Shown one piece after another: positions 1-64,000 of a DNA stretch of 64,000 nt. The notes under the pieces were generated by a model. The model was not told where the DNA came from and did not search any database. It saw only the letters and a program-made list of their open reading frames with translations. Source of the DNA: Comamonadaceae bacterium (GTDB lineage Bacteria; Pseudomonadota; Gammaproteobacteria; Burkholderiales; Burkholderiaceae_C); the NCBI GenBank assembly GCA_015999985.1, contig JAECRA010000017.1:1-64000 (forward strand). The letters are read 5' to 3'. Within the stretch, counting starts at the first letter, position 1. Every line of letters starts with the position of its first letter. Position numbers and translations under genes: made by a program.

Positions 1-548
1 ATCGAAGCGATGGAAAAAGCTGCGTACAAGCCCGAGGCGAAGTCCGACACCGGTACACCGCATTTCACGGGAGCACCATCCGGCTCGCCCGTGACGCTCA
101 TCACTCCGGCGGCGGCCTGAATGGTGAGATCAAACCCCCCTTCACCCGAGCGCGGGCCGCTCTGTCCGTAGGCTGAAATGGAGCAGAAAAGCAATGAGGG
201 CTTTTCTGCGGACATGGCGGCATAGCCCAGACCCAGGCGATCCATCACGCCGGGGCGATTGTTCTCCACCACCACATCGGCTTCCAGAATCAGCCTCTTG
301 GCCAATGCCACGTCGGTGCTGTCTTTCAGATTCAGTACGGCTGAGCGCTTGTTCCGGTTGAGCGACGCAAAATTCTCGCTATAGCCCTGGTTCAGAGGCG
401 GCCATTGACGCAGGCCATCGCCCGCAGGGGGTTCAATCTTCACCACCTCTGCACCCATGTCCGAGAGCAGCATGGTTGAAAAAGGGCCTGAGGCAGTAGA
501 GCAGAACTCCACCACGCGAACACCAGCAAGGGGTAACAGAGCATTCAT
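1..548 (-). CDS. CaiB/BaiF family CoA-transferase, N-terminal part (cut by window edge)
   Basis: Translating the minus strand from the ATG at 548 gives 182 residues that run off the window. It opens with LAGVRVVEF and continues through SDMGAEVVKIEPPAGD, SLNRNKRSAVLNLK and ENNRPGVMDRLGLGY, the standard N-terminal order of class III CoA-transferases. The catalytic aspartate that forms the acyl-CoA anhydride falls at residue 169 (PVSDFASGLYA), the numbering known from formyl-CoA transferase. The family moves CoA between carboxylic acids in the cytoplasm. It lies downstream of the PLP lyase, cyclodeaminase and amidohydrolase genes on the same strand, so it may activate a carboxylate product of that pathway. 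The acceptor cannot be told from the sequence. Confidence 0.9.
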   Translation of the reverse strand, partial: MNALLPLAGVRVVEFCSTASGPFSTMLLSDMGAEVVKIEPPAGDGLRQWPPLNQGYSENFASLNRNKRSAVLNLKDSTDVALAKRLILEADVVVENNRPGVMDRLGLGYAAMSAEKPSLLFCSISAYGQSGPRSGEGGFDLTIQAAAGVMSVTGEPDGAPVKCGVPVSDFASGLYAAFSIAS

Positions 549-602
549 GGGCAAGTGACCAGTCAATTAGGGCGTGTTAACGCGCTCTAGAAATAAAAGG
601 GT

Positions 603-1799
603 TCAGGAAGCGGCGGCGGCCATGGCCGCAAAGCCTGCTTCCAGATCGGCGATAAGTTCTGCGGGGTTGTCCAGCCCTGCATGTATGCGTACCAAGGGGC
701 CGCCTGACCAAGGCGCTGCCGTACGCAAGCCGGTCAGGTTGCCCGGCATCATCAGGCTCTCGAAACCACCCCAGGAAAATCCAAGCTTGAAATGCTGACG
801 CCTGTCGCACAGCGCACTGATCTGCTCGGCTGTGGCGGACTGAAGCTCGAAAGCAAACAAGCCGCTCGCACCCCGGAAGTCACGCTTCCACAGCTCATGC
901 TGCGGGTGGGATGGCAATGCGGGGTGGAGCACGCGCGAGACTTCAGGACGCGTCTGCAGCCAGTGCGCGAGCGCCAGGCCGTGGCTTTCATGGGCGTGCA
1001 TGCGCACTTCAAGCGTCCGCATGCCGCGCAGGATCAGCCACGCGTCATCGCCACCGACGCACAAGCCCTGTTGCCTGACAGACTGGTGAAGCTGCGGCCA
1101 TAGGGCCTCGCGCACCACAGCGGCGCCCATTAGCACGTCGGCATGTCCGCTCCAGTACTTGGTCAGGGGAATCACCGAGATGTCCACGCCCCAGTCAAAC
1201 GGTCTCGACAACACGGGCGAGGCCCATGCGTTGTCGATGGCGGTCAGGACGCCGTGCCGCTGAGCGACCGCGCAAATGGCCGGAACATCCTGGATCTCAA
1301 AGGTGTAGCTTCCAGGGCTTTCCATGTAGATCATGCGTGTGTTGGGCTGCAGCAGCTCTTCGATGCCGGCGCCCACGCAAGGGTCATAGAAAGTCGTCTG
1401 AACGCCAAAGCGTGTGAGCATGCCCTGCACAAAAAGGCGCGCCGGGCCGTACACCGAATCGCTCATCAACAGGTGATCGCCCGGTGAGAGAAAGGCGAAC
1501 AGCGTAGCGGCAATCGCAGACAGTCCGCTGGGCATCAAGGCCGCGCGGGCCGCATGGGGGCCAGCTTCCAATTGGGCAACGGCCTCGGCCAATGCAAAGG
1601 TGGTGGGGGTGCCAGCGGTGGCGTAGTTGGCCGCGCGCCTTTGGCCTGCCGCTGTTGCAGTCACCTCTGCGCGCATATCCGCCACGTTGGAAAACAGCAC
1701 GCTGGAGGCCCGCCATACCGGCAGGTTCACGGTTTCATATGGCTTTCCGGGATCGCGAGCGATCGAAACGAAATCCATGTCTGCGTTTTCCTTATTCAT
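603..1799 (-). CDS. Cys/Met-metabolism PLP enzyme, MetC-like beta-lyase
   Basis: A 398-residue fold-type I PLP enzyme of the cystathionine beta-lyase/gamma-synthase family. It shows the substrate-loop motif NYATAGTPTTFAL (Tyr59), SGLSAIAATLFAFLSPGDH, the PLP aspartate in AIDNAWASP (Asp189) and the Schiff-base lysine in PLTKYWSGHADVLMGA (Lys214). I chose the ATG at 1799, preceded by GGAG, over an upstream start at 1853 that would add an arginine/glycine-rich tail. MetC-type enzymes split C-S bonds by beta-elimination, but relatives also act on other amino acids. Here it is the third gene behind the enamidase-like amidohydrolase, so a catabolic role is as likely as methionine biosynthesis. Substrate unknown. 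Confidence 0.85.
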   Translation of the reverse strand: MNKENADMDFVSIARDPGKPYETVNLPVWRASSVLFSNVADMRAEVTATAAGQRRAANYATAGTPTTFALAEAVAQLEAGPHAARAALMPSGLSAIAATLFAFLSPGDHLLMSDSVYGPARLFVQGMLTRFGVQTTFYDPCVGAGIEELLQPNTRMIYMESPGSYTFEIQDVPAICAVAQRHGVLTAIDNAWASPVLSRPFDWGVDISVIPLTKYWSGHADVLMGAAVVREALWPQLHQSVRQQGLCVGGDDAWLILRGMRTLEVRMHAHESHGLALAHWLQTRPEVSRVLHPALPSHPQHELWKRDFRGASGLFAFELQSATAEQISALCDRRQHFKLGFSWGGFESLMMPGNLTGLRTAAPWSGGPLVRIHAGLDNPAELIADLEAGFAAMAAAAS

Positions 1800-1859
1800 T
1801 GCCGGACCGCTCCAAGATGAATAAACGCCCCCTCGGGGGCGCGTGGGGGCCATAACTCT

Positions 1860-2828
1860 TCAGTTCCATGACACCGAAGTTCCCAAACCTGCAGCCTGCG
1901 CTCTGTTGGCTGCCAACTCAATGGCGCCCAGATCAAGCGCCCCAAACCCCAGAGATTTGTACAGCGTGATTTCGCTCTGGCTGGTGCGGCCTTGTGCACG
2001 GCCCAGCAATACGTCACCCAGTTCGGCCTGGATGTGCTTTTCTGTGATGGCCCCTGCCGCCAAGGCGCGGCGCACATCCCCGGATTCAGCCAGCGCGGCA
2101 TCTCTGCGGTCTACGAAAAGGCGTGCAGCAGCCGTCAAGGCCGGATCGATCTCGCAGGCGGCAGGGGTGCTCGAACCCACTGCGTTGATGTGGCAACCTG
2201 GTGCTATCCATTCTTTTCTCAGAATCGGATCGTGCGCAGCGGTGACGGTACACACCACGTCGGCATCGCGCACCGCTGCCTCTATGCTGCCTACGGGCTC
2301 GCACCCTGTTACCCTGGCCAGTTCAGCCGCTTTCTCTGCAGAGCGCCCCCAGAGGCGGATCTGCGCGTTGGGCAAGATGGCGCGCATGGCGATGGCATGG
2401 TTGCGACCCTGCACACCGGCACCAATGATGGCGACGGTGCGCGCATCTGATCGGGCGAATGTCCTGGTGGCCAAGGCAGTGGTGGCTGCGGTGCGCAAGG
2501 TGGTCAGCTCAGGGGCATCTGCCATGGCCAGCATGCGGCCAGTGTCTCCGTCGTGCAGCAACACCATGCCCTGTAGGGGGTCCAGGCCATGCGCAGAGTT
2601 CTGCGGCGTGACCACCATTTGCTTGAGGCACCATCTGCGTGGGGCCTTCATGCGCAGAGAAGGCATGAGCGTCATGCCGTTGGGGCTCTCGCCCTCTGGG
2701 CGTACCCGGCTCCTCACCGGGGCGTAGTAGCCGCCCTCTGCGGTGTCCATGAAAACCTGCCGCATGGCTTCCACGCATTCCACCGTGGACAGCATGGCGC
2801 GGAGCGTAGGCGCGTCCAGCAAGATCAT
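1860..2828 (-). CDS. Ornithine cyclodeaminase / mu-crystallin family NAD(P) enzyme
   Basis: The 322-residue product has the family's N-terminal substrate region (GMTLMPSLRMKAPR, LKQMVVTPQN with the usual lysine, GMVLLHDGDTGRMLAMAD), then ELTTLRTAATTALAT and the Rossmann motif IIGAGVQGRNHAIAM. It ends with GDVLLGRAQGRTSQSEITLYKSLG. Members include ornithine and lysine cyclodeaminases, alanine dehydrogenases and cyclic ketimine reductases. The ATG at 2828 overlaps the stop of the upstream amidohydrolase by 4 bp (ATGA), which indicates translational coupling. A longer reading to 3128 only runs back through that gene. The coupling suggests reduction or deamination of an imine- or amine-bearing product of the amidohydrolase; this is inference. 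Confidence 0.88.
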   Translation of the reverse strand: MILLDAPTLRAMLSTVECVEAMRQVFMDTAEGGYYAPVRSRVRPEGESPNGMTLMPSLRMKAPRRWCLKQMVVTPQNSAHGLDPLQGMVLLHDGDTGRMLAMADAPELTTLRTAATTALATRTFARSDARTVAIIGAGVQGRNHAIAMRAILPNAQIRLWGRSAEKAAELARVTGCEPVGSIEAAVRDADVVCTVTAAHDPILRKEWIAPGCHINAVGSSTPAACEIDPALTAAARLFVDRRDAALAESGDVRRALAAGAITEKHIQAELGDVLLGRAQGRTSQSEITLYKSLGFGALDLGAIELAANRAQAAGLGTSVSWN

Positions 2829-4024
2829 GCGGCACTCCTGATGAAGTCCGGCCCACAGCAAGCCATCACCGGACGCAGGCGCGGCGGTGGCGTCTGCCGG
2901 CTGCGCCCAGAGACGACAGCTTGCCCGTCTATTAGCACATGGGTGATGCCAGGCAGGTCTCCGTGCGCGACGGCGTCTGCCAGCGAAGTGCCAGCAGAGC
3001 CTTCTACCGGGCCGCACAAAGCCAGATCGGCGGGGCGTCCTGGGGCGAGGATGCCTTCCTCCAGGCCATGCGCACGGCCCGTGTTGCCGGTTGCCACCGC
3101 GATGGCTTCGGCGGGCGAGAGGCCGCACATCGAAGACAGGAAAAGAATGTTGCGCCAGGCTCCGCGTGGAATGACTCCCGTGCCACCTGGGGTGTCGCTG
3201 CCCAAGGTCAGGCGATCAAGTCTGCCTCGCTGGACAAGGCGGCGCACCGCGCGATGGCCAGAAGCGTAGTTGCCAGACGAGCAGATCTCCAGCGGAAACT
3301 CCAGCTCATCGATCACGCGATCCAAGTCTTCGTCGCACATCGGAATCGGACCGCCAGAAATATGCGCTGCAATGTCCGGCTGCAACCACGAAAGGATCTC
3401 GAAACCGCAGATCTGACTCACACCAGATCGTGAAACCCCTCCGGTATGCACCTTGCTGCGCAGCCCACGTTCACGCGCCCACTTCACGTAGCGCTTGGCT
3501 TCTTCAGGGTCTTGTGCAAAGGGGTAGAAAAGGAACTTCACCAGCTTCGCCCCCGCCTTTGCAAGGCGATCAAAGTGGGCCTCGGTCATGCCGGGTATCA
3601 GCAAGGCAGTGCCCGCATGCAGCTTGACCCCGCAGGCTCTGTCATTGGCGAAGGTGTTGGCAGTGACTTCTGCGAGCGAGGTCACGAGGTCTGGTGTGAG
3701 AGAGCCGTAGTCCAGCCCGGGAAAGTGCAGTTCACCGGCTGACAGCATGCTGGTGGTGCCGCCGTGCAGGTAGTTGCTGACCCAGCCTATGGCGTCTTGC
3801 GTAGGCGTCCATTGGCCCGCCACGGGATGCACATGGCCATCAATCAGGCCGGGGACGACGGCCAGTCCCGCTGCATCAATCACCGTGTCAAAGCCCTCGT
3901 GTGAGGCTGGGTCCAGTGCCTCAATGCGCCCTTGCGCGATGGCAATGGACTTGACCGGCAAGCTGGGCTGCGCCAGATCGCCCGAATAAAATTCACCGAT
4001 GTTGTGGATCAAAACACGTTGCAA
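2825..4024 (-). CDS. Enamidase-like amidohydrolase
   Basis: A 399-residue metal-dependent amidohydrolase. Metal-site motifs are DGHVHP (His64, His66), VHTGG (His193), AAHISGGP (His221) and GSDTPGGTGVIPRG (Asp277). The stretches LHGGTTSMLSAGELHFPG, VKLHAGTALL, MATGN-like VATGNTG and GDLPGITHVLIDGQAVV recall the enamidase of nicotinate fermentation (Eubacterium barkeri), which opens the ring of 6-oxo-tetrahydronicotinate. Where I remember that enzyme having a bridging glutamate, this protein has LVKFLFYP, so Lys163 may be a carbamylated bridging ligand. It is the first gene of the minus-strand operon and diverges from the IclR gene, with an operator in the gap. The family is secure; ring-opening of a cyclic enamide or lactam is inferred. 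Confidence 0.82.
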   Translation of the reverse strand: MQRVLIHNIGEFYSGDLAQPSLPVKSIAIAQGRIEALDPASHEGFDTVIDAAGLAVVPGLIDGHVHPVAGQWTPTQDAIGWVSNYLHGGTTSMLSAGELHFPGLDYGSLTPDLVTSLAEVTANTFANDRACGVKLHAGTALLIPGMTEAHFDRLAKAGAKLVKFLFYPFAQDPEEAKRYVKWARERGLRSKVHTGGVSRSGVSQICGFEILSWLQPDIAAHISGGPIPMCDEDLDRVIDELEFPLEICSSGNYASGHRAVRRLVQRGRLDRLTLGSDTPGGTGVIPRGAWRNILFLSSMCGLSPAEAIAVATGNTGRAHGLEEGILAPGRPADLALCGPVEGSAGTSLADAVAHGDLPGITHVLIDGQAVVSGRSRQTPPPRLRPVMACCGPDFIRSAA

Positions 4025-4065
4025 AACGATTTCTCCTTAAGCGTTTGAATTCTCAGACTGCGATG

Positions 4066-4078
4066 ACCGATAATCGGA
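4066..4078. promoter_or_regulatory. IclR-type operator, single strong copy
   Basis: The dyad ACCGA-TAA-TCGGA lies between the divergent amidohydrolase (start 4024) and iclR (start 4109) genes. It matches the element repeated at three other promoters in the first 20 kb. A weaker version, TTGAA-TTC-TCAGA, lies at 4045-4057, with its centre exactly 21 bp away. This is the spacing of the stronger pairs, so a regulator dimer pair could bind here and control both genes. Confidence 0.6.
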
Positions 4079-4108
4079 CATCATCTGAACAGGCACCATC
4101 ACTGAGTC

Positions 4109-4825
4109 ATGCCCGAAATCTCCAAGACTGCCGATCAGGCTTTGGTCCTGCTGGCCTACATTGCCGAGCATGGTCCGCTGGGCACCACAGATCTGGCGCG
4201 CCTTCTCGATATGCATCGTACCGTGGTGCATCGCCTGTTGGCGACGCTCCAGGGGCGTGGTTTTGTACGGCGTGTGGAAGCGGGATACCTGCCAGGCACG
4301 GCGTTGTTGCACCTGGCGCAGTTTGTAGAGCCGGATCTGATTGCATCGGCCAAACCCTTTTTGGATTCGCTGGCTCAGGAGTTTGGTGAAACCTTCATCC
4401 TGACGGCTTTGCAGGGCAGCCATGAGGCCATTCAGATCGAGCAATCCGTGGGCGGCCACCATTTCATGCGCGTGCAGTTGACGCGTGGCTTTCGCCATCC
4501 GCTGTCCAAGGGCGCGAGCGGACGCTCCATCCTGGCTTTTTGCGACGCACCGTCTGTGTCCTATGCACTGCAACACTCTGAAGACCCGGACCGCTTGACC
4601 CAATTGCTGACTGAAGTGCGCGAATTGGGCTACGCCGTTTCGCACGACGAGTTGTCCCCTGGCGTGCACGGCGTGTCCGTGCCCATCATGCAAGGAAAGC
4701 AGCCCATTGCCTCCATCGGCGTGGTGTACCCTTCTGTCCGTGCGGAGACGGTAGACGTCTACGTCAAGGCGCTTAAAAAGGCCGCCGCGGCCATTGCCAA
4801 GGCCCTCAAGCAGAACGCCTCTTGA
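4109..4825 (+). CDS. IclR family transcriptional regulator
   Basis: A 238-residue IclR protein. The N-terminal winged helix-turn-helix (about residues 8-65) contains ADQALVLLAYIAEHGPLGTTDLARLLDMHRTVVHRLL and a wing with GFVRRVEAGYLPG. The C-terminal effector domain follows, with HPLSKGASGRSILAF and the late motif GYAVSHDELSPGVHGVSVPI. IclR proteins bind small carboxylic or aromatic effectors. It is transcribed away from the amidohydrolase operon, and the gap carries one strong and one weak copy of a dyad also found before 6674/6818, 11884 and 20067. It is therefore the obvious candidate master regulator of the 0-20 kb locus and probably controls itself. The effector is unknown. Confidence 0.93.
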   Translation: MPEISKTADQALVLLAYIAEHGPLGTTDLARLLDMHRTVVHRLLATLQGRGFVRRVEAGYLPGTALLHLAQFVEPDLIASAKPFLDSLAQEFGETFILTALQGSHEAIQIEQSVGGHHFMRVQLTRGFRHPLSKGASGRSILAFCDAPSVSYALQHSEDPDRLTQLLTEVRELGYAVSHDELSPGVHGVSVPIMQGKQPIASIGVVYPSVRAETVDVYVKALKKAAAAIAKALKQNAS

Positions 4826-4842
4826 TTCGACGCAATCAGGTG

Positions 4843-5055
4843 TCAAAACGGGCTTTCTACCGCCACGGTTTCCGGGAAATCCTTGGTGGCGTCTTCAATC
4901 GCCTTGCGCACGCGCTGCGCATCACCCACCTCATGCATCAGTAAAAGAGCCAGGCGCGCCAGAATTTGCGGCGTCGCTTCTTCGCCGGCGCGCGCCATGC
5001 GATAGCACAGCTCTGTATAGAGATCGTCAAGATCCTGGGGAGCAAGAGCGTTCAC
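4843..5055 (-). CDS. DUF2783 family small protein
   Basis: A 70-residue protein read from a GTG at 5055 that overlaps the stop of the FAD hydroxylase by 4 bp (GTGA). The sequence NALAPQDLDDLYTELCYRMA, followed by ATPQILARLALLLMHEVGD, fits the short DUF2783 family. That family is commonly encoded directly behind phenol/MhpA-type FAD monooxygenases. It has no signal peptide or membrane segment and looks all-helical. Tight coupling suggests a subunit or stability partner of the hydroxylase, but no activity is known to me. A start at 5121 would add an arginine-rich tail read out of the neighbouring gene and is rejected. Confidence 0.75.
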   Translation of the reverse strand: MNALAPQDLDDLYTELCYRMARAGEEATPQILARLALLLMHEVGDAQRVRKAIEDATKDFPETVAVESPF

Positions 5056-6674
5056 AGTGAGCCTCCTTGGCAGCAGAGTTCTATGGCTTGGGCTATGGCC
5101 GAGGCGTCCGCATGGCGCCAACGCGCCAGGACATTCCCGTCTGGACGAATCAGGTAGACCGTACCGGGCTGTGCTTCATAGCGTTGGCCGATCTCTGCCT
5201 TGGTGTCCAGGCTAAGCAATTTCATAGGCAATTTTTGTGCCGCAATCTGTTCTGCCAGCTCTGGTGCCGGGTCAAAGGCCATCACAGTGAACCCAGGGCC
5301 TATGTGCTGGCACAGATGGCCACCTTGCGGCATGGGCGCATCCAGAAACGCGAAGCCGCTGCGCGGGCCGGCGGTGAACGCCGCATCTTCAGCCGTCTGG
5401 TTGAGCGGTGAAGTCGGATACCCCACCGTGGTGCTCTGGCGTGGATCAATCAGGCGGCGCACCCATGGGTGGTCTGCCGCCAACCCCAACACGGCAGAAC
5501 GCATCAGCGCAAACGCCGGGGCCGGTGGTGCCATGAACTCGGCACTTTTGGATGCATGGCGCATGTTCTCGCGTGTGGCGAACACGCGCTCGGGCGTATA
5601 GGTATCCAGCAGTTTTTCAGAGGCCTGGCCTTTAAGCACGAAGGCAAGCTTCCACACCAGGTTATTGACGTCTTCCATGCCGGAGTTGAGGCCGCGCACG
5701 CCAAAGATGGGCACCAAATGAGCTGCATCGCCCGCAAGCAACACCCTGCCGTGTCTGTAGCTTTCAAGCGTCAGGCAACTGGCACGGTAGAGGCTGATCC
5801 ATACCGGCTCCCAGGGCGCATGTTCGCCAATAAGCTCCAGATGGCTGCGAATGCGCTCCAGCACGTTCTCTGGCTTGACGGCTTCTTCAGGGTCTTCGTC
5901 TTCACGCAGTTGATAGTCAAAGCGCCAAAGGTCGTCGCGGTGTTTGTGCAAAAGCAGTGTGGCACCCGGATTGGAGGGGGGGTCAAACCACGCGCGGCGC
6001 CCTGCAGGGAGCTCGCTCTTCATCTTGATGTCCGCAATGATGTACTGGCCGTCGTAGCGGGTACCCACAAATCGGGCGCCCAAGGCCTTTCGCACGGCGC
6101 TGTGGGCGCCGTCGGTGCCCACCACCCAGTCTGCGTTCAAAGTGTATGAACCTTCGGGGGTGGACACATCCAGCTCCACCCCGCCATCGACCTGTCGCAT
6201 GGCTTCCATGCGGTTTTGCCAGCGGATCTCAATCAGATCGGCGTAGTTGGCTCGGATCGAATCCAGCATGTACTGCTCTATGTAGCACTGCTGAATGTTC
6301 ACCAGTCTGGGAAACCGCGCGGCTGGATCCTGCGGCACCTCCAGATGCAGGACCTCCTCTGTGCGGTAGTAGCTCCAGCCCTCTGCCCAGGGCAGGCCCT
6401 GTCGCATGATGGGCTCAGCCACCCCGGTCTGCTCGAAGATCTCCAGCGTTCGAGACGTGACACATCCTGCGCGGCTGCCCAGGCAAACGCTGTCGTCCGC
6501 CTCCAGCACCACGCTGGCGATGCCCTGGCGCGCTAGACCCAGGGCGATAGCAAAGCCCACGGGCCCACCGCCCACCACCGCCACCTGGTGGCGAGCCTGA
6601 TCGCGCCCTTGCAGGGTCTTGGGGACTACGGGCGCGAATTTTTCGTAGTCGAAATATGAAACGAACTCCATCAA
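5052..6674 (-). CDS. FAD-dependent aromatic monooxygenase (MhpA/PheA type)
   Basis: A 540-residue class A flavoprotein hydroxylase. It has the N-terminal dinucleotide fold VAVVGGGPVGFAIALGLARQG with the acidic end VVLEADD, the DG motif region WVVGTDGAHSAVRKALGA, and the GD motif GRVLLAGDAAHLVPIFGVRGLNSGMEDVNNL. A C-terminal thioredoxin-like domain follows (about residues 410-540, GTVYLIRPDGNVLARW). It resembles MhpA and phenol 2-monooxygenase, which hydroxylate phenols or hydroxypyridines with NAD(P)H and oxygen. Two ATG codons lie in tandem at 6674 and 6671. It diverges from the VOC dioxygenase across a gap with a tandem operator. Hydroxylation followed by ring cleavage is the natural reading of the pair. 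Confidence 0.9.
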   Translation of the reverse strand: MMEFVSYFDYEKFAPVVPKTLQGRDQARHQVAVVGGGPVGFAIALGLARQGIASVVLEADDSVCLGSRAGCVTSRTLEIFEQTGVAEPIMRQGLPWAEGWSYYRTEEVLHLEVPQDPAARFPRLVNIQQCYIEQYMLDSIRANYADLIEIRWQNRMEAMRQVDGGVELDVSTPEGSYTLNADWVVGTDGAHSAVRKALGARFVGTRYDGQYIIADIKMKSELPAGRRAWFDPPSNPGATLLLHKHRDDLWRFDYQLREDEDPEEAVKPENVLERIRSHLELIGEHAPWEPVWISLYRASCLTLESYRHGRVLLAGDAAHLVPIFGVRGLNSGMEDVNNLVWKLAFVLKGQASEKLLDTYTPERVFATRENMRHASKSAEFMAPPAPAFALMRSAVLGLAADHPWVRRLIDPRQSTTVGYPTSPLNQTAEDAAFTAGPRSGFAFLDAPMPQGGHLCQHIGPGFTVMAFDPAPELAEQIAAQKLPMKLLSLDTKAEIGQRYEAQPGTVYLIRPDGNVLARWRHADASAIAQAIELCCQGGSL

Positions 6675-6711
6675 TGTCCTTGGCCGTTAAGAGAAATTGT
6701 GGCAGACTGAC

Positions 6712-6748
6712 GTCCTATATTTGAACAACATCATCCTGTATTCGGACA
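6712..6748. promoter_or_regulatory. Tandem IclR-type operators, 21 bp apart
   Basis: GTCCTATATTTGAACA (6712-6727) and ATCCTGTATTCGGACA (6733-6748) are direct copies of one 16-bp element. The core reads TCCNN-TAT-TYGRA, and the centres at 6719 and 6740 are two helical turns apart. The pair lies 38 bp before the hydroxylase start and 70 bp before the VOC gene, so it can control both divergent transcripts. Confidence 0.65.
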
Positions 6749-6817
6749 GTCTACCCAAGGCAACCGATCTTCGTCAACTATCTTCAACCTAATCTTCAAC
6801 CCCATTGCGAGGTCTTC

Positions 6818-7333
6818 ATGCAAACCCCTGAATTCAACGTGAACCGACTGAATCACGTCGCCTGGCGCTGCCGCGACGCAGAAGAAACCCGGGCCTTCTA
6901 TGAAGACCTGCTGGGTTTGCCGCTGGCGCACGTCGTGCGTGAAGACCGCGTCCCCTCCACCGGAGAAGAGAGTTCGTTCGCGCATCTCTTCTTCCAGATG
7001 CGTGACGGCTCCTATGTGGCCTTCTTCGACCTGGGTGACGGCCAAGGCGCCTCAGACCCCACCACGCCCGCCTGGGTCAACCATCTGGCCATGTCGGTCG
7101 GTTCTCGCGAAGAGCTGGAAAGCGCGCGTCAGCGTCTGCTGGACGCCGGCGTCAAGGTGATAGGCATCATCGATCACAGCTGGCTGCAATCCATTTATTT
7201 CCACGATCCCAATGGCCTGCGACTTGAATTGTCCTGGCAGGCCGGCGGGGCGGATGTTCTGGACGAATTCTCACGCAGCGCCCATTCCACACTGGCCCAA
7301 TGGACGGCGGACAAAGCTGAGGGACGCGCATGA
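6818..7333 (+). CDS. VOC family extradiol-type dioxygenase
   Basis: A 171-residue vicinal-oxygen-chelate protein made of two beta-alpha-beta-beta-beta modules. A complete 2-His-1-carboxylate triad is visible: His13 (RLNHVAWRC), His89 (WVNHLAMSV) and Glu137 (GLRLELSWQ). The late motif IYFHDPNGLRLEL is typical of type I extradiol dioxygenases, which cleave catechol-like rings beside the hydroxyl groups using Fe(II). It is short for a full catechol 2,3-dioxygenase (about 300 residues), so it belongs with the small one-domain-pair enzymes. The stop overlaps the start of the alpha/beta hydrolase by 4 bp, so the two products probably act consecutively. Confidence 0.85.
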   Translation: MQTPEFNVNRLNHVAWRCRDAEETRAFYEDLLGLPLAHVVREDRVPSTGEESSFAHLFFQMRDGSYVAFFDLGDGQGASDPTTPAWVNHLAMSVGSREELESARQRLLDAGVKVIGIIDHSWLQSIYFHDPNGLRLELSWQAGGADVLDEFSRSAHSTLAQWTADKAEGRA

Positions 7334-8460
7334 CCACCTTGACCAAAGAACTTGTGGTCCTGGATGTCAAACCAGGCATTTCCATGGATTCGCAGTCTGG
7401 CATTGCCCAGCTGTGGCCCAAAATTTATGGCGCTATGGTGCGGGCCAAGGACCGCAAAACGGCGGCGATCGTCATGCACCCGGCCAGCAACTTCATGGGG
7501 CACTATTTGCTGGAGCCTATGGCAGAGGCGGGTATCACCATGCTGGGGCTCAACTCCCGCTACGTGAACAATGATTCACAGCTCATCATGGAGCGGGTGC
7601 TGCAAGACCTGGGCGCCGGCGTGCGCTATCTGCGTGAGCAAGGCTACGAGAAGATCATCCTCATCGGCAATTCCGGCGGCGCCGCGCTCGCCTCTTATTA
7701 CCAGGCGCAGGCTGAGAAATTCACCGCAACCCATACGCCTGCGGGAGACCCCACAGGCTTGGTGGCAGAAGATCTGCCCCCGGTGGACGGCATTGTGCTC
7801 ACAGCGGCGCACCCCGGCCGCTCGCGTCTGTTTGCCGATTGGCTGGATCCCTCGGTGATCGATGAGCGCGACCCCTTCTCCGCTAACCCGGACCTGGACA
7901 TGTTCAACCCAGCCAATGGCCCTGCCTACAGCGCGGAATGGCTGACACGCTATAGAGCCGCGCAACTCGAACGCAATGCGCGCATCGAACAATGGGCACG
8001 TGCACAACTGGCCTACATCCGCGCCATGCCAGTACCCGTGCGCGATATGGCCTTCCTCATCTACCGCACAGCGGCTGACCCCAGGCATCTGGACCCCAGT
8101 CTGGACCCGAATGACCGGCCTGCAGGCAGCAATATCTGGGGCAACCCGCGTGAAGTCAACTATGGCGCCAACAACATTGGCCGCTACACCACACTGACGG
8201 CGTATTTGAGTCAGTGGGCGGAATGCACCAAAGCAGATGGCCCCAGTAACCTCATCGAGACCACCGTACCTGTGCTGTCCATTGAGCACACTGCTGATGC
8301 TTCAGTGGTGCCTGCAATGAACGCCTTGTGGAAGTCACGCCAGCCGGGCCGCATCTCGCGTCATGAGCTGAAAGGCGGTACCCACTATCTGGCTGGCCAG
8401 CCCGAGAAGGTCCGCGAGACGATAGACGCGATCCTCGACTGGATCGCACGGGCAGTCTGA
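7330..8460 (+). CDS. Alpha/beta hydrolase following the ring-cleavage enzyme
   Basis: A 376-residue alpha/beta hydrolase. The nucleophile elbow is IGNSGGAAL (Ser115). Likely acid and base residues are in IEHTADASV and the C-terminal GGTHYLAGQPEKV. The core carries an insert of roughly 100 residues after the elbow (PVDGIVLTAAHPGR onward) that includes the helix-rich AAQLERNARIEQWARAQLAYIRAM. Its ATG overlaps the dioxygenase stop (ATGA). By analogy with meta-cleavage pathways it would hydrolyse the ring-opened product (C-C bond, ester or amide), but the sequence is not a classic BphD/XylF type. An intrinsic terminator follows directly, so the transcript is a two-gene unit. Confidence 0.83.
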   Translation: MTTLTKELVVLDVKPGISMDSQSGIAQLWPKIYGAMVRAKDRKTAAIVMHPASNFMGHYLLEPMAEAGITMLGLNSRYVNNDSQLIMERVLQDLGAGVRYLREQGYEKIILIGNSGGAALASYYQAQAEKFTATHTPAGDPTGLVAEDLPPVDGIVLTAAHPGRSRLFADWLDPSVIDERDPFSANPDLDMFNPANGPAYSAEWLTRYRAAQLERNARIEQWARAQLAYIRAMPVPVRDMAFLIYRTAADPRHLDPSLDPNDRPAGSNIWGNPREVNYGANNIGRYTTLTAYLSQWAECTKADGPSNLIETTVPVLSIEHTADASVVPAMNALWKSRQPGRISRHELKGGTHYLAGQPEKVRETIDAILDWIARAV

Positions 8461-8481
8461 AAACTGCGCTGTAAAGAGATC

Positions 8482-8514
8482 AACGGGCCCCTCATGGGGC
8501 CCGTTTCTTTTGTT
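8482..8514 (+). terminator. Intrinsic terminator of the VOC-hydrolase operon
   Basis: AACGGGCCCC-TCAT-GGGGCCCGTT forms a perfect 10-bp stem with a 4-base loop, followed by a T-rich run (TTCTTTTGTT). It begins 22 bp behind the hydrolase stop codon. Confidence 0.9.
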
Positions 8515-8584
8515 GCGCACTGACTCTAGACGGCGGTTGGAACTTCCGCAAGCAAGCTGTGACTAAAACGCAAATGAGGTTAAC

Positions 8585-8601
8585 GCTGAACCTCGTTCAG
8601 C
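8585..8601. promoter_or_regulatory. Palindrome and promoter-like AT stretch before the ankyrin gene
   Basis: GCTGAAC-CTC-GTTCAGC is a perfect 7-bp dyad. It overlaps a second possible pairing, GAGGTT (8576-8581) with AACCTC (8589-8594). A TATAAC -10-like sequence follows at 8621-8626, about 20 bp before the ankyrin start at 8647. No good -35 element is visible, so the dyad may be an activator site. Its sequence differs from the IclR-type operators of the flanking operons. Confidence 0.4.
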
Positions 8602-8646
8602 GCACCTGCTTCTTGGTCTATATAACTCTCACTTAGTGGTTTCCCT

Positions 8647-10782
8647 ATGCCTGTAGTTACCCGTGCCGGGGCTCGGTCAAGTCAGAACGCGGCCCCTGAC
8701 AACACGCAGACATTTCCGGTGGAGGTGCCGCGAGCGCCTCGAAAACGCCAACACACCGAACAGCAGATCGACGTAGTCGCCACCGGGCTCAATCCGCAAC
8801 TTCAGTTGGGCCGGTCGCTGTCTCAGAACGACCTTGCTGACTTGGCCCCCGGGCTTGAGCAAGCTTCCAAACGGATCAATAGAAGCCATTCGGAAAACCC
8901 TCCCCGCCAGTTGGTCGCATTGAGTGAGCGGCCACGACCGAACGAACTCAACGCCCTCGACGGAAATGTGTTTAACAAGGCTCTGGTGAGGGGTGCGCTC
9001 ATATGCTTGATGGGCGAGACGGCTTACGAGGCGGGCGGAGGCGATGCAGGTATGCAGAGAATGCTCCATCAGAGGTGGGAGGACGGAAATACCGCATTGA
9101 CGCTGGCGGCTGAGAGCAACCAATGCTGGATCCTGGCAGCTCTGATCAGGCAGGGTGCCGACCCCACAGCTACCTGCGCAGACGGACTAAGCCCACTGAT
9201 GGTCGCGGCGGCTAAAGGCTACACCCAATGTGTTGAGACCTTGACAGGGGTGCTGGGTACTCCAGAACACGTCAATTGGGTCAACGCCGAGGGCGTCACC
9301 GCACTGTCAGTCGCTGCGCAAAGCGGCCACACCGGCTGTGTGAAGGAGTTGATCAGAGCCTTAGAAACCGTAGACCACATCAACCGGCCGAATATCTACG
9401 GCGTTACCCCGCTCATAGCCGCTGTGCACAACAATCACACTGACTGTGCCAAAGCGTTGGTTGGTGCATTGAGGACTGCAGAGCAGATCAATTGGGTAGA
9501 TGAGCAGGGTTTCACCGCACTGATCGTAGCGGCGCAGAAGGGTCACACTGACTGTGTCAGGGTGCTGATCGGCGCATTAAAGACAGCAGAGCAGATTAAC
9601 CGGGCCGGTCCGGAGGGGTTCACCGCATTGATAGCCGCGGCGCATGCTGGTCATGCTGACTGTGTCAGGGAGTTGGTTGACGCGCTGAAGACCGCGGATC
9701 AGATCAACCGGGCAGGCCCCCGAGGTTTCACCGCACTGATATGCGCGGCGCATGGCGGTCATGCTGACTGTGTCAGGCAGTTGATTGGCGCGTTAAAGAC
9801 CGCAGAGCAGATTAACCGGGCCGGTCCGCAAGGGTTCACCGCATTGATGGTCGCGGCGCATGGCGGCCATGCTGACTGTGTCAGGGAGTTCGTTGACGCG
9901 TTGAAGACCGCGGATCAGATCAACCGGGCAGGCCCCCGAGGTTTCACTGCACTGATATGCGCGGCTCAGAACGGTCATACTGACTGTGTCGTGCAACTGA
10001 GTGAGGCATTACAGACTGCAGAGCAGATCAACCGGGCCAACAATGATGGCTTCACCGCTCTGATGACTGCGGCTATGGAAGGCGAGGCAGGGTCAGTCCG
10101 TGCATTGATTCATCAACTGCAGCATGAAGGCGGATCGATCCATGCCTTAGGACCCGAGGGCCTTACCGCGCTGAGTGTGGCCAGCCAACTCCGTCAGATT
10201 GAAGTCGTCAACCTCCTTCTGGATGCGCTGCAAACGAACGGTCGCGCGCCGGACACCCCCAATGAAGTCGATCAGGAGACCGTCGCTATTGCGGGTCTCA
10301 ATGGTCACACTGGGGTTCTGTGTACCTGGCTTGCCTGCACCGGCCAAGTTGGACTCATAACCACCTTCTTCGAAGGACTTGGTGGTCACACTCCAAACCA
10401 GGCCGAGGCTGTTTTACTTCATGCAGCTGAATTAGGAAACGCACCCGCCGTGGCTTTGCTCCTGCGGCACGGAACGTATGCCCACGGCAGGCGCGCCGAT
10501 GGCGAGGGGGTCCTGGAGCTTGCGGCTGCGAAGGGTCATTGGCCGGTGCTGGAAGTTTGGAAGGCCGCAGGGCATGACTTGCCGCGTCGATTCATCATGG
10601 AGGCCATGCGTGCTTCAGGACTCTACCTGGAAACCCCGGAACAGCCTCTGAGCATCGAGTCCACGGATGTTGGTCAGGCCAACTTGCTGATAAAGGCGAT
10701 TTCAAATGAATGGCCGCATTTGGCCGAAGCGCTGATTCAGATGAAGACGCAAGACCTGTTTGAAAAGATGTCGCTCGCTTAA
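8647..10782 (+). CDS. Ankyrin-repeat protein
   Basis: A 711-residue protein without signal peptide or membrane segment. Residues 1-110 are low in hydrophobics and rich in Ser, Arg, Gln and Pro. From about residue 135 the ankyrin signature (GFTALIVAAQKGHTDCVRVL and variants) recurs in units of 36 residues, longer than the usual 33, with linkers ALKTAEQINRAGP. Several units are almost identical, also in DNA. A degenerate solenoid (about 490-620) and a unique C-terminus follow. Ankyrin stacks bind proteins. The disordered N-terminus and long solenoid resemble secreted effectors of host-associated bacteria, but I see no secretion system here and no PIP/hrp box upstream. It interrupts an otherwise metabolic locus. 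Confidence 0.85.
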   Translation: MPVVTRAGARSSQNAAPDNTQTFPVEVPRAPRKRQHTEQQIDVVATGLNPQLQLGRSLSQNDLADLAPGLEQASKRINRSHSENPPRQLVALSERPRPNELNALDGNVFNKALVRGALICLMGETAYEAGGGDAGMQRMLHQRWEDGNTALTLAAESNQCWILAALIRQGADPTATCADGLSPLMVAAAKGYTQCVETLTGVLGTPEHVNWVNAEGVTALSVAAQSGHTGCVKELIRALETVDHINRPNIYGVTPLIAAVHNNHTDCAKALVGALRTAEQINWVDEQGFTALIVAAQKGHTDCVRVLIGALKTAEQINRAGPEGFTALIAAAHAGHADCVRELVDALKTADQINRAGPRGFTALICAAHGGHADCVRQLIGALKTAEQINRAGPQGFTALMVAAHGGHADCVREFVDALKTADQINRAGPRGFTALICAAQNGHTDCVVQLSEALQTAEQINRANNDGFTALMTAAMEGEAGSVRALIHQLQHEGGSIHALGPEGLTALSVASQLRQIEVVNLLLDALQTNGRAPDTPNEVDQETVAIAGLNGHTGVLCTWLACTGQVGLITTFFEGLGGHTPNQAEAVLLHAAELGNAPAVALLLRHGTYAHGRRADGEGVLELAAAKGHWPVLEVWKAAGHDLPRRFIMEAMRASGLYLETPEQPLSIESTDVGQANLLIKAISNEWPHLAEALIQMKTQDLFEKMSLA
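9481..10020 (+). repeat. 108-bp tandem repeats inside the ankyrin gene
   Basis: The phrase GAGCAGATYAACC or its variant GATCAGATCAACC recurs at 9481, 9589, 9697, 9805, 9913 and 10021, a period of exactly 108 bp (36 codons). Units starting at 9697 and 9913 are nearly identical over long stretches, as are those at 9589 and 9805. This alternating pattern suggests duplication of a 216-bp double unit. Confidence 0.85.
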
Positions 10783-10903
10783 GTGCACTTCATCAGGTTG
10801 ATGGCGTGCTTGAGCTAGACGCAATGGTCCATCGTGGTGCTCCGAGCTACCTCATTATCGGCGCGATAGCTCATGCCTCCACCGCAGGAGGAGGCGTTTC
10901 GTC

Positions 10904-11884
10904 TCAGTCCACGTGTATGTTCTTGGCCTTGATGAGTGCTGCCCACCGCACGCGCTCCGTCTCGGCAAATCGTTCAAACTCTGCAGTGGACTTGCTTGTG
11001 ACTGGCTCTAGTCCCATAGCCCGCAATTTTTGCGAAACATCAAGGCTCTCAATGGCATCACGAATGCCAGCGAAGAGTTTTTCCACGATGGCGGGCGGTG
11101 TGCCTTTTGCCACCGCAAACCCCATCCAGGAAATAGCCGAAAAGTTCGGAAAGCCCTGCTCTGCGATCGTGGGCACTTCTGGCGCTACGGCGGCACGCGC
11201 AGGCGTTGAGATGCCCAGCGCTCGCAGCTTGCCCCCTTTGATCTGTGGCAGCGCCGTGGGAGATTCCAGCATCGCCACATCTATGACGCCCGCCAGCAGG
11301 TCCGCCACCGCAGGGCCCGAACCCCGGTAGGCCACATGCTTGATGTCGACCTTGGCTTGGTCTGCAAGGCCTTCCATCGACATGTGGTGAATGGTTCCTA
11401 TGCCGGCAGAGCCATATGACAAGCGGCCAGGGTTCTTGCGCGCCGCTTCTATGAAATCAGCCAAGTTCTTATAAGGGCTATCAAGCTTCACTGCGATGAG
11501 AAGCGGGGTGCGCACGATCTGCGTCAGTGGCAGCAGTGTTTTTTCAGGCAAAGTGATGGGTTTGCTTTGCAACGCAGCAGCGACGGCCAGTGTGTCTGCC
11601 GTTGCCGCCAGCAAGGTATAGCCATCAGCCGGAGCAGTAGCCACCGCGTGAGCGCCGATCAATGTGCCGGCGCCGGGTTTGTTGTCCATCACCACCGGTT
11701 GGCTCCAATCCGTGCTCAGCTTGTTTCCCACCATGCGCGCAATCACGTCTACGCCACCCCCTGGAGGAAACGGCACGATGACCTTGACGGGCTTGTTCGG
11801 AAAATTGTCCTGCGCAAAGCTGGGAGCTTGCGTGACAAGCAGCGCGCAGATGAGCAAGGAGCGTAAGGCGTGGATCGACTTCAT
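10904..11884 (-). CDS. Bug-family (TctC-like) periplasmic solute receptor
   Basis: A 326-residue receptor of the tripartite tricarboxylate transporter family. A signal peptide (MKSIHALRSLLICALLVTQA, cleavage after PSFA) precedes the hallmark NFPNKPVKVIVPFPPGGGVDVIARM. The later motifs YGSAGIGTIHHM and VAYRGSGPAVADLLAGVIDVAM line the carboxylate pocket. I moved the start to the ATG at 11884 because only this gives a proper signal peptide; the start at 11935 adds 17 unrelated residues. Bug receptors bind aromatic or aliphatic carboxylates. No TctA/TctB membrane genes are adjacent. A tandem IclR-type operator lies 80 bp upstream, tying it to the locus as its probable uptake or sensing component. 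Confidence 0.92.
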   Translation of the reverse strand: MKSIHALRSLLICALLVTQAPSFAQDNFPNKPVKVIVPFPPGGGVDVIARMVGNKLSTDWSQPVVMDNKPGAGTLIGAHAVATAPADGYTLLAATADTLAVAAALQSKPITLPEKTLLPLTQIVRTPLLIAVKLDSPYKNLADFIEAARKNPGRLSYGSAGIGTIHHMSMEGLADQAKVDIKHVAYRGSGPAVADLLAGVIDVAMLESPTALPQIKGGKLRALGISTPARAAVAPEVPTIAEQGFPNFSAISWMGFAVAKGTPPAIVEKLFAGIRDAIESLDVSQKLRAMGLEPVTSKSTAEFERFAETERVRWAALIKAKNIHVD

Positions 11885-11963
11885 CGTGGGTACCTCAAAA
11901 TAGTGGCGGTCACACATCCGCCAAAAAGCCAGCAAGCCAGCCTTCGGCGGGGACTATCTATAT

Positions 11964-11997
11964 TCCGAATATCGGACATGAGAATGCGATATTCGGA
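11964..11997. promoter_or_regulatory. Tandem IclR-type operators before a Bug receptor gene
   Basis: TCCGA-ATA-TCGGA (11964-11976) is a perfect 5-bp dyad. TGCGA-TAT-TCGGA (11985-11997) differs at one arm position. Their centres, 11970 and 11991, are 21 bp apart, as at the hydroxylase/dioxygenase gap and before 20067. The first copy is the best match to the consensus in the window. A further half-site-like GCGATATTGACA follows near 12020, out of phase. Confidence 0.68.
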
Positions 11998-12133
11998 TAA
12001 TCAATATTGCCATGCTTAGGCGATATTGACAAGGAAAATGGACAGGCGCGTTGAGCTAAAAACAATGCACCGCTTGAGGGATGCCGCTTGCCATGACGCA
12101 CCTTATTTCGAGACTGCGCAGACACTCACCACT

Positions 12134-12892
12134 TCAGTGCGCCCGCCATCCTCCATCGATCGTAATGGTGCTGCCCGTCATATAGCTTGCGTGGGAAGAG
12201 CAGGCGAACAAAACAGCGCCTGCCATTTCCTCCGGGCGACTGGCACGTCCCATGGGAATGCGCTTCAGGAAGTCAGCGAGTGCCTGTGGATTGGCGAGCA
12301 AGCCAGCGGTCAGGCCAGACTCTGTCACACCTGGTGCCAGCATATTGACCCGCACACCGCGCGGCGCCAGCTCGATGGCCAGTGACTGCGTCACGTTGTG
12401 CACGGCCGCCTTGGAAGCTGCATAGGCGACCGACCGCGGCTTGCCCAGGAAAGACAGTGTGGAACCCACATTCAAAATAGTGCCGCGAGTCTCCAGCACA
12501 TGAGGCACGAACGCAGAGATCATGTTGTGCAAACCATTGAGGTTGACATTGATGACGCGGTCCCAGACGGTATCCGCTTCGTCCGTGCCGGCATCCGCTT
12601 TGCCATCGGTGCCTGCGTTGTTGACCAGGTGATGTACGGCGCCCGCTTCTGACCGCACCTTGGAGGCCAGCGCCCTGCACCCCTCCCGGTCTGTGATGTC
12701 CAACTCGTGCACGAACGGATCAGTCCCTCCCTTGGCCTTGATCTGTGCTGCCGTGGCGGCCAGGTGTTCCGCCGAACGGTCGACCAACACCAGGCGGGCG
12801 CCCGCCTCCGCAAAAGCAAGCGCTAGAGCGCGGCCAATGCCACTGGCTGCACCCGTGACCAGCACGAGTTCGTTGTCATAGCGAATTTGCAT
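12134..12892 (-). CDS. Short-chain dehydrogenase/reductase
   Basis: A 252-residue classical SDR. The cofactor motif is VTGAASGIG near the N-terminus, then LVNNAGT, the catalytic serine in ILNVGSTLSF, YAASKAAVHNVTQSLA with Tyr and Lys, and the C-terminal MTGSTITIDGG. The acidic residue after strand 2 (LVLVDRS) favours NAD(H). It is the last gene of a minus-strand run (aldehyde dehydrogenase, ThDP enzyme, ATC-hydrolase-like protein, SDR) with short gaps, so it probably oxidises an alcohol or hydroxy acid of the same pathway. Specificity cannot be read from the sequence. Confidence 0.93.
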   Translation of the reverse strand: MQIRYDNELVLVTGAASGIGRALALAFAEAGARLVLVDRSAEHLAATAAQIKAKGGTDPFVHELDITDREGCRALASKVRSEAGAVHHLVNNAGTDGKADAGTDEADTVWDRVINVNLNGLHNMISAFVPHVLETRGTILNVGSTLSFLGKPRSVAYAASKAAVHNVTQSLAIELAPRGVRVNMLAPGVTESGLTAGLLANPQALADFLKRIPMGRASRPEEMAGAVLFACSSHASYMTGSTITIDGGWRAH

Positions 12893-12914
12893 AGTGACCT
12901 TTTAATTTTTAGGT

Positions 12915-13454
12915 TCAACTGCCGTTTCTAGGTTGTATGTGCAAGTGGCAGCAGCCCTGGCCGCCCGGTTCCCAGGTATCGTTCCTGATGGCAAAGCCAG
13001 CACCTTCAAACAAGCCTACATCGCCGCCGCCCGCAATCCGAAGCAGCACCTGCATGCGCTCTGGCGAGAGCTTGGCTTCTTCGTAGGCTTCCTTGATGGG
13101 GCACGTATGGAACTTCAGATCCAACTTGCTGGCGTCGCAGTGCGTCTCGATTTCAAAGAGTCCGCCATGGTCTGGAAGAAAGTCGATGAAGCGGTCGCGC
13201 AGCGCGGGCATGTTGCTCGGGGCGCAGTCTGAGAAAAAGCGCTTGCCCGCCCCCTCACTGCGCTTGTGCATGACGCGCTTCAGCAACGCCTCGGCACGCT
13301 CCAGTCCCATCTCGGGTTCCAGCTCGTCTAGAAGCGCCGCCATCAACATGGCGCGGCTCTTCAGCAGGTTCTTCACCTGCATGCGCAAATCAGACACCGC
13401 CGGATCGACGGGATTTTTTTTGGCTTGATCTGCTTGGGCTTGATCTGGCTGCAT
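12915..13454 (-). CDS. Possible L-2-amino-thiazoline-4-carboxylate hydrolase family protein
   Basis: A 179-residue soluble protein from the ATG at 13454, 20 bp behind the ThDP gene. A polar N-terminus (QPDQAQADQAKKNPVDP) leads to a helical region and then FHTCPIKEAYEEAKLSPERM, LLRIAGGGDVGLFEGAGF and GGQGCCHLHI. The late Cys, Asp and His pattern resembles the ATC hydrolase family (PF14196 as I remember it), whose founding member hydrolyses a thiazoline ring to S- or N-carbamoylcysteine. Assignment rests on that weak pattern and is uncertain. If right, it gives the operon a second ring- or amidine-opening hydrolase. A longer reading frame to 13712 lies inside the ThDP gene and is not real. Confidence 0.5.
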   Translation of the reverse strand: MQPDQAQADQAKKNPVDPAVSDLRMQVKNLLKSRAMLMAALLDELEPEMGLERAEALLKRVMHKRSEGAGKRFFSDCAPSNMPALRDRFIDFLPDHGGLFEIETHCDASKLDLKFHTCPIKEAYEEAKLSPERMQVLLRIAGGGDVGLFEGAGFAIRNDTWEPGGQGCCHLHIQPRNGS

Positions 13455-13474
13455 GAATGCTCCGGTGTCGAATT

Positions 13475-15151
13475 TCAGTTCTTCAACAGACTGGCGATGG
13501 GGTCCGCCGGTTCGGGAGAAGGTCTTTTGAATATGCTGTTGTAGCCAATGAGATGCCAGGCGCTGGGCATGGGGCCTACGCGAACTTCCAGCAGGCTCGG
13601 CCCACCACGCGAGAGCGCTCCGCGCAGGGCTGTCTCCATCTCCGCAGCAGAAGACACCGTCGCCGACGGAATACCGAACGCATCCGCGAGTTTGGGGAAA
13701 TCCGGGTTGCACAGCTCAACGCCTACCGTGTGGCCAAAGGTTTGTTGCTGCAGCAAGCGGACATTACCGAAATGCCCGTCATTGAACACGATCACCACCA
13801 TGTTCAGTCCATAGCGGCGGGCGGTGGCCAGCTCCTGCATTCCCCACCCAAATCCACCATCTCCAGTGATGCACACCACGGCGCGATCGGGCATGGCCGC
13901 TGCCACGCCCAGCGCGGTGGGAAAGCCAAACCCCAGCGTACCCTGGTAGCCGGGCGTGATCAGGGTTCTCGGTTGGTGCACCGGGTAGGCCACGGTGGAG
14001 AGATAGCCCACCTGCGTCAGTTCATTGATGAGAAAGCCATTGTCTGGAATGGCGCGGCGCAATGCCTGCACATATGAAAACTGCGGCTCCACTTCACGGA
14101 TCTGTTGCGCAGCCCATTGGCGCGCCGCTTCCACCATATGCACGCGTGAGGTGCCGCTGGCAGGCAAGGCGCGTGTGAGCGCTTCCAGTCCCAGGCGAGC
14201 ATCTGCCTGTACCAGCAGACCAGGCTTGCGCGGAGGTGCCGCTGCTTCGGCTTCCACGTTCAGATAAATGAACTGCGTGTCTGGAGAGGTCCACTGCGGC
14301 GCGGGCGCCATGCGATTCATGAAGCGGCTACCTACCACCAGCACGACATCCGCATGGCGAATCACCGCGCGTCCCGCCACAGAGGTGACGGCCATCGGAT
14401 GCCGATCAGAGATCGCCCCGCGGCTGGTCTCTGCCATGATCACTGGCGCTTGCAATCGCGAAGCCAGTTCCTCCAACGCTGCAGAAGCATCTGCCGCCAG
14501 CACACCGCCACCTGCGTGGATCACCGGAAATTTTGCAGCGGCCAGCACCGCCGCTGCAGCTTCGATTTGCGAGACATCGGGTGCGAGCCGGCCGTCGGCG
14601 CTCTGCGGCGGCTGAACCAGATCCACCTCAGCGGCAGTGCTCAGCACATCGTGCGGAATCTCAATGCCCACGGGTTGCGGCCGACCGCTGCGGATTTTTG
14701 AAACTGCTTCACGCACCAGCGCCGGTACCTGGCCTGGCGTTGTGGCCATGCCATGCCATTTGGTCACGCTGCCTATCAGCTCAGACTGGCCCTTGATCTC
14801 ATGCAGCATGCCGTAGCCCGCACCGATCGTGGTGGAGTGGATCTGCCCCGTGATCGAAAGCAACGGCGATGAACACGCATAGGCCGTGGAAAGCCCTGCC
14901 ATGGCGTTGGTGAGCCCCGGTCCGGGCACGGTCATGCACACACCAATTTTTCCGCTGGCACGTGCGTATCCATCCGCCATATAGCTCGTGGTTTGTTCGT
15001 GCCTGGGAATCAGCAAGCGAAAGGCATCGCCCATCTCGCGAATGCCATCGACCGCCCAGTCCAGCTGAACCCCAGGTACCAGAAAGATATCTTGCAGGCC
15101 TTCCAACGCCAACTGCTTGGCCAGTGCCTGCCCACCTGTCATTTTTGTCAT
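13475..15151 (-). CDS. Thiamine-diphosphate enzyme (acetolactate synthase / benzoylformate decarboxylase superfamily)
   Basis: A 558-residue three-domain ThDP enzyme. The PYR domain carries the activating glutamate in RHEQTTSYMADGYARASG (Glu52). The middle domain shows VIHAGGGVLAADA, and the PP domain has the diphosphate/Mg motif GDGGFGWGMQEL followed by VIVFNDGHFGNV. Lack of an obvious FAD-site signature and lack of a regulatory-subunit gene argue against a true acetolactate synthase. Decarboxylation of a 2-keto acid or carboligation is likely. The aldehyde dehydrogenase immediately upstream fits a decarboxylase that hands over an aldehyde, as in mandelate-type pathways. Substrate unknown. 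Confidence 0.88.
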   Translation of the reverse strand: MTKMTGGQALAKQLALEGLQDIFLVPGVQLDWAVDGIREMGDAFRLLIPRHEQTTSYMADGYARASGKIGVCMTVPGPGLTNAMAGLSTAYACSSPLLSITGQIHSTTIGAGYGMLHEIKGQSELIGSVTKWHGMATTPGQVPALVREAVSKIRSGRPQPVGIEIPHDVLSTAAEVDLVQPPQSADGRLAPDVSQIEAAAAVLAAAKFPVIHAGGGVLAADASAALEELASRLQAPVIMAETSRGAISDRHPMAVTSVAGRAVIRHADVVLVVGSRFMNRMAPAPQWTSPDTQFIYLNVEAEAAAPPRKPGLLVQADARLGLEALTRALPASGTSRVHMVEAARQWAAQQIREVEPQFSYVQALRRAIPDNGFLINELTQVGYLSTVAYPVHQPRTLITPGYQGTLGFGFPTALGVAAAMPDRAVVCITGDGGFGWGMQELATARRYGLNMVVIVFNDGHFGNVRLLQQQTFGHTVGVELCNPDFPKLADAFGIPSATVSSAAEMETALRGALSRGGPSLLEVRVGPMPSAWHLIGYNSIFKRPSPEPADPIASLLKN

Positions 15152-15187
15152 ACCAAAATTCCTTACTCTCGTTTTCTATTTCATGAC

Positions 15188-15270
15188 ACCCGCCGCCTGC
15201 CTAAAGAAACTCCCTCTCCCTCTGGGAGAGGGAGGGGCGGGGCCGGCCAACCGGTGAGGGCAAGCGGCGT
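15188..15270. repeat. Dispersed palindromic repeat, GGGAGAGGG type
   Basis: The gap between the ThDP and aldehyde dehydrogenase genes contains CCCTCTCCCTCTGGGAGAGGG-like pairing, then GGGGCGGGGCCGG and CCGGTGAGGGCAAGCGGCG. A related element lies at 50024-50085. These are common intergenic repeats in beta- and gammaproteobacteria and may act as an RNA hairpin between the two genes. Confidence 0.7.
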
Positions 15271-15312
15271 GCCTTGAGGTACGAACTCTCAATAGAACGT
15301 GAACCGCTCTAC

Positions 15313-16749
15313 CTATGACTTCTGCATGCTGATAACGTGGGGCCGTGTGACCGACTTCAAGCCTTCCACACCAAACTCCACCCCCCAGCCTGAACGCTTG
15401 CTGCCACCGAACGGAACCAGGGGATGAATCACCCCATGCTGATTGATCCATACGGTGCCCGCCTGCAAACGCATCGCCACCGCACGCGCCTGTTCGGCAT
15501 CGCGCGACCAAACCGAAGCACCCAGCCCCACGTCCAGGCGATTGGCTCTGGCCACGACATCGTCCACGTCCGTATAGCGAATGATGGGTAGCACCGGGCC
15601 GAACTGCTCTTCATCGACCAGTGGATTGCCGTCCTTGATATCCGTCACCAGCGTCAGTGGATAAAAGTTGCCAGGCCCGTCCGATGGCTGACCACCACAG
15701 ACGATGGTCGCGCCCGCTGAGCGGGCCGCCTCTACCAGCCTGGCGACCTTGTCGAACTGCATGCGGTTCTGGATGGGACCCATGGCCGTGCCCGGCAACA
15801 TGCCGTCGCCCATGGGCATGGCATTTGCAAGCTTGGCCAGCGCGGAAACAATCTGATCATGCAGCGAGTCCGGCACGTACAGCCTCTTCACACAGGCGCA
15901 GGTCTGCCCCATGTTCAGAAACGCTCCCCAGAAGAGCCCCATCGCAATCGATTCAGGATCTGCGTCAGCCAAGACGATGGCCGCATCGTTGCCTCCCAGT
16001 TCCAGCGTCGTCGGCGTGAGGTTTCGGGCCGCCGCTGCAGCCACCTTGGAGCCAGTGGACGCCGATCCGGTGAACATGATCTTGCCGATCCGTGGATCTT
16101 CTGAAAGCCAGCCACCCACATCGCCAAAGCCGCTGACCGTATTGAGCACGCCTGGTGGCAGCACTTCGGCGATGAGCCTGAACAGCTCCAATGAGCAGGC
16201 GCTGGTGTACTCAGAGGGCTTGATGACCACCGTATTGCCCATTCGCAAGGAGGGCACGATTTGCCACATCGCAATCAGCAGTGGCCAATTCCAGGGGGCG
16301 ATTGCTGCCACCACACCGTACGGCTGGCGATGCACCTCATCGCGCCGCTGCTCGTTCTCGAACGCGACTTCCACAGGCACGTCGATCGCTGCCGTGGCAC
16401 GCGTCCAGCCTTCGCAGCCCATGAGTTCAAAACGCGAACCAGGAACAGAGCCTCGGCCATCTCCGCCCAACGGTTTGCCCTGTTCGCGCGTGACCCACTC
16501 CGCAAGCGGCTCAGCATGGGCCTTGATGGCATCGGCGATCTTGATCAGGTAGGTACGGCGCTGCGCATCGGTCAGTGCCGCCCAGGCGGGCTGGGCTTTC
16601 TGCGCGGTGGCTATCGCCTGGTCCACCTCTTCGCGGGTGCTGTAGGCGACCCTGGCGATGACCTCACCTGTGGCTGGATTGTGTGAATCAAAAGTCTTGC
16701 CGGCCGCCACTGGCTGGCCGTTCGCGGTATTCAGGAATGTCTGCATCAC
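15313..16749 (-). CDS. Aldehyde dehydrogenase (NAD(P)+-dependent)
   Basis: A 478-residue ALDH. Visible motifs are PWNWPL (oxyanion Asn), VIKPSEYTSAC, the cofactor loop FTGSASTGSKV, the general base in LELGGNDAAIVLADAD, the catalytic cysteine in NMGQTCACVKRLYV and the C-terminal EEQFGPVLPIIRY and PFGGSKRSGWGVEFG. It oxidises an aldehyde to the acid. Its place directly upstream of the ThDP enzyme suggests it removes the aldehyde made by decarboxylation. The gene has its own 215-bp upstream gap with a nested palindrome and a long repeat but no visible IclR-type site, so this sub-operon may be controlled differently. Confidence 0.93.
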   Translation of the reverse strand: MMQTFLNTANGQPVAAGKTFDSHNPATGEVIARVAYSTREEVDQAIATAQKAQPAWAALTDAQRRTYLIKIADAIKAHAEPLAEWVTREQGKPLGGDGRGSVPGSRFELMGCEGWTRATAAIDVPVEVAFENEQRRDEVHRQPYGVVAAIAPWNWPLLIAMWQIVPSLRMGNTVVIKPSEYTSACSLELFRLIAEVLPPGVLNTVSGFGDVGGWLSEDPRIGKIMFTGSASTGSKVAAAAARNLTPTTLELGGNDAAIVLADADPESIAMGLFWGAFLNMGQTCACVKRLYVPDSLHDQIVSALAKLANAMPMGDGMLPGTAMGPIQNRMQFDKVARLVEAARSAGATIVCGGQPSDGPGNFYPLTLVTDIKDGNPLVDEEQFGPVLPIIRYTDVDDVVARANRLDVGLGASVWSRDAEQARAVAMRLQAGTVWINQHGVIHPLVPFGGSKRSGWGVEFGVEGLKSVTRPHVISMQKS

Positions 16750-16818
16750 TTGCCTCTTTTCGTTCTCGATCGTTCCCGACCTTTTATGAATTCATTTGCA
16801 TTCGAGCTGAGGCTCTAT

Positions 16819-16858
16819 GGTTTCTCTCTAGCGGCTAGTTCAGTTCGAACTAGAAACC
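16819..16858. promoter_or_regulatory. Nested palindromes upstream of the aldehyde dehydrogenase operon
   Basis: CTAGTTC-N5-GAACTAG (16835-16853) is a perfect 7-bp dyad. It is enclosed by GGTTTCT (16819-16825) and AGAAACC (16852-16858), and CTAG-CGG-CTAG precedes it. It lies 70-110 bp before the dehydrogenase start at 16749, a fitting place for an operator. An RNA hairpin is the alternative. Confidence 0.45.
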
Positions 16859-16860
16859 AC

Positions 16861-16945
16861 CGTTCGGGCTGAGCTTGTCGAAGCCTTGTACCGCGCTTCG
16901 ACAAGCCTGTCCTGAGCGCTGTCGAAGGGCTCAGCGTGAACTGTC
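16861..16945. repeat. Long intergenic inverted repeat, TGTCGAAGGGCTCAG type
   Basis: CGTTCGGGCTGAGCTTGTCG and the complementary TGTCGAAGGGCTCAGCGTGA bound the element. Inner CTTCGACAAGCCTGTCCTGA repeats the same words, giving stacked stems. This is a widespread repeat in Burkholderiales and related genera. A degraded copy lies at 52372-52419. It separates the aldehyde dehydrogenase operon from the NmrA-like gene and could end transcription from upstream. Confidence 0.75.
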
Positions 16946-16964
16946 GGTACGTTAGAAGGTCCCA

Positions 16965-17855
16965 TCAACAAGTCCCGCCAACTTTCGAGATCACTTCGGC
17001 CAAATAGCTCTGAACGGTGCGCGGAGCTCTCCCCAGCACGCTCTGAAAATCCGGGCTAACCTTCTCTCCCACGCCTTCGCGCAAGACAGTGAGCACCTCT
17101 GTCTGATGCCGCAAGGTGAAGTCATCAGCCCCGCCTGCCCGGGCTCTGGCCATGGCTTCAGAGATATCGAGAGGCTTGTAGCGAATGGGCTTACCCAACA
17201 TCTGCACCAGAAGACCTGCAATCTCTTCGCCACCCAGCGCTTCGGGGCCGGTGACTTCGATCGTCTGCGGAGTTGATCTGGCAGCCATCGCATGCGCGCA
17301 AGCGGCCGCAATGTCTCGTATGTCTGCAAAAGCCACACGAGCAGGACCTATCCCCAGAGAGAACGTGTCGCCGTTTGACAACTCTGTGCCTATGCGGCCC
17401 AGTATTCCCTGCAGGAAGGCATTGGGCCGGATGCATATACATTCCGGCCCACCCGATTTCTGCACCGCACGCATGGTGGCTTCGACCTGAGCATGGGCGG
17501 CGCCCACCGTGGTCATGCGGCCCTCGACCATGGTCCATGCCGAGCCAGACAGTTTGACGATACGCCGCACGCCCGCGTCTGCAGCGGCCTGCACGGCGTG
17601 GCACTGCCAGGCCGCCATCTCTGGGTGAACGGGGGAGGATATGAAGGCTACATCCACCCCTTGCATGGCAGACACAATCGAGGCCGGCGCATCAAACTCG
17701 CCGATCACCGGCATTACTTCCGAGGGCCACATGGGCGCCGCCCTCTGTGCATCGCGCACCAAGCCAGCGACCGCCAAACCGCGATCAGACAGCTCACGCA
17801 CCACGAGGCTGCCTATGCGCCCCGTCGCGCCGAGAACAAGGTGGCGCTCGCTCAT
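16965..17855 (-). CDS. NmrA-like NAD(P)-binding protein (atypical SDR)
   Basis: A 296-residue protein that begins with the atypical-SDR motif LVLGATGRIGSLVVRELSDRG, continues with VDVAFISSPVHPEMAAWQCHAVQAA and ends with the DISEAMARARAGGADDF region typical of the NmrA/SDR_a5 group. The canonical Tyr-X3-Lys pair is not evident, as in many NmrA proteins, which either reduce quinone-like substrates or only sense NAD(P). Its ATG overlaps the stop of the upstream Bug receptor by 4 bp, placing it in the transcript that starts at the M29-like gene. The role within the locus is unknown. Confidence 0.85.
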   Translation of the reverse strand: MSERHLVLGATGRIGSLVVRELSDRGLAVAGLVRDAQRAAPMWPSEVMPVIGEFDAPASIVSAMQGVDVAFISSPVHPEMAAWQCHAVQAAADAGVRRIVKLSGSAWTMVEGRMTTVGAAHAQVEATMRAVQKSGGPECICIRPNAFLQGILGRIGTELSNGDTFSLGIGPARVAFADIRDIAAACAHAMAARSTPQTIEVTGPEALGGEEIAGLLVQMLGKPIRYKPLDISEAMARARAGGADDFTLRHQTEVLTVLREGVGEKVSPDFQSVLGRAPRTVQSYLAEVISKVGGTC

Positions 17856-18832
17856 TCCAGCACAAGATTCAGTCGCTTCACCACCGGACTCCAGATCTTC
17901 ATCTCGTCCGCGATCTTCTGCGAAAACTTGTCCGCTGTGCCGCCCGCCGGCGTGTTGCCGGTACCACGCAGAAACTTATCTACGGAGTCTATGGCCAGGG
18001 TTTTCTGAAACTCGTTGTTCAGGCGCGTCACCACGTCCGCAGGCATGCCGGCCGGCCCGAAGATGCCTATATAGCCTTCACTTTCGATGCCGGAGACGCC
18101 TTGTTCAGTGATGGTGGGCACATCAGGCATGGCCGCATTGCGTGTATGCGAAGCCACCCCGATAGGCTTGACTTGCTTGGTGCTGATCGCCGAGATCGCG
18201 GTTCCGAAACCGTCGAACATGATGGGCACCTGGCCGCCAATGAGATCCTGGCCCGCTTGTGCACTCCCTTTGTAGGGCACATGCGTCATCGTCACTCCGG
18301 TCTTCTGTGAGAACAACTCGCCGAGCAAATGCGCGGTAGAACCTGTGCCAATGGAGGCGTAGCTGAGCTTGCCGGGGTTGGCCTTGCCGTAAGCCACCAG
18401 CTCTTGCACGTTGTTGAATGGCTGCGCAGAGTTCGCAATCAATACAACGCCGGAGCCCACGATCTGGAAGATGGGCGTGAACTTCGACGCATCGTAGGAC
18501 AGCTTGGGACGCAGAAGCGGGTTCTGCACATGGGTCAGGATGTTGGTCAGCAGCAGCGTGTACCCATCAGGTGCGGCGCGCTGGACTTCCAGCGCGCCAA
18601 TCCCGGTGTTGGCGCCCGGCTTCGTGTCGATGATGACCGGCACGCCCATGGATTCCGACAAATGCATACCCAGCCTGCGCCCAATCACCTCGGCCTGCCC
18701 GCCTGGACTGAAGGGCACCACGATGCGGATAGGCTTGCCCGGAGTGGGGTAAGTCTGGGCACTGACCTGAAACGAAACGCCTGCGGCCAGAGCCGTAAGC
18801 GAGATGGCGAAGGCGCGTCGAGTAGATAGCAT
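17852..18832 (-). CDS. Bug-family (TctC-like) periplasmic solute receptor
   Basis: A 326-residue receptor with an N-terminal signal peptide (RRAFAISLTALAAGVSFQVSA, cleaved before QTYPTPGKP), then GKPIRIVVPFSPGGQAEVIGRR and the pocket motifs ASIGTGSTAHLLGELF and HVPYKGSAQAGQDLIGGQV. It is the second Bug receptor in the locus and sits between the M29-like enzyme (35 bp upstream) and the NmrA-like gene (4-bp overlap), so all three form one operon. A carboxylate ligand is expected from the family. No membrane components are nearby, so it must share a TctAB pair from elsewhere or act as a sensor. Confidence 0.92.
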   Translation of the reverse strand: MLSTRRAFAISLTALAAGVSFQVSAQTYPTPGKPIRIVVPFSPGGQAEVIGRRLGMHLSESMGVPVIIDTKPGANTGIGALEVQRAAPDGYTLLLTNILTHVQNPLLRPKLSYDASKFTPIFQIVGSGVVLIANSAQPFNNVQELVAYGKANPGKLSYASIGTGSTAHLLGELFSQKTGVTMTHVPYKGSAQAGQDLIGGQVPIMFDGFGTAISAISTKQVKPIGVASHTRNAAMPDVPTITEQGVSGIESEGYIGIFGPAGMPADVVTRLNNEFQKTLAIDSVDKFLRGTGNTPAGGTADKFSQKIADEMKIWSPVVKRLNLVLE

Positions 18833-18867
18833 CGTGGACTCCTGAACAGGTTATGGGTGAGGTTCTT

Positions 18868-20067
18868 CTAGGACACTAAGGAAATTTGTCGGCCTCGCTC
18901 GATCAGCGGCTGACCTTCGACTTCCAGGGTGGCATTGCTCCAGGTCAGCCAGCGATGGAAACTGGACCGGAAATGCCCACCCGACAACACGTTGTCGCCC
19001 AGAATCAGGCGAACCACCCCGGCGCCAAAGCCGTAATGGGGCAAGAAGGAACTGCCCGGAACGGGCGTGAGCAGCGGGTTGCAACCGATGATGATTTCAC
19101 CCAACATGTCCTTGTCGCCAGACTCGGAAGCCCACGCCTGATCCAGCGCCTTTTGATCGCCTTCGGTCTGGACTGAGGTCACCTTGCCATCGCGAAATTC
19201 GAAAGCCAGGCCGGCTTTGGTGAATGGATGGGTGTCAAAGCCGCGTCCCAGTGCCATGGCTTCGCCATCGGTTCGGCTGGGAAACACCACACGCCCTTGC
19301 GCGCTGTGTGGCTCGGGAATGAATCGGAAGCTGCCGACAGGCACCTCTTCTTCGCGATCACGCCCGCTTGAAAAGCGCGCCATGCGCTCCCGTGAGGCGT
19401 CTCCATAGTTCGTGTGAAAGCTGGAGGTGGCACGAAACCGCAGGTCGGTTCCGGCATCGTCCGTGAGCCTCAGTTCACGACCACTGAGCATCTGGACCAT
19501 CCGCTCCATCATGCGGCGCATCCAGTCATAGTCGAGATCGATGATGGCTTTTTCATTGACCCGGTCATGCAACAGGTTCACCGGGTGCGACGGATCAGGG
19601 AAGCGAGGATCTTGAAACCAGTGCAAATGAGCCGATCGGACATTCTTGCAAGCATGGACGACCTCGTCCGATTGCGAGGTGGAGACCGTTCGATACGCCC
19701 GGCGCCTGTCGTTCATGAGCAATATGAAGACGTCGGCGCAAGAGAACAGCTGCTTCATGGCATCTGCCTCTGCTTGGTCCAGTGCGCTATCCGGATGGCG
19801 TCCGCTGGCCAGACGCATTCCACCCACTGCGGGAGACCAGTGAAGAATGCTGGCCATTTCAATCGCCCGGGCCCGCTGGATTTCGCAGCGCACCGCTTCC
19901 AGCGCAGCACCGCCGTAGTAAGGGTCGGCAGAAATGATCACCCGTTCAGCCGGTTGTACGGCGAGGATGCGCCGCACCACAGTCTGAGCAATGGCCTCCC
20001 AGTCAATGACGTGCGTGGGCGCCAGGCCTTGATGCTCGGGCAACGGAAACGGATCGAAAACCGTCAT
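18868..20067 (-). CDS. M29 aminopeptidase / 2,5-dihydroxypyridine dioxygenase (NicX)-like protein
   Basis: A 399-residue protein whose C-terminal half follows the M29 fold shared by thermostable aminopeptidases and the iron dioxygenase NicX: LGEIIIGCNP (Glu324), SSFLPHYGFGAGV (His344), SFHRWLTW (His371) and ATLEVEGQPLIERGR. In both known groups the second histidine begins an H-X-D metal motif. Here it is H-R-W (Trp373), so one ligand is missing or replaced. The N-terminal half, with ISADPYYGGAALEAVR, is the usual nucleotide-like alpha/beta domain. It is the first gene behind a tandem IclR-type operator. A ring-cleaving dioxygenase or amide hydrolase role is possible, but the altered site prevents a firm call. 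Confidence 0.72.
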   Translation of the reverse strand: MTVFDPFPLPEHQGLAPTHVIDWEAIAQTVVRRILAVQPAERVIISADPYYGGAALEAVRCEIQRARAIEMASILHWSPAVGGMRLASGRHPDSALDQAEADAMKQLFSCADVFILLMNDRRRAYRTVSTSQSDEVVHACKNVRSAHLHWFQDPRFPDPSHPVNLLHDRVNEKAIIDLDYDWMRRMMERMVQMLSGRELRLTDDAGTDLRFRATSSFHTNYGDASRERMARFSSGRDREEEVPVGSFRFIPEPHSAQGRVVFPSRTDGEAMALGRGFDTHPFTKAGLAFEFRDGKVTSVQTEGDQKALDQAWASESGDKDMLGEIIIGCNPLLTPVPGSSFLPHYGFGAGVVRLILGDNVLSGGHFRSSFHRWLTWSNATLEVEGQPLIERGRQISLVS

Positions 20068-20094
20068 TTGGAAGCACCCTTCTATGATCTAGTA

Positions 20095-20131
20095 GTCCGA
20101 TATTTGAAATCAGTTGTCCGATATTAGGTCA
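20095..20131. promoter_or_regulatory. Tandem IclR-type operators before the M29-like operon
   Basis: GTCCGATATTTGAAAT (20095-20110) and GTCCGATATTAGGTCA (20116-20131) share GTCCGATATT. Their centres are 21 bp apart, the same as at the two other paired sites. The pair starts 28 bp before the coding start at 20067. ATTCCGAAC follows at 20136, a further half-site. Confidence 0.66.
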
Positions 20132-20164
20132 TTACATTCCGAACTGCAATAGGTGAGATTTCCT

Positions 20165-20200
20165 AGGAGGCTGTCAGACTTGGAGCGCCGACAGCCTCCT
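20165..20200. repeat. Perfect 11-bp stem-loop of unknown role
   Basis: AGGAGGCTGTC (20165-20175) and GACAGCCTCCT (20190-20200) pair perfectly around a 14-base loop. No T-run follows on either strand, so it is a poor terminator. It could be a remnant insertion-sequence end or an RNA hairpin. Confidence 0.5.
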
Positions 20201-20635
20201 GGTGCATGGCTCCAACCGAGCAGACTTCTGGCGGCGGGAGGTGATGGGTTGCAAAGGAACGCGCGTCGGTGTTGACGTGAGCGCACCGCAGGCGCACAGT
20301 TGAATAACCCGGTCAACTACGCCGTTGGCAAGTGGACAATTTCATATTGTGGAAGTGCAAAAATTGCAATCCCACAGTAAAATATTAAGTTAGCTAAAAA
20401 AGGGCGGGCGGCGCCCAAAGGGGCAAGCTAATCAGAGCTTGCAAGAAGATTGCAGCATCCTGGGAGGGGTGCTCATCACCTGAGTGCTGCCATGGGGCCT
20501 ACGTGCAGAGGCCGCAGCAATGCTAGTTCAACGCTGCTTGCCACATACCAGCCTCGTCCTTTTCTTGCTGCTGTCCGCGCGCCACTTCAATGCGTCTGCG
20601 CTGGCCGTTTAAGTTCGAAGCATCAGGAGTCGCGT
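20201..20635. other. Non-coding stretch upstream of infA with a compound dyad
   Basis: I see no gene in these 435 bases. At 20348-20376 there is a compound dyad in which TGTGG and TGCAA pair with TTGCA and CCACA, all arms evenly spaced by 3 bases. An AT-rich, promoter-like stretch (AGTAAAATATTAAGTTAGCT) follows, then GGGCGGGCGGCGCCC and a long leader before the IF-1 start. The AT-rich block is the most likely promoter of infA, and the leader of about 230 bases could be regulatory. Confidence 0.5.
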
Positions 20636-20890
20636 ATGGCAAAGGAAGAACTGATTGAAATGCAGGGCGTTGTGAATGAGGTGCTGCCCGACACCCGTTT
20701 TCGCGTAACGCTGGACAATGGGCACGAATTGATTGCCTATTCCGCCGGCAAAATGCGCAAGAACCACATCCGTATTCTGGCTGGAGACCGTGTCTCGCTT
20801 GAATTGTCTCCTTACGACCTGAGCAAGGGCCGGATCAATTTCCGCCACCTCAACGGTCGGGGCCCTATGCCCCCACGCGGCCCCCGGTAA
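20636..20890 (+). CDS. infA: Translation initiation factor IF-1 (long form)
   Basis: An 84-residue S1/OB-fold protein: [61 protein letters not shown], then [13 protein letters not shown]. It is IF-1 with a short basic, proline-rich tail (GPMPPRGPR) beyond the usual 72 residues. Burkholderiales typically carry two infA genes, the normal one in a ribosomal protein operon and this longer kind alone, so it is probably the second copy. The ATG at 20636 has AGGAG 7 bases upstream; starts further up, to 20450, would add unrelated sequence. IF-1 binds the 30S A site and assists IF-2 and IF-3. Confidence 0.95.
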
Positions 20891-21006
20891 GCCAAAAAGC
20901 TCTCTTCCGCAGGCGGGTGAGGTCCTCACATCGCCTTCAGCCCCTCCGCCGTACAGACGGAACGGATGCAGACGAGCTATGGCGCCATACCCAGGGCAAG
21001 TGAACT

Positions 21007-22083
21007 TCAGCCGCGGCGGCGGCTGCGCACCGCATCGGCCAAGCTTTTCAGCACCGGCACGGTTTGCTCAAAGCTGATGCAGGCATCCGTGATCGAGACC
21101 CCATGTTTCAGGGGTTGGCCTTCAATGATGTCCTGACGCCCCTCTTCCAGATGGCTCTCGATCATCAGCCCCATGATGCGGGTATCGCCTGCCGCCACCT
21201 GCTTGGCCACATCTTCGGCGACCACAATCTGGCGTGCATGCTGCTTGGAAGAGTTGGCATGTGACACATCAATCATGACCTGTTCACGCAAACCTGAGGA
21301 TTTCAGCAGCGCGCACGCGGCCTCTACATCCGCGCTGGAGTAGTTGGTCGCCTTGCCTCCTCGCAGGATCACGTGGCAATCATCATTGCCGCGGGTTTCA
21401 AAGATGGCGCTTTGCCCCATCTTGGTCATGCCCATGAAGGCGTGCGGTGAGCGCGCTGCCAACATCGCGTCAGACGCCACTTTGACACCGCCGTCGGTAC
21501 CGTTCTTGAATCCCACCGGGCAGGAAAGCCCGCTGGCCAGCTGCCGGTGGCTCTGGCTTTCCGTGGTGCGTGCGCCAATGGCGCCCCAGCTCACCAGGTC
21601 GCTGATGAACTGCGGGCTCAGAAGATCCAGGAATTCGCAGCCCACGGGCAAGCCCACATCCAGCACATCCAGCAGCAATCTCCGCGCTTTCCTCAAGCCT
21701 TCGTTGATGGCAAAGCTGCCATCGAGATGCGGGTCATTGATGTAACCCTTCCAGCCCACCGTGGTGCGGGGCTTTTCGAAGTAAACACGCATGACCACCA
21801 GCAACTCGTTCGAGAGCTTGTCGGCCTCAGCCTTCAAAAGGTGCGCATAATCCATGGCCTGATCATGGTCGTGGATGGAGCATGGCCCCACGACCACCAC
21901 CAAGCGGTCATCTGCGCCATGCAGCACGCGCGAGATGGCGGCGCGGCTCTGCTCTACCAAAGCCTGCGCTGCATCGGGTGTGGGCAAGTCTTCCAGCAAA
22001 AGTGCAGGCGTGATCAGCGGCCGTACTGCGCCGATGCGCGTGTCGTCAATGCGCGTGGTGTCGTGGGTAGATTCGGGGTTCAT
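21007..22083 (-). CDS. aroG: 3-deoxy-7-phosphoheptulonate synthase, class I (DAHP synthase)
   Basis: A 358-residue enzyme of the AroF/G/H type that joins phosphoenolpyruvate and erythrose 4-phosphate, the first step of the shikimate pathway. Clear motifs are VVVGPCSIHDHDQAMDYA, RVYFEKPRTTVGWKGYINDPHLDGS, GARTTESQSHRQLASGLS, PVGFKNGTDG and IDVSHANSSKQHARQ. The length and the N-terminal extension fit feedback-inhibited class I-alpha enzymes; which amino acid inhibits it cannot be read reliably. It stands alone, transcribed towards infA. The aroG symbol is conventional for this order and not proven. Confidence 0.95.
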   Translation of the reverse strand: MNPESTHDTTRIDDTRIGAVRPLITPALLLEDLPTPDAAQALVEQSRAAISRVLHGADDRLVVVVGPCSIHDHDQAMDYAHLLKAEADKLSNELLVVMRVYFEKPRTTVGWKGYINDPHLDGSFAINEGLRKARRLLLDVLDVGLPVGCEFLDLLSPQFISDLVSWGAIGARTTESQSHRQLASGLSCPVGFKNGTDGGVKVASDAMLAARSPHAFMGMTKMGQSAIFETRGNDDCHVILRGGKATNYSSADVEAACALLKSSGLREQVMIDVSHANSSKQHARQIVVAEDVAKQVAAGDTRIMGLMIESHLEEGRQDIIEGQPLKHGVSITDACISFEQTVPVLKSLADAVRSRRRG

Positions 22084-22139
22084 CCCCGAATTATCGGCGG
22101 TCGGCCACCACAGGGACTGCTCGCCCTGTCACCCAAGCA

Positions 22140-22727
22140 TCAAAGCGTGCGTCCCAAGGGGGCAATACCAATCAACGCCGCGTGCAACCAGAACGCGAAC
22201 GCTGCCCACGCCACCATGCCAATGACCACGGTCAACAGGGTTCCCATCATGGTGCCTGGGGCGTAGACCGTGCCAAGCACACGGTCACGCTGGCGCGCCG
22301 CCCGGAAGTCGAGCACAGCCCACAGCAAGAACGATCCGAACAGCAGCAGATCTGCCAGCTTGCCTGTGGCCAGCAAATGGCCAAAAGCCCATAGCTTGAC
22401 GCCCAGCACCATGGGGTGGTGCATCTTGGCTTTCAAGTGGTTGCGCGGCACATATGCGGCGGCCAGAAAAATAAACGCTACCAGAGTGAAGAGCGAGTTG
22501 GCGTGCTTCATGCCCATAGGAGGCGACCACACCATGACGGGTTGCTGCCGCGCCATCCCGTACCCCCAGATGATCAGCACAAACCCAATTACGGAGACCA
22601 CGGAGAACACCGCTTTCCAAGTCATCGGCCCCATGCTGCTCACGGCACGCGAACGCCAGCCTTCGGCAAAGATGCGTACTGAATGGACGCCGAGGAACAG
22701 GACCAAGCCCAGAACAAGGATCAGCAT
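22140..22727 (-). CDS. nnrU: NnrU family integral membrane protein
   Basis: A 195-residue membrane protein with about five or six hydrophobic segments and the family words LGVHSVRIFAEGWR, FILAAAYVPRNHLKAKMHHPMVLGVKLWAFGHLLATG (read in parts) and LLLFGSFLLWAVLDFRAARQRD. NnrU proteins were first described near nitric-oxide-responsive genes of denitrifiers and are related to isoprenylcysteine methyltransferase-like membrane folds; the biochemical role is unsettled. It follows the DAHP synthase start by 56 bp on the same strand and lies upstream of it, so co-transcription is possible. No denitrification genes are visible here. Confidence 0.9.
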   Translation of the reverse strand: MLILVLGLVLFLGVHSVRIFAEGWRSRAVSSMGPMTWKAVFSVVSVIGFVLIIWGYGMARQQPVMVWSPPMGMKHANSLFTLVAFIFLAAAYVPRNHLKAKMHHPMVLGVKLWAFGHLLATGKLADLLLFGSFLLWAVLDFRAARQRDRVLGTVYAPGTMMGTLLTVVIGMVAWAAFAFWLHAALIGIAPLGRTL

Positions 22728-22935
22728 GATGCGGGGCCCGCCGCGGGATGCGGTCTGTGGGGCAAGTGTGGGAGTTCAGGCCATTATGCAGGCATCTGGT
22801 GGCAAATAGGTGCTCTTAGGCCTGAAAGGGCATATGGCTGCCGGAGCCTCCTCGCTGCTAGCCAACTCTGGAGATGGGCGGAGCAAAGCGTATGTAAAAA
22901 GCCGATACAAAAGTAGTGGTATTGTTATTTTATTA

Positions 22936-22991
22936 ACATGTGAATCGCATCAAAAACACATGTGGTGATGATGCAAATGCACTAGAAGTGC
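22936..22991. promoter_or_regulatory. Repeated ACATGT dyads upstream of the Roadblock-like gene
   Basis: Two ACATGT palindromes (22936-22941 and 22958-22963) lie 22 bp apart in a very AT-rich stretch, followed by GCACT-AGA-AGTGC (22979-22991). The coding start is at 23021. The composition and the paired sites look like a regulated promoter. No regulator can be assigned. Confidence 0.4.
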
Positions 22992-23020
22992 AATGAATAT
23001 CAACCCATTAAAAACACAAC

Positions 23021-23380
23021 ATGGCTACGATCAAGCAATCTCTCGATGAACTTATGGCCCTCGACGGCGCAATGTGCGCAGCTATCGTTGACTCCACCAG
23101 CGGCATGATTCTGGGCTCCACCGGCTCTGGTATTGATATGGAAATAGCTGCTGCGGGCAACACGGAAGTGATGCGCTCCAAGGTCAAGACCATGAGAGCA
23201 CTTGGCTTGAACGACGTCATCGACGACATCCTGATCACGCTGGGAAAGCAGTACCACGTGCTTCGCCCAAGTTCGCGCAAAGAAGGTATCTTTATCTATA
23301 CCGTGCTGGACAAGGGCCGTTCCAACCTGGCCATGGCACGCCGTAAGGTGCAAGACGTCGATAAGGAACTGAACTTCTGA
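23021..23380 (+). CDS. Roadblock/LC7-like domain protein
   Basis: A 119-residue single-domain protein: KQSLDELMALDGAMCAAIVD, STSGMILGSTGSG, then an alternating helix (NTEVMRSKVKTMRALGLNDVI) and strands DILITLGKQYHVLRPS and GIFIYTVLDKGRSNLAMARR. This order and the opening AAIVDSTSGMIL fit Roadblock/LC7 (MglB-like) folds, which often regulate small GTPases. No MglA-type GTPase gene is adjacent. There is no signal peptide and no evident Shine-Dalgarno sequence. It stands alone between non-coding stretches of almost 300 and 450 bases. Confidence 0.6.
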   Translation: MATIKQSLDELMALDGAMCAAIVDSTSGMILGSTGSGIDMEIAAAGNTEVMRSKVKTMRALGLNDVIDDILITLGKQYHVLRPSSRKEGIFIYTVLDKGRSNLAMARRKVQDVDKELNF

Positions 23381-23832
23381 GGTGCCATGCGTGCCGGGGC
23401 CTTGAAGGCTCGCCGCACGGCCTGTCTGCTTAAGCTGCGGCCTCCAGGGCTGTAGCTGGTACTCACTTCAAGCCGGGCTTGAACAAAGGCCGCGGCTTTC
23501 CATGCAACGTGTTTGAAAACCTGATGTTTATCAAACATTTGCATGATCAGTTCAAACACCTTCCCTGGCCCGCCTGGATGGGGTTGGGAGTCCTTTTTTT
23601 GCGGTACTATGCGGCTACTTCGGTTGGCGCGGTGAGTGCATTCGACTTAAGGGTCCTTTGCAGAGCCCGCTCGCGGTGCCGGACCGTTGGCCCGGTGAAC
23701 ACCTGGCTGCGGGCTGCTGTATTGAGCTTTTTGCCGGTAGCGCCAGCTATTGGCTGCAAACCTCGCGTTGCAACCCATTCAGACGCCAGAGCCCGACATT
23801 CGCGATAGGTTTCGCAGAGAATCCCTAGCTAC
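23381..23832. other. Non-coding stretch, no gene recognised
   Basis: These 452 bases hold no convincing reading frame. They contain a T-run (CCTTTTTTTGCGGTACTATG near 23593) and a GC-rich part with several short self-complementary words (GGACCGTTGGCCCGGTGAAC, GCGGGCTGCTG). A small RNA is possible, but I see no clear promoter-terminator pair. Confidence 0.4.
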
Positions 23833-24033
23833 ATGACCAAATTAGAGCAAAAAACTGCCCGTTTGACGGTGTTGATCGATCCTGCCAAGAAGCGCGCCTT
23901 CGAATCGCTTTGCGCGGCGCAGGACGTCACACCGTCTCAGGTCGTGCGCAAGTTGATCCGCGAGTACCTGCAGCAACACGGCGTCACATGGACCCCGCAG
24001 CCAGAAGACGACCGGGAAGACAATAATTCCTGA
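23833..24033 (+). CDS. Ribbon-helix-helix (CopG/Arc-like) small DNA-binding protein
   Basis: A 66-residue protein. TARLTVLIDPAKKRAFESLCA forms the beta strand and first helix, and QDVTPSQVVRKLIREYLQQHG forms the second helix of a ribbon-helix-helix dimerisation domain. An acidic tail (PQPEDDREDNNS) follows. Such proteins are often antitoxins or plasmid copy regulators, but no toxin-like gene lies within a few hundred bases on the same strand, so it is probably a solitary regulator. A family B REP palindrome lies just behind it. Confidence 0.72.
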   Translation: MTKLEQKTARLTVLIDPAKKRAFESLCAAQDVTPSQVVRKLIREYLQQHGVTWTPQPEDDREDNNS

Positions 24034-24097
24034 GCTGTAGTCCGCTGAACTTCGGACTGCGTTAAAAAGCGCTAGATTGCGCAGCTGCTGAGATCTC

Positions 24098-24130
24098 CCC
24101 CTGGGACCGCCGAGCTCCCGCTCGGCATCT
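24098..24130. repeat. REP-like palindrome, family B (single copy)
   Basis: CCTGGGACCGCCGAGCTCCCGCTCGGC contains the stem GCCGAG-CTCCCG-CTCGGC. The same words recur at 41814-41852, 41943-42020 and 52089-52121. It sits between convergent genes, the usual place for such elements. Confidence 0.75.
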
Positions 24131-24143
24131 TCGTGCTCACCTC

Positions 24144-25073
24144 TCAATTGGCAGTGTTGCAGCCCCGCGCTTTCCAGTTCGCAATCTGGGTACGAAGTGC
24201 CGCGACCAGCGCCAGCGGCTCATCCAGCATGATGTGATGCCGAGCGTTGGGAATCTCCACCACGGCTAGCACGCCCCCAAAAGTCTCATGGCAGAACTTG
24301 CGCATGCGGTCGTCAAGGCGTGCGCTCAAGGCGCCCCACATCAGCGCCACGGGGCAGCGCATAGCGAGCAGATCCTGCACGAAGTCGCGCGGACGGGGTT
24401 GCGAGAGCGCGGGCGGATCGAATTTCCAGCGCCAACCTCCGGACTCCTGCTTGATCGAATGTTCGGCAATATGCTGCAGATAGAAGCTGCAGCTGACCTC
24501 CTGCTCGGGCAGGACCTTGTAGCGCGCCAGGGCGCTTTCTCGTGACGGATAAATCTTGGGAACCGGGTTGGACCTCACGAAAGGCGAGGGACCGCTGTCT
24601 TTCGGTTCATAGGGGGGTGAGTCCAGTACGATAAGGCCAGCCATCCTGTCGCCATAGGCTTTGGCCACCATGATGGAGACAAAGCCGCCCAGGCTGTGTC
24701 CAACCACAAGGGGCTTTTGACCTGGCGCCAGAGCATCGGCCACGGCCATGATCTGCCTGGCACAGCGTTCCCGGTCGTATAGACCACTGTGCGCACTGTC
24801 GCCCATGCCCGGCAGGTCCGTCGCGATGACGTGATGATCTGCAGCGAGAAGCGGGGCAATGAAGCGCCACCATTCCGCGTTGGCCGCATTGCCATGAATG
24901 AGCACGATGGGTGGCTTGCCTTGTTCCCCCCAGGCGATGTAGTGAATGGCACAGCCCTCCACGTCTATGAAACCCTCCCGGCTGGGCATCGCGCGTGCGG
25001 CCTGCGCCCATTCGGGCATGTCTTCTTTGTTTATTGACTCAACTTCCATCACATCCATATTAACTGCTGGCAT
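24144..25073 (-). CDS. Alpha/beta hydrolase
   Basis: A 309-residue alpha/beta hydrolase. The oxyanion region is PIVLIHGNAANAEWW, then HVIATDLPGMGDSA, and the nucleophile elbow VVGHSLGGFVS (Ser127). The acid is probably in the segment after VALMWGALSARLDD, and the base is in PNARHHIMLDEP. The lid carries VRSNPVPKIYPSRESALARYKV. The ATG at 25073 is preceded by AGGGAAG. The sequence resembles haloalkane-dehalogenase and esterase relatives, so hydrolysis of an ester, lactone or C-C bond is possible. It has no operon partners, and its substrate is unknown. Confidence 0.87.
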   Translation of the reverse strand: MPAVNMDVMEVESINKEDMPEWAQAARAMPSREGFIDVEGCAIHYIAWGEQGKPPIVLIHGNAANAEWWRFIAPLLAADHHVIATDLPGMGDSAHSGLYDRERCARQIMAVADALAPGQKPLVVGHSLGGFVSIMVAKAYGDRMAGLIVLDSPPYEPKDSGPSPFVRSNPVPKIYPSRESALARYKVLPEQEVSCSFYLQHIAEHSIKQESGGWRWKFDPPALSQPRPRDFVQDLLAMRCPVALMWGALSARLDDRMRKFCHETFGGVLAVVEIPNARHHIMLDEPLALVAALRTQIANWKARGCNTAN

Positions 25074-25192
25074 ACGACTTCCCTGTCACCTACGCACGTC
25101 TCTGGCTTGATTTTTTGCGTTGCCATGCGGATGGTCAGTCCCGCATCGACAGACCCGGATTGGCAGCCCCCGGCGGGCCGGATAATGCCCGC

Positions 25193-26707
25193 ATGCACTG
25201 TCGAAAACTATTCGCCGCATGCATCGCCTTCTGCTTTGCTTTTCTCGCCTTCACGCCGCTCCAAGCAGCGGAGCGCGTGACCGTGGGTTCGAAGCGATTC
25301 ACAGAGAGCTATATCCTCGGTGAGGTCCTTGCACAGGCCGCTCGCCAAACTGGCGCCACCAGCGCGCATCGGCAAGGCATGGGCAATGGAGCCGTGGTGC
25401 TGGAAGCTTTGAAGACGGGAGCCATTGACCTGTACCCGGAATATCTGGGGACTGTTGAGCGCGAAATCCTCAAGCTGCCCACGGGCTCCCCGACGGATGT
25501 GGTGCAAGCCAGGTTGCGTGAGATGGGTTTGCAAATGGGCGTGCCCCTAGGCTTTTCCAATAGCTATGCGCTGGCCACCACATCCGCCATTGCCCGCTCA
25601 CACGGCCTGCGCACGGTGGCGGACTTGCGTCAGCAGCCCTCGCTGCGTGTGGCTGTGTCGCAGGAATTTCTTGGGCGTGAAGATGGATGGCCTGGCCTCT
25701 CCAACCGCTATGGCTTGCCGCAGCGGCCCACCGCCATCGACCATGGCCTTTCCTACCAGGCTTTGGCCTCGAGCCGCATCGATGTGACGGACATCTACAC
25801 CACCGACGCGAAAATCTCCGAGCTCGGGCTGGTCACCCTGGAAGACAACGAAGCCTACTTCCCCCGCTACGACGCCGTGCTGCTGTACCGCGCGGACTTG
25901 CCAAGCCGCGCACCTCTGGCCTGGAAGCGCATCACCGAACTCCAAGGCACGATCAATGTTTCGCGCATGATAGAGATGAACGCCGAGGCGGAGTTGCAGG
26001 GACGGAGCTTTGCTGATATTGCAGCCAGCTTTTTGAACGGCACCACCGCCAAGCCGTCCGCGCCAGACACCCGTAGGTCCATCTGGTCTGCGACCTTCGG
26101 CAACGACTTTTGGCGCTTGACGCGCGAGCACCTGGCACTGGTGGGCGCGGCGGTTTTCATCGCCATCTTGATTGGGGTTCCGCTAGGTTCTTTCGCTGCC
26201 GCCAAGGAATCGCTCGGGCATGGCATTCTTGGAGTGGTCGGTGTGCTTCAAACCATTCCGTCGCTCGCCCTGCTTGCGGCATTGATCCCTCTGCTTGGTC
26301 GCATCGGAACCCTACCTGCCATCGTCGCGCTCAGCGTCTATGCCTTGCTTCCCATCGTGCGCAACACTGCCACGGGTCTTCTTGAAGTACGCAAAGGAAC
26401 GCGCGAAGCGGGTATGGCTTTGGGCATGACACCATGGCAGATTTGGCGGCTCGTGCGTTTGCCACTGGCCATGCCCATCATGGCTGCCGGTGTCAAAACC
26501 GCGACCGTGATGACCGTGGGTACAGCCACCATTGCGGCATTCATCGGCGCTGGCGGCTATGGGGAGCGCATTGCACAAGGCCTGGCGCTAAATGACGGCA
26601 CCACGCTGTTGGCTGGCGCCATTCCTTCAGCCGCCCTGGCACTGATCTTTCAAGCGGCTTTTGAGATCACCGAACGGTTCATGCTCACTCGCTATCGCCA
26701 AGCTTGA
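25193..26707 (+). CDS. Osmoprotectant-type ABC transporter, receptor-permease fusion
   Basis: A 504-residue fusion. A signal peptide (RKLFAACIAFCFAFLAFTPLQA) leads into an OpuAC/ProX-type receptor (about residues 25-295): RVTVGSKRFTESYILGEVLAQ, DLYPEYLGTVEREIL and DVTDIYTTDAKISELGL. From about residue 315 follows a ProW-type permease with five or six membrane helices and the coupling-helix word TREAGMALGMTPWQIWRLVRLPLAMP. Such systems import glycine betaine, choline or similar quaternary amines. The ATG at 25193 is chosen because it gives the signal peptide. No ATPase gene is adjacent on either side, so the energising subunit must be elsewhere. Confidence 0.88.
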   Translation: MHCRKLFAACIAFCFAFLAFTPLQAAERVTVGSKRFTESYILGEVLAQAARQTGATSAHRQGMGNGAVVLEALKTGAIDLYPEYLGTVEREILKLPTGSPTDVVQARLREMGLQMGVPLGFSNSYALATTSAIARSHGLRTVADLRQQPSLRVAVSQEFLGREDGWPGLSNRYGLPQRPTAIDHGLSYQALASSRIDVTDIYTTDAKISELGLVTLEDNEAYFPRYDAVLLYRADLPSRAPLAWKRITELQGTINVSRMIEMNAEAELQGRSFADIAASFLNGTTAKPSAPDTRRSIWSATFGNDFWRLTREHLALVGAAVFIAILIGVPLGSFAAAKESLGHGILGVVGVLQTIPSLALLAALIPLLGRIGTLPAIVALSVYALLPIVRNTATGLLEVRKGTREAGMALGMTPWQIWRLVRLPLAMPIMAAGVKTATVMTVGTATIAAFIGAGGYGERIAQGLALNDGTTLLAGAIPSAALALIFQAAFEITERFMLTRYRQA

Positions 26708-26763
26708 AAACCTCAGCACGCTCTGGGCCAACATCTGCATTGAAACCCAAGCGTGCTCAACTA

Positions 26764-27789
26764 TCAAACCGCACCGACCAGGGCTTCGCGCTCGCGCTCA
26801 GTCCACTGAAACTCCTGACGCGGCAGGGTCACTGCAGCCGGTGTGGGGCGTTTGCGCTCCGGTGATGCGGTACCCGCGGACCTGTTGGCCAGCCGATCTG
26901 CAAAGAGCGAGATCGCCCAGTCCGCAAATGCGCGTACGCGTGGGTTCGTTCGTCGGCTCGACGGATACACCAGATGGATCGGCAGTATCGGGTGCGACCA
27001 CTCAGGCAGCACCTGCACCAGACAGCCATCCGCCAGAAACGGACCGGCCTGGATGTTGGAAATCTGCGTGATCCCCAGGCCGGCCAGTACGGCGGAGGTC
27101 AGAGCGTTGCTTTCGTTCACAGCCAACTGATAGCGTCCGGAAAGTTCCAGATGCTCGTGGTCCTTGATGAACTCATGGGGAAACACGCGGCCGGTGCTGG
27201 ACGAGAAAAAGTTGATGGTGCGGTGACCGTCTGTTTCCAGATCATTCGGATGGGTAGGTGTGCCGTAGCGTTGCAGATATCCAGGCGCCGCCACGGTGAC
27301 GAACGACACGTTGCCAACCCTGCGCGCCACCAGCGACTGATCGGTGAGCCTGCCGACGCGCACCACGCAGTCGACGTTGTCGGCGATCAGATCGACGGGG
27401 CGGTCACTGACGCCCAGATCCAGCTGAATCTCCGGATGCCGGGCAAAGAACTTGGGCAGCTCAGGTATGACCAGCAGCCGAGCCATGGAAGCACCCACAT
27501 CGACACGCAATCTTCCGCTGAGCGCGGCGTTGGCTTGGGTCATGCTGGATTCAAAGTCATCCAGGTCGTTGAGCAAGTTCAACGTGCGTTCGTAGTACGC
27601 CGCTCCTTCGGGAGTGACGGTCACGCTTCGCGTGGTCCGGTTCAGCAGACGGACCTTCAGCCTGGCCTCCAGGTGCTGGATTTGCTTGGTTAAGCTGCTT
27701 TTGGGCAAGGAAAGGAGATCGGCTGCTTTGGTGAAGCTGCCGGACTCCACAACGCGAATAAAGCTGCGGATGGAAGAAATCTGATCCAT
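26764..27789 (-). CDS. LysR family transcriptional regulator
   Basis: A 341-residue LysR protein. The helix-turn-helix is in ISSIRSFIRVVESGSFTKAADLLSLPKSSLTKQIQHLEARLKVRLLNRTTRSVTVT (read in parts), with an effector domain after residue 90 and an unusually long C-terminal tail (residues 300-341, ending ERKRPTPAAVTLPRQEFQWTEREREALVGAV in parts). The ATG at 27789 gives the standard N-terminus; a start at 27852 adds 21 residues. It resembles the CrgA/DsdC-like group common in Burkholderiales. It converges on the ABC gene and diverges from the Bug receptor at 28148, so that operon is a plausible target. Confidence 0.92.
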   Translation of the reverse strand: MDQISSIRSFIRVVESGSFTKAADLLSLPKSSLTKQIQHLEARLKVRLLNRTTRSVTVTPEGAAYYERTLNLLNDLDDFESSMTQANAALSGRLRVDVGASMARLLVIPELPKFFARHPEIQLDLGVSDRPVDLIADNVDCVVRVGRLTDQSLVARRVGNVSFVTVAAPGYLQRYGTPTHPNDLETDGHRTINFFSSSTGRVFPHEFIKDHEHLELSGRYQLAVNESNALTSAVLAGLGITQISNIQAGPFLADGCLVQVLPEWSHPILPIHLVYPSSRRTNPRVRAFADWAISLFADRLANRSAGTASPERKRPTPAAVTLPRQEFQWTEREREALVGAV

Positions 27790-28147
27790 GGATCGATCAA
27801 GTTCGAACAATATGGGGGAATACCCGCACATGTAGAGAGCAAGCGCCCGCAATCGTTCCCCTGGCGCCCGGCAAGTTCAGCTTGTTAATGCAACAAGTCG
27901 TACAACCCTCGCCTACGGCGTGTCTTCATGCCCCGGATACCCTGGTGTTTCTGCCTCAAACTTCAAACGGATGCTTGCCTGGCACGCTGGCTAAGTGGTT
28001 CACAACGCAGATGATCCGCAGCTCAAGCCTCAGCGATGCCGGGCAAGTTTTAACCGTTGAACGGTTAAAACGCCCTTCCCGTGGTTGAACGATACCGATC
28101 TGCTTCGCAGAATCTCCACTGTCGAAATCTATTGAAAACGCGAAATC
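27790..28147. other. Non-coding regulatory region between LysR and the Bug-receptor operon
   Basis: No gene is seen in these 358 bases. The main structure is the palindrome listed at 28047-28071. Two related phrases, GCCGGGCAAGTTTT near 28037 and GGCGCCCGGCAAGTTCAG near 27862, may be half-copies of another site, with GTTAATGCAACAAG between them. This stretch probably holds the promoters of both divergent genes. Confidence 0.5.
28047..28071. promoter_or_regulatory. Perfect 12-bp-arm palindrome (operator candidate)
   Basis: GTTTTAACCGTT, one central G and AACGGTTAAAAC form a perfect 25-base dyad. The size suits an IclR or GntR dimer. It ends 77 bp before the Bug receptor at 28148, whose operon encodes its own IclR regulator at 30002, the likeliest ligand of this site. 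Confidence 0.65.
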
Positions 28148-29122
28148 ATGAGACTACCCCATCTACTGCTGGCGAGCGCACTGCTCGCCCTGTCTGTTCC
28201 CGCCGCAGCTCAAGGAGCAGGAACGAACTTCCCGGACAAGCCGATCCGAATTGTGGTGCCCTTCCCCCCTGGGGGGCCTGTTGACACCCTCGCAAGGCTG
28301 GTTGCCACCAAGGTGAGCACATCTATGGGGCAACCTTTTGTTGTAGATAACCGTGCTGGTGCGGGTGGCGCGATTGGAGCAGCAGCTGTGTCGCGATCTA
28401 ATGCGGATGGGTACACGCTACTGTTTACCGCAAGCTCCTATGCAATGGACCCAGCCATCCGTTCTAACCAGGGCTTCGACCCTCGTAACGATCTAACGGG
28501 CGTCATGCTCGTGGCGAGCGGGCCAGTTGTTCTGTTGGCCCACCCCAAGGTCCCCGTCAGTGATGGTCGCCAACTCGTCAAAGTGCTTCGTGAGAATCCA
28601 CACAAGTACTCATATGCGTCGACAGGCATTGGTACTGTGAACCACTTTGCGGGGGAAATGTTCAAGCAGGCCACTCAAACAGACGCAGTTCACGTGCCTT
28701 ACAGCGGGGCAGCTCCCGCAACTCAAGCCATTTTGTCCGGTGAGGTGAGCTTCTTCTTCAACAACGTTCTCTCGTCACTACCCCACATCCGTTCGGGCAA
28801 GGTCAAACCACTGGCGGTGACAAGCCCCCAACGCTGGCCGGCACTTCCGGACGTTCCAACGCTTGCAGAGATTGGAATATCAGGGGTGGAAATTTCCTCA
28901 TGGTATGGGTTGTTGGCACCAGCCAAGACCCCGCAGCCTATCTTGCAGAAGATTGCCAAAGAGTTCCAGACTGCGCTTGCGGATCCGGCGACGCAGGACC
29001 GAATACTGCAACTGGGACTGAAGCCTGACGGAATGATGATGAATGATTTCCAGATCTACATCGGCCGCGAGATCGACAAATGGACTTCTGTTGCACAGAA
29101 GGCCGGCATCAAACCCGAGTAA
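28148..29122 (+). CDS. Bug-family (TctC-like) periplasmic solute receptor
   Basis: A 324-residue receptor with signal peptide (MRLPHLLLASALLALSVPAA, cleaved after AAAQ), then NFPDKPIRIVVPFPPGGPVDTLARL and the pocket words YASTGIGTVNHFAGEMF and HVPYSGAAPATQAILSGEV. It heads an operon with a lactonase-like hydrolase 6 bp downstream, an IclR gene and a cyclase-family gene. The composition looks more AT-rich at third positions than in the first 20 kb, as it does through 33.2 kb, hinting that the operon was acquired separately. The ligand is probably a carboxylic acid handled by the following enzymes. Confidence 0.92.
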   Translation: MRLPHLLLASALLALSVPAAAQGAGTNFPDKPIRIVVPFPPGGPVDTLARLVATKVSTSMGQPFVVDNRAGAGGAIGAAAVSRSNADGYTLLFTASSYAMDPAIRSNQGFDPRNDLTGVMLVASGPVVLLAHPKVPVSDGRQLVKVLRENPHKYSYASTGIGTVNHFAGEMFKQATQTDAVHVPYSGAAPATQAILSGEVSFFFNNVLSSLPHIRSGKVKPLAVTSPQRWPALPDVPTLAEIGISGVEISSWYGLLAPAKTPQPILQKIAKEFQTALADPATQDRILQLGLKPDGMMMNDFQIYIGREIDKWTSVAQKAGIKPE

Positions 29123-29128
29123 GAAGAC

Positions 29129-29968
29129 ATGCCCATACTTTCGCGCCCAAATCAGCCGGATCTCCATTATGTGGTCGATGACTACACAGATCCATGGAAA
29201 AACGCCCCGACAATCATCCTCCAGCACGGGTTCGGTCGGTCTTCAGAGATGTGGTACCGGTGGGTCCCGCATCTAGCGCGGCACTACAAGGTGGTACGCC
29301 CGGATATCCGAGGATTGGGGCAGTCAAGCCGGAGTTTCGATCTGAGCACCGGGATGAGTGTGGAGGCCTTCGTGCAGGATCTGCAAGACCTCATTGCCGC
29401 AGTCGATCATCGACCGGTCCATTACTGCGGAGAGTCATTGGGAGGGATGCTGGGCGTCGCGCTCGCTGCCCAGGCGCCTCATCTGCTTCGCACGCTGTCT
29501 CTCATCGCAGCGCCGCTGCGCATCTCGCAAGCGACTCAAAAAACATTTGCATGCGGGATGGCGGACTGGCAGACCGCCATTCGTACGCTTGGGACTCAAG
29601 ATTGGGCGCATTCAGTCAACGGCAGCTTGCGCTTTCCTGCGGACGCAGACCGGGGCATGCAAAACTGGTACGCCGACATGATGGGGAAAACCCATGTCGA
29701 CTCTCTCGCCGCGCTGGCCGGGGTAGCCGCCACAGCTGATATTGAGGGTCTGCTAGGGAAAGTGCAGACCTCCACTCTCGCGATCTATCCTACGGGTGGA
29801 TCCATCACCGGACCGGACGAGGAAATTGTGCGAACCGGAATCAAGAATCTGCGTTACGTCGGGCTTCCTAGCAAGTACCACGCGATTCAGTTCCTGATGG
29901 CCGCTGAATGTGCGAAAGAAGTCTTGCACTTCTCCTGTCAACACGACGGATTCTCGGCGCACGAGTAA
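29129..29968 (+). CDS. Alpha/beta hydrolase, enol-lactonase-like
   Basis: A 279-residue protein similar in layout to 3-oxoadipate enol-lactonases: PTIILQHGFGRSSEMWYRWVP (oxyanion), KVVRPDIRGLGQSS, the nucleophile elbow HYCGESLGGMLGVA, and a C-terminal acid/base region with IYPTGGSITGPDEEIV and PSKYHAIQFL. The elbow is G-E-S-L-G. It lies 6 bp behind the Bug receptor and 33 bp before the IclR gene. Hydrolysis of a lactone, ester or amide made from the imported acid is likely; specificity is unknown. Confidence 0.87.
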   Translation: MPILSRPNQPDLHYVVDDYTDPWKNAPTIILQHGFGRSSEMWYRWVPHLARHYKVVRPDIRGLGQSSRSFDLSTGMSVEAFVQDLQDLIAAVDHRPVHYCGESLGGMLGVALAAQAPHLLRTLSLIAAPLRISQATQKTFACGMADWQTAIRTLGTQDWAHSVNGSLRFPADADRGMQNWYADMMGKTHVDSLAALAGVAATADIEGLLGKVQTSTLAIYPTGGSITGPDEEIVRTGIKNLRYVGLPSKYHAIQFLMAAECAKEVLHFSCQHDGFSAHE

Positions 29969-30001
29969 GCTTAGGCTCTGGTACATCTCAACGAGGCCCG
30001 T

Positions 30002-30748
30002 ATGGACAGCCGGGGTATCACCCGAATCATGGAAGTACTCCGGCTGGTTGCATCCAGCCAAGAGGAGGGGCTTCGGGCTTCGGAAGTTGCGCGTGAAACA
30101 GGGCTTGGCTACACCACTGCGCGGCGGATTCTCCAAGGGCTTCTTCGAGAAGGTGCTGTCGAGGCGGCTCGCGATGGCAAGCGCTACTGCATAGGACCTG
30201 CGATCTCCATGATGGGCCTGGCCAGAGTCGGTCACCTGTCTCTGAGGGCCATCGCGCTTGACGCCATGATGCGCTTGCAGTCTATCTCTGGAGAAACCTG
30301 CTTCTTGACCGTGCGCAGCGATCTGGACTCTGTGTGCATTCACCGAGAAACGGGAACGCACGCGCGAAAAGTGCTGTCGATCAATGTGGGCTCGCGTCGC
30401 CCGATGGGCGTCGTTATCGGGAGCGTGGCGTATCTCGCCGCTCTGCCGAGAAGGGATGCCGATGCAATTGTCGACGCCAACGCGCTTCGCTACTCCAGAT
30501 ATCAATTGGATGTTCCTGAAGTTCGCCTCCGCATTGAAAGAGCTCGGCGTGCAGGTTTCGCGTACACAGACCGAGGACTTCGTCCCGGTACTCGCTCTGT
30601 GGGCACGGTCGTCCTGAATCGATTGGCACAGCCCGTTGCCGCGATCAGCATCGTCACCGTTGCGGATCGTCTGCCCGTCGAGAGGCGGCGCATCCTTGCA
30701 TCTGAACTGGCTAGAGAAGCAGCCGCACTTGGTGCACACATCCGTTAA
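30002..30748 (+). CDS. IclR family transcriptional regulator
   Basis: A 248-residue IclR protein with the N-terminal winged helix (GITRIMEVLRLVASSQEEGL, RASEVARETGLGYTTARRIL) and effector domain words RRPMGVVIGSVAYLAALP, the late RRAGFAYTDRGLRPGTRSVG and PVAAISIVTVADRL. It is embedded in the operon it probably controls, with the 25-base palindrome before 28148 as likely target. Unlike the regulator at 4109 it is not divergent. A short hairpin (30752-30768) follows its stop codon and may lower expression of the next gene. Confidence 0.93.
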   Translation: MDSRGITRIMEVLRLVASSQEEGLRASEVARETGLGYTTARRILQGLLREGAVEAARDGKRYCIGPAISMMGLARVGHLSLRAIALDAMMRLQSISGETCFLTVRSDLDSVCIHRETGTHARKVLSINVGSRRPMGVVIGSVAYLAALPRRDADAIVDANALRYSRYQLDVPEVRLRIERARRAGFAYTDRGLRPGTRSVGTVVLNRLAQPVAAISIVTVADRLPVERRRILASELAREAAALGAHIR

Positions 30749-30751
30749 TTC

Positions 30752-30768
30752 AGGCCGAACTTCGGCCT
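30752..30768 (+). terminator. Short hairpin after the IclR gene
   Basis: AGGCCGA-ACT-TCGGCCT is a perfect 7-bp stem with a 3-base loop, 3 bases behind the stop codon. The following ATCTTGCTT is only weakly T-rich, so it may attenuate transcription more than end it. Confidence 0.5.
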
Positions 30769-30792
30769 ATCTTGCTTAACCGAAAATTCAAT

Positions 30793-31842
30793 ATGAAGCG
30801 ATGGTTAGACCGACCTCCAGGTTCGAACTGGGGAGATTTTGGAGAAGATGATCAGTTGGGGCGGTTGAATCTACTCACGCCTGACCGAGTACGAGAGGCT
30901 GCCGCTGAAATCCGAGAAGGGATCAGCTTCTCGTTGAGCCTGCCACTTGACTATCCCGGTGGAACAGCGCTCAACCCCAACCGAAAGCCTCCTGTGCTTC
31001 GCCCTCTGCGGCGCAAAGGCCTGGTTAACTTCAACTGTCTTCTCGGCGAACTGGAACCAGGAAAAACGGATGTCTTGTCTGATGACTTGGCCATCTTGCA
31101 CCTTCAGTACTCCACTCAGTGGGACGGGTTCTCGCACGCAGGCTCGCTCTTTGATGTCAACAGAGACGGAATTCCCGAAGCGGTCTACTACAACGGATTT
31201 GCTGCCGGTGTCGACATCTTGGGACCGAAGAGCTTGGAAGACACAGATCTACCGATAGGCGTGGGACCTCAGGAAAGTACCTGTGGGGCAAGGGCCCTGG
31301 GCATAGAGAAGTTTGCAGAGAAAGGGATTCAAGGTGCGGGCGTCATGGTGGACCTTCATGCCCACTATGGGGAAAGCCGAACACTCATCAACTACGAAAA
31401 GCTGCAGCAGGTTCTGGAGGCCGACCAGGTCAAGGTAATACCAGGAGACATTCTTTGTCTTCATACAGGGTTCGCTGAAGTCGTTCTATCGATGCAACGG
31501 CAACCTGATTCTGAGAAGCTTGCGAGCAGTTGCGCAGTTCTTGATGGACGAGACGAGCGACTGCTGCAGTGGATCAGTGACAGTAAGGTAGCCGCGATTG
31601 CGGCGGACAACTACGCGGTGGAGGCCTATCCAGCACGTGCTGGAGCAGATTGTTGCGCGGCACTTCCTTTGCATGAGCATTGCCTTTTCAAGATCGGCGT
31701 CCCACTGGGAGAGCTCTGGCATCTGAGTCCTCTTGCCAACTGGCTTCGATCCAATGGGCGCCACAGGTTTTTTCTCACAGCACCGCCACTCAATCTTCCC
31801 GGTGCCGTGGCATCTCCTGTGACGCCAGTCGCAACCGTCTAA
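30793..31842 (+). CDS. Cyclase-family (KynB-like) metal-dependent hydrolase
   Basis: A 349-residue member of the cyclase family, which includes kynurenine formamidase and isatin hydrolase. Key words are NWGDFGEDDQLGRLNLLTP, LHLQYSTQWDGFSHAG (the Q-W-D-x-x-x-H metal site), GVMVDLHAHYG, GDILCLHTGF, VAAIAADNYAVEAYP and LPLHEHCLFKIGVPLGELW. These enzymes use Mn or Zn to hydrolyse cyclic amides or N-formyl groups. I use the ATG at 30793; a TTG at 30772 would add seven residues, and neither has a good ribosome site. Amide or lactam opening of the imported compound is the natural guess. Confidence 0.88.
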   Translation: MKRWLDRPPGSNWGDFGEDDQLGRLNLLTPDRVREAAAEIREGISFSLSLPLDYPGGTALNPNRKPPVLRPLRRKGLVNFNCLLGELEPGKTDVLSDDLAILHLQYSTQWDGFSHAGSLFDVNRDGIPEAVYYNGFAAGVDILGPKSLEDTDLPIGVGPQESTCGARALGIEKFAEKGIQGAGVMVDLHAHYGESRTLINYEKLQQVLEADQVKVIPGDILCLHTGFAEVVLSMQRQPDSEKLASSCAVLDGRDERLLQWISDSKVAAIAADNYAVEAYPARAGADCCAALPLHEHCLFKIGVPLGELWHLSPLANWLRSNGRHRFFLTAPPLNLPGAVASPVTPVATV

Positions 31843-31874
31843 CTGACTAAAGCCATGAATGAAGTCACCGGACG

Positions 31875-32138
31875 TTGGCCATGGAGCTCGGACGAGATGG
31901 GATCACCGTCAATGCAGTTGGCCCAGGGCCTGTTGCGACGGAGCTCTTTCGAAAAAGCAATCCGGAGGGTGCGCCTCAAACCCAAAAGATCCTGGAAAGC
32001 ATCGCAGTCGGTCGGATGGGAACGCCAGACGATGTTGCGAATGCCGTCCTCTTTTTCCTGTCGCCAGACAACGGTTTCGTCACAGGACAGACTCTCTATG
32101 TCTGCGGCGGCACGACGTTGGGCCAGGCTCCGGTCTGA
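31875..32138 (+). pseudogene. C-terminal remnant of a short-chain dehydrogenase
   Basis: About 87 codons read AMELGRDGITVNAVGPGPVA, TELFRKSN, VGRMGTPDDVANAVLFFLSP and FVTGQTLYVCGG, which is exactly the last third of a classical SDR beginning right after the Tyr-X3-Lys helix. The Rossmann motif, the NNAG strand and the catalytic Ser, Tyr and Lys are absent. The preceding 33 bases hold only an unrelated ATG in another frame. The only in-frame start is a TTG. It is therefore a deletion remnant inside the operon and should be inactive. Confidence 0.82.
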
Positions 32139-32187
32139 TTACCCAAGTTAGCTTCTTATCCATCACCTGCCCTGGAGGTTTCATACC

Positions 32188-33204
32188 GTGACAAATCATC
32201 TGACCGCCCCCGTGAACGAGCCGCCAACCATAGCGATCACCGGAGCCGGCAGCATAGGCGTCGCGTTTGCGATTGCGTTCTCGACCGTCGGTTATTCAGT
32301 CAATATCCACGATCCAGATGCGACCGCAAGAGCACGAGCCGCCGAGGAAATTCGCTGCAGATTGACTGATCTTTCAGAGCACGGACTGCTCAAGGACGAC
32401 CCTGACCTCATCCGATCGCGCATCTGCTTCTTTGCCGACATTTCTATCTGTCTGGATGGCGCGGAAATGGCAGTTGAATGCGCGCCTGAGGACGTGAATA
32501 TCAAACGCGCCATCTTTGCTTCACTAGATAGCATTTCCCCGCCGAATGTGATTTTGGCCAGTGCTTCCTCCGCGCTGCCCATCACGCGCTTCACGTCGGA
32601 TCTTCCTGGGAGAAACCGATGCTTGATCTTGCATCCAGGCAATCCACCTTACCTGCTTCCCGTGGTGGAAATTGTCCCCGCTGCGTACACAAATGACCAG
32701 GTTGTCCTGCGCGCAGAAGAACTGCTGAGAAAAGCGGGCCTGAAGCCTGTCCGGGTTGCCAAAGAAGTCGAAGGATTCGTCTTCAACCGATTACAGGGTG
32801 CTCTGTTGCGCGAAGCCTACTGCCTCGTACGGGACGGCGTCGCGACTGTTTCAGACATTGATACGGTGGTGCGTGATGGCTTGGGCTTGAGGTGGTCCGT
32901 CATTGGCCCCTTCGAGACAGTGGACCTGAATACCCGTGGCGGGATATCGTCACATGCTCAGAAGATGGGGCCAGCCTATGCCAGGATGGGTGAAGAACGT
33001 GGCCAGAATGACCCCTGGACAGATGATCTGGTCGCTAAGGTCAATGCACAACGGCGAGAAGTGCTACCTTTGAATCTCTGGGAGGAACGTGTAGCTTGGC
33101 GAGACCGGGCTTTGATGAAGCTTGTGGCGCAACGCAGAGCTGACTCGAAAAGCCCCACCACACAGCCTGAAGGAAGGAGTCGCTCAGATCTCGGATCGCT
33201 TTGA
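32188..33204 (+). CDS. 3-hydroxyacyl-CoA dehydrogenase family protein (carnitine dehydrogenase / lambda-crystallin-like)
   Basis: A 338-residue NAD enzyme. The Rossmann motif TIAITGAGSIGVAFAIAFSTVGYSVNIHD (read in parts) is followed by VECAPEDVNIKRAIFASLD, the catalytic-region ILHPGNPPYLLPVVEIVP with the H-P-x-N-P-P motif, and the C-terminal domain EGFVFNRLQGALLREAYCLVRDGVA. The H-P-G-N-P-P variant is typical of gulonate/carnitine-type hydroxy-acid dehydrogenases acting on free acids. The GTG start at 32188 has a strong GGAGG 8 bases upstream. It probably oxidises a beta-hydroxy acid late in the pathway and may do the job lost with the SDR remnant. Confidence 0.87.
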   Translation: MTNHLTAPVNEPPTIAITGAGSIGVAFAIAFSTVGYSVNIHDPDATARARAAEEIRCRLTDLSEHGLLKDDPDLIRSRICFFADISICLDGAEMAVECAPEDVNIKRAIFASLDSISPPNVILASASSALPITRFTSDLPGRNRCLILHPGNPPYLLPVVEIVPAAYTNDQVVLRAEELLRKAGLKPVRVAKEVEGFVFNRLQGALLREAYCLVRDGVATVSDIDTVVRDGLGLRWSVIGPFETVDLNTRGGISSHAQKMGPAYARMGEERGQNDPWTDDLVAKVNAQRREVLPLNLWEERVAWRDRALMKLVAQRRADSKSPTTQPEGRSRSDLGSL

Positions 33205-33277
33205 ATCTGATTCGATCGTGCTCAAGGCTAAACTGGTTCTTGATGCGGCCTGACAAGTGACATCCTAGAGATCTGTC

Positions 33278-34180
33278 TCAAGCTTCGAGCGGCGCCTTGG
33301 CCAGCATCTCGACCACGTGGTCTACAAAACAGGTGATCCGGGCTGATAGAGCGGTATTGCGGTAATAAACCGCGTTGATGGGCTGGCGCACATCCAGAGT
33401 GCGCTTAGGAAACAGCTGCACCAGGCTGGCGTTGGCACGGTCCTCACGCGTCATGAAGTCCGATAGGCAAACAATCCCCAACCCAGCCAAGGCCATATGG
33501 CGCAAGGTCTCCCCGCTGGAGGACCCCATGGTTGGCTTGATATGCACGGTGCTTCCGTCGGATTGGCGCAAAGGCCAGTCGTTCAGGGTCTCGGGTTGCG
33601 TGAAGCCGAGCAAGGCGTGTTGCGTAAGCTGCTCGGGAGTAGATGGCGTGCCATGCCGCCGGAGGTAAGTGGGGCTGGCCAGTACCCGCAGGCGGCTGCT
33701 GCCAATAGGGCGGGCGTGCAGGGTGGAATCTTTCAGTGCTCCAATACGAAAGGCGACATCTGTGCGCTTTTCAATCAAATCGATAAAACCTTCGTTTGAA
33801 ATAAGCTCCAACTCCACTTCTGGGTAACGCTCACGAAAACCAGACAGTAGCGGCACCAGCGTGTGCAGCATGAAGGGCGTGGAAGCATCTACCCGCAGCA
33901 AGCCTGCGGGACGACTTCGCCGCGCAGCCATCTGCTCTTCTGCCGCATCGACCGAGGCCAGAATGGCGCGTGCTTGCTGAAGGAAGGCACTGCCTTCTTC
34001 AGTCAGCTCCAGCCGCCGCGTCGTGCGTCGCAGCAAAGTGGTCTGCAGCTTTTCTTCCAAACGGCCCAGCGTACGGCTGGTAGCGGAAACCGTGAGCTCA
34101 AGCTGTTCCGAGGCTGCGGTGATCGAGCCCGTGTCCACGACCGCCACGAATGCCTGCATCTCATCGAGGGTAGTCTTCAT
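33278..34180 (-). CDS. LysR family transcriptional regulator
   Basis: A 300-residue LysR protein: MKTTLDEMQAFVAVVDTGSI, TAASEQLELTVSATSRTLGR, LEEKLQTTLLRRTTRRLELTEEGSAF (in parts), then the effector domain with GLLRVDASTPFMLHTLVPLL and LGIVCLSDFMTRED. It diverges from an MFS efflux gene 163 bp away, a classic regulator-target pair. The dyad TTGAA-N5-TTCAA at 34183-34197 lies directly in front of its start codon and would suit autorepression. Confidence 0.93.
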   Translation of the reverse strand: MKTTLDEMQAFVAVVDTGSITAASEQLELTVSATSRTLGRLEEKLQTTLLRRTTRRLELTEEGSAFLQQARAILASVDAAEEQMAARRSRPAGLLRVDASTPFMLHTLVPLLSGFRERYPEVELELISNEGFIDLIEKRTDVAFRIGALKDSTLHARPIGSSRLRVLASPTYLRRHGTPSTPEQLTQHALLGFTQPETLNDWPLRQSDGSTVHIKPTMGSSSGETLRHMALAGLGIVCLSDFMTREDRANASLVQLFPKRTLDVRQPINAVYYRNTALSARITCFVDHVVEMLAKAPLEA

Positions 34181-34182
34181 TA

Positions 34183-34197
34183 TTGAAGTTTATTCAA
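34183..34197. promoter_or_regulatory. TTGAA-N5-TTCAA dyad at the LysR start
   Basis: A perfect 5-bp dyad (TTGAA, GTTTA, TTCAA) begins 2 bases before the LysR start codon on its upstream side and is flanked by AT-rich sequence. It conforms to the T-N11-A shape of LysR sites. It lies 146 bp from the MFS start, so the effect on that gene is less clear. Confidence 0.45.
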
Positions 34198-34343
34198 GAG
34201 AATATGTTTAATTCAGGGCTATATCCGCAATAGTAATTCACGCACACTCCACTGTCCATTTCCCAGAGATAAGCAGTGCTCAGTGCCTTGGGAAGCTTGT
34301 TGTTCAGTCAACTGCTCACTCCAGACATGAGGCTCAAGCCGTC

Positions 34344-35540
34344 ATGAACACCTTAGAGAAACATCCCGTCAAATCCTCCACCGCCCTGCTCGCCCTGGCG
34401 ACCGGGGCTTTTGCCATTGGCACCACTGAATTCGCGCCCATGGGCCTGTTGCCCGTGATTGCAGACGGCGTGCAAGTCGACATTCCCACGGCGGGCATGC
34501 TGGTCTCTGCTTACGCGGTAGGGGTCATGGTGGGCGCGCCGGTGATGACCTTGTTGTTCAGCCGCTTTGGCAAGCGCGCCGCATTGATGGCACTGATGTT
34601 CATCTTTACGGTCGGCAATCTGTTGTCAGCCTTTGCGCCTGGCTACACCACCTTGCTGCTGTCCCGGCTCGTCACCAGTTTGAACCATGGTGCCTTCTTC
34701 GGCATTGGTGCCGTCGTGGCAGCCAGTCTGGTGCCCAAAGACAAGCAAGCAAGTGCCATTGCCGCCATGTTCATGGGCCTGACGGTGGCCAACGTGGGTG
34801 GCGTGCCTGCCGCAACCTGGATAGGCCAGCAAGTGGGCTGGCGCATGGCCTTCGGCGGCACGGCGGTTCTGGGTTTGATCACTATCGCGGCCTTGTGGGT
34901 GGCGTTGCCCAAAGGGCAGCCAGGCGAGCGTCCTGAGGTCCGCCGTGAGCTGAAGGTGCTCACCCGACCTGAAGTCTTGTTGGCCCTGGGCACCACGGTA
35001 TTGGGCTCGGGCGCCATGTTTGCGCTCTACACCTACGTGGCGCCGCTGTTGGCAGAAATCACACAGGCCAGCCCAGGGTTCGTGGCCTTCGCCCTGGTGT
35101 TGATTGGCGTTGGGTTCACTCTCGGCAATATCCTGGGTGGCCGTTTGGCAGATTGGTCCGTTGATCGTTCCATAAAAATCCTTCTGGCGTCCCTGGCGGT
35201 GGTCATGCTCGCCTTGCCTTGGTTGATGACCAGCCATGTCGGCGCGGCCATCGGCCTGGTGGTCTGGGGCGCAGTTTCCTTCGGCATCGTGCCACCGGTT
35301 CAGATGCGCGTCATGCAGGCCGCCTCTCAAGCGCCGGGCCTGGCTTCGTCCGTGAATATTGGCGCATTCAACCTGGGCAATGCACTGGGTGCGGCCCTGG
35401 GTGGCTTTGTCATCGCCCAGGGTCTGGGTTATGCCGCGGTGCCTTGGGTGGGCGCCGCCCTCGCGGCCGGGGGGCTGGCGTTGGTCTGGTGGGGGCAGGC
35501 AGGTCGTCGTGCCGCACTGGCGTCATCTACGTGTAGCTGA
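34344..35540 (+). CDS. MFS transporter, AraJ/YdhP-type efflux
   Basis: A 398-residue protein with twelve hydrophobic segments. The first, ALLALATGAFAIGTTEFAPMGLLPVIADG, is the signature of the AraJ/YdhP drug- and sugar-efflux branch. The loop 2-3 motif is FSRFGKRAALMALMF, and helix 5 has GLTVANVGGVPAATWIGQQVGWR. Such proteins export small molecules with proton antiport. It diverges from a LysR gene that probably controls it. The ATG at 34344 has GAGG upstream. Substrate unknown. Confidence 0.92.
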   Translation: MNTLEKHPVKSSTALLALATGAFAIGTTEFAPMGLLPVIADGVQVDIPTAGMLVSAYAVGVMVGAPVMTLLFSRFGKRAALMALMFIFTVGNLLSAFAPGYTTLLLSRLVTSLNHGAFFGIGAVVAASLVPKDKQASAIAAMFMGLTVANVGGVPAATWIGQQVGWRMAFGGTAVLGLITIAALWVALPKGQPGERPEVRRELKVLTRPEVLLALGTTVLGSGAMFALYTYVAPLLAEITQASPGFVAFALVLIGVGFTLGNILGGRLADWSVDRSIKILLASLAVVMLALPWLMTSHVGAAIGLVVWGAVSFGIVPPVQMRVMQAASQAPGLASSVNIGAFNLGNALGAALGGFVIAQGLGYAAVPWVGAALAAGGLALVWWGQAGRRAALASSTCS

Positions 35541-35565
35541 GATTCAGCATTGCCTTAACTTGGCG

Positions 35566-36246
35566 TCAATCAGGAACGCTTTCTCCGTTCAGCGTGGTCT
35601 GAAAATCCTGCAGCAGAGACTGGTGCAGCAATGACTTCACCCGGCCAATCGCTTTCGGATCAGCCCTGGTAAGTTGCTCCGCACACGCGGTTACTTCGGC
35701 ATCCAGTCGCTCATGCGGTACCACGCTCCAGAGCAGGCCCCACTGAAGCGCCTGCTCAGCACTGAACTCCTGCCCAAACCACAGCAAGGCTTTCGCACGG
35801 CTCAAGCCCACCAGTCTGGGCAACAAGGCATGCACGCCTCCGGTGCCGGGCAATCCAAGTTGCGCCTCAGGAAGTTTGAAGCGCGCCTGGTCACTGGCGA
35901 TCACCAGGTCGCAGTTGAGTGCCAGCTCCAGACCAGCGCCGACAGCCCACCCGTGCACGGCGGCGATGGAGGGTTTTTCGCTGTTGACCAGGGCCTGGGC
36001 GACGGCCTGCAGCGTGGCCACAAAAGCAGCGGTGCCGGGTGCATCTCTGTCTTTACCCGCACAAAAGGCTCGCCCTTCGCCCTGGATGACCAGTAGCTTG
36101 ACTTCAGGGTCTGCGAGCCCTTGCTGAATCCCGGCCAACAGCTCTTCAGCCATCTCAGGCGTCAGCGCGTTCAGGCTTTGCGGTCGATGCAGTTGGATCT
36201 TCCACACGCCGTCCTGGCGCTGGCACCGTATGTCTTGTGTCTTCAC
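35566..36246 (-). CDS. Enoyl-CoA hydratase/isomerase family protein
   Basis: A 226-residue crotonase, shorter than the usual 255-260 residues because the C-terminal trimerisation helices are reduced. Oxyanion-hole words GEGRAFCAGKDRDAPG and AAVHGWAVGAGLELALNCDLVIAS are present, as is FKLPEAQLGLPGTGGVHALL. One catalytic glutamate position is occupied in PEAQLG. The GTG start at 36246 overlaps the stop of the DMFase-like gene by 4 bp (GTGA). CoA chemistry beside a formamidase-like protein is unusual; the pair probably handles an amide-bearing acyl compound. Confidence 0.85.
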   Translation of the reverse strand: MKTQDIRCQRQDGVWKIQLHRPQSLNALTPEMAEELLAGIQQGLADPEVKLLVIQGEGRAFCAGKDRDAPGTAAFVATLQAVAQALVNSEKPSIAAVHGWAVGAGLELALNCDLVIASDQARFKLPEAQLGLPGTGGVHALLPRLVGLSRAKALLWFGQEFSAEQALQWGLLWSVVPHERLDAEVTACAEQLTRADPKAIGRVKSLLHQSLLQDFQTTLNGESVPD

Positions 36247-38588
36247 GCGCTCTTCACCGGCATGCGGGTCTCGGTCTTATCCATGTAGCGTCCTTCTGCG
36301 GGGTACGGCACATCAAAAGCGGCCAGTACGTTGGCCAGTAGTTTGCCCATTCTCTCGTCAACACCCAGAACCCAGCTGGCACCCACTGCGCCCGCGTTGA
36401 ATACTCTGCCGCCGTCGGGTCGGTTCCACACAATCATTTCGCAAGACAGGCCATCCAGCGAAGCGGTGGGCGTTTCAAAGTAATCCAGATAAGCATCCAG
36501 TTCGCCGGGTGCCCTGATACCCTCCGCGATCACTTCTATGCCCTGTTGCGCCTCGAGCGCATCCGCATCGCGGGGGAATTGCGGCGTCATGCGCATCAAT
36601 GTGGCAGCCGTCAAATCCCATTCATGACCAATGGCCCGCGGAAGACTCTGGTTGGGGCCATGTCCAAAGGTGTCACCATTTTGCAAGCCGGTCGCAAAGG
36701 GAGTGTTGAAGAACGGGTGCTTGACGTTCCCCGCGCGATACACGCCAAAGTCCTGCGCCTGGGCAAAACCCCAACCCGCCGTTTCCAGTCCGATCGCTTC
36801 GGTGCTGGGTCTGTCTGCGTAGCGCCAGAGCCCGCCCCTTCTGCCGTCTTGGCTGTGGTACTGCTCACCGTGTGGGCCTGCGGGCGCGTTCACGTCTTCA
36901 CCGCCCTCGTCAGTCCCATCGTGAGGCGTGCGCGTCTTTCTTTGCTCCATGACGCTCTCAGTCTCGTCAAAGCTGACTCGCCAGTACATGGAATTGCCTG
37001 ACAGCACGATGGTGGTGCCACCTTGTGCCAGGTACGCCTCCAGGCCATCACGTGCTGGCTCAGACCAGTATTCGCTGTGGCCGTTGATGATGAGGGTGCT
37101 GTAGCTCTTGAGCAGCTCCGGCGATCTATGCAGGTCTATGTCCGCAATCAGGTCGTATTCATAGCCGTGTGCGTCCAGCCAGTGATGGAGCTCGCGCTCG
37201 AGCCGCGTCCATTGTGCAAAACCGCTGTCTGCAGGGTCATACAACTCATAGGGGGCTGTATGCGGTCTGGGCATGCGCGTGCCCACATAGTAGGTCGGTT
37301 GTCCTCCGCGGTGGTAGGAATACAGGCATTGCTCTGGCGCCAATGCATGGCTGTTCGGCAGACCTGCGCAACGTCGTGGCCAAACGGCGGGCTGAATGTA
37401 GGGAGCTGCAAACGGCGTCGTGGCATAGGCCAGCCAGGTGTTGGTGGCGCAGAGCACCAGCAGTTTGGGGGCTGGCGCCTGCCTGTTTCGTTTGACAACG
37501 AAGGTGACGTCGTAACGTGCAGGCGTTCCCTCCAGCGAGTATTCAAAGCGCGCCACGTACAGGCCGGACAGTGCGTTCGATGGCACTTGAAACACATGTG
37601 TGGGCTCCCAGCCGCAATCGACCAAATCATCACTTGCCAGCCGGAGGCCCATGCGTTCTGGTGGTGCACAGTGCTTGAAGTGCAGGCCGGGATCGTCTCG
37701 GTACCGAGGAACTTGGTTTACATCAAAAGCAGGACCGTTGATGACCCGTGTCCCGTGATTGACCAGGCTGCCATGCCTTGCGTGGACGGAGCTGTCTCGG
37801 ACCAAAGCGCCTTTCAGCTCATCCAGGGGCCAGCATGCGAGAAGATCAGGGTGGGCTGTAGGCATGACGCCAAGGGCTTGAACACGTGCGCCTATGCCTG
37901 GCGCATCCAGTGCAGAGCCGTACAAGGCAGGCATGGCCAAATCGCCTTCAAAGAACAGATCGGCCACGCCATTCACACCGCAAGCTCCAAGTCTGATGGG
38001 GCCCTTGTCGACTGTGAATGTCTTGGTGAGTTCGCACTGAGCGACGCACACTCCGTCCAGCCACATCTCTGCCCGCTCATGCCCAATGAGCACGGCCACA
38101 TGCATCCAGGCCTTCAAGTGGATGGGGTCAGGCGATCTCAGGCGAGCAGGGAAAACAGCAGCTTCAAGCTCGAGGCCCACGCCGCAACCGAAAGTTAGGT
38201 GTCCTTCAGGGCTCACGAACAAACCCACGCCGGAGGCGTCCATGTGCTGCTCCATCTGGGAGAACACGCACTGCCAATCTGAAAAACTCCAGACCTTGAT
38301 CCAGCTCTCAAACGTCAGCTGAGTAACCGGTCCTGGCGGCAGCCCTTTGGCGATGTGAACGTAAGAGCCCGGATGAATGGGCTGAAGCCGGGGCTCAAGA
38401 GCAAGCCGCTGCTCCAGTACCTCATCTTTTGCGGGTGAATCCAGGTCAGGCCCCAGCCGGCATAGAGAGACCGAATAGGGCCTGTCGGAGCTGACGTGCA
38501 GCGAGATCTCTTGGCCCGCCTCTACGCTGATCTGATCGGCATAGGCATGAAGGCCGGGGAGTTCCACGGCCCGATGTGGTGCGATCAT
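36243..38588 (-). CDS. N,N-dimethylformamidase large-subunit-like protein
   Basis: A 781-residue protein. A LamG-like beta domain (about residues 70-240, with LTFESWIKVWSFSDWQCVFS and HVAVLIGHERAEMWLDGV) precedes a glutamine-amidotransferase-like domain with ATNTWLAYATTPF (Tyr388), YSYHRGGQPTYYV (Tyr423-434) and INGHSEYWS (His504, Glu506). Tyrosine plus glutamate and histidine ligation of one Fe(III) is the hallmark of bacterial DMF amidohydrolase, to which the whole layout corresponds. The small subunit DmfA1 (about 130 residues) is not encoded beside it. Amide hydrolysis is likely, but DMF itself is not assured. It is coupled to a crotonase and follows a Bug receptor. Confidence 0.83.
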   Translation of the reverse strand: MIAPHRAVELPGLHAYADQISVEAGQEISLHVSSDRPYSVSLCRLGPDLDSPAKDEVLEQRLALEPRLQPIHPGSYVHIAKGLPPGPVTQLTFESWIKVWSFSDWQCVFSQMEQHMDASGVGLFVSPEGHLTFGCGVGLELEAAVFPARLRSPDPIHLKAWMHVAVLIGHERAEMWLDGVCVAQCELTKTFTVDKGPIRLGACGVNGVADLFFEGDLAMPALYGSALDAPGIGARVQALGVMPTAHPDLLACWPLDELKGALVRDSSVHARHGSLVNHGTRVINGPAFDVNQVPRYRDDPGLHFKHCAPPERMGLRLASDDLVDCGWEPTHVFQVPSNALSGLYVARFEYSLEGTPARYDVTFVVKRNRQAPAPKLLVLCATNTWLAYATTPFAAPYIQPAVWPRRCAGLPNSHALAPEQCLYSYHRGGQPTYYVGTRMPRPHTAPYELYDPADSGFAQWTRLERELHHWLDAHGYEYDLIADIDLHRSPELLKSYSTLIINGHSEYWSEPARDGLEAYLAQGGTTIVLSGNSMYWRVSFDETESVMEQRKTRTPHDGTDEGGEDVNAPAGPHGEQYHSQDGRRGGLWRYADRPSTEAIGLETAGWGFAQAQDFGVYRAGNVKHPFFNTPFATGLQNGDTFGHGPNQSLPRAIGHEWDLTAATLMRMTPQFPRDADALEAQQGIEVIAEGIRAPGELDAYLDYFETPTASLDGLSCEMIVWNRPDGGRVFNAGAVGASWVLGVDERMGKLLANVLAAFDVPYPAEGRYMDKTETRMPVKSA

Positions 38589-38590
38589 GC

Positions 38591-39559
38591 TCAGTCGATG
38601 GTAAAACCGGATGCCTTGACGACAGGCCGCCAGGTGTTCAGGTCGCTGCTGACCAGGGAGCCCAGTTCTGCGGGCGTGCTGGGGTGTGATTCCATGCCCA
38701 GCTTGAGCAGGCGCTCTTGAACGCTCTTTTGCGTCAGGACCTTGTTCAACGCAGCATTGAGCCGTTCTGCCGTGGCGTCAGGCGTTGATTTGGGCACGAA
38801 CAAGGCTGTCCACTCCAGAGAGTCGAACCCAGAGACGCCCAATTCCTTCAGCGTTGGCGTGTCAGGCAAAAGCTGGGCTCGCTTGGCACCGTTGACAGCC
38901 AGAACACGCAGTTTGCCCGCCTGCGAGTGCTGGGCTACGTCCAGGATAGGCTGAATGCCTGCGGTGATCTGATTGCCCAGCAGGTCTTGCACCAGGGGTG
39001 CAGCACCTTTGTACGGCACGGCTTGCAGCGAAACCTTGGCGTCCGCGCCCAGCTTGTAGCCAATGAAATGAGACACGCTGCCCGCTGCAGGCACGCCAAA
39101 GCTGGAAAGCTTGGCATCGCCCTTGGCAAGCTCTATCCACTGCTTGACATCCGTGGCCTGCACTGAGGCGGGCAGCGCAATGGCTTCATAGAAGCTAGTC
39201 ATGCGCCCGATGGGCTTGAAATCTGCCACGGGGTCGTACTTTACGGCCTTGGAGGTCAGCGGCAGCATCACCATCATGTGCGAATTGGCGACCAGAATGG
39301 TGGTGCCGTCTCCAGGCACCGAGCGCACGTAATCAGCGGCAATCTGGCCCCCCGCGCCAGCCCTGTTTTCTACCACGACAGGCGCCTTGATTTCGTCCTT
39401 CAAGCCTTCCGCCACCATACGGGCCACCGCATCGGCCGAGCCGCCTGCAGGGTAGCCCACGATCAGCCTGACGGGGCCTTTGAAGTCTTGCGCCTGAGAC
39501 GCGGCGCCGAAGGCAAAAAGGGCGGCTGTGGCAAGGATGAACTGGCGATGTAGTTTCAT
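38591..39559 (-). CDS. Bug-family (TctC-like) periplasmic solute receptor
   Basis: A 322-residue receptor. The signal peptide (LHRQFILATAALFAFGAASQ, cleavage after AQA-like SQA) is followed by FKGPVRLIVGYPAGGSADAVARMV and the pocket words SFGVPAAGSVSHFIGYKLGA and AVPYKGAAPLVQDLLGNQI. GYPAGG replaces the more common PFPPGG. It is separated from the DMFase-like gene by only 2 bp and is the first gene of that operon, so it presumably delivers the amide or acid substrate. A LysR gene diverges 185 bp away. Confidence 0.92.
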   Translation of the reverse strand: MKLHRQFILATAALFAFGAASQAQDFKGPVRLIVGYPAGGSADAVARMVAEGLKDEIKAPVVVENRAGAGGQIAADYVRSVPGDGTTILVANSHMMVMLPLTSKAVKYDPVADFKPIGRMTSFYEAIALPASVQATDVKQWIELAKGDAKLSSFGVPAAGSVSHFIGYKLGADAKVSLQAVPYKGAAPLVQDLLGNQITAGIQPILDVAQHSQAGKLRVLAVNGAKRAQLLPDTPTLKELGVSGFDSLEWTALFVPKSTPDATAERLNAALNKVLTQKSVQERLLKLGMESHPSTPAELGSLVSSDLNTWRPVVKASGFTID

Positions 39560-39744
39560 AAGTTGTCTCCGTGGGGTGAATGGCGATCATTCAATGCCAA
39601 AACACGTTAGAAGGTGTGAATGAATCCGGCGTGGGGATTCTTCACACCTTCTCAGTGTTTTTCATAGCAGTCGGTCACCATCTTCCGGCCAAGTTGCCAC
39701 ATTGGGTAGCATGCTCGCATTGATATCTTCTATACGTGGCGCGT

Positions 39745-40662
39745 ATGACCAAAAAGCTGGACCGTCTGCATCTCGTTCTCACCTTTCTTGCCATTGCCCA
39801 GCACGGCAACCTCTCGGCAGCGGCCAAGGCGCTGGGTACCACACAGCCTACGGTCAGCCGCCGGCTACGAGATCTGGAAATGCTGCTGGGCACGCGCCTG
39901 GCGGCACGAACCACCCACAGGTTTCATCTGACCCCCGAGGGCATTGAATTGCAACGCAGATCCATGGTCTGGGCCGACGAATGGTCTGAATGGGAACACG
40001 ATCTGAAGACCACCACCTCCGTGCCCAGAGGGGTACTCACCATCGTCGGACCGCATGCGTATGGAAGCAGCTTTCTCATGGAGGCTATAGCTCAGTACCG
40101 CGTCACCTATCCACAAGTGCAGGTGAGGCTGCGGCTCACTGATGGCGCGGTAGACCTCATCAAAGAGGGCGCTGATCTCTGGGTATGCGCAGGTGGCTCG
40201 CAAGACCAGACGCTGCATGTTCGGCGCCTGGGGCTCATGCGCCGGATACTGATTGCCTCCAAGGACTACCCTGGCCGCGCCATCCGGCAACCAGAGCACC
40301 TGAAGGATCACCCGCTCATTGGTCTTATTCCTTTGGTCTACGACCGCCTGGTGTTGCGATCTGTTCGAACAGAGGAGCGGCGGGAGGTTCGTATGCAGTC
40401 AGCTGTGGCGACTGATGGTTTGTTGTCCAGCTACCGAGGGGTTCAACTGGGCATGGGCATCGGCGCCTCTGCGTTCTGGCTTTGCGGGCCCGACCTTGAG
40501 AGTGGTGCGGTCAAGCGCGTCTTGCCTGCTTGGGAGTTGGAGCCGGTGCCTATTGAAGTGGTGACTGTGGCAGGAAGATTCAGGCCTGCGAGGATTGACG
40601 CCTTTGTGGAGATCCTCGGCCGTTTGATGAGCAGCTTCAAAGGGTTTGAGCCGTCGAAGTGA
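39745..40662 (+). CDS. LysR family transcriptional regulator
   Basis: A 305-residue LysR protein read from the ATG at 39745; a GTG at 39736 would add three residues. The DNA-binding part is LDRLHLVLTFLAIAQHGNLS, AAAKALGTTQPTVSRRLRDLE, MLLGTRLAARTTHRFHLTPEG, and the effector domain includes YRVTYPQVQVRLRLTDGAVDLI. It diverges from the receptor/DMFase-like operon (start 39559) and is the likely regulator of it. Downstream lies the DUF1932 dehydrogenase on the same strand after a 181-bp gap. Confidence 0.92.
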   Translation: MTKKLDRLHLVLTFLAIAQHGNLSAAAKALGTTQPTVSRRLRDLEMLLGTRLAARTTHRFHLTPEGIELQRRSMVWADEWSEWEHDLKTTTSVPRGVLTIVGPHAYGSSFLMEAIAQYRVTYPQVQVRLRLTDGAVDLIKEGADLWVCAGGSQDQTLHVRRLGLMRRILIASKDYPGRAIRQPEHLKDHPLIGLIPLVYDRLVLRSVRTEERREVRMQSAVATDGLLSSYRGVQLGMGIGASAFWLCGPDLESGAVKRVLPAWELEPVPIEVVTVAGRFRPARIDAFVEILGRLMSSFKGFEPSK

Positions 40663-40843
40663 AATCAGCTGAATTTCGGTGGCTCTTCCCTACCTGCCTT
40701 GGTGTCGAGCGATCGACCCTCAACGCGCTCAGCTGCGGTAAGCTTGCTTTCACGCTGAACGCAATGACTCAGTGCACCAAAGTCTGCTCCCTAAGCTGCG
40801 CGCCAAGTCTCTGCAGTCCATCTGAAATTTGAGATCACACGTC

Positions 40844-41710
40844 ATGAAAAAGACTATTGCAATCGTCGGCATGGGTGAAATGGGCGCTGGCGTTGCCGGC
40901 CGCCTCATTGAAAACGGCGTTGAAGTCATCACCGTACTGGGTGGCCGCAGCGCAGCCAGTGTGGAGCGCGCTCAACGGGCGGGTGTACGTGTTGTGGCGA
41001 GTGACGCAGAAATGATCGCGCAAGCAGAGGCGTTTCTGTCCATCCTGCCTCCGGCACAAGCGGGTGCATTGGCCGATCGCATTCGACCCGTCATCCAAGC
41101 CACAAAGCCCACAGTCGCTTACGTCGATTGCAATGCGGTAGCACCAGAAACGGTCAAGGCGATCGCTGCGAAGTTCTCCGCCTTGGGGTTGCCATTTGTC
41201 GATGCCGGCATCATTGGACCGCCACCCAAGCCGGGTACCTCTGTCACGCGGTTCTATGCCTCAGGTGCTGATTTAAGCGGTTTTTTGGAGTTGAACTCTT
41301 GTGGCCTCGACGTGCGAGCGCTTGGCTCGGTTCCGGGTGAGGCTTCGGCACTCAAGATGTCGTATGCAGGTATCACCAAGGGGTTTCAGGCCCTCGCAAC
41401 CTCCATGGTCCTTGGGGCTAACGAACATCACGTGACAGAGGCCTTCTTGAACGAGTTGCGTAACAGCCAACCAGTGTTGCTGAAATGGATAGTGAGCGAG
41501 TTGCCGCGCATGATTCCCAAGGCTCATCGGTGGGTGGGCGAGATGAATGAGATTTCTCTATTCCTGAACTCAGAGCAGGGCTCTTCAGAGATGTTTGCTG
41601 GAGCCGCCAAGTTGTACGATGCCGTTGCAGCGGACAACGCGGTGGGAAGCGATTCTGAAAAAATTCAAGCGCTAAGCCAGTTCTTTGCTCGAGCGAAAGA
41701 CGGAGCCTGA
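40844..41710 (+). CDS. NAD(P)-dependent oxidoreductase with DUF1932 C-terminal domain
   Basis: A 288-residue protein of the 6-phosphogluconate/3-hydroxyisobutyrate dehydrogenase superfamily. The N-terminal Rossmann motif is IAIVGMGEMGAGVAGRLIENG, then AFLSILPPAQAGALADRI and VDAGIIGPPPKPGTSVTRFYASG. The C-terminal helical domain (ALKMSYAGITKGFQALATSM, with the lysine of the catalytic K-x-x-x-x-G position) matches DUF1932. I use the ATG at 40844; a TTG at 40829 adds five residues. Oxidation of a small beta-hydroxy acid is likely. It may belong to the regulon of the LysR gene upstream. Confidence 0.88.
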   Translation: MKKTIAIVGMGEMGAGVAGRLIENGVEVITVLGGRSAASVERAQRAGVRVVASDAEMIAQAEAFLSILPPAQAGALADRIRPVIQATKPTVAYVDCNAVAPETVKAIAAKFSALGLPFVDAGIIGPPPKPGTSVTRFYASGADLSGFLELNSCGLDVRALGSVPGEASALKMSYAGITKGFQALATSMVLGANEHHVTEAFLNELRNSQPVLLKWIVSELPRMIPKAHRWVGEMNEISLFLNSEQGSSEMFAGAAKLYDAVAADNAVGSDSEKIQALSQFFARAKDGA

Positions 41711-42100
41711 ATGTAGGGCCTCTCGCTAGAGGATGCGATCCAGGCGTGCTTAGCAAATCATCTGTTCTGGTGGTAGAGCCGAGCGCCTTCTCTGCGCGCA
41801 GCGTGTGCAGATAACCCGAATGCCGAGCGGGAGCTCGGCGGTCCCAGGGGAATGCCAATGCAACCAGCAAAGGCGGGCGGACTCTCTGAGCGTCGCGATA
41901 CGGGATATTCTTTGCCTGCTTGCGCGAAGCGGGCTGTTTGCTTGGACCGCCGAGCTCCCGCTCGGGATTGCGGCCTGGGCAGATAACCCCGAATGCCGAG
42001 AAAAAACGCGGCGGTCCCAGGATAAGCCGGCGCTATGTTTAACCAAGCTCAGCGTGAACGGACAATCCATCACAGAGCCAAATCAATCGCTATCCCAAAC
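41711..42100. repeat. Intergenic stretch with paired REP-like palindromes, family B
   Basis: No gene is seen in these 390 bases. ATAACCCGAATGCCGAGCGG with GAGCTCGGCGGTCCCAGG (41811-41847) and the inverted GGACCGCCGAGCTCCCGCTC (41944 on) form a head-to-head pair about 100 bases apart. A third copy with a disrupted stem (GAATGCCGAGAAAAAACGCG, 41991 on) follows. These are the same words as at 24098 and 52089. Confidence 0.78.
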
Positions 42101-42742
42101 ATGCACGGCCCCGATCCAAAAAACAAACACCCTATGCCGGGGTTTCCGCAGGTGTGCTTCATCAAGAACACCGTGCAAAACCCGAACATCGTCATTGGCG
42201 ACTACACCTACTATGACGATCCTGAAGATTCAGAGAACTTCGAGCGCAACGTTCTCTATCACTTCCCGTTCATTGGCGACAAGCTGATCATTGGTAAGTT
42301 CTGCGCCATTGCACGTGGCGTCAAGTTCATCATGAACGGCGCCAATCACAAGATGTCTGGCATCTCCACCTATCCGTTTCAGATTTTCGGAAGCGGCTGG
42401 GAGAAGGTCATGCCGTCTGCCGAGGATTTGCCTTTCAAGGGTGACACTGTCATCGGCCATGACGTCTGGATCGGCTATGAAGCGCTCATCATGCCCGGGG
42501 TCAAAATCGGGAACGGCGCCATCGTGTCTTCACGTTCGGTGGTGGTGTCTGATGTGCCCCCGTACACCATCGTGGGCGGAAACCCGGCCAAGCCCATCAA
42601 GCAGCGCTTTGCGCCAGAAGATGCGGCCAGCCTCCATGAGATCGCCTGGTGGGACTGGCCTATCGACAAGGTCACCAAGCACTTGGACAAGATCGTGGCT
42701 GGCGACATTGAAGCATTGCGCGTGTGCGCGAACAGTCCTTGA
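42101..42742 (+). CDS. Vat-type xenobiotic O-acetyltransferase (left-handed beta-helix)
   Basis: A 213-residue hexapeptide-repeat acetyltransferase. MHGPDPKNKHPMPGFPQVCF, GDYTYYDDPED, the catalytic histidine region KFIMNGANHKMSGISTYPF, GDTVIGHDVWIGYEALIMPG and VPPYTIVGGNPAKPIKQRF follow the streptogramin A acetyltransferases VatA-VatE almost position by position. I start at 42101 because Vat proteins begin just before HGPDP; an ATG at 42035 would add 22 residues. Chromosomal Vat/CatB homologues acetylate hydroxyl groups of antibiotics or other metabolites, and streptogramin resistance here is inferred only from similarity. It stands alone between repeats. Confidence 0.88.
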   Translation: MHGPDPKNKHPMPGFPQVCFIKNTVQNPNIVIGDYTYYDDPEDSENFERNVLYHFPFIGDKLIIGKFCAIARGVKFIMNGANHKMSGISTYPFQIFGSGWEKVMPSAEDLPFKGDTVIGHDVWIGYEALIMPGVKIGNGAIVSSRSVVVSDVPPYTIVGGNPAKPIKQRFAPEDAASLHEIAWWDWPIDKVTKHLDKIVAGDIEALRVCANSP

Positions 42743-43045
42743 GAGGCTTCTCCTTCCACGTCTTTGTCCCACACGTGGTTGGATCCTTCTGCCGTCATCC
42801 GGGAAAGAAGTCAAAAGAGGTTCCGAATACGATGAATCCCGACGTCGACCAGGTGGAGAAGTCCCGCACAGTAGTGCGATCGTGTGCGGATCCGGCTGTT
42901 CCCTGGGAGCGCCAAGCTCCAGCTTGGCAATTTGGGGTGTCCGTACAAGCGGTAGTGCCAAGGCGGAGCTTGGCGCTCCCAGGCAATACCATCTAACGCA
43001 GCGAACGAAAATTCCTCCAGAACCGAACTCCAACCCAACCCCAAA
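42743..43045. repeat. Intergenic stretch with inverted REP-like pair, family A
   Basis: No gene is seen in these 303 bases. CTGGGAGCGCCAAGCTCCAG (42903 on) and its inverted partner GGAGCTTGGCGCTCCCAGG (42965-42983) face each other around 30 bases of spacer. Other copies lie at 51923-52004 and 63551-63636. The arrangement can fold into one long cruciform or RNA hairpin between the Vat-like and DUF1801 genes. Confidence 0.8.
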
Positions 43046-43408
43046 ATGCAACCCAAGTCTGTAGAAGCTCTTCTCGAAGATATCCGCTTCCTTAGCGAAG
43101 ATCGCCACGCCACTGTCCAAGCGGTCCGTTCCTTGATGAAGAAACTTGCGAAGCCTCTCTCAGAAGAGGTCAAGTACGGAGGCATCCTGTTCGCGTCAGG
43201 AGTTCAGTTCGGTGGCGTGTTCGCATACAAGGATCACGTGTCGGTCGAGTTCTCCAGAGGTGCCTCGATCACCGACACGTGGGGCCATCTGCAAGGCGGT
43301 GGCAAGCTGCGCCGACATATCAAGCTGAAGACTCTCACCGATATCGAGACGACCCACCTGGCCGACTACATCCCTCTGGCTTTGCAGGCGGCGCAAGATG
43401 CCACTTAG
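43046..43408 (+). CDS. DUF1801 domain protein
   Basis: A 120-residue protein. VEALLEDIRFLSEDRHATVQ, AVRSLMKKLAKPLSEEVKYGG, GVFAYKDHVSVEFSRGASIT, GKLRRHIKLKTLTDIE match the DUF1801 (YdhG-like, double-barrel) fold, including the conserved strand with F-A-Y and the late R-H-I-K. Its function is unknown to me; structural relatives are small iron-chaperone-like or ligand-binding proteins. It has no operon partner and lies directly behind a repeat. Confidence 0.82.
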   Translation: MQPKSVEALLEDIRFLSEDRHATVQAVRSLMKKLAKPLSEEVKYGGILFASGVQFGGVFAYKDHVSVEFSRGASITDTWGHLQGGGKLRRHIKLKTLTDIETTHLADYIPLALQAAQDAT

Positions 43409-43533
43409 CGTCTAAACAGAGCACAGAGCTCGTATCAGCCCTGAAGAAAAAGCGCCCTCAGCATGGGCACAGCTTTCCTGCAATGGCCAAGATGGCCATC
43501 ACTGATAGCAAAAGAGCCAGCTTTTCCCGGGCC

Positions 43534-43965
43534 TCACTGACGCATGCCAATCGCCAAACGATTGAACGCACTCATCAGTGCAACGGCAAAGCTCAGGTCC
43601 GAGATTTCCGCATCGCTGAAATGCGCTTTGAGCGGTTCGAAATCCTCATCAGGCGCGTGGGTAGTCGCCACAGCCACCAGCGATTCTGTCCAGGCCAGCG
43701 CCGCTCTTTCACGTTCGTTGAATAAGGCGCTTACGCGCCAGCCTGCCAGGCTATCGAGCTTGGCGTTCGGCACACCGCCCGCGCGCAGAGCCGCTGCGTG
43801 CATTTCCAGGCAGAAGGCGCAGCCATTGATCTGGGAAACCCGCAGGTAGACCAGCTCGATCAGTTGTTTCCCCAAGCTGCTTTTGTCCAGAGCTTTCTTG
43901 GTCAGGCCCAGGCCTTGGTACGCATCAGACGACAGGGTTTGGTAGGGCAATCGAAGTGTGCTCAC
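43534..43965 (-). CDS. AhpD-like carboxymuconolactone decarboxylase family protein
   Basis: A 143-residue protein with the AhpD redox motif CAFCLEMHA (Cys-x-x-Cys followed by the proton-relay histidine), preceded by QLIELVYLRVSQING and followed by GWRVSALFNERERAALAWTESL. The second half ends FAVALMSAFNRLAIGMR. Such proteins act as peroxidases or disulfide reductases, commonly beside flavoproteins. It overlaps the azoreductase-like gene by 41 bp in another frame, so both are translated from one message and may share a redox task. Confidence 0.88.
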   Translation of the reverse strand: MSTLRLPYQTLSSDAYQGLGLTKKALDKSSLGKQLIELVYLRVSQINGCAFCLEMHAAALRAGGVPNAKLDSLAGWRVSALFNERERAALAWTESLVAVATTHAPDEDFEPLKAHFSDAEISDLSFAVALMSAFNRLAIGMRQ

Positions 43966-44575
43966 GAGATATTTCCGGTTGAAGTGAAGGAAAGAGAAAT
44001 GAAGTCAGCGCCTGGCGGGTGTGGGCCAGCGTCTCTATGGTTGGAGACGGGCCTGCCAGGTAAAGAAAGCGAACCTGGTGCAGACCCAGTGTGGACAGAG
44101 CGTGGCGCAGGTAAGGTGTCAGAAAGTCAGGCTGCCTGGCCATGTCGCCAACGCATGCACTCCCCGAACGCACCAGCACCAAGGTCGGGCGATCACGCAG
44201 CAGACCGACCTTGCCTTCTGGCGTGATCGTGAAACTGCGATGGCTGCGCAGTACATGATCGATCCACAGCTTCAGTGTGGCCGGTACAGTGAAGTTGTGC
44301 ATGGGCGTGCTGATCAGAAGGCTGTCAGAAGCTTCCAGTTCACCAATGAGCTGTTCAGAAAGTGCCAAAGCGGGATCATCGACGTGCGCTAAAGATGTGA
44401 TGGCCTTCGCGTACTGAGCAGACACGGGTGCAAGCGGCTGCGCGACAAGACTGCGCGTGGTCATGCGCATGCCGTGTGAGCGAGATTGCCCGTCGCGCAA
44501 AGCCTCCGCCACCAACTGCGCCCCCATCGACTGGCTGCCTGCAGGGCTGCATTCAAGAAAGAAAGTGTGATTCAT
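43925..44575 (-). CDS. NAD(P)H-dependent flavodoxin-fold reductase (azoreductase-like)
   Basis: A 216-residue protein with flavodoxin-like fold: MNHTFFLECSPAGSQSMGAQLVAEAL (FMN phosphate loop, in parts), SDSLLISTPMHNFTVPATLKLWIDHVLRSHRSF (in parts; the P-M-H-N-F-T-V-P flavin loop of AzoR) and LVLVRSGSA. It should reduce quinones, azo or nitro compounds with FMN. I start at the ATG 44575; a reading to 44731 runs back into the GNAT gene. It lies 13 bp behind the GNAT gene and overlaps the AhpD-like gene, giving a three-gene operon. Confidence 0.86.
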   Translation of the reverse strand: MNHTFFLECSPAGSQSMGAQLVAEALRDGQSRSHGMRMTTRSLVAQPLAPVSAQYAKAITSLAHVDDPALALSEQLIGELEASDSLLISTPMHNFTVPATLKLWIDHVLRSHRSFTITPEGKVGLLRDRPTLVLVRSGSACVGDMARQPDFLTPYLRHALSTLGLHQVRFLYLAGPSPTIETLAHTRQALTSFLFPSLQPEISREHTSIALPNPVV

Positions 44576-44588
44576 GGACCTTTGATCC

Positions 44589-45020
44589 TTAAAGAGCCTG
44601 AGTGAAATGCATTCCTTTGGATAGCAAACCTTGGCGGAAATAAAAGCGCTGCGCCAGGGCGTTTCCAAGCCCTGTGTCGAGCACAAAATGAGCGCAATCC
44701 TGCTGCCGCGCCGTCTCGCGCAGCGCCTCAATCAGCACGCCGCCCAGCCCCTGGCTGCGCGCAGCAGCAGTCGCCACCAGGTCATCGACATACAGGAACC
44801 GTCCGTAGATCAGGTTCTCCTGGATGCGGTAGCCCGCTACCCCCATGACTTGATGGCCCTGCCATGCGGCCAGCAAGCGGTAGCCCTGTTCGGCCTGCCG
44901 ACGCGCCTGTGCAGCAAATGAGGCCGCATCGCGCAAGTGGGGTCGCAACTCATGCATGACGTTGAAGCAGGCCACATAGTCCTGCTCGGTGTCAATGAGG
45001 CTCAATCGAAAAGTGCCCAT
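44589..45020 (-). CDS. GNAT family N-acetyltransferase
   Basis: A 143-residue GNAT protein. FRLSLIDTEQDYVACFNVMH begins the fold, GVAGYRIQENLIYGRFLYVDDLVATAAARSQGLGGVLIEAL (in parts) carries the acetyl-CoA loop R-S-Q-G-L-G-G, and HFVLDTGLGNALAQRFYFRQGL ends it. The ATG at 45020 has AAGGAA upstream. It diverges from the MocR regulator 91 bp away, which probably controls this gene and the two redox genes behind it. The acceptor is unknown. Confidence 0.9.
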   Translation of the reverse strand: MGTFRLSLIDTEQDYVACFNVMHELRPHLRDAASFAAQARRQAEQGYRLLAAWQGHQVMGVAGYRIQENLIYGRFLYVDDLVATAAARSQGLGGVLIEALRETARQQDCAHFVLDTGLGNALAQRFYFRQGLLSKGMHFTQAL

Positions 45021-45111
45021 ACCGAATTCCTTGCAGTTAGAGTATGACTTTAGGAAAATCATGGCCTAGGCGAAAGGTGCAAGAATTGAATAAATGAGTG
45101 GGACATAGACA

Positions 45112-46536
45112 ATGGATATGCATCAGCTAAAGCTCAGCAGGGAACACGACGCGCCTATCTATCTGCAGCTGTATGCACGTTTCCGAGATGCGATCACGAC
45201 CGGAAAGCTGCAACCAGGCGACCGAGTGCCTTCTGTGCGAAGCCTGGCCAGTGAGCTGAACCTGGCACGGGGCACCGTTGAAACGGCCTATCAGATGCTG
45301 GGCAGTGAAGGCTATTTCCTCACCCGGGGCCCTGCGGGCACCATCGTCTCTCCACGGCTGGAGACTCGGGGCGAGTCCGACCACCCGGCTGTATCCAAAC
45401 CGCTGGCCCGAACCTCTCCAGGCTCTCAGTCCATTACCGGCGCCATCCGCCCTTTCCAGCTTGGGTTGCCGGCGCTGGATGCATTTCCCCGAAAGACTTG
45501 GGCACGCCTTGAAGGCCGCAACGTGCGCGCGCTGCATCCGGCATCCATGGCGTACCCCGATCCAACAGGGTACGAGCCGCTGCGCCGCGCTATTGCCGCC
45601 TATCTGGGTATTTCACGCGGCATTGCCTGCACGCAGGAGCAGGTGTTTGTGACCGCGGGCTACCGCAGCGGCCTGGATCTGGTTAGCCGTTCGCTGCTGA
45701 CACCCGGCGATACCGGATGGTATGAAGACCCCGGCTACTTATTTGCCCGCCAGTTTCTGGAGCGCGCGGGAATGCGCCTTGAGCCAGTGCCCGTAGATGC
45801 GGAGGGCCTTGAAGTGGAGGTCGGTTTGCAGCGGGCGCCCCATGCGCGTTTCGCCGTGGTCACGCCTACTCACCAGAGTCCCATGGGCATGGCGATGTCA
45901 CTGCCCCGGCGTCTGCAATTGCTGGAATGGGCCAGTCAGCGTCAGGCCTGGATCATTGAGGATGACTACGACAGCGAATTCCGCTACCACGGCAGACCGC
46001 TTCCCGCGCTGAAAAGCCTCGATCGAGACGGGCGCGTGCTCTATACCGGCACCTTCAGCAAGGTGCTGTATCCAGGCTTGCGCCTGGCCTATCTGGTGGT
46101 GCCTGAAACGCTGATTGAAAAATTCAGGGACGCGGCGAATCACGTGGGCGGCCTGGGCTCCATCTTGTCGCAGGCCACTGTGGCCGACTTCATGGAACAA
46201 GGCCACTTTGCCCGCCATCTGCGCAAGATGAGGTCACTGTATGCCACCCGGCGTGGGTTTCTCGTTGACGCGCTCTCGCAGACATTTGGCTCCCGCCTGC
46301 ACGTTCAACCCCAAGCTGGCGGCATTCATGTGCTGGCCCATCTGAACACTTCACAACAAGACAAGGTCTTGGCCAACGCGGCCCAGGCTCAAGGTCTGGC
46401 CGTTGAAGCCTTGAGCAACTGGCGCATGCGAAAGTCGCGGCAAGGTGGGTTGCTCATGGGATTCTCCGGCTTCACCACCGAGCAGCAAGCATTGAAGTCA
46501 GTGGAGCAATTGGCGGCGGTGCTGAACGAATGGTGA
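45112..46536 (+). CDS. MocR family regulator (GntR helix-turn-helix fused to an aminotransferase domain)
   Basis: A 474-residue MocR protein. The GntR domain (residues 10-80) shows PIYLQLYARFRDAITTGKLQ, PGDRVPSVRSLASELNLARGTVETAYQML (in parts). A linker leads to the fold-type I aminotransferase domain (110-470) with FVTAGYRSGLDLVSR, EDPGYLFARQFLERAG, IEDDYDSEFRYHGRPLPAL and the PLP lysine in YTGTFSKVLYPGLRLAYLV. MocR proteins sense PLP or amino compounds. It diverges from the GNAT/azoreductase/AhpD operon, its probable target. Confidence 0.93.
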   Translation: MDMHQLKLSREHDAPIYLQLYARFRDAITTGKLQPGDRVPSVRSLASELNLARGTVETAYQMLGSEGYFLTRGPAGTIVSPRLETRGESDHPAVSKPLARTSPGSQSITGAIRPFQLGLPALDAFPRKTWARLEGRNVRALHPASMAYPDPTGYEPLRRAIAAYLGISRGIACTQEQVFVTAGYRSGLDLVSRSLLTPGDTGWYEDPGYLFARQFLERAGMRLEPVPVDAEGLEVEVGLQRAPHARFAVVTPTHQSPMGMAMSLPRRLQLLEWASQRQAWIIEDDYDSEFRYHGRPLPALKSLDRDGRVLYTGTFSKVLYPGLRLAYLVVPETLIEKFRDAANHVGGLGSILSQATVADFMEQGHFARHLRKMRSLYATRRGFLVDALSQTFGSRLHVQPQAGGIHVLAHLNTSQQDKVLANAAQAQGLAVEALSNWRMRKSRQGGLLMGFSGFTTEQQALKSVEQLAAVLNEW

Positions 46537-46628
46537 TTGCCCGCCCGTGTGGGGCTTTTACTTTCGGCGTCCCACTGAGTCTTGGTGCTCGATCGTGCGA
46601 GCCTTTGAAGGCGAAGGTTCAAGAAACA

Positions 46629-47516
46629 CTATTTCTCATACGTCTCAGCCGGATCGTTGTTCGGCGCTTGAAATGCAGCTTGCAACGAGGGCGGAAACGG
46701 CAAGTTGAGTGAAGTATTGGATGGTGGAATGGGACTCATGAACCACTTGTCAAACATCTTGCGCAGCTCGCCTGAAGCGATGAGCTTCTGAATCTGACCA
46801 TCCACAGCCTGCTTGAATGCATGGTCGTTTCGTCGAAGCATCAAGGCAATGGGCTCCTTGCCCAGTGGTGTGCCCACGATCTTGTAGTCCCGCGGGTTCT
46901 TGAGATTGGCGATGTTCCCGGCCAGTGTGTTGTCGTCCATAGCGAAGGCATCGGCCCTTCCCTGGTCCACCAGAAGCATGCTTTCAGCGTGGTCCTTGGC
47001 GAGGACCAAGTAGAACTTCAACCCGTCTTTTTCCAGCTTTCGAAGGCGCGGCACCAGAGTGGTGCCCGTGGTGGTCACGATGGTCTTGCCTGCCAGGTCC
47101 TCTGTGCGCGTGATGCCGGAGCTTGTCTTGACGGCATAGCGCGCCTCTGTGATGTACGTGGTGTTGGCAAAGTCAACCTGTTCTTTGCGTACCGCGGTGT
47201 TGCTGGTGGAGCCGCATTCCAGGTCAATCGTGCCGTTCTGCAGTAGTGGCATCCGGTTTTGAGACGTGACGACCTGGTAGCGGATATTGGCCTTAGGGAA
47301 GAGGGCGTTGACGATGTTCTCGCAAAGCTCAATGTGGTAGCCCAGAAACTTGCTGCCCCCCAAGGTGTAGGACAGCGGGGCGGATGAGTCCCTGACGCCC
47401 AGAACGATGGTCCCAGAAGAGTTGACTTTGGCCATGGTGCCTGCGTCTTGCGCATGTGCACTGATGGTGGAGATCATGCAGGCCATGACGCCTAAAGCAA
47501 TTTGGTGAATCTTCAT
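46629..47516 (-). CDS. Polar amino acid ABC transporter receptor (GltI-like)
   Basis: A 295-residue periplasmic binding protein of the SBP_bac_3 family. A signal peptide (HQIALGVMACMISTISAHAQ) precedes VNSSGTIVLGVRDSSAPLSY, GYHIELCENIVNAL, IRYQVVTSQNRMPLLQNGTI, DLECGSTSNTAVRKEQVDFA and DLAGKTIVTTTGTTLVPRLR. The R-x-E-Q-V-D-F and C-G-S-T-x-N words match glutamate/aspartate receptors. No permease or ATPase genes are adjacent. It lies 46 bp behind the dialkylglycine decarboxylase gene on the same strand, so it may bring in the amino acid that enzyme uses. Confidence 0.9.
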   Translation of the reverse strand: MKIHQIALGVMACMISTISAHAQDAGTMAKVNSSGTIVLGVRDSSAPLSYTLGGSKFLGYHIELCENIVNALFPKANIRYQVVTSQNRMPLLQNGTIDLECGSTSNTAVRKEQVDFANTTYITEARYAVKTSSGITRTEDLAGKTIVTTTGTTLVPRLRKLEKDGLKFYLVLAKDHAESMLLVDQGRADAFAMDDNTLAGNIANLKNPRDYKIVGTPLGKEPIALMLRRNDHAFKQAVDGQIQKLIASGELRKMFDKWFMSPIPPSNTSLNLPFPPSLQAAFQAPNNDPAETYEK

Positions 47517-47562
47517 GGTTCGCTCCTATACAAACATGGGGAGTGGTGGCAACGGTGTGGAC

Positions 47563-48891
47563 TTATGCGGCTACGAGCTTGGTGCGAGCAATCTCATCCA
47601 GGCTGACTCTCAAAGCCTCATCCAGAATGTCCACACCGCGGTCGATCTCAGACTGCGTGGTCGTCAGCGGAGGGGCTATGCGCCAGACCGATCCGCGCTC
47701 TGGCCGGCGACGGATGTTCATGCTGAGGCCCATCTCATAGCAACGCTGTGTCGTCAGGGCGCCCAGTGCGTGGAACGGCTCGCGTGTATCCCGGCTCTTG
47801 ACCAGCTCCACACCCAACAGCATGCCTTCGCCGCGTACGTCGCCAATGGCCTCATAGCGCGACTGCAGTTCCTCAAGCCGCCTTCTCAGGTATCCGCCCA
47901 TCGTCTGCGCGCGCTCTATCAGGTGTTCTTCCTGGATCGTGCGCAGTACCGCCAAGCCTACGGTGGCGGGCAAGGGGTCGGACACGTGGCTGGTGTAGAA
48001 GGTAAAGCCCTTGGAGTGAATGCTTTCTTCAATCTGCGGCGTGGTGGCCACCGCGGCCAAAGGTAAGCCGCCACCCATGGTCTTGGAGACCGACATGATG
48101 TCTGGCGTCACGCCAAAAAAGTCTGCCGCGTGCCGATGCCCTATGCGACCAAAGGCTGTTTGAGCCTCATCAAAAATCAGCAGCATGTTGCGCTCATCTG
48201 CTGCCTCACGCAGGGCCTTCATATAAGACTTGGGCGGCACTAGCACACCACCCGCGCTGATGATGGGCTCCACAATGATGGCGGCTCGGCGTCCCGTGGA
48301 AGCCATGTCATACATCTTCAGGCCCATCTCCAGACAAGCCAGGGCAGAAGCTTCTCCATCCAGGCCCTGGATGTAGGGGCGGTACAAGTTGGGTTCGGGC
48401 ATCACGAAGACGCCAGGCACGTGCACGCCATAGCCTTTGCGGTCACTGGCAAACGATGCAGCCGAAGCCCCACCGGTCACGCCATGCCATGAGCCACCGA
48501 CAGCCAGGATCTCATAGCCATCCGTGAACATCTTGGCCATGCGCATGGCCACTTCATTGCTCTCCGAGCCGGTGTTGATGAAGATCGATTTGGACAAGCC
48601 CTTGGGCATCCAGTCCTTGGCCATGGTCTCGGCCAGTTGGGCCACCACTTCAGGGATCATGCCGCTGAACATGTGATAGGCCTTTTCACCGGCTTCATGC
48701 ACCGCTTGCACAATGGCCGGGTGGTTGTGGCCTATGGTGGCGCACATCTGGCCGGAAGTGAAATCCAGAATCTCACGCCCGGTGTCGTCTATGACGATGG
48801 AGCCCCTGGCGCTCCTGAACAGGCTGGGGAAAGTATCGCCGCCGTAGCGAACCATGAATTCCTTGGCGGCTTCGCGCAGATGGGTGTTCAT
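47563..48891 (-). CDS. dgdA: 2,2-dialkylglycine decarboxylase (pyruvate), class III aminotransferase family
   Basis: A 442-residue PLP enzyme. LDFTSGQMCATIGHNHP (with Gln48 at the position of the decarboxylase-specific glutamine), VGGSWHGVTGGASAASF, DEAQTAFGRIG, the PLP lysine in MSVSKTMGGGLPLA, FTFYTSHVSDPLPATVGLAVL (in parts) and GLSMNIRRRPERGSVWRIAPP (in parts) follow Burkholderia cepacia DgdA closely. That enzyme decarboxylates 2-aminoisobutyrate or isovaline and passes the amino group to pyruvate. I start at the ATG 48891; the frame to 49620 runs through the divergent LysR gene. The divergent LysR matches the known dgdR-dgdA layout. Confidence 0.86.
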   Translation of the reverse strand: MNTHLREAAKEFMVRYGGDTFPSLFRSARGSIVIDDTGREILDFTSGQMCATIGHNHPAIVQAVHEAGEKAYHMFSGMIPEVVAQLAETMAKDWMPKGLSKSIFINTGSESNEVAMRMAKMFTDGYEILAVGGSWHGVTGGASAASFASDRKGYGVHVPGVFVMPEPNLYRPYIQGLDGEASALACLEMGLKMYDMASTGRRAAIIVEPIISAGGVLVPPKSYMKALREAADERNMLLIFDEAQTAFGRIGHRHAADFFGVTPDIMSVSKTMGGGLPLAAVATTPQIEESIHSKGFTFYTSHVSDPLPATVGLAVLRTIQEEHLIERAQTMGGYLRRRLEELQSRYEAIGDVRGEGMLLGVELVKSRDTREPFHALGALTTQRCYEMGLSMNIRRRPERGSVWRIAPPLTTTQSEIDRGVDILDEALRVSLDEIARTKLVAA

Positions 48892-49083
48892 AATCTTTTC
48901 GGGAATCAGTTGCTGATGGGAAAAGTATTGAAAACTTCCGCCCTGGCGTCCAATGCCGCTTTCGCAAATGGCGCCATCCGTTGCACGCAGGGCCCATGCG
49001 TAAAACGAATCACGTCCCGTGTAAATTCCCAGACACTCGCCTAACATGTGGGGTGATAGCGTGATGCGCAGAGTTAAAGGACT

Positions 49084-49974
49084 ATGGAAACTCGCTGGAT
49101 ACAAGACTTCGTGACCTTGACCGAAGTGCGCAATTTCACGCGTGCGGCGGAGCTGCGCAATGTTTCCCAGGCCGCATTCAGCCGCCGCATTCAGGCTTTG
49201 GAACAATGGTTGGGGGCTACGCTGGTAGACCGCTCCTGTTTCCCCATGCGCATTACAGAGGCTGGTGAGCGTTTCAGGCCTGCCGCCATAGCGCTTCTCG
49301 GTCAGATCTCTGACGTCAAGGCCGAAACCGCGGGTGAGCAAGAGGGGCACATTTTGCGCATAGCGCTGCCTTTTGCCTTGGCCGCCACGCGCCTGGCGCA
49401 ATGGTGGAGCGACTGGAGCCAGGGCCTGGAGGTGGCTGCCAGCATCGGCACCGGCCATGTGCTGGACACCATGCAATCTCTCTCCGAGGGCAGCGTAGAC
49501 ATGGTGATCTGCTACCAGCACGCCGCCAACCCTATCGCGCCTGACATGAGCCGCCACGAGAAAATCGTTCTGGGCAAGGAGAAAGTACGCCCCTACTCTG
49601 TGGCCGATGAAACACCCCAAGGCCGCAGCGCCAGATTTACCTTGCCGGGTACGGCGCAGCAGAAGGTGCCACTGCTGATGTATGCGCCCACGGTCTACTT
49701 CTCCAAGGTGGTCGATTCAGCCATTGAAAATGCTCCGCAAGCCTTGCACAGCACCACCATGGTCGAGTCCGCCATGACGGACGTGCTGGCCAACATGGCG
49801 CACAAGGGGCTGGGCGTGGCTTGGTTGCCAGACAGCAGTCTGGAATGCGGGCGTTTTCCTGACCTGGTTCTGGCAGCGGATGATCAGTGGGGCACTGAAG
49901 TGGACATCGTGGCCTACCGACTGCGCAACAACGGCCGCAAGGTGTTGGAGCGTGTATGGAAGCGTATAGGGTAG
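49084..49974 (+). CDS. LysR family regulator, probably of the dgdA-like gene
   Basis: A 296-residue LysR protein. METRWIQDFVTLTEVRNFTR, AAELRNVSQAAFSRRIQALE, QWLGATLVDRSCFPMRITEAGERF (in parts) is the DNA-binding part; the effector domain carries HILRIALPFALAATRLAQWW. The start resembles the HypT/YjiE-like branch. It diverges from the decarboxylase gene (start 48891) over 192 bp. In Burkholderia cepacia, DgdR is also a divergent LysR that represses dgdA in the absence of dialkyl amino acids, so the same role is inferred here. Confidence 0.92.
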   Translation: METRWIQDFVTLTEVRNFTRAAELRNVSQAAFSRRIQALEQWLGATLVDRSCFPMRITEAGERFRPAAIALLGQISDVKAETAGEQEGHILRIALPFALAATRLAQWWSDWSQGLEVAASIGTGHVLDTMQSLSEGSVDMVICYQHAANPIAPDMSRHEKIVLGKEKVRPYSVADETPQGRSARFTLPGTAQQKVPLLMYAPTVYFSKVVDSAIENAPQALHSTTMVESAMTDVLANMAHKGLGVAWLPDSSLECGRFPDLVLAADDQWGTEVDIVAYRLRNNGRKVLERVWKRIG

Positions 49975-50023
49975 AGCACTCAAGGGACCGCTGTCCCCTG
50001 GATTCCGCGGTCTTCTGACTTCG

Positions 50024-50085
50024 CCCCCTCTCCCCTGGCCGGGCGCCCGCATGCGGGAGAGGGATGGGGTGAGGGTAGACGGCGT
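50024..50085. repeat. Dispersed palindromic repeat, GGGAGAGGG type (second copy)
   Basis: CCCCCTCTCCCCTGGCCGGG and GCGGGAGAGGGATGGGGTGA pair around CGCCCGCAT. The tail GAGGGTAGACGGCG parallels the GAGGGCAAGCGGCG of the copy at 15188. It fills most of the gap between the LysR and YciH genes, which converge. Confidence 0.7.
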
Positions 50086-50166
50086 TTCAAGAATAGTCGG
50101 ACTCCGTTGAGCGCCCAGGTTCGTTGATTTCCGCCTTGAGTCGTGCGCCAGCCCTGCAGCCGTCGC

Positions 50167-50532
50167 TCAGCCCCCAGCCCGTTTCACGCGATGCCCCTGG
50201 GTCTGCAGCGCCGCCATCACCCGTTCCACATGATCCCCCTGCACCTCAATCACACCATCCTTGACCGTACCGCCCGATCCACAGGCCGCCCTCAGTTGCT
50301 TACCCAAGACTGCCAACGCCACGGAATCCAGCGCCACTCCTTTGACCAGCGTGACCGCCTTACCGCCCCGGCCTTTGGTCTCGCGTGAGACCCGCACGAT
50401 GCCGTCGCCCAACGGCACGGCGCTGGCGGATTTGCAGGTGCATTGCGCTATAGGCTGGCGGCACCCTGGGCACATGCGGCCGGTTTCAGTGGAATACACC
50501 AGACCGCCGCCAGAGAGTGATTTGCTTTTCAT
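50167..50532 (-). CDS. yciH: SUI1/YciH family translation factor
   Basis: A 121-residue protein with an N-terminal four-cysteine motif (MCPGCRQPIAQCTCK) and the SUI1 domain: VRVSRETKGRGGKAVTLVKG, LGKQLRAACGSGGTVKDGVIEVQGDHVERV (in parts). It is the bacterial counterpart of eIF1, thought to act in start-codon fidelity or stress translation; its role in bacteria is not settled. The ATG at 50532 is preferred over 50556. It diverges from the RhlE gene by 65 bp, so both RNA-related genes may share regulation. Confidence 0.92.
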   Translation of the reverse strand: MKSKSLSGGGLVYSTETGRMCPGCRQPIAQCTCKSASAVPLGDGIVRVSRETKGRGGKAVTLVKGVALDSVALAVLGKQLRAACGSGGTVKDGVIEVQGDHVERVMAALQTQGHRVKRAGG

Positions 50533-50597
50533 GGGCGCATATCCTATCGCCCGCATACACTGGGGACACGGCTCTTTGCCAGATTTTTATCACCCGC

Positions 50598-51857
50598 ATG
50601 CCATTTACCTCCCTGGGTCTCTCGCCCGAACTCGCCAGCGCCACCAGCGCGCTGGGCTTTACTCAGCCTACTCCCGTCCAATCTCAGGCCATTCCCCCGG
50701 CGCTCGGCGGGGCGGATTTGCTCGCCACGGCGCAAACCGGCTCGGGTAAAACCGTGGCCTTCGCCCTGCCCCTGCTGCAACATTTGCAGAAAGCCGGTGC
50801 CCCTTCTCCACGCCGGGTTCGCGCCCTGGTATTGGTGCCTACGCGTGAGCTCGCTGCGCAGGTGGGCGAAGTACTGAGAAGCTTGGGTGAGCACCTGCAA
50901 CCGCGCCCGAAGACGGTCGTGGTCTTTGGCGGCGTGTCCATCAATCCGCAGATGATGGCTCTGCGAGGCGCTGCTGACATCGTGGTGGCCACACCCGGGC
51001 GCCTGCTTGATCTGGTGGATCAAAATGCGCTGCGCCTGTCTGGTGTGGAGCAGTTGGTGCTGGACGAGGCGGACAGGCTACTGGACTTAGGGTTTGCCGA
51101 GGAGCTCAATCGCGTGCTGGCCCTGCTGCCCGCGCGTCGGCAGAACCTGTTCTTCTCTGCCACGTTTCCGCCCAGCGTGCAGGCCTTGGCCCAGGGCCTG
51201 CTGCACGAGCCGGTGCGCATTGACGTGCCCGCCGAACCTGAGAGCGCGCCTGCCGTGACGCAGCGCGTGATCCATGTCGACGAGCCGCGCCGCACGCAGT
51301 TGCTTCGCCACCTGATCAAAGAACACCCCGGCGAGCGGGTACTGGTCTTTGTAGGCAGTCAGTACACCGCCGAACATCTGGCCAGCAAGCTGCACCGTGA
51401 CGGCTTGTTCGCCACCGCCTTTCATGGGGGCCTGAGCCAGGGCGCGCGCAAGCAGGTGCTGGACGAGTTCAAAGATTCCCGTTGGGACGTGTTGATCACC
51501 ACCGATCTGGCCGCGCGCGGCCTGCATATCGACCAATTACCCGTGGTGGTGAACTATGACTTGGCGCGCTCTCCCGTGGACCACGTCCACCGCATTGGCC
51601 GAACCGGTCGGGCCGGTCTGAGCGGATTGGCCATCAGCTTTGTCAGTGCCAGCACCGAAGCGCATTTCAGCCTGATCGAAAAGCGCCAGGGCCTGAGCCT
51701 GCCAAGGGAACAAGTGCCTGGCTTCGAGCCCAAGGAAACCGCCGAGCCAGCCACTCCCGCAAAGCTGGTCGCACAAGACAACGGTGGCATCAAAGGCAAG
51801 CGCCCCAGCAAGAAAGACAAGCTTCGCGCCGCGGCGCAGCAAAAGCCCTCAAGCTAA
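50598..51857 (+). CDS. rhlE: DEAD-box RNA helicase, RhlE type
   Basis: A 419-residue helicase with all core motifs: Q motif (FTQPTPVQSQAIP), I (AQTGSGKT), Ia (PTRELAAQV), Ib (TPGRLLD), II (DEAD in LVLDEADRLLDLGF), III (SATFP), IV-like VLVFVGSQYTAEHL, V (TTDLAARGLHIDQLPVVVNYD) and VI (HRIGRTGR). The tail is short and lysine-rich (GGIKGKRPSKKDKLRAAAQQ). It remodels RNA, probably in ribosome maturation or mRNA decay. The ATG at 50598 is chosen because upstream codons (to 50517) lie in the yciH promoter region and show no family similarity. Confidence 0.94.
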   Translation: MPFTSLGLSPELASATSALGFTQPTPVQSQAIPPALGGADLLATAQTGSGKTVAFALPLLQHLQKAGAPSPRRVRALVLVPTRELAAQVGEVLRSLGEHLQPRPKTVVVFGGVSINPQMMALRGAADIVVATPGRLLDLVDQNALRLSGVEQLVLDEADRLLDLGFAEELNRVLALLPARRQNLFFSATFPPSVQALAQGLLHEPVRIDVPAEPESAPAVTQRVIHVDEPRRTQLLRHLIKEHPGERVLVFVGSQYTAEHLASKLHRDGLFATAFHGGLSQGARKQVLDEFKDSRWDVLITTDLAARGLHIDQLPVVVNYDLARSPVDHVHRIGRTGRAGLSGLAISFVSASTEAHFSLIEKRQGLSLPREQVPGFEPKETAEPATPAKLVAQDNGGIKGKRPSKKDKLRAAAQQKPSS

Positions 51858-52473
51858 GCGGTCTTAACAGTGGCGCTGAAGCGCCATAACTCTGCCCTTT
51901 TAACTTCTCCGGAGTTCGGTATCCCCTGGGAGCGCCAAGCTCCAGCTTGGCAATTCGAGGCATCTACGAAAGCAGAATTGCCAAGCTGGAGCTGAGCGTT
52001 CCCAGGAGAACAGCCACTCGCAAAAGTGTGCATCCCGAGCCGATGCTGAGCAGTTCAAAGCGCCCAAGTCGCCAGATGCCTTGGTATCCCCCTGGGACCG
52101 CCGAGCTCTCGCTCGGCATCTTCGGCATCTTCGGCGTCTACAGCCAGCGCCTATGCCAGGCCAGACAGAAACTTCGCTGCCCAGTGCTCCGGTGTTCTCT
52201 CCATCGCCCCGATTCCCCGACTCGACAACCACCGCTGCCCCCTATCCGTGGACGGAATCTAAGAAAGTTGTATCATGCAACTGTTTCCATGTATGAGGTA
52301 GCCGATGGTTTGACAGGGTAGTGCTCAGTCACTTTCTCCGAATTCGTCGTAGCCATTCGAGTCGCCCAAGCTGTTCGGGCTGAACCTTTCGACGGATCTC
52401 AGGACAGGCCTGTCGAAGCTTTCACCCCCGCCCCACACCACCTCAATAACTCAGCCATCCCGGAGGATCACCC
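51858..52473. repeat. Intergenic stretch filled with REP-like elements of both families
   Basis: No gene is seen in these 616 bases. A hairpin TGGCGC-TGAA-GCGCCA (51871-51886) follows the helicase and may terminate it. A family A pair lies at 51923-51960 and 51976-52004, and a family B element at 52089-52121 with a short repeated tail (GGCATCTTCGGCATCTTCGG). A degraded copy of the long GTCGAAGG-type repeat is at 52372-52419. The stretch has absorbed all the repeat families of the window except the GGGAGAGGG type. Confidence 0.78.
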
Positions 52474-53415
52474 ATGAAATCCGAACCCTCGCGCATAGAA
52501 GCCATCCGAGCATCCTCGCGCTCCTTGGCCCGCGACTGGGGCTTCATGGGCAGCCGCTTTGCTGGCGAAAGCCTTTCCCCTTCCGCCGTCCACGCCCTCA
52601 TAGAAATTGATGGCGGCCCGGTCAGCGCCAAAGACCTGGGAGCGCGCCTGCGACTGGAAAAGTCCAGCGTTAGCCGCTTGCTGCGCAAACTGGTGACATC
52701 GGGCGACGTTGTCGAGTCGACCGACACCCAAGATAACCGGCTCAAACTCCTGTCACTCACCTCCATCGGCCAGATGCGCGTAGCCTCCATCCATGCCCAT
52801 GCCCGCGCGCAGGTAGAAAAAGCCCTGGAACACCTTCAGCCCGGTCAAGATCGTGTCGTCTCCCAAGGCTTGCACCTGTACAGCCGAGCACTTGCTGCTC
52901 AATCCAGCAGCCCAGACAAGCCCGCAGTGGAATTGATACCCGGCTACCAGCTAGGCCTGATTTCCCGCGTCACACAGATGCATGCGCTTTACTACGCCCG
53001 AGAATCCGGCTTCGGCCAACGCTTTGAATCGGTAGTGGCCGCAGGCTTGGCCGAGTTTTCCAATCGTTTGGACAAGCCCCAAAACATGATCTGGGCCGCC
53101 ATGCATGGCGGCGAGATCATCGGCTCAGTGGCCATGGATGGTGAAGATTTAGGCCCCGATATCGCCCACTTGCGCTGGTTCATCGTCGACGACAGCGTGC
53201 GCGGCAGCGGCGCCGGTCGAAAGCTGCTTTCTGCAGCGCTCAATTTTGCAGATCAGCAAGGTTTTGCAGAGACCCACCTCTGGACCTTCAGCGGACTGAA
53301 TGCTGCCCGTCATTTATACGAATCTCTAGGCTTCGATTGTGCCCAAGAGCAGGCCGGTGATCAGTGGGGGAAAGAAGTGCTTGAGCAGCGTTTTGTCAGA
53401 AAGCGGCCCCGCTAA
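52474..53415 (+). CDS. MarR-GNAT fusion protein
   Basis: A 313-residue fusion. Residues 1-145 are a MarR winged helix: SPSAVHALIEIDGGPVSAKD, LGARLRLEKSSVSRLLRKLV and the wing with TDTQDNRLKLLSLTSIGQ. Residues 155-313 are a GNAT acetyltransferase with GSVAMDGEDLGPDIAHLRWF, IVDDSVRGSGAGRKLLSAAL (acetyl-CoA loop) and AARHLYESLGFDC. The architecture is known in many bacteria and couples transcriptional sensing with acetylation; the substrate is unknown. The ATG at 52474 has GGAGGATC upstream. It stands alone. Confidence 0.92.
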   Translation: MKSEPSRIEAIRASSRSLARDWGFMGSRFAGESLSPSAVHALIEIDGGPVSAKDLGARLRLEKSSVSRLLRKLVTSGDVVESTDTQDNRLKLLSLTSIGQMRVASIHAHARAQVEKALEHLQPGQDRVVSQGLHLYSRALAAQSSSPDKPAVELIPGYQLGLISRVTQMHALYYARESGFGQRFESVVAAGLAEFSNRLDKPQNMIWAAMHGGEIIGSVAMDGEDLGPDIAHLRWFIVDDSVRGSGAGRKLLSAALNFADQQGFAETHLWTFSGLNAARHLYESLGFDCAQEQAGDQWGKEVLEQRFVRKRPR

Positions 53416-53563
53416 CCCGAGCACAGGGATTGGGGGCCGGAGCGGTTTTGCAGTGGCTTCCTAGACCAGGACGTACTCACCGCAAGAAGCTCAGGCCGCC
53501 TGCACTCAAAACACTGATAATGACTTCAATCGTCCGATTCAGATTTTTCCTTCATTCAGCGCG

Positions 53564-54250
53564 ATGCTCAGCTTTTCTAAAATATCGACGAGTCGATTGA
53601 AAACCAGCCCCTTCCTTTGGACGGAAATATCTGGCCTGTATTCGCCGCAGGATTGTGCTTCTCTAGCGCAGACTTACCCGCTCGATCACTTCAGAACGAT
53701 TGAGGCTTACGGGGGAGAAAAAGATTATCGGTACGATGCCCGGTCGCTTGTACCAATGGGTGAGCAAACTGTCTCGCGCCCGGAATATCTGTCCCCTGCT
53801 TGGCGGCAGTTTGCGCAAGACTTGATTTCTGATGATTATCGAAAAGCCATGTCCGAGCTGACAGGCATGGACCTGTCAGATTTCCCCATGGAAGCCAATT
53901 TGTACCACTATGGGTCTGGCGCGCTGCTCGGTCCCCATCGTGATCTGCCAGAAAAAAAGATCACGCACGTCTTCTATTTCAATGAACGCTGGCTTCCCAC
54001 AGATGGTGGGTGTCTTGCCATATTGAACTCATCAGACGCCAAAGATGTTGCAGCCTTGGTCAACCCCATGGTCGGCAACTCAGTGGCTTTTGTCCGGTCA
54101 GATGCATCTTGGCATGAGGTGACCAAGGTCACCGGCAAGGTGCGCGAATCGCGCCGCAGTGTGACGGTCACGTTCTATCTGCCTGGGTCTTTAAGTTCAA
54201 TGTGGCCACCAGGATCCGAACTGGAACTGCACGACTATATTTCTGCTTGA
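53564..54250 (+). CDS. 2-oxoglutarate/Fe(II)-dependent oxygenase
   Basis: A 228-residue protein with a prolyl-hydroxylase-like double-stranded beta helix. The metal triad is His and Asp in YGSGALLGPHRDLPE and the distal His in VRSDASWHEVTKV. The 2-oxoglutarate-binding arginine is in KVRESRRSVTVTFYL. The start shows no good ribosome site, so a slightly later start is possible. It lies 93 bp before the Wzm gene on the same strand. It could hydroxylate a glycan or a protein of the polysaccharide locus, but this is inferred only from position. Confidence 0.83.
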   Translation: MLSFSKISTSRLKTSPFLWTEISGLYSPQDCASLAQTYPLDHFRTIEAYGGEKDYRYDARSLVPMGEQTVSRPEYLSPAWRQFAQDLISDDYRKAMSELTGMDLSDFPMEANLYHYGSGALLGPHRDLPEKKITHVFYFNERWLPTDGGCLAILNSSDAKDVAALVNPMVGNSVAFVRSDASWHEVTKVTGKVRESRRSVTVTFYLPGSLSSMWPPGSELELHDYISA

Positions 54251-54343
54251 GGTGATCTGCTTCCTGGCGTTTAGGTGCCTGGCTGAGTAGCCGCACCATC
54301 CAATATAAAAATCTGGACGACCACTCGGTACCATTAAAAACCT

Positions 54344-55162
54344 ATGTCCAGGCAATTGTTTGAAGGAGCCGCCCTGCGGTTGATTCCCTGGCAACACAGA
54401 TCGTTGATATGGGCTCTTGTTCTGCGTGAGATAGGCTCGCGCTACAGAAGCTCGGTCATAGGGTGGGCGTGGTCAGTCATCACCCCTTTGTTTACGCTGG
54501 CGGTCTATACCCTTGTCTTCAAGAACGTGTTCTCAGTCAAGTGGACGGGTGGTGACGGCACATCCGTTGAGTTTGCCGTTCTGATATTCATCGGCATGAC
54601 CGTGTTCGGATTTTTCTCGGAGTGTGTGACCCGCGCACCGCTGCTGATTACATCCAACGTTAACTACGTCAAAAAAATCGTGTTCCCCCTGGAGATCTTG
54701 CCGTGGGTGAGTCTGGGCGTCGCTGCATTCCACGCACTGGTCAGCTTGATGGTGCTGCTTGTGTTCTACGCTTTGGTGGTGGGGCTGCCTCATTGGACGG
54801 CGGTCTTGTATCCGCTGGTGATGGCGCCGCTCTTACTTCTCACCATGGGCCTTTCCTGGATCTTCAGTGCCGTCGGCGTGTATTTTCGGGACATGGGCCA
54901 CATCATCGGCTCACTGCTCTTGCCTTTGATGTTCCTGACTCCAATCTTCTACCCCATCAGCGCTTTGCCCGCTCAATTGAGAGGGGTGATTGGGCTCAAT
55001 CCGCTGGCTTCCGTCATTGAAAACGCACGGCTCGTACTCTATTGGGGACAGGTGCCGGAACTCATGCCTTTGTTCGCAGAGATTGTGGCGACCGGCATAT
55101 TTGCCTTTGTAGGACTTTGCTTCTTCCAGAAGAGCCGCGAAGGGTTTGCCGATGTCCTCTGA
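54344..55162 (+). CDS. wzm: ABC-2 type polysaccharide exporter, membrane subunit (Wzm)
   Basis: A 272-residue membrane protein of the ABC-2/TagG family with six hydrophobic segments. Typical words are LIWALVLREIGSRYRSSVIGWAWSVITPLF (in parts), YVKKIVFPLEILPWV, and YFRDMGHIIGSLLLPLMFLTPIFYPISALPA (in parts). It forms the channel for undecaprenol-linked O antigen or capsule glycan across the inner membrane. The ATPase gene starts within its last codons (55152), so the two are translated together. Upstream is the oxygenase gene and downstream, on the opposite strand, the assembly genes. Confidence 0.93.
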   Translation: MSRQLFEGAALRLIPWQHRSLIWALVLREIGSRYRSSVIGWAWSVITPLFTLAVYTLVFKNVFSVKWTGGDGTSVEFAVLIFIGMTVFGFFSECVTRAPLLITSNVNYVKKIVFPLEILPWVSLGVAAFHALVSLMVLLVFYALVVGLPHWTAVLYPLVMAPLLLLTMGLSWIFSAVGVYFRDMGHIIGSLLLPLMFLTPIFYPISALPAQLRGVIGLNPLASVIENARLVLYWGQVPELMPLFAEIVATGIFAFVGLCFFQKSREGFADVL

Positions 55163-56408
55163 TATGGCCATTGAAGTCACGGCCTTGAACAAATGCTATC
55201 GGGTGTTTGATACCCCGCAGGACCGCTTCATGCAGATGCTGCCCTTCGGGGGGCAACGTCGATTTCGTGAGTTTTGGGCGTTGAAGGATGTGTCCTTTGA
55301 AGTAATCAGGGGCGACGCTGTAGGAATCATCGGCCGCAACGGAAGCGGTAAGTCGACTCTGTTGCAACTGATCTGCGGCACGCTCAATGCCACTTCCGGC
55401 GAGATCGTGGCCAGGGGTAAAGTGGCCGCGCTACTGGAACTGGGGTCCGGCTTCAATCCCGAATTCACAGGCCGGGAAAATGTGTATCTCAACGGCGCCT
55501 TGCTGGGGATGAGCAGAGCAGACATGGATGCTCGCTTTGATGAGATCGCCAGTTTTGCCAACATCGGTGAGTTCATGGACCAACCCACCAAAACCTATTC
55601 AAGCGGCATGCTGGTCAGGTTGGCTTTTTCGGTGTCTGTGTGTGTTGAGCCAGACATTCTGATCATTGATGAAGCACTTGCGGTGGGGGACGCGTCTTTT
55701 CAATTCAAATGCCTGGCACGGCTTGAAGCCTTGGCCCAGCAGGGGACAACCCTGCTGTTTGTGTCTCACGACATGAGCATGGTCAAAAGGTTTTGCAAGA
55801 AGGCGCTGTACCTTAGCGAAGGAAAATTGAAGGCGTCAGGCTCGCCCGAAGAAATGGCAGAGATGTACCTGCTTGATATGCGAGACGAGCAGCGTCAGTG
55901 GGCCAGTGGCGGAGCCATACCCGTGGCCTTGAAGAAAAGCGTGAATGACGCCCGCATCGCGTTCGGCACCACAGAAGGTGAGATCACCGCGGCCTGCTTC
56001 ACCAACACGGGTAGTCATTACTCGTCATTTGTGTTTGGTGAGATGGTTGAAGTTGAAATAAGCTGTCGGCTTCATCAATCCATTCATCTGCCCAATGTCA
56101 GTCTGACCGTGCAAGAAGCGCGGCTACTGGTCGTGGGCGGCAAGAACTTTCAGATCACCCCCGCTCAAACAGACAGCGAATGGTTTTCAAGCAAGCTGAG
56201 CTTTCGTTTTCCTGCCAAGCTGGCCCCTGGTAGGTATCACATCACCCTCAAACTGATGAACGGGCACAGTGAAGAGACTTCGCTGTTGATTGACAAACAG
56301 GTGGGCCTGCTGAGCTTTGATACTGTGGCGGGCCGTGATCAGTCATTTCTGGGCATCGTAGATCTGGGCATTGAGCTGAACACCAAGTTGCCACCCTCCG
56401 GCGATTAA
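55152..56408 (+). CDS. wzt: ABC-type polysaccharide exporter, ATPase with glycan-binding tail (Wzt)
   Basis: A 418-residue ATPase. Walker A is GIIGRNGSGKSTLLQLI, the signature TKTYSSGMLVRLAFSV, Walker B DILIIDEALAVGD and the switch FVSHDMSMV. After about residue 250 a beta-rich Wzt C-terminal domain follows (ARIAFGTTEGEITAACFTNTG, VEVEISCRLHQSI, LAPGRYHITLKLMNG), which in Escherichia coli O9a recognises the modified end of the finished chain. The ATG at 55152 (GAAGG upstream) overlaps wzm by 11 bp; TTG 55146 and ATG 55164 are alternatives. The adjacent methyltransferase gene suits a chain-end cap that this domain would read. Confidence 0.93.
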   Translation: MSSDMAIEVTALNKCYRVFDTPQDRFMQMLPFGGQRRFREFWALKDVSFEVIRGDAVGIIGRNGSGKSTLLQLICGTLNATSGEIVARGKVAALLELGSGFNPEFTGRENVYLNGALLGMSRADMDARFDEIASFANIGEFMDQPTKTYSSGMLVRLAFSVSVCVEPDILIIDEALAVGDASFQFKCLARLEALAQQGTTLLFVSHDMSMVKRFCKKALYLSEGKLKASGSPEEMAEMYLLDMRDEQRQWASGGAIPVALKKSVNDARIAFGTTEGEITAACFTNTGSHYSSFVFGEMVEVEISCRLHQSIHLPNVSLTVQEARLLVVGGKNFQITPAQTDSEWFSSKLSFRFPAKLAPGRYHITLKLMNGHSEETSLLIDKQVGLLSFDTVAGRDQSFLGIVDLGIELNTKLPPSGD

Positions 56409-56418
56409 TCTCTTGGCT

Positions 56419-57342
56419 TCAGGCGGCCTTGAAGACGCCAACGGCAAAATCAGACTCAAGAAAGCGATTGGAGATCAGTGTGTCTTCAATCTGAAAAAGC
56501 ATTTCAAGCAAAGCCATGGAGCGGGGGTCGCTCTCTACAAAGTTGCCTGCAATGCCGTGCAAGGCAAACTGCAAGATGTTGCCCCCACAGGGGTTGAAGG
56601 CACATTCAACAAAGTGTTCGGACAACACTCTTCGTATGTCCTGCGACCTTATGGCTTCTGATGGGTCCACCTTGACCACTTCGGCCGGCTCTGGAAGCGG
56701 AACGACGTGCTGTACCTTGCCAAAGTGCTCCACCTGAAACGACCGCCGATACTCTGGCGGCAAGAGTTCAAATGCGCTTGCCAGAACTTGGCGTTGACGC
56801 GCGCTGAACGCAAAATGATTTGCACCCACGTATTCATTGAAAAATACCCAGCCACCGGGCTTGAGGGCGGTGCGCACGGATTGACAAACCAGCTCCAGTT
56901 GCTTGATGTGGTGCAATGACCCATTGAACCAGACGGCGTCATATAGCCCGTGGCCCAGCGGTGTTTTCTGAACATCCTGGACCAGGTAGTTGATGTTGTG
57001 CGCCCCCATGGCATGAGCCTCGGCCCGAGCGATGTCGATGGCACCAGGTGCGAGGTCCATGGCATCAAACTGACCGAACGCGTCTTGTCGAAACAACTCG
57101 CGCTCAAGTGAACCGCTACCGCAACCAATGCTCAACATTTTTGCAGTGGAGGTAGGTCGGTCAAAGAATTCCTTCATGCAATAGGTGCCCCACCATCCAT
57201 GAGGGGTGCCTGCACACGCCTTGCGTTGAAAGCGCTTTTGAACGGCGGGTATCGCCAGCCAGTACATCTGAGGTGAAAACGCGTCCGAGCTCGCGACATT
57301 CTTAGACCAATGCGCTGCGGTGATCTCTTCGTCAGTGCTCAT
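56419..57342 (-). CDS. Class I SAM-dependent methyltransferase
   Basis: A 307-residue methyltransferase. The cofactor motif I is AKMLSIGCGSGSLERELFRQ, the acidic end of strand 2 is FDAMDLAPGAIDIARAEAHA, motif II NINYLVQDVQKTPLG and post-II VWFNGSLHHIKQLELVC. A long C-terminal half (NEYVGANHFAFSARQRQVLA onward) is less typical. The ATG at 57342 overlaps the stop of the giant glycosyltransferase gene by 4 bp. It converges with wzt, 10 bp between stops. It is a good candidate for methylating the chain end recognised by Wzt. Confidence 0.88.
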   Translation of the reverse strand: MSTDEEITAAHWSKNVASSDAFSPQMYWLAIPAVQKRFQRKACAGTPHGWWGTYCMKEFFDRPTSTAKMLSIGCGSGSLERELFRQDAFGQFDAMDLAPGAIDIARAEAHAMGAHNINYLVQDVQKTPLGHGLYDAVWFNGSLHHIKQLELVCQSVRTALKPGGWVFFNEYVGANHFAFSARQRQVLASAFELLPPEYRRSFQVEHFGKVQHVVPLPEPAEVVKVDPSEAIRSQDIRRVLSEHFVECAFNPCGGNILQFALHGIAGNFVESDPRSMALLEMLFQIEDTLISNRFLESDFAVGVFKAA

Positions 57343-60300
57343 GAGGGCCTCTTTTCTGTGCGGGTGTTGGTGTGCGGCGTCCACGCACCCCACTTGCGTT
57401 CGAAATACGCTTGATTGCGATCCCAGATGGCCTGGTATTCACCCGAGTCAATCAGCTTCTTGAACGACGCTTGCCCATAGTGGTGCACAAAGGAATCCTC
57501 TGCGCAGACCGTTCGATACCCGGCACTGTGGAGTCTGCGGCAGTAGTCGTCATCTTCAAACATGCCGACACCAAAGGCTTCGTCAAGCGCACCAATCTCG
57601 TTGAACACCTCACGCCGCATGGCGACGCAGAACATGGCCAGTACTGAAATGTCGAAATGGCGCCCCGCGTTCTCAATGGTATGACGGGCCGCAAACTCAT
57701 GCATGTCAGCCAGGTCGTTGTAGTCGACGGCGATCTTGGCCTCATTGCCTATGGAGTTGGTCACCGGCCCCACCAGCCCGATCTGCGGGTTCTTCAAGTG
57801 CCGCAACAGGGCTTCGAGCCAGTCGTTGGTCACCACGGTATCGTTATTGAGAAGCACGACATACTCACCTTCAGCCTGCGCAATCCCTTGATTGTTGGCT
57901 GCAGCAAACCCCCGGTTGGTGTCGTTAATGATGAGTTTCAGCTGGCGGATCTGGCGCTGCAGGGCACGCAACATGTCGCGCGTACCATCCTGAGAGGCGT
58001 TGTCCACCACGATCACTTCGTAGTTGGGGTACGTGGTGCGCGCCACAATGCTCTCAATGCATTGGCGCGTCAGATCAGAGTTGTTGTAGCTGATGACCAC
58101 GATGGAACACTTGGCATACAAGGCTTGCAGCGCCTGGTCGTTGGCCAGGTAGCGATGGTGCCAGTCATTGTCTTTAGCCAACTGAATGCGTCGGTTCTTC
58201 AGGTCAGGATCATCTTCTACCAGCGCTGCCTCTACCTTGTAAAGAAAGTCTTCGTACTCCTTCGCAAAATAAACATAGTCTCCATAGATGGCCATTTCTT
58301 GCAGGGGCACGCTGACCACAGGTTTGCCCGCGCTGATGTACTCATAGAACTTGACCGGGTCCACGGCGTGCGTCACCTTGTTCAACTTGAACGGAATAAG
58401 GCAGACATCAAAGCCGTACAGATAGCGCGGCATGTCTTCATAGGTTTTGCGCCCCGTCAGGTGCACATTGGGCAGGCGATCGATGCCGGCCAGATCTTTG
58501 ACAAAGCAGTCTCCAACCAACACAAAGTTCCAGTTGGGTCTATGGGCTGCCAAGTAATGCAGCAGAGAAAAATCCACCCACGGGGCCAAGGCACCGTAGA
58601 AACCGATGACAGGTTTCTTCAGGTGTGCGAGCAGTTCATTCTTCACGCAGTTGGAGGAGAAAAATTCGAACTCCACACCGTTTCTCACCAAGACGCAGTT
58701 TGAATTCTTGGCCTTCCATTTTTCTTCCAGCAAAGAGGCGGTGACGGTCACCAGGTCGGCCTTTTGAACCAAAGTTTCTTCCTCTTCAATCAGCGGCTGG
58801 CCGATGTCCGGAAAATCCGCCCATTCATCCATGCAATCGTATTGAAGCCGCCAGGCTCGACTTTTCTGAAGCTCGATGGCCCAAGTGGTCCAGTAAGCCA
58901 GGTGGACCACCACCAGCGCTTCTCTGATGTTGGCGTCCACCGCCAGCCGTGAGAAAGAAGCTTGAGCTGCCAGCAGATTGTCGTGAGACATCGTGCGCGC
59001 GTAGAAGTCTTCGGAGGCATGAAAACCAAGCCCAATTTCATACACATTGGGCGCGACCTGCTTCATGACATACGGCTCGCCTTGCGCGGGGGCGATGGAG
59101 CGAGCAATGTAGAACACCCGGTGGCCCTGCGCCGCGAATTGCGACATCATGTGTTGCGGCCTCTGGTAGCGCGCAGACCATTCAATGTTCGCCAGGCACA
59201 CGATGTCCATCTTGCCGTTGGAGACCCCAGGGAACAAGGACTGATCGCCTGTTTGCCGCTTTTGAAAGGCGTGCAATTGGCCCGCCAGTTGATTTTTCAG
59301 CGACTCCGAATGCAGCTGGTTCTTGAATCGACTGGGTAGCAGCCAGTTACCCAGCTTTCGAGCCAAAGGAGACCGATCTGCGAGCAACATCAGCGCGTCT
59401 ACCAAGAGAAATCGAATGCTCTTTCTGCGTTGCTCCAGTGTCAGCTTGATGGCCCCCACCTCGCTCTTGAGCCATGCAATGCCCGTGTCCCGTGAGGCAA
59501 TGACTTCTTTGCTGATTTTCAGCTCTTGCTCGAGCTGAACAATGGTCTGCCGCAAGGCAGTCGCTTCTGCGCGCGAAACGTAAGCGCGTGCATCCGATCC
59601 TGCCCCCTTGCGCAACGCATGGTCCTCAAGGCCTTGTTCGGTTTCATCAGCGTCTCGCTCTAAAAGCGAAGGCAACGACATCCAGAACGCATTCATGGCA
59701 GGCCTTGGGGCCGAGCGCCGGGACTCAATGGCGTCTACCACGTGGCTCCAATGGACCTCTAGCTGACGTTCAGCCTCTGCGATCAAAGCCAAAGGGGCTT
59801 GGCGCCCGATGCGATCGGCCAGCCAGCGCGGATCATCACTATCGAGCGTAGACAGGGGGTATACGGTACTGAACTTTGAAAGTGCAGTGAACTTGCCGAT
59901 GGACAGATTGCTGGAGGTAAATACCGGCACGCCTGCACATAGCGCAGTGATGGCCAGGTGGTAGCTGTGACCCGCCACGCCCTCAGATTCAGAGATCAGA
60001 GCCGCAATTACCAGCGGAGAGGGCCAGTCAGGCAGGCGGTAGGTGCCCGTGAGTTCGCTGTCAATAAAAGATTCATGGTCATGCAATACGGGGCCAACGC
60101 GCAGCAAAAGCAAGCTCACGTCTGGCAACTCAGAGCGAAATCGTTTGAGGTGGTCCGTCAACTTTCCCAGGTTTTGTGTGACCTGAATGACCACGTAAGG
60201 CTTCTTCAAGCCTAGCTGCTCTCGCAACTGCCTGGCTTGGTCTGTGGCTGGGTGGCTTGGCATGTAGCGGCCCAGTGCAAAGGCCGTGTCGGGGACATGC

Positions 60301-60839
60301 CTCACGCGGTCATCATCTACAAATTGGTCCAGCGCTTTCTTGGTCGGTTCATCACGCACCGCAATATGAACGCTGTTCTGCAACGCGAGTGAAAGCAATG
60401 GATGGCTCCAGGCCGGTAAGTCATTGCAATGCATGCCAGGTGCATTCCAGATGACCGGAATGCCAAGTTGAGCCCCGATCAAAGCAGGGGTGAGCCAGTA
60501 CCCCGTGGGGTGCTGAATCCAGTCCTCAGTGGGCCCGTACCCTGGTGCCACGAATTTATCGAAGCGGATGATGAAGCCACCGCCTATCAGCATGGCGTCG
60601 AGCTCATGCGCCCTGCGAGGAAGCTCAGTGAGAGAGACGACTTCGTACGGCCACTCCTGCAAGGACTTGGCGTTGTAGGAAAAAGCAATCACCTCCACTG
60701 TGCCAAGCCGCTTGGAAAGCTCTATCTGCGCAATGATAGGGAACAGCAGATCACCATAGTTTTGAACATCAAAAGTGCCGAAGATCCCTACGCGCCACGG
60801 TCTTTGATTTCTTGACGTGTCAGATTCGTTCTGGTTCAT
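57339..60839 (-). CDS. Giant fusion: polysaccharide pyruvyl transferase, glycosyltransferase and GT2 domains
   Basis: A 1166-residue protein with three enzyme units. Residues about 17-390 are a polysaccharide pyruvyl transferase (VGIFGTFDVQNYGDLLFPII, GVAGHSYHLAITALCAGVPV). A coiled coil (about 425-485, TIVQLEQELKISKEVIASRD) links to a GT-B glycosyltransferase without signal (about 550-905: IEWSARYQRPQHMMSQFAAQ, KPVIGFYGALAPWVDFSLLH, KFYEYISAGKPVVSVPL). Last is a GT2 domain (about 925-1166: CSIVVISYNNSDLTRQCIES, VVDNASQDGTRDML, VLLNNDTVVTNDWLEALLRH, MFEDDDYCRRL). The start is uncertain: ATG 60839 is used here, while GTG 60872 would add 11 residues. It probably builds and decorates the exported glycan. 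Confidence 0.9.
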   Translation of the reverse strand: MNQNESDTSRNQRPWRVGIFGTFDVQNYGDLLFPIIAQIELSKRLGTVEVIAFSYNAKSLQEWPYEVVSLTELPRRAHELDAMLIGGGFIIRFDKFVAPGYGPTEDWIQHPTGYWLTPALIGAQLGIPVIWNAPGMHCNDLPAWSHPLLSLALQNSVHIAVRDEPTKKALDQFVDDDRVRHVPDTAFALGRYMPSHPATDQARQLREQLGLKKPYVVIQVTQNLGKLTDHLKRFRSELPDVSLLLLRVGPVLHDHESFIDSELTGTYRLPDWPSPLVIAALISESEGVAGHSYHLAITALCAGVPVFTSSNLSIGKFTALSKFSTVYPLSTLDSDDPRWLADRIGRQAPLALIAEAERQLEVHWSHVVDAIESRRSAPRPAMNAFWMSLPSLLERDADETEQGLEDHALRKGAGSDARAYVSRAEATALRQTIVQLEQELKISKEVIASRDTGIAWLKSEVGAIKLTLEQRRKSIRFLLVDALMLLADRSPLARKLGNWLLPSRFKNQLHSESLKNQLAGQLHAFQKRQTGDQSLFPGVSNGKMDIVCLANIEWSARYQRPQHMMSQFAAQGHRVFYIARSIAPAQGEPYVMKQVAPNVYEIGLGFHASEDFYARTMSHDNLLAAQASFSRLAVDANIREALVVVHLAYWTTWAIELQKSRAWRLQYDCMDEWADFPDIGQPLIEEEETLVQKADLVTVTASLLEEKWKAKNSNCVLVRNGVEFEFFSSNCVKNELLAHLKKPVIGFYGALAPWVDFSLLHYLAAHRPNWNFVLVGDCFVKDLAGIDRLPNVHLTGRKTYEDMPRYLYGFDVCLIPFKLNKVTHAVDPVKFYEYISAGKPVVSVPLQEMAIYGDYVYFAKEYEDFLYKVEAALVEDDPDLKNRRIQLAKDNDWHHRYLANDQALQALYAKCSIVVISYNNSDLTRQCIESIVARTTYPNYEVIVVDNASQDGTRDMLRALQRQIRQLKLIINDTNRGFAAANNQGIAQAEGEYVVLLNNDTVVTNDWLEALLRHLKNPQIGLVGPVTNSIGNEAKIAVDYNDLADMHEFAARHTIENAGRHFDISVLAMFCVAMRREVFNEIGALDEAFGVGMFEDDDYCRRLHSAGYRTVCAEDSFVHHYGQASFKKLIDSGEYQAIWDRNQAYFERKWGAWTPHTNTRTEKRPS

Positions 60840-60881
60840 TTTGTCTGTTGGTTCGTAGGGGTACACCGGCACGGCTTGCGC

Positions 60882-62201
60882 TTATGCGGGAAGCTTGTCA
60901 GTGGAGGCCTTCACTGTCCGCACGATCGTTTTCAGGTACCGCTGTGCTCTGTTGGCCCAGGAGAATTCATGAATCGCCTCTTCGTTGCGTGAGAGCGAGT
61001 TCTGCAGATCGCCTGCCTGCCACGTTCTATGGATCTCTCTGATGGCCCGCGCCAGTGCGCTTGCCTCATTGGGCACAGCCCACCCCGCACCAAGATCCGA
61101 AATCAGTTGCCCTGCCTCATCGGTGGCCGACATACAGACATGCAGTATGGGAACGCCCGCGCCCAGGTATTCATAGACTTTTCCCGGGACCTGAAAGGCC
61201 TGCCGGTTGCCCAGGCTCAGAAGAACGTCGCAGTGGCCCTGTACAGCCAGGCAGGTAGGGTGATCTACCGCCCCGTAAAACGTGGCGCACTCCAGATCTT
61301 CGAACAATGCGTGATAAGCCGTGTGGTTGCCGTAGAAGTCCACTTGAATGTTCAAATCTTTCAACGACCTCAGTGCGGTGGCCAACTTTGCAGGCGAACG
61401 GAAATCTTCGTAGAAATTCCCGGTGTAAACCATCTTCAGTGCACCTTCAGGCAGCTTGGCCGCAGCAGCTTCTTTGCGGTGGCCGCCCCTGCCTGGAAAA
61501 CCCTGTGTGATGCACTCAAACTTTTCATGCAGGTGCCACAGGCCCTGACGTTGCATGAAAAGCTCTGCCGCCGCCTCAGTGGTCACCACAGCGGCATCCA
61601 CCTGCTTGAGCACTTTGGCCTCAAAGGCAAGGTCAAATCTTTGGCGCCAACGCGGCGCGTGTGGCGGCACGATGGGGTCGGCCAGGTCCGCAATCAATGG
61701 TAGCCGAGAGATGCGTTGAGCGCGCAGCCCCAACATCAAGCTCACCCCAGGCTCGTGAGAAGCCACCACCGCGTCATAGGCGTGTGTCTTGAGCAACCTG
61801 GTCAAACGGATGGAAGCAGAGAGAAACCACTCACTTCTGAGATCCGGAAAGACGACCTGGTCCAGAAAGCGCCGCCCAGACCGATACAGGTTCAGCAGGG
61901 CCGTTTTTCTGTAAGACGGATCGACTGGCGTCGCGACTTCTTGAGCGTCTTTCTTGCCCTGACGCTTGGACAGGCGCAAATACATGCTTTGTGAAAACCC
62001 CACGTACGGGCCTGCCCAGGTTCTATGGACAATGACACCAGGGTGAAGCCCTTCGCTGAAGGGGGGCAGCGCAGGCATGTCTGGGCAAAGCACATGAACC
62101 TCTACCCCCAGTTTGGCAAGTTCGTTAGCCAGATAAAACCAGCGCAGGGATTGGCCTGAAATTATCGGGGGAAATTCATAAGCTATCAGCAGAATCCGCA
62201 T
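60882..62201 (-). CDS. Glycosyltransferase family 4
   Basis: A 439-residue GT-B enzyme. MRILLIAYEFPPIISGQSLR and WFYLANELAKLGVEVHVLCPD are the N-terminal acceptor domain. The C-terminal domain has LKMVYTGNFYEDFRSPAKLA, GAVDHPTCLAVQGHCDVLLSLG and the sugar-nucleotide motif FQVPGKVYEYLGAGVPILHV with its conserved glutamate. It transfers a sugar to the growing chain on the cytoplasmic side. It precedes the giant fusion gene by 9 or 42 bp depending on the start of that gene, so they form one transcript. Donor and acceptor are not predictable. Confidence 0.92.
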   Translation of the reverse strand: MRILLIAYEFPPIISGQSLRWFYLANELAKLGVEVHVLCPDMPALPPFSEGLHPGVIVHRTWAGPYVGFSQSMYLRLSKRQGKKDAQEVATPVDPSYRKTALLNLYRSGRRFLDQVVFPDLRSEWFLSASIRLTRLLKTHAYDAVVASHEPGVSLMLGLRAQRISRLPLIADLADPIVPPHAPRWRQRFDLAFEAKVLKQVDAAVVTTEAAAELFMQRQGLWHLHEKFECITQGFPGRGGHRKEAAAAKLPEGALKMVYTGNFYEDFRSPAKLATALRSLKDLNIQVDFYGNHTAYHALFEDLECATFYGAVDHPTCLAVQGHCDVLLSLGNRQAFQVPGKVYEYLGAGVPILHVCMSATDEAGQLISDLGAGWAVPNEASALARAIREIHRTWQAGDLQNSLSRNEEAIHEFSWANRAQRYLKTIVRTVKASTDKLPA

Positions 62202-62296
62202 GATGACGACTCACCGAAGTTTGTTTTTATGGTGTGAGTCGGTGCAGGCTGGCATCAGAAACGTCAAGTACGAGGTGATTAAGTGGCAAAATTCGA

Positions 62297-63397
62297 TTAA
62301 ATGGCCGATGTACGGATAATATCAATAATTCTGTCTGCGGCGTAACCATCGCCGTACGGAGATACCCTCTTGCCCGTCATGACATGGTAATCGGACGGGT
62401 TTTCTAAAAGAGACATAACAGCCGATTCAACAGATTCAGCTTCAGTACCTATTAATCGACTGACGCCTGCCGCAATGCCCTCAGGGCGCTCAGTGGTCTG
62501 GCGCAGAACAAGAACGGGCTTGCCCAGGGCTGGCGCCTCTTCCTGAATTCCGCCGCTGTCGGTCAGAATTAAAGTGCAGCGGCGCATTAAGTCGACAAAT
62601 TCAAAATAATCCAAAGGCTGCACTAATGAGATTTGCGGGTGCCCGCCCAACATGGTGTGCGCCAAAGTGTGCACATTGGGGTTGGGGTGAACGGGGTAGA
62701 TTATTCTGGCGTCAGGGGCTCTGATGGCAATGCGCAATATCCCTTCAAATATGGATTTCATAGGACGTCCAAAATTTTCTCGCCTGTGCGCGGTTAATAA
62801 TATTATTTTCTCTGCATTGGGGGCCACAGGCGCAAGCTTGCTCACCGTCTGAAGCAAGGTGTCTATCCCCGTGTTGCCCGTGACATGAATGCGTTCAGGT
62901 GCTATGCCTTCCGCTTGCAGAGCGGTTGACGCGCCGGTAGTCGGAGCAAAGTGCCATTGCGCCAAGCGCGACACCATCTGCCTGTAGCCTTCTTCGGGGA
63001 ACGGGTGCTCAAGGTCGTAAGAGCGAAGGCCGGCCTCTACATGACCGAAGGCGATGCGTTGATGAAATGCCGTCAACGCTGCACCCAGTACGGTGGTCGT
63101 GTCACCTTGCGCCAGCACCGCCACGGGCTTTTCTGCCAGGCAAATTGTTTCCAGCGCGGGCAACATACGCGCCAGAAGTGCTGTTGGAGTCTGATCTTGG
63201 TGCATCAGGTCAAGATCAAAGTCCGGCCGAATGTCCAGCCGCTCCAGCATCTGGTCCAGCATGTCTCGATGCTGCGCCGTGATGACCACCACGCACCGAG
63301 CCCACGTGCTGGCGCGCAACGCATGAACGATAGGCGCCATCTTGATGGCTTCAGGCCGCGTACCGATAACGCAAACAATCGTGCGAGTGGCTTTCAT
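62297..63397 (-). CDS. wecB: UDP-N-acetylglucosamine 2-epimerase (non-hydrolysing)
   Basis: A 366-residue WecB/MnaA protein: VCVIGTRPEAIKMAPIVHAL, VVITAQHRDMLDQMLERLDI, LAQGDTTTVLGAALTAFHQ, HVEAGLRSYDLEHPFPEEGYRQMVSRLA (in parts), VTGNTGIDTLLQT, LTAHRRENFG, LILTDSGGIQEEAPALGKPVLVLRQTTERPE (in parts). It interconverts UDP-GlcNAc and UDP-ManNAc, giving a precursor for surface glycans. The start at ATG 63397 is preferred because it puts the first strand at the N-terminus; 63436 adds 13 residues. A 95-bp gap with AT-rich sequence separates it from the GT4 gene. Confidence 0.95.
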   Translation of the reverse strand: MKATRTIVCVIGTRPEAIKMAPIVHALRASTWARCVVVITAQHRDMLDQMLERLDIRPDFDLDLMHQDQTPTALLARMLPALETICLAEKPVAVLAQGDTTTVLGAALTAFHQRIAFGHVEAGLRSYDLEHPFPEEGYRQMVSRLAQWHFAPTTGASTALQAEGIAPERIHVTGNTGIDTLLQTVSKLAPVAPNAEKIILLTAHRRENFGRPMKSIFEGILRIAIRAPDARIIYPVHPNPNVHTLAHTMLGGHPQISLVQPLDYFEFVDLMRRCTLILTDSGGIQEEAPALGKPVLVLRQTTERPEGIAAGVSRLIGTEAESVESAVMSLLENPSDYHVMTGKRVSPYGDGYAADRIIDIIRTSAI

Positions 63398-64000
63398 CGC
63401 TGATGCCGCTCTGGGCCTCACTACGTAAACCGCCAAGTCTATTGACTTGTTGGCTGGATTTGGTTTTTCAATCGGTGTCGGGGCAAATTAGCCACACTGC
63501 TCTTTCGCCTTTGAAGTCGAAAAGCGCCCAAGTCGCGAGGTGTTCCGGTATCCCTCTGGGAGCGCCAAGCTCCAGCTTGGCAATTCGGGGCGTCTAAAAA
63601 AGCTGTAGTAGCGAGTTGGAGCTTGGCGATCCCAAGTCACACGCGAGGACTTGGTTCAAAACCCCTAGCGGCCCCCGTATGGCCGGCCCCCCGTTCGTTC
63701 GCTTCGGGCGGTCTGCGGCGTTGATGTTCTTGTCAATAGCGTCGGCTATTGGCTGTGGAAATTGCCTTGCAGCCCCGACGCCAACGCCCACATCCACGAT
63801 GGGTTTTGAACAGGGTCCCTAAGCGAACCAAAATCAAATTCGTACTTGATTCGCTCACGTTCTTAGGCGTATCACGAACCGTGAAAACGATCTGGCAGCT
63901 TGTGCGCCTAGGCTCATCCGTCCAGTGTGGTTTGATATTCAAGCATTAATTGCCATAATACGCGCCAACTGTTTCTGAATACCTTGGAATGTATCCAGCC
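63398..64000. repeat. Non-coding end of the window with a family A REP-like pair
   Basis: No gene is supported in these 603 bases. CTGGGAGCGCCAAGCTCCAG (63557 on) faces a degraded inverted partner TTGGAGCTTGGCGATCCCAA (63617 on). Further on, GCCGGCCCCCCG and GTCGGCTATTGGCTGTGG occur. The latter resembles GCCAGCTATTGGCTGCAA near 23746 in the other long non-coding stretch. The last 170 bases are AT-richer and may hold a promoter for a gene beyond the window. Confidence 0.6.

Follow-up and report, generated by a model that had tools for sequence, protein, structure and literature searches.

Introduction

Two described regulators with which the present locus can be compared, PobR and PcaU, are activators, and a third, TtgV, controls efflux through an operator whose letters differ from those described here. 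The IclR family, which includes repressors, activators and dual regulators, has been treated in a comparative study (PMC8222616, Suvorova and Gelfand 2021), where the TGT-11-ACA class of operators is given the consensus TGTYCRYW3RYGRACA, the TGT-11-ACA subgroup is reported to be enriched in genes of aromatic-compound catabolism, and tandem palindromes with centres located 18-22 nt apart, predicted for 94 of the 181 orthologous groups, are read as sites of tetramer binding. Ottowia is not named in the main text of that study.

Here, we describe a locus where the IclR-family protein encoded at 4109-4825 very probably controls four promoter regions through palindromic operators, which at three of these regions are arranged as pairs with 21-bp spacing.

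Results

Genes of the locus

The window, i.e. the whole stretch of 64,000 nucleotides that was analysed, contains the genes and the sites that are listed in Table 1; the four site-bearing gaps are referred to as gaps 1 to 4.

Table 1. Genes of the putative regulon and candidate operators, with window coordinates.
Feature	Coordinates	Strand	Remarks
Cys/Met-metabolism PLP enzyme	603..1853	-	likely in amidohydrolase operon
Ornithine cyclodeaminase / mu-crystallin family protein	1860..2807	-	likely in amidohydrolase operon
Amidohydrolase, enamidase relative	2825..4024	-	first gene of likely leftward operon; 2vun ENAMIDASE, E 2.2e-84
"Weak copy" of the initial annotation	4045..4057	.	gap 1; full operator unsupported; perhaps right half-site TCAGAC; overlaps possible iclR -35 hexamer TTGAAT
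Single IclR-type operator TGACCGATAATCGGACA	4064..4080	.	gap 1, divergent, amidohydrolase (-) / iclR (+); matrix score 22.9
iclR, 238 aa, HTH_IclR + IclR_C	4109..4825	+	proposed binder; Pfam; PDB matches include TtgV 2xrn
DUF2783 protein	4843..5121	-	downstream of hydroxylase
FAD-dependent hydroxylase	5052..6674	-	NCBIfam PRK08132
Operator pair 6713/6734, 21-bp spacing	6711..6748	.	gap 2, divergent, FAD hydroxylase (-) / VOC protein (+); matrix rank 3
VOC/glyoxalase-dioxygenase family protein	6818..7333	+	
Alpha/beta hydrolase	7330..8460	+	
Bug/TctC substrate-binding receptor	10904..11935	-	
Operator pair 11964/11985, 21-bp spacing	11962..11999	.	gap 3, upstream of Bug receptor (-); matrix rank 1
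NmrA-like protein	16965..17855	-	
Second Bug/TctC receptor	17852..18832	-	
M29-like protein	18868..20067	-	weak Pfam M29 match, E 9.3e-4, below cut-off; relative adjoins VOC + hydrolase in two Burkholderiales MAGs
Operator pair 20096/20117, 21-bp spacing	20094..20131	.	gap 4, upstream of M29-like/Bug/NmrA genes (-); matrix rank 2

The product of iclR belongs to the IclR family by both of its domains, HTH_IclR (45.3 bits, cut-off 22) and IclR_C (70.3 bits, cut-off 24). The similarity of the amidohydrolase to enamidase 2VUN extends over the full length (residues 1-382 of 399 against residues 1-380 of 386); no sequence match among solved structures was found at E 0.001 for the alpha/beta hydrolase or for the M29-like protein, whether the latter was searched singly or as a profile. 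The M29-like gene, although distant within the window, is tied to the regulon because its relative is contiguous with enamidase-like, iclR, VOC and hydrolase genes in two Burkholderiales MAGs. Our search of the open-licence literature returned nothing on this gene cluster or on its operator letters.

Single sites and their consensus

The initial annotation had placed the dyad TCCGA-N3-TCGGA at seven positions of the window. Words of this kind do occur at all seven, but only the site at 11964-11976 is exact, while the others carry one mismatch (4066 and 11985), two (6734, 20096 and 20117) or three (6713); the dyad is a loose consensus, from which most sites differ. The centre triplet is TAT in five of the seven sites, in agreement with the same annotation. 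The consensus of 14 pairs, nGTCCGATAATCGGAC...TCCGATATTCGGACA, when compared by eye, fits the palindrome of the TGT-11-ACA class, with single sites lying 0-3 core bases off TCCGA-N3-TCGGA.

The single-site motif is not enriched: 20 matches with up to two mismatches occur in the window against 25.75 expected, and with up to one mismatch the own genome has 73 places where the reversed control pattern gives 206. Single-motif enrichment was rejected as evidence, the counts being below chance in both. A lone site at 42379 sits within the open reading frame 42035-42742. It is the pairs, and not the single sites, that stand out.

Operator pairs in the window

All four site-bearing gaps fall between main genes, and at gaps 2, 3 and 4 the two sites are exactly 21 bp apart; on both points, our results agree with the initial annotation. 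Of the two genes flanking gap 3, only that of the Bug receptor has it upstream, since the neighbouring SDR gene likewise reads along the minus strand. With up to five mismatches in total, four pairs are found in the window at 21 bp, every one located at the four gaps, compared with 17 pairs for the other 47 spacings within 13-60 bp together.

A 17-bp matrix was built from seven pairs of non-Ottowia loci, i.e. without the sites of the window itself; these training pairs had themselves been found through the TCCGA-N3-TCGGA motif and the 21-bp spacing, while the matrix itself carries no spacing. Among the 63,963 window positions that were scored at spacing 21, the four gaps take ranks 1 to 4, and of the 44 spacings compared, 21 has the highest mean score over its four best pairs; when all 44 spacings (17-60 bp) are pooled, seven pairs outscore gap 2 and eight outscore gap 1. 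In 200 dinucleotide shuffles, the fourth-ranked pair never exceeds 4.7, whereas the lowest-scoring of the four gaps has 16.8; one shuffle contains a best pair that reaches 16.8 or more, and none a pair as good as gap 4. Model R1, which was also built without Ottowia, gives 11 bits to gap 4 and just 4.5 bits to gap 2.

Gaps 2, 3 and 4 have the two palindromes that define a tandem operator, their centres lying within the range of 18-22 nt; gap 1 does not. The claim that a weak copy lies 21 bp from site 4066 holds for the positions, as the two starts are 21 bp apart, but not for a full pair: the pair score at this gap comes from 4066 (+22.9), with the 4045 copy scoring -6.2, and a full operator pair was rejected because the copy has four mismatches to the dyad, a background-level score and no counterpart in Ottowia thiooxydans, where a repeat element occupies its place. 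The copy overlaps the first hexamer of the promoter-like match TTGAAT-18-GATAAT, and its right half, TCAGAC (4053-4058), aligns to model R1; a half-site may be located next to 4066.

Own-genome scans

The own genome was scanned over 4.3 Mb, in an assembly that is 79% complete. With model R2, built from all 14 pairs including those of the window, so that only the absence of other places is informative, every place at E < 0.01 lies within the four gaps, and the next one, C31:56321, has E 0.95 (150 of 361 candidates scored). With model R1, the matches listed at E up to 10 comprise gaps 3 and 1 only, gaps 2 and 4 being absent (150 of 333 candidates scored). Neither scan returned a convincing pair outside the four gaps among the candidates scored in this assembly, and the equally good tandem sites scattered at unrelated genes, which would have spoken against a regulon confined to the locus, were not found.

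Conservation in related genomes

The pairs of gaps 2, 3 and 4 are conserved in O. thiooxydans, upstream of orthologous genes, and the operators are islands of conservation: 2 of 91 operator bases have changed, against 72 of 308 flanking bases (Fisher P 3.6e-7). The changes amount to 0/13 core bases at 4066, 0/26 at gap 2, 1/26 at gap 3 and 1/26 at gap 4; the gap 2 pair of O. thiooxydans scores 3.6 bits with model R1. Within the genus, a single sister genome is available for comparison, because only the own genome and G274, of the 29 searched, have the regulator at E 1e-20. In genome G276, a match with E 0.6 is located on C108 (locus L066).

In a set of IclR loci, 6 of 38 carry a site with at most one mismatch near the iclR start, and in five of these six, the exception being O. 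thiooxydans, the best partner among 96 offsets is found at +21; two of the five, L017 and L019, are identical in their site letters and are apparently close relatives. In 23 of 52 relatives, a spacing of 20 or 21 scores best out of the 44 compared, against about 2.4 expected for even spacings; for each locus its own pairs were left out, and the relatives are not independent. Eight of the 23 score under 10, and the other 29 relatives have their best pair at some other spacing.

The initial annotation had proposed conservation upstream of orthologues as a check; such conservation is also seen beyond the genus at the VOC gap: locus L015 has a 21-bp pair before VOC and none at its iclR gap, and L012 has a good site before VOC with a half-site at a distance of 21 bp. 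The related iclR gene has a 21-bp pair in front of it in the distant relatives L013 and L014, loci that share no other window gene at E 1e-8, and also in L017, L019 and L090. Of nine records of plasmid relatives with an IclR relative, five were examined, chosen without regard to sites: in Gemmobacter fulvus, the top pair of the locus has 21-bp spacing and lies in the gap that precedes iclR, and the VOC and iclR gaps of Rhizobium L087 and L088 hold the two best pairs at 21 bp, although a 38-bp spacing scores higher there. In R. etli, the best spacing is 22 bp, and the matrix scan of the Rhodococcus locus found no good pair.

Within the family, relatives of the regulator are found at E 1e-20 in 10 of 250 genomes, i.e. 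the own genome and nine others (33-36% identity); none of the nine has its best pair at 21 bp, the best being that of L002 (12.1, at 19 bp), with the other eight at 5.8 or below. The enamidase-like gene occurs at E 1e-60 in 4 of 369 genomes of the class, the own one and three others (37-39%).

Discussion

The sites, their spacing, their conservation and the lack of a comparable pair elsewhere in the scanned genome are direct computational results, and the genome scans and the conservation support the view of the initial annotation that 21-bp-spaced operators mark one IclR regulon. We infer that the iclR protein is the binder of the sites, with one dimer on each palindrome of the TGTCCGAT-N-ATCGGACA type; at gaps 2-4, where the palindromes are two helix turns apart, two dimers would share one face of the helix and would bind together as a dimer of dimers, presumably a tetramer. 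Four promoter regions would be placed under its control: iclR itself with the divergent enamidase-like operon, through one good site and perhaps a half-site; the hydroxylase-DUF2783 and VOC-hydrolase genes; the Bug receptor gene; and the M29-like/Bug/NmrA genes. Most likely, these are repressed until a pathway intermediate binds the C-terminal domain.

The protein could alternatively act as an activator, like PobR or PcaU, that with its effector recruits the polymerase to the structural promoters and represses only its own gene. The motif closely resembles that of PobR and comes from a subgroup rich in aromatic-catabolism regulons, within a family that holds repressors, activators and dual regulators (PMC8222616); on the minus strand of gaps 2 and 3, however, the pair follows immediately after the second hexamer of promoter-like matches (6748 and 12003), an arrangement that suits a roadblock, though weakly, because promoter-like matches are near their chance number (6 against 4.7 expected). 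We regard activation as rather unlikely.

That another IclR paralogue, encoded elsewhere in the genome, binds the sites, with the local iclR being merely one of its targets, is improbable: first looks give 31 and 33 IclR candidates in the own genome, but a single own-genome match passes E 1e-20, and the 21-bp pairs before the related iclR genes of the five loci named above, two of them sharing no other gene with the window, associate the operator with this regulator. For gaps 2, 3 and 4 and site 4066, it is highly improbable that we are dealing with chance or compositional dyads selected by eye, as might be argued from the low single-site counts and the imperfection of most sites; the matrix from other species, the shuffles, the cross-species conservation and the spacing speak against it. 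For the 4045 copy, the chance reading stands.

Control of the four regions by the iclR protein, our preferred reading, makes a regulon of enamidase-like, VOC-family and M29-like genes plausible; it would group genes spread along about 20 kb (enamidase-like, hydroxylase, VOC-family, M29-like and two Bug receptors) into one probable pathway, and the near-fixed spacing lends itself to tests of cooperativity between dimers of IclR proteins. More tentatively, and with somewhat less than an even chance in our estimate, an uncharacterised IclR subfamily common to Betaproteobacteria, Alphaproteobacteria and Actinomycetota keeps a twin operator with near-rigid 21-bp spacing but exchanges its target genes between lineages, and the regulator gap of Ottowia, with one full site, would make autoregulation differ in cooperativity from the control of the structural genes, within an undescribed enamidase-containing pathway for N-heterocycles.

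Comparison with known systems

The iclR protein matches the structure 2xrn (E 4.4e-11) of TtgV, an IclR-family regulator cited for its dimer/tetramer structure in PMC8222616. The operator of PobR from Acinetobacter baylyi, TTGTCCGATSATCGGACAR as quoted there, is nearly identical to the present consensus; the site described for PobR, however, is made of three boxes and includes a direct repeat of a half-site, whereas gaps 2-4 have two full palindromes 21 bp apart, and PobR regulates 4-hydroxybenzoate genes, unlike the gene set presented here. Gap 1, with 4066 and TCAGAC, is a possible case of the PcaU/PobR three-box site. With the tandem TGT-11-ACA operators of the family (PMC8222616), the locus shares the motif class and the 18-22 nt spacing, but differs in its genes; the novelty is less than the initial annotation had implied, because the paired-operator layout has already been published for the IclR family, and what is new here is the gene set.

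The paired sites of the window

The words that the initial annotation had placed in the promoter gaps are present at all of its positions (see table), and they are of the proposed kind, TCCGA-N3-TCGGA, but this consensus is too strict: of the seven listed sites, one matches it exactly, two carry one mismatch, three carry two and one carries three, while the "weak copy" at 4045 carries four. Single sites are enriched neither in the window (20 vs 25.75 expected, at most two mismatches) nor in its own genome (73 vs 206 for the reversed control pattern, at most one mismatch); the signal is the pairing of the sites. With at most five mismatches in total, the window holds four 21-bp pairs, every one at the four gaps, and 17 pairs altogether at the 47 other spacings, a count that is circular, being made with the motif of the initial annotation itself.

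Coordinates of the sites, genes and elements
Feature	Position	Remark
Gap 1 sites	4045/4066	
Gap 2 sites	6713/6734	
Gap 3 sites	11964/11985	
Gap 4 sites	20096/20117	
IclR-family regulator	4109-4825	
VOC-family gene	6818-7333	
Ankyrin-repeat protein	8647-10782	711 aa, many repeats; between hydrolase and Bug receptor
L-2-amino-thiazoline-4-carboxylic acid (ATC) hydrolase family member	12915-13436	adjoins TPP enzyme and aldehyde dehydrogenase
M29-like gene	18868-20067	about 14 kb from iclR
Remnant of element with ends AGGAGGCTGTCGGACTTGG	20165-20200	36 bp, hairpin-like; 35 bp past gap-4 pair
Copy of element with ends AGGAGGCTGTCGGACTTGG, O. thiooxydans iclR gap (L011, L064)	G274:C19:28899-29063	
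Further enamidase-like amidohydrolases, own genome	G000:C106:45114-46253; G000:C36:6418-7557	38-39% identical

A symmetric, 17-bp, single-site matrix, with no spacing information inside, was built from seven 38-bp stretches (alignment A2), none of them from an Ottowia locus: five iclR gaps (relatives L012, L013, L014, L017 and L019) and two VOC gaps (L012 and L015). These stretches came from the initial motif at 21 bp or were read off VOC gaps; in the VOC gap of L012, the second site has one good half only. With this matrix, the four gaps take ranks 1-4 at spacing 21 among 63,963 positions (11964 > 20096 > 6713 > 4045), and the mean score of the top four pairs is higher at spacing 21 than at any other of the 44 spacings; when the 44 spacings are pooled, seven pairs outscore gap 2 and eight outscore gap 1. 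In 200 dinucleotide shuffles, the fourth-ranked pair scores 4.7 at most, and the best pair reaches 16.76 in one.

The matrix score of gap 1 is carried by 4066 alone (22.9), with 4045 adding -6.2; the pairing claimed for four gaps therefore stands at gaps 2, 3 and 4, and the window is taken to hold three pairs, plus a single site at gap 1 that a half-site may accompany. The right half of the 4045 copy, TCAGAC, can be aligned to R1, an operator-pair model made without Ottowia.

Genome scans and conservation in Ottowia thiooxydans

When the own genome (assembly 79% complete) is scanned with R2, the model of all 14 pairs, every place with E <0.01 lies in the four gaps, whose pairs R2 includes, and the next place, C31:56321, has E 0.95 (150 of 361 candidates scored), in agreement with the expected clustering of pairs in this locus. 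R1 finds gaps 3 and 1 only (150 of 333 candidates scored); in the window it gives 11 bits to gap 4 and 4.5 bits to gap 2. In the genome G274 of the same genus, taken to be O. thiooxydans, R2 places gaps 4, 2 and 3 highest; below them come matches in gaps 4, 1 and 3 that are partial or on the reverse strand (150 of 570 candidates scored).

The regulator of O. thiooxydans DSM 14619 is 90% identical to that of the window, and gaps 2, 3 and 4 keep their pairs there at exactly 21 bp, as had been predicted for orthologous gaps. Changes occur at 2 of 91 operator positions, 6 of 24 spacer positions and 72 of 308 flanking positions (operators vs flanks, Fisher P 3.6e-7), the gaps being aligned, with 12050 and 20160 as the limits of gaps 3 and 4, and the 4045 copy entered as flank. 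Since the regulator is found at E 1e-20 in only 2 of 29 genomes of the genus, conservation within the genus amounts to one comparison.

At gap 1 of O. thiooxydans, the single site is intact, and a 165-bp element with inverted ends occupies the place of the 4045 copy. This repeat element, whose inverted ends read AGGAGGCTGTCGGACTTGG, is dispersed in both Ottowia genomes, with 29 ends in the own genome and 44 in G274 (at most one mismatch); its forms measure about 165 bp and 89 bp. The hydrolase and the Bug receptor are about 22.5 kb apart in O. thiooxydans vs 2.4 kb in the window; the ankyrin-repeat protein has no match at E 1e-8 in that stretch.

Distant relatives

A site with at most one mismatch occurs in the -400 to +60 region of 6 of 38 IclR loci, and the best partner of 96 offsets lies at +21 in five of them, the sixth being O. 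thiooxydans. Three of the five (L013, L014, L017) are recorded as Actinomycetota or subgroups; L017 and L019 are not independent, because they share identical site letters and similar HTH domains. Among 52 relatives, each scored with a matrix that excludes its own pairs, the top spacing of the 44 is 21 in 11, 20 in 12 and another in 29; scores below 10 are seen in 22 of these 29 and in 8 of the 23 with spacing 20 or 21. Three Sinomonas relatives (L023-L025) have their best tandem pair upstream of iclR at 20 bp, not 21, with more A+T-rich site letters, e.g. TTCTATAATCGGA and TCCCAATATCGAA.

Nine plasmid records contain an IclR relative, and five of these were retrieved, chosen irrespective of their sites. 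The top pair of the Gemmobacter fulvus locus is a 21-bp pair before iclR, and the VOC and iclR gaps of two Rhizobium loci hold their two best 21-bp pairs, with higher-scoring spacings of 38 bp locus-wide and 41 bp in the iclR gap. In R. etli, a spacing of 22 bp scores best, evidently owing to the strong site 3962, which lies between VOC and the gene of a fumarylacetoacetate hydrolase; no good pair was found in the Rhodococcus locus.

Gene contents of the locus

Two MAGs, L012 and L015, have the enamidase-like gene, iclR, VOC, the hydrolase and the M29-like gene side by side, and the M29-like gene therefore belongs with the others. In front of VOC, a 21-bp pair (0 and 3 mismatches) is present in L015, and one site with a half-site 21 bp further in L012; no site was found in the L015 iclR gap.

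Enamidase is part of nicotinate fermentation, and breakdown of an N-heterocycle, as a candidate substrate class, is thus a plausible role for the locus. Its amidohydrolase is related to enamidase over the full length (2vun, 2.2e-84), and the genes with sites also encode an FAD hydroxylase with DUF2783, the VOC-family protein, an alpha/beta hydrolase, the M29-like protein (weak match), two Bug receptors and an NmrA-like protein. When the window was scanned, the stretch of aldehyde dehydrogenase, TPP enzyme, ATC-hydrolase-like protein and SDR gave no operator match even at E 10; transcription from gap 4 may run on into it, and its first three products possibly represent the pathway's lower part.

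Mode of action and comparison with known operators

Minus-strand promoter-like boxes occur at gaps 2 and 3 (TTGACG-18-TAGACT and TTGTCA-18-AATATT), with the pair just downstream, and those of iclR coincide in part with site 4066 and with the 4045 copy. These positions would suit repression, but weakly, because promoter-like matches are near chance number.

PMC8222616 describes palindromes to which IclR proteins bind in dimeric or tetrameric form and, for 94 of 181 IclR orthologous groups, predicts tandem sites at distances of 18-22 nt. Judged by comparison with relatives, the regulatory system described here is well supported as real and of a published kind: the architecture is already known, and this member and its gene set are new. 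The consensus of the sites fits the TGT-11-ACA class of PMC8222616 and is almost equal to the PobR operator quoted there.
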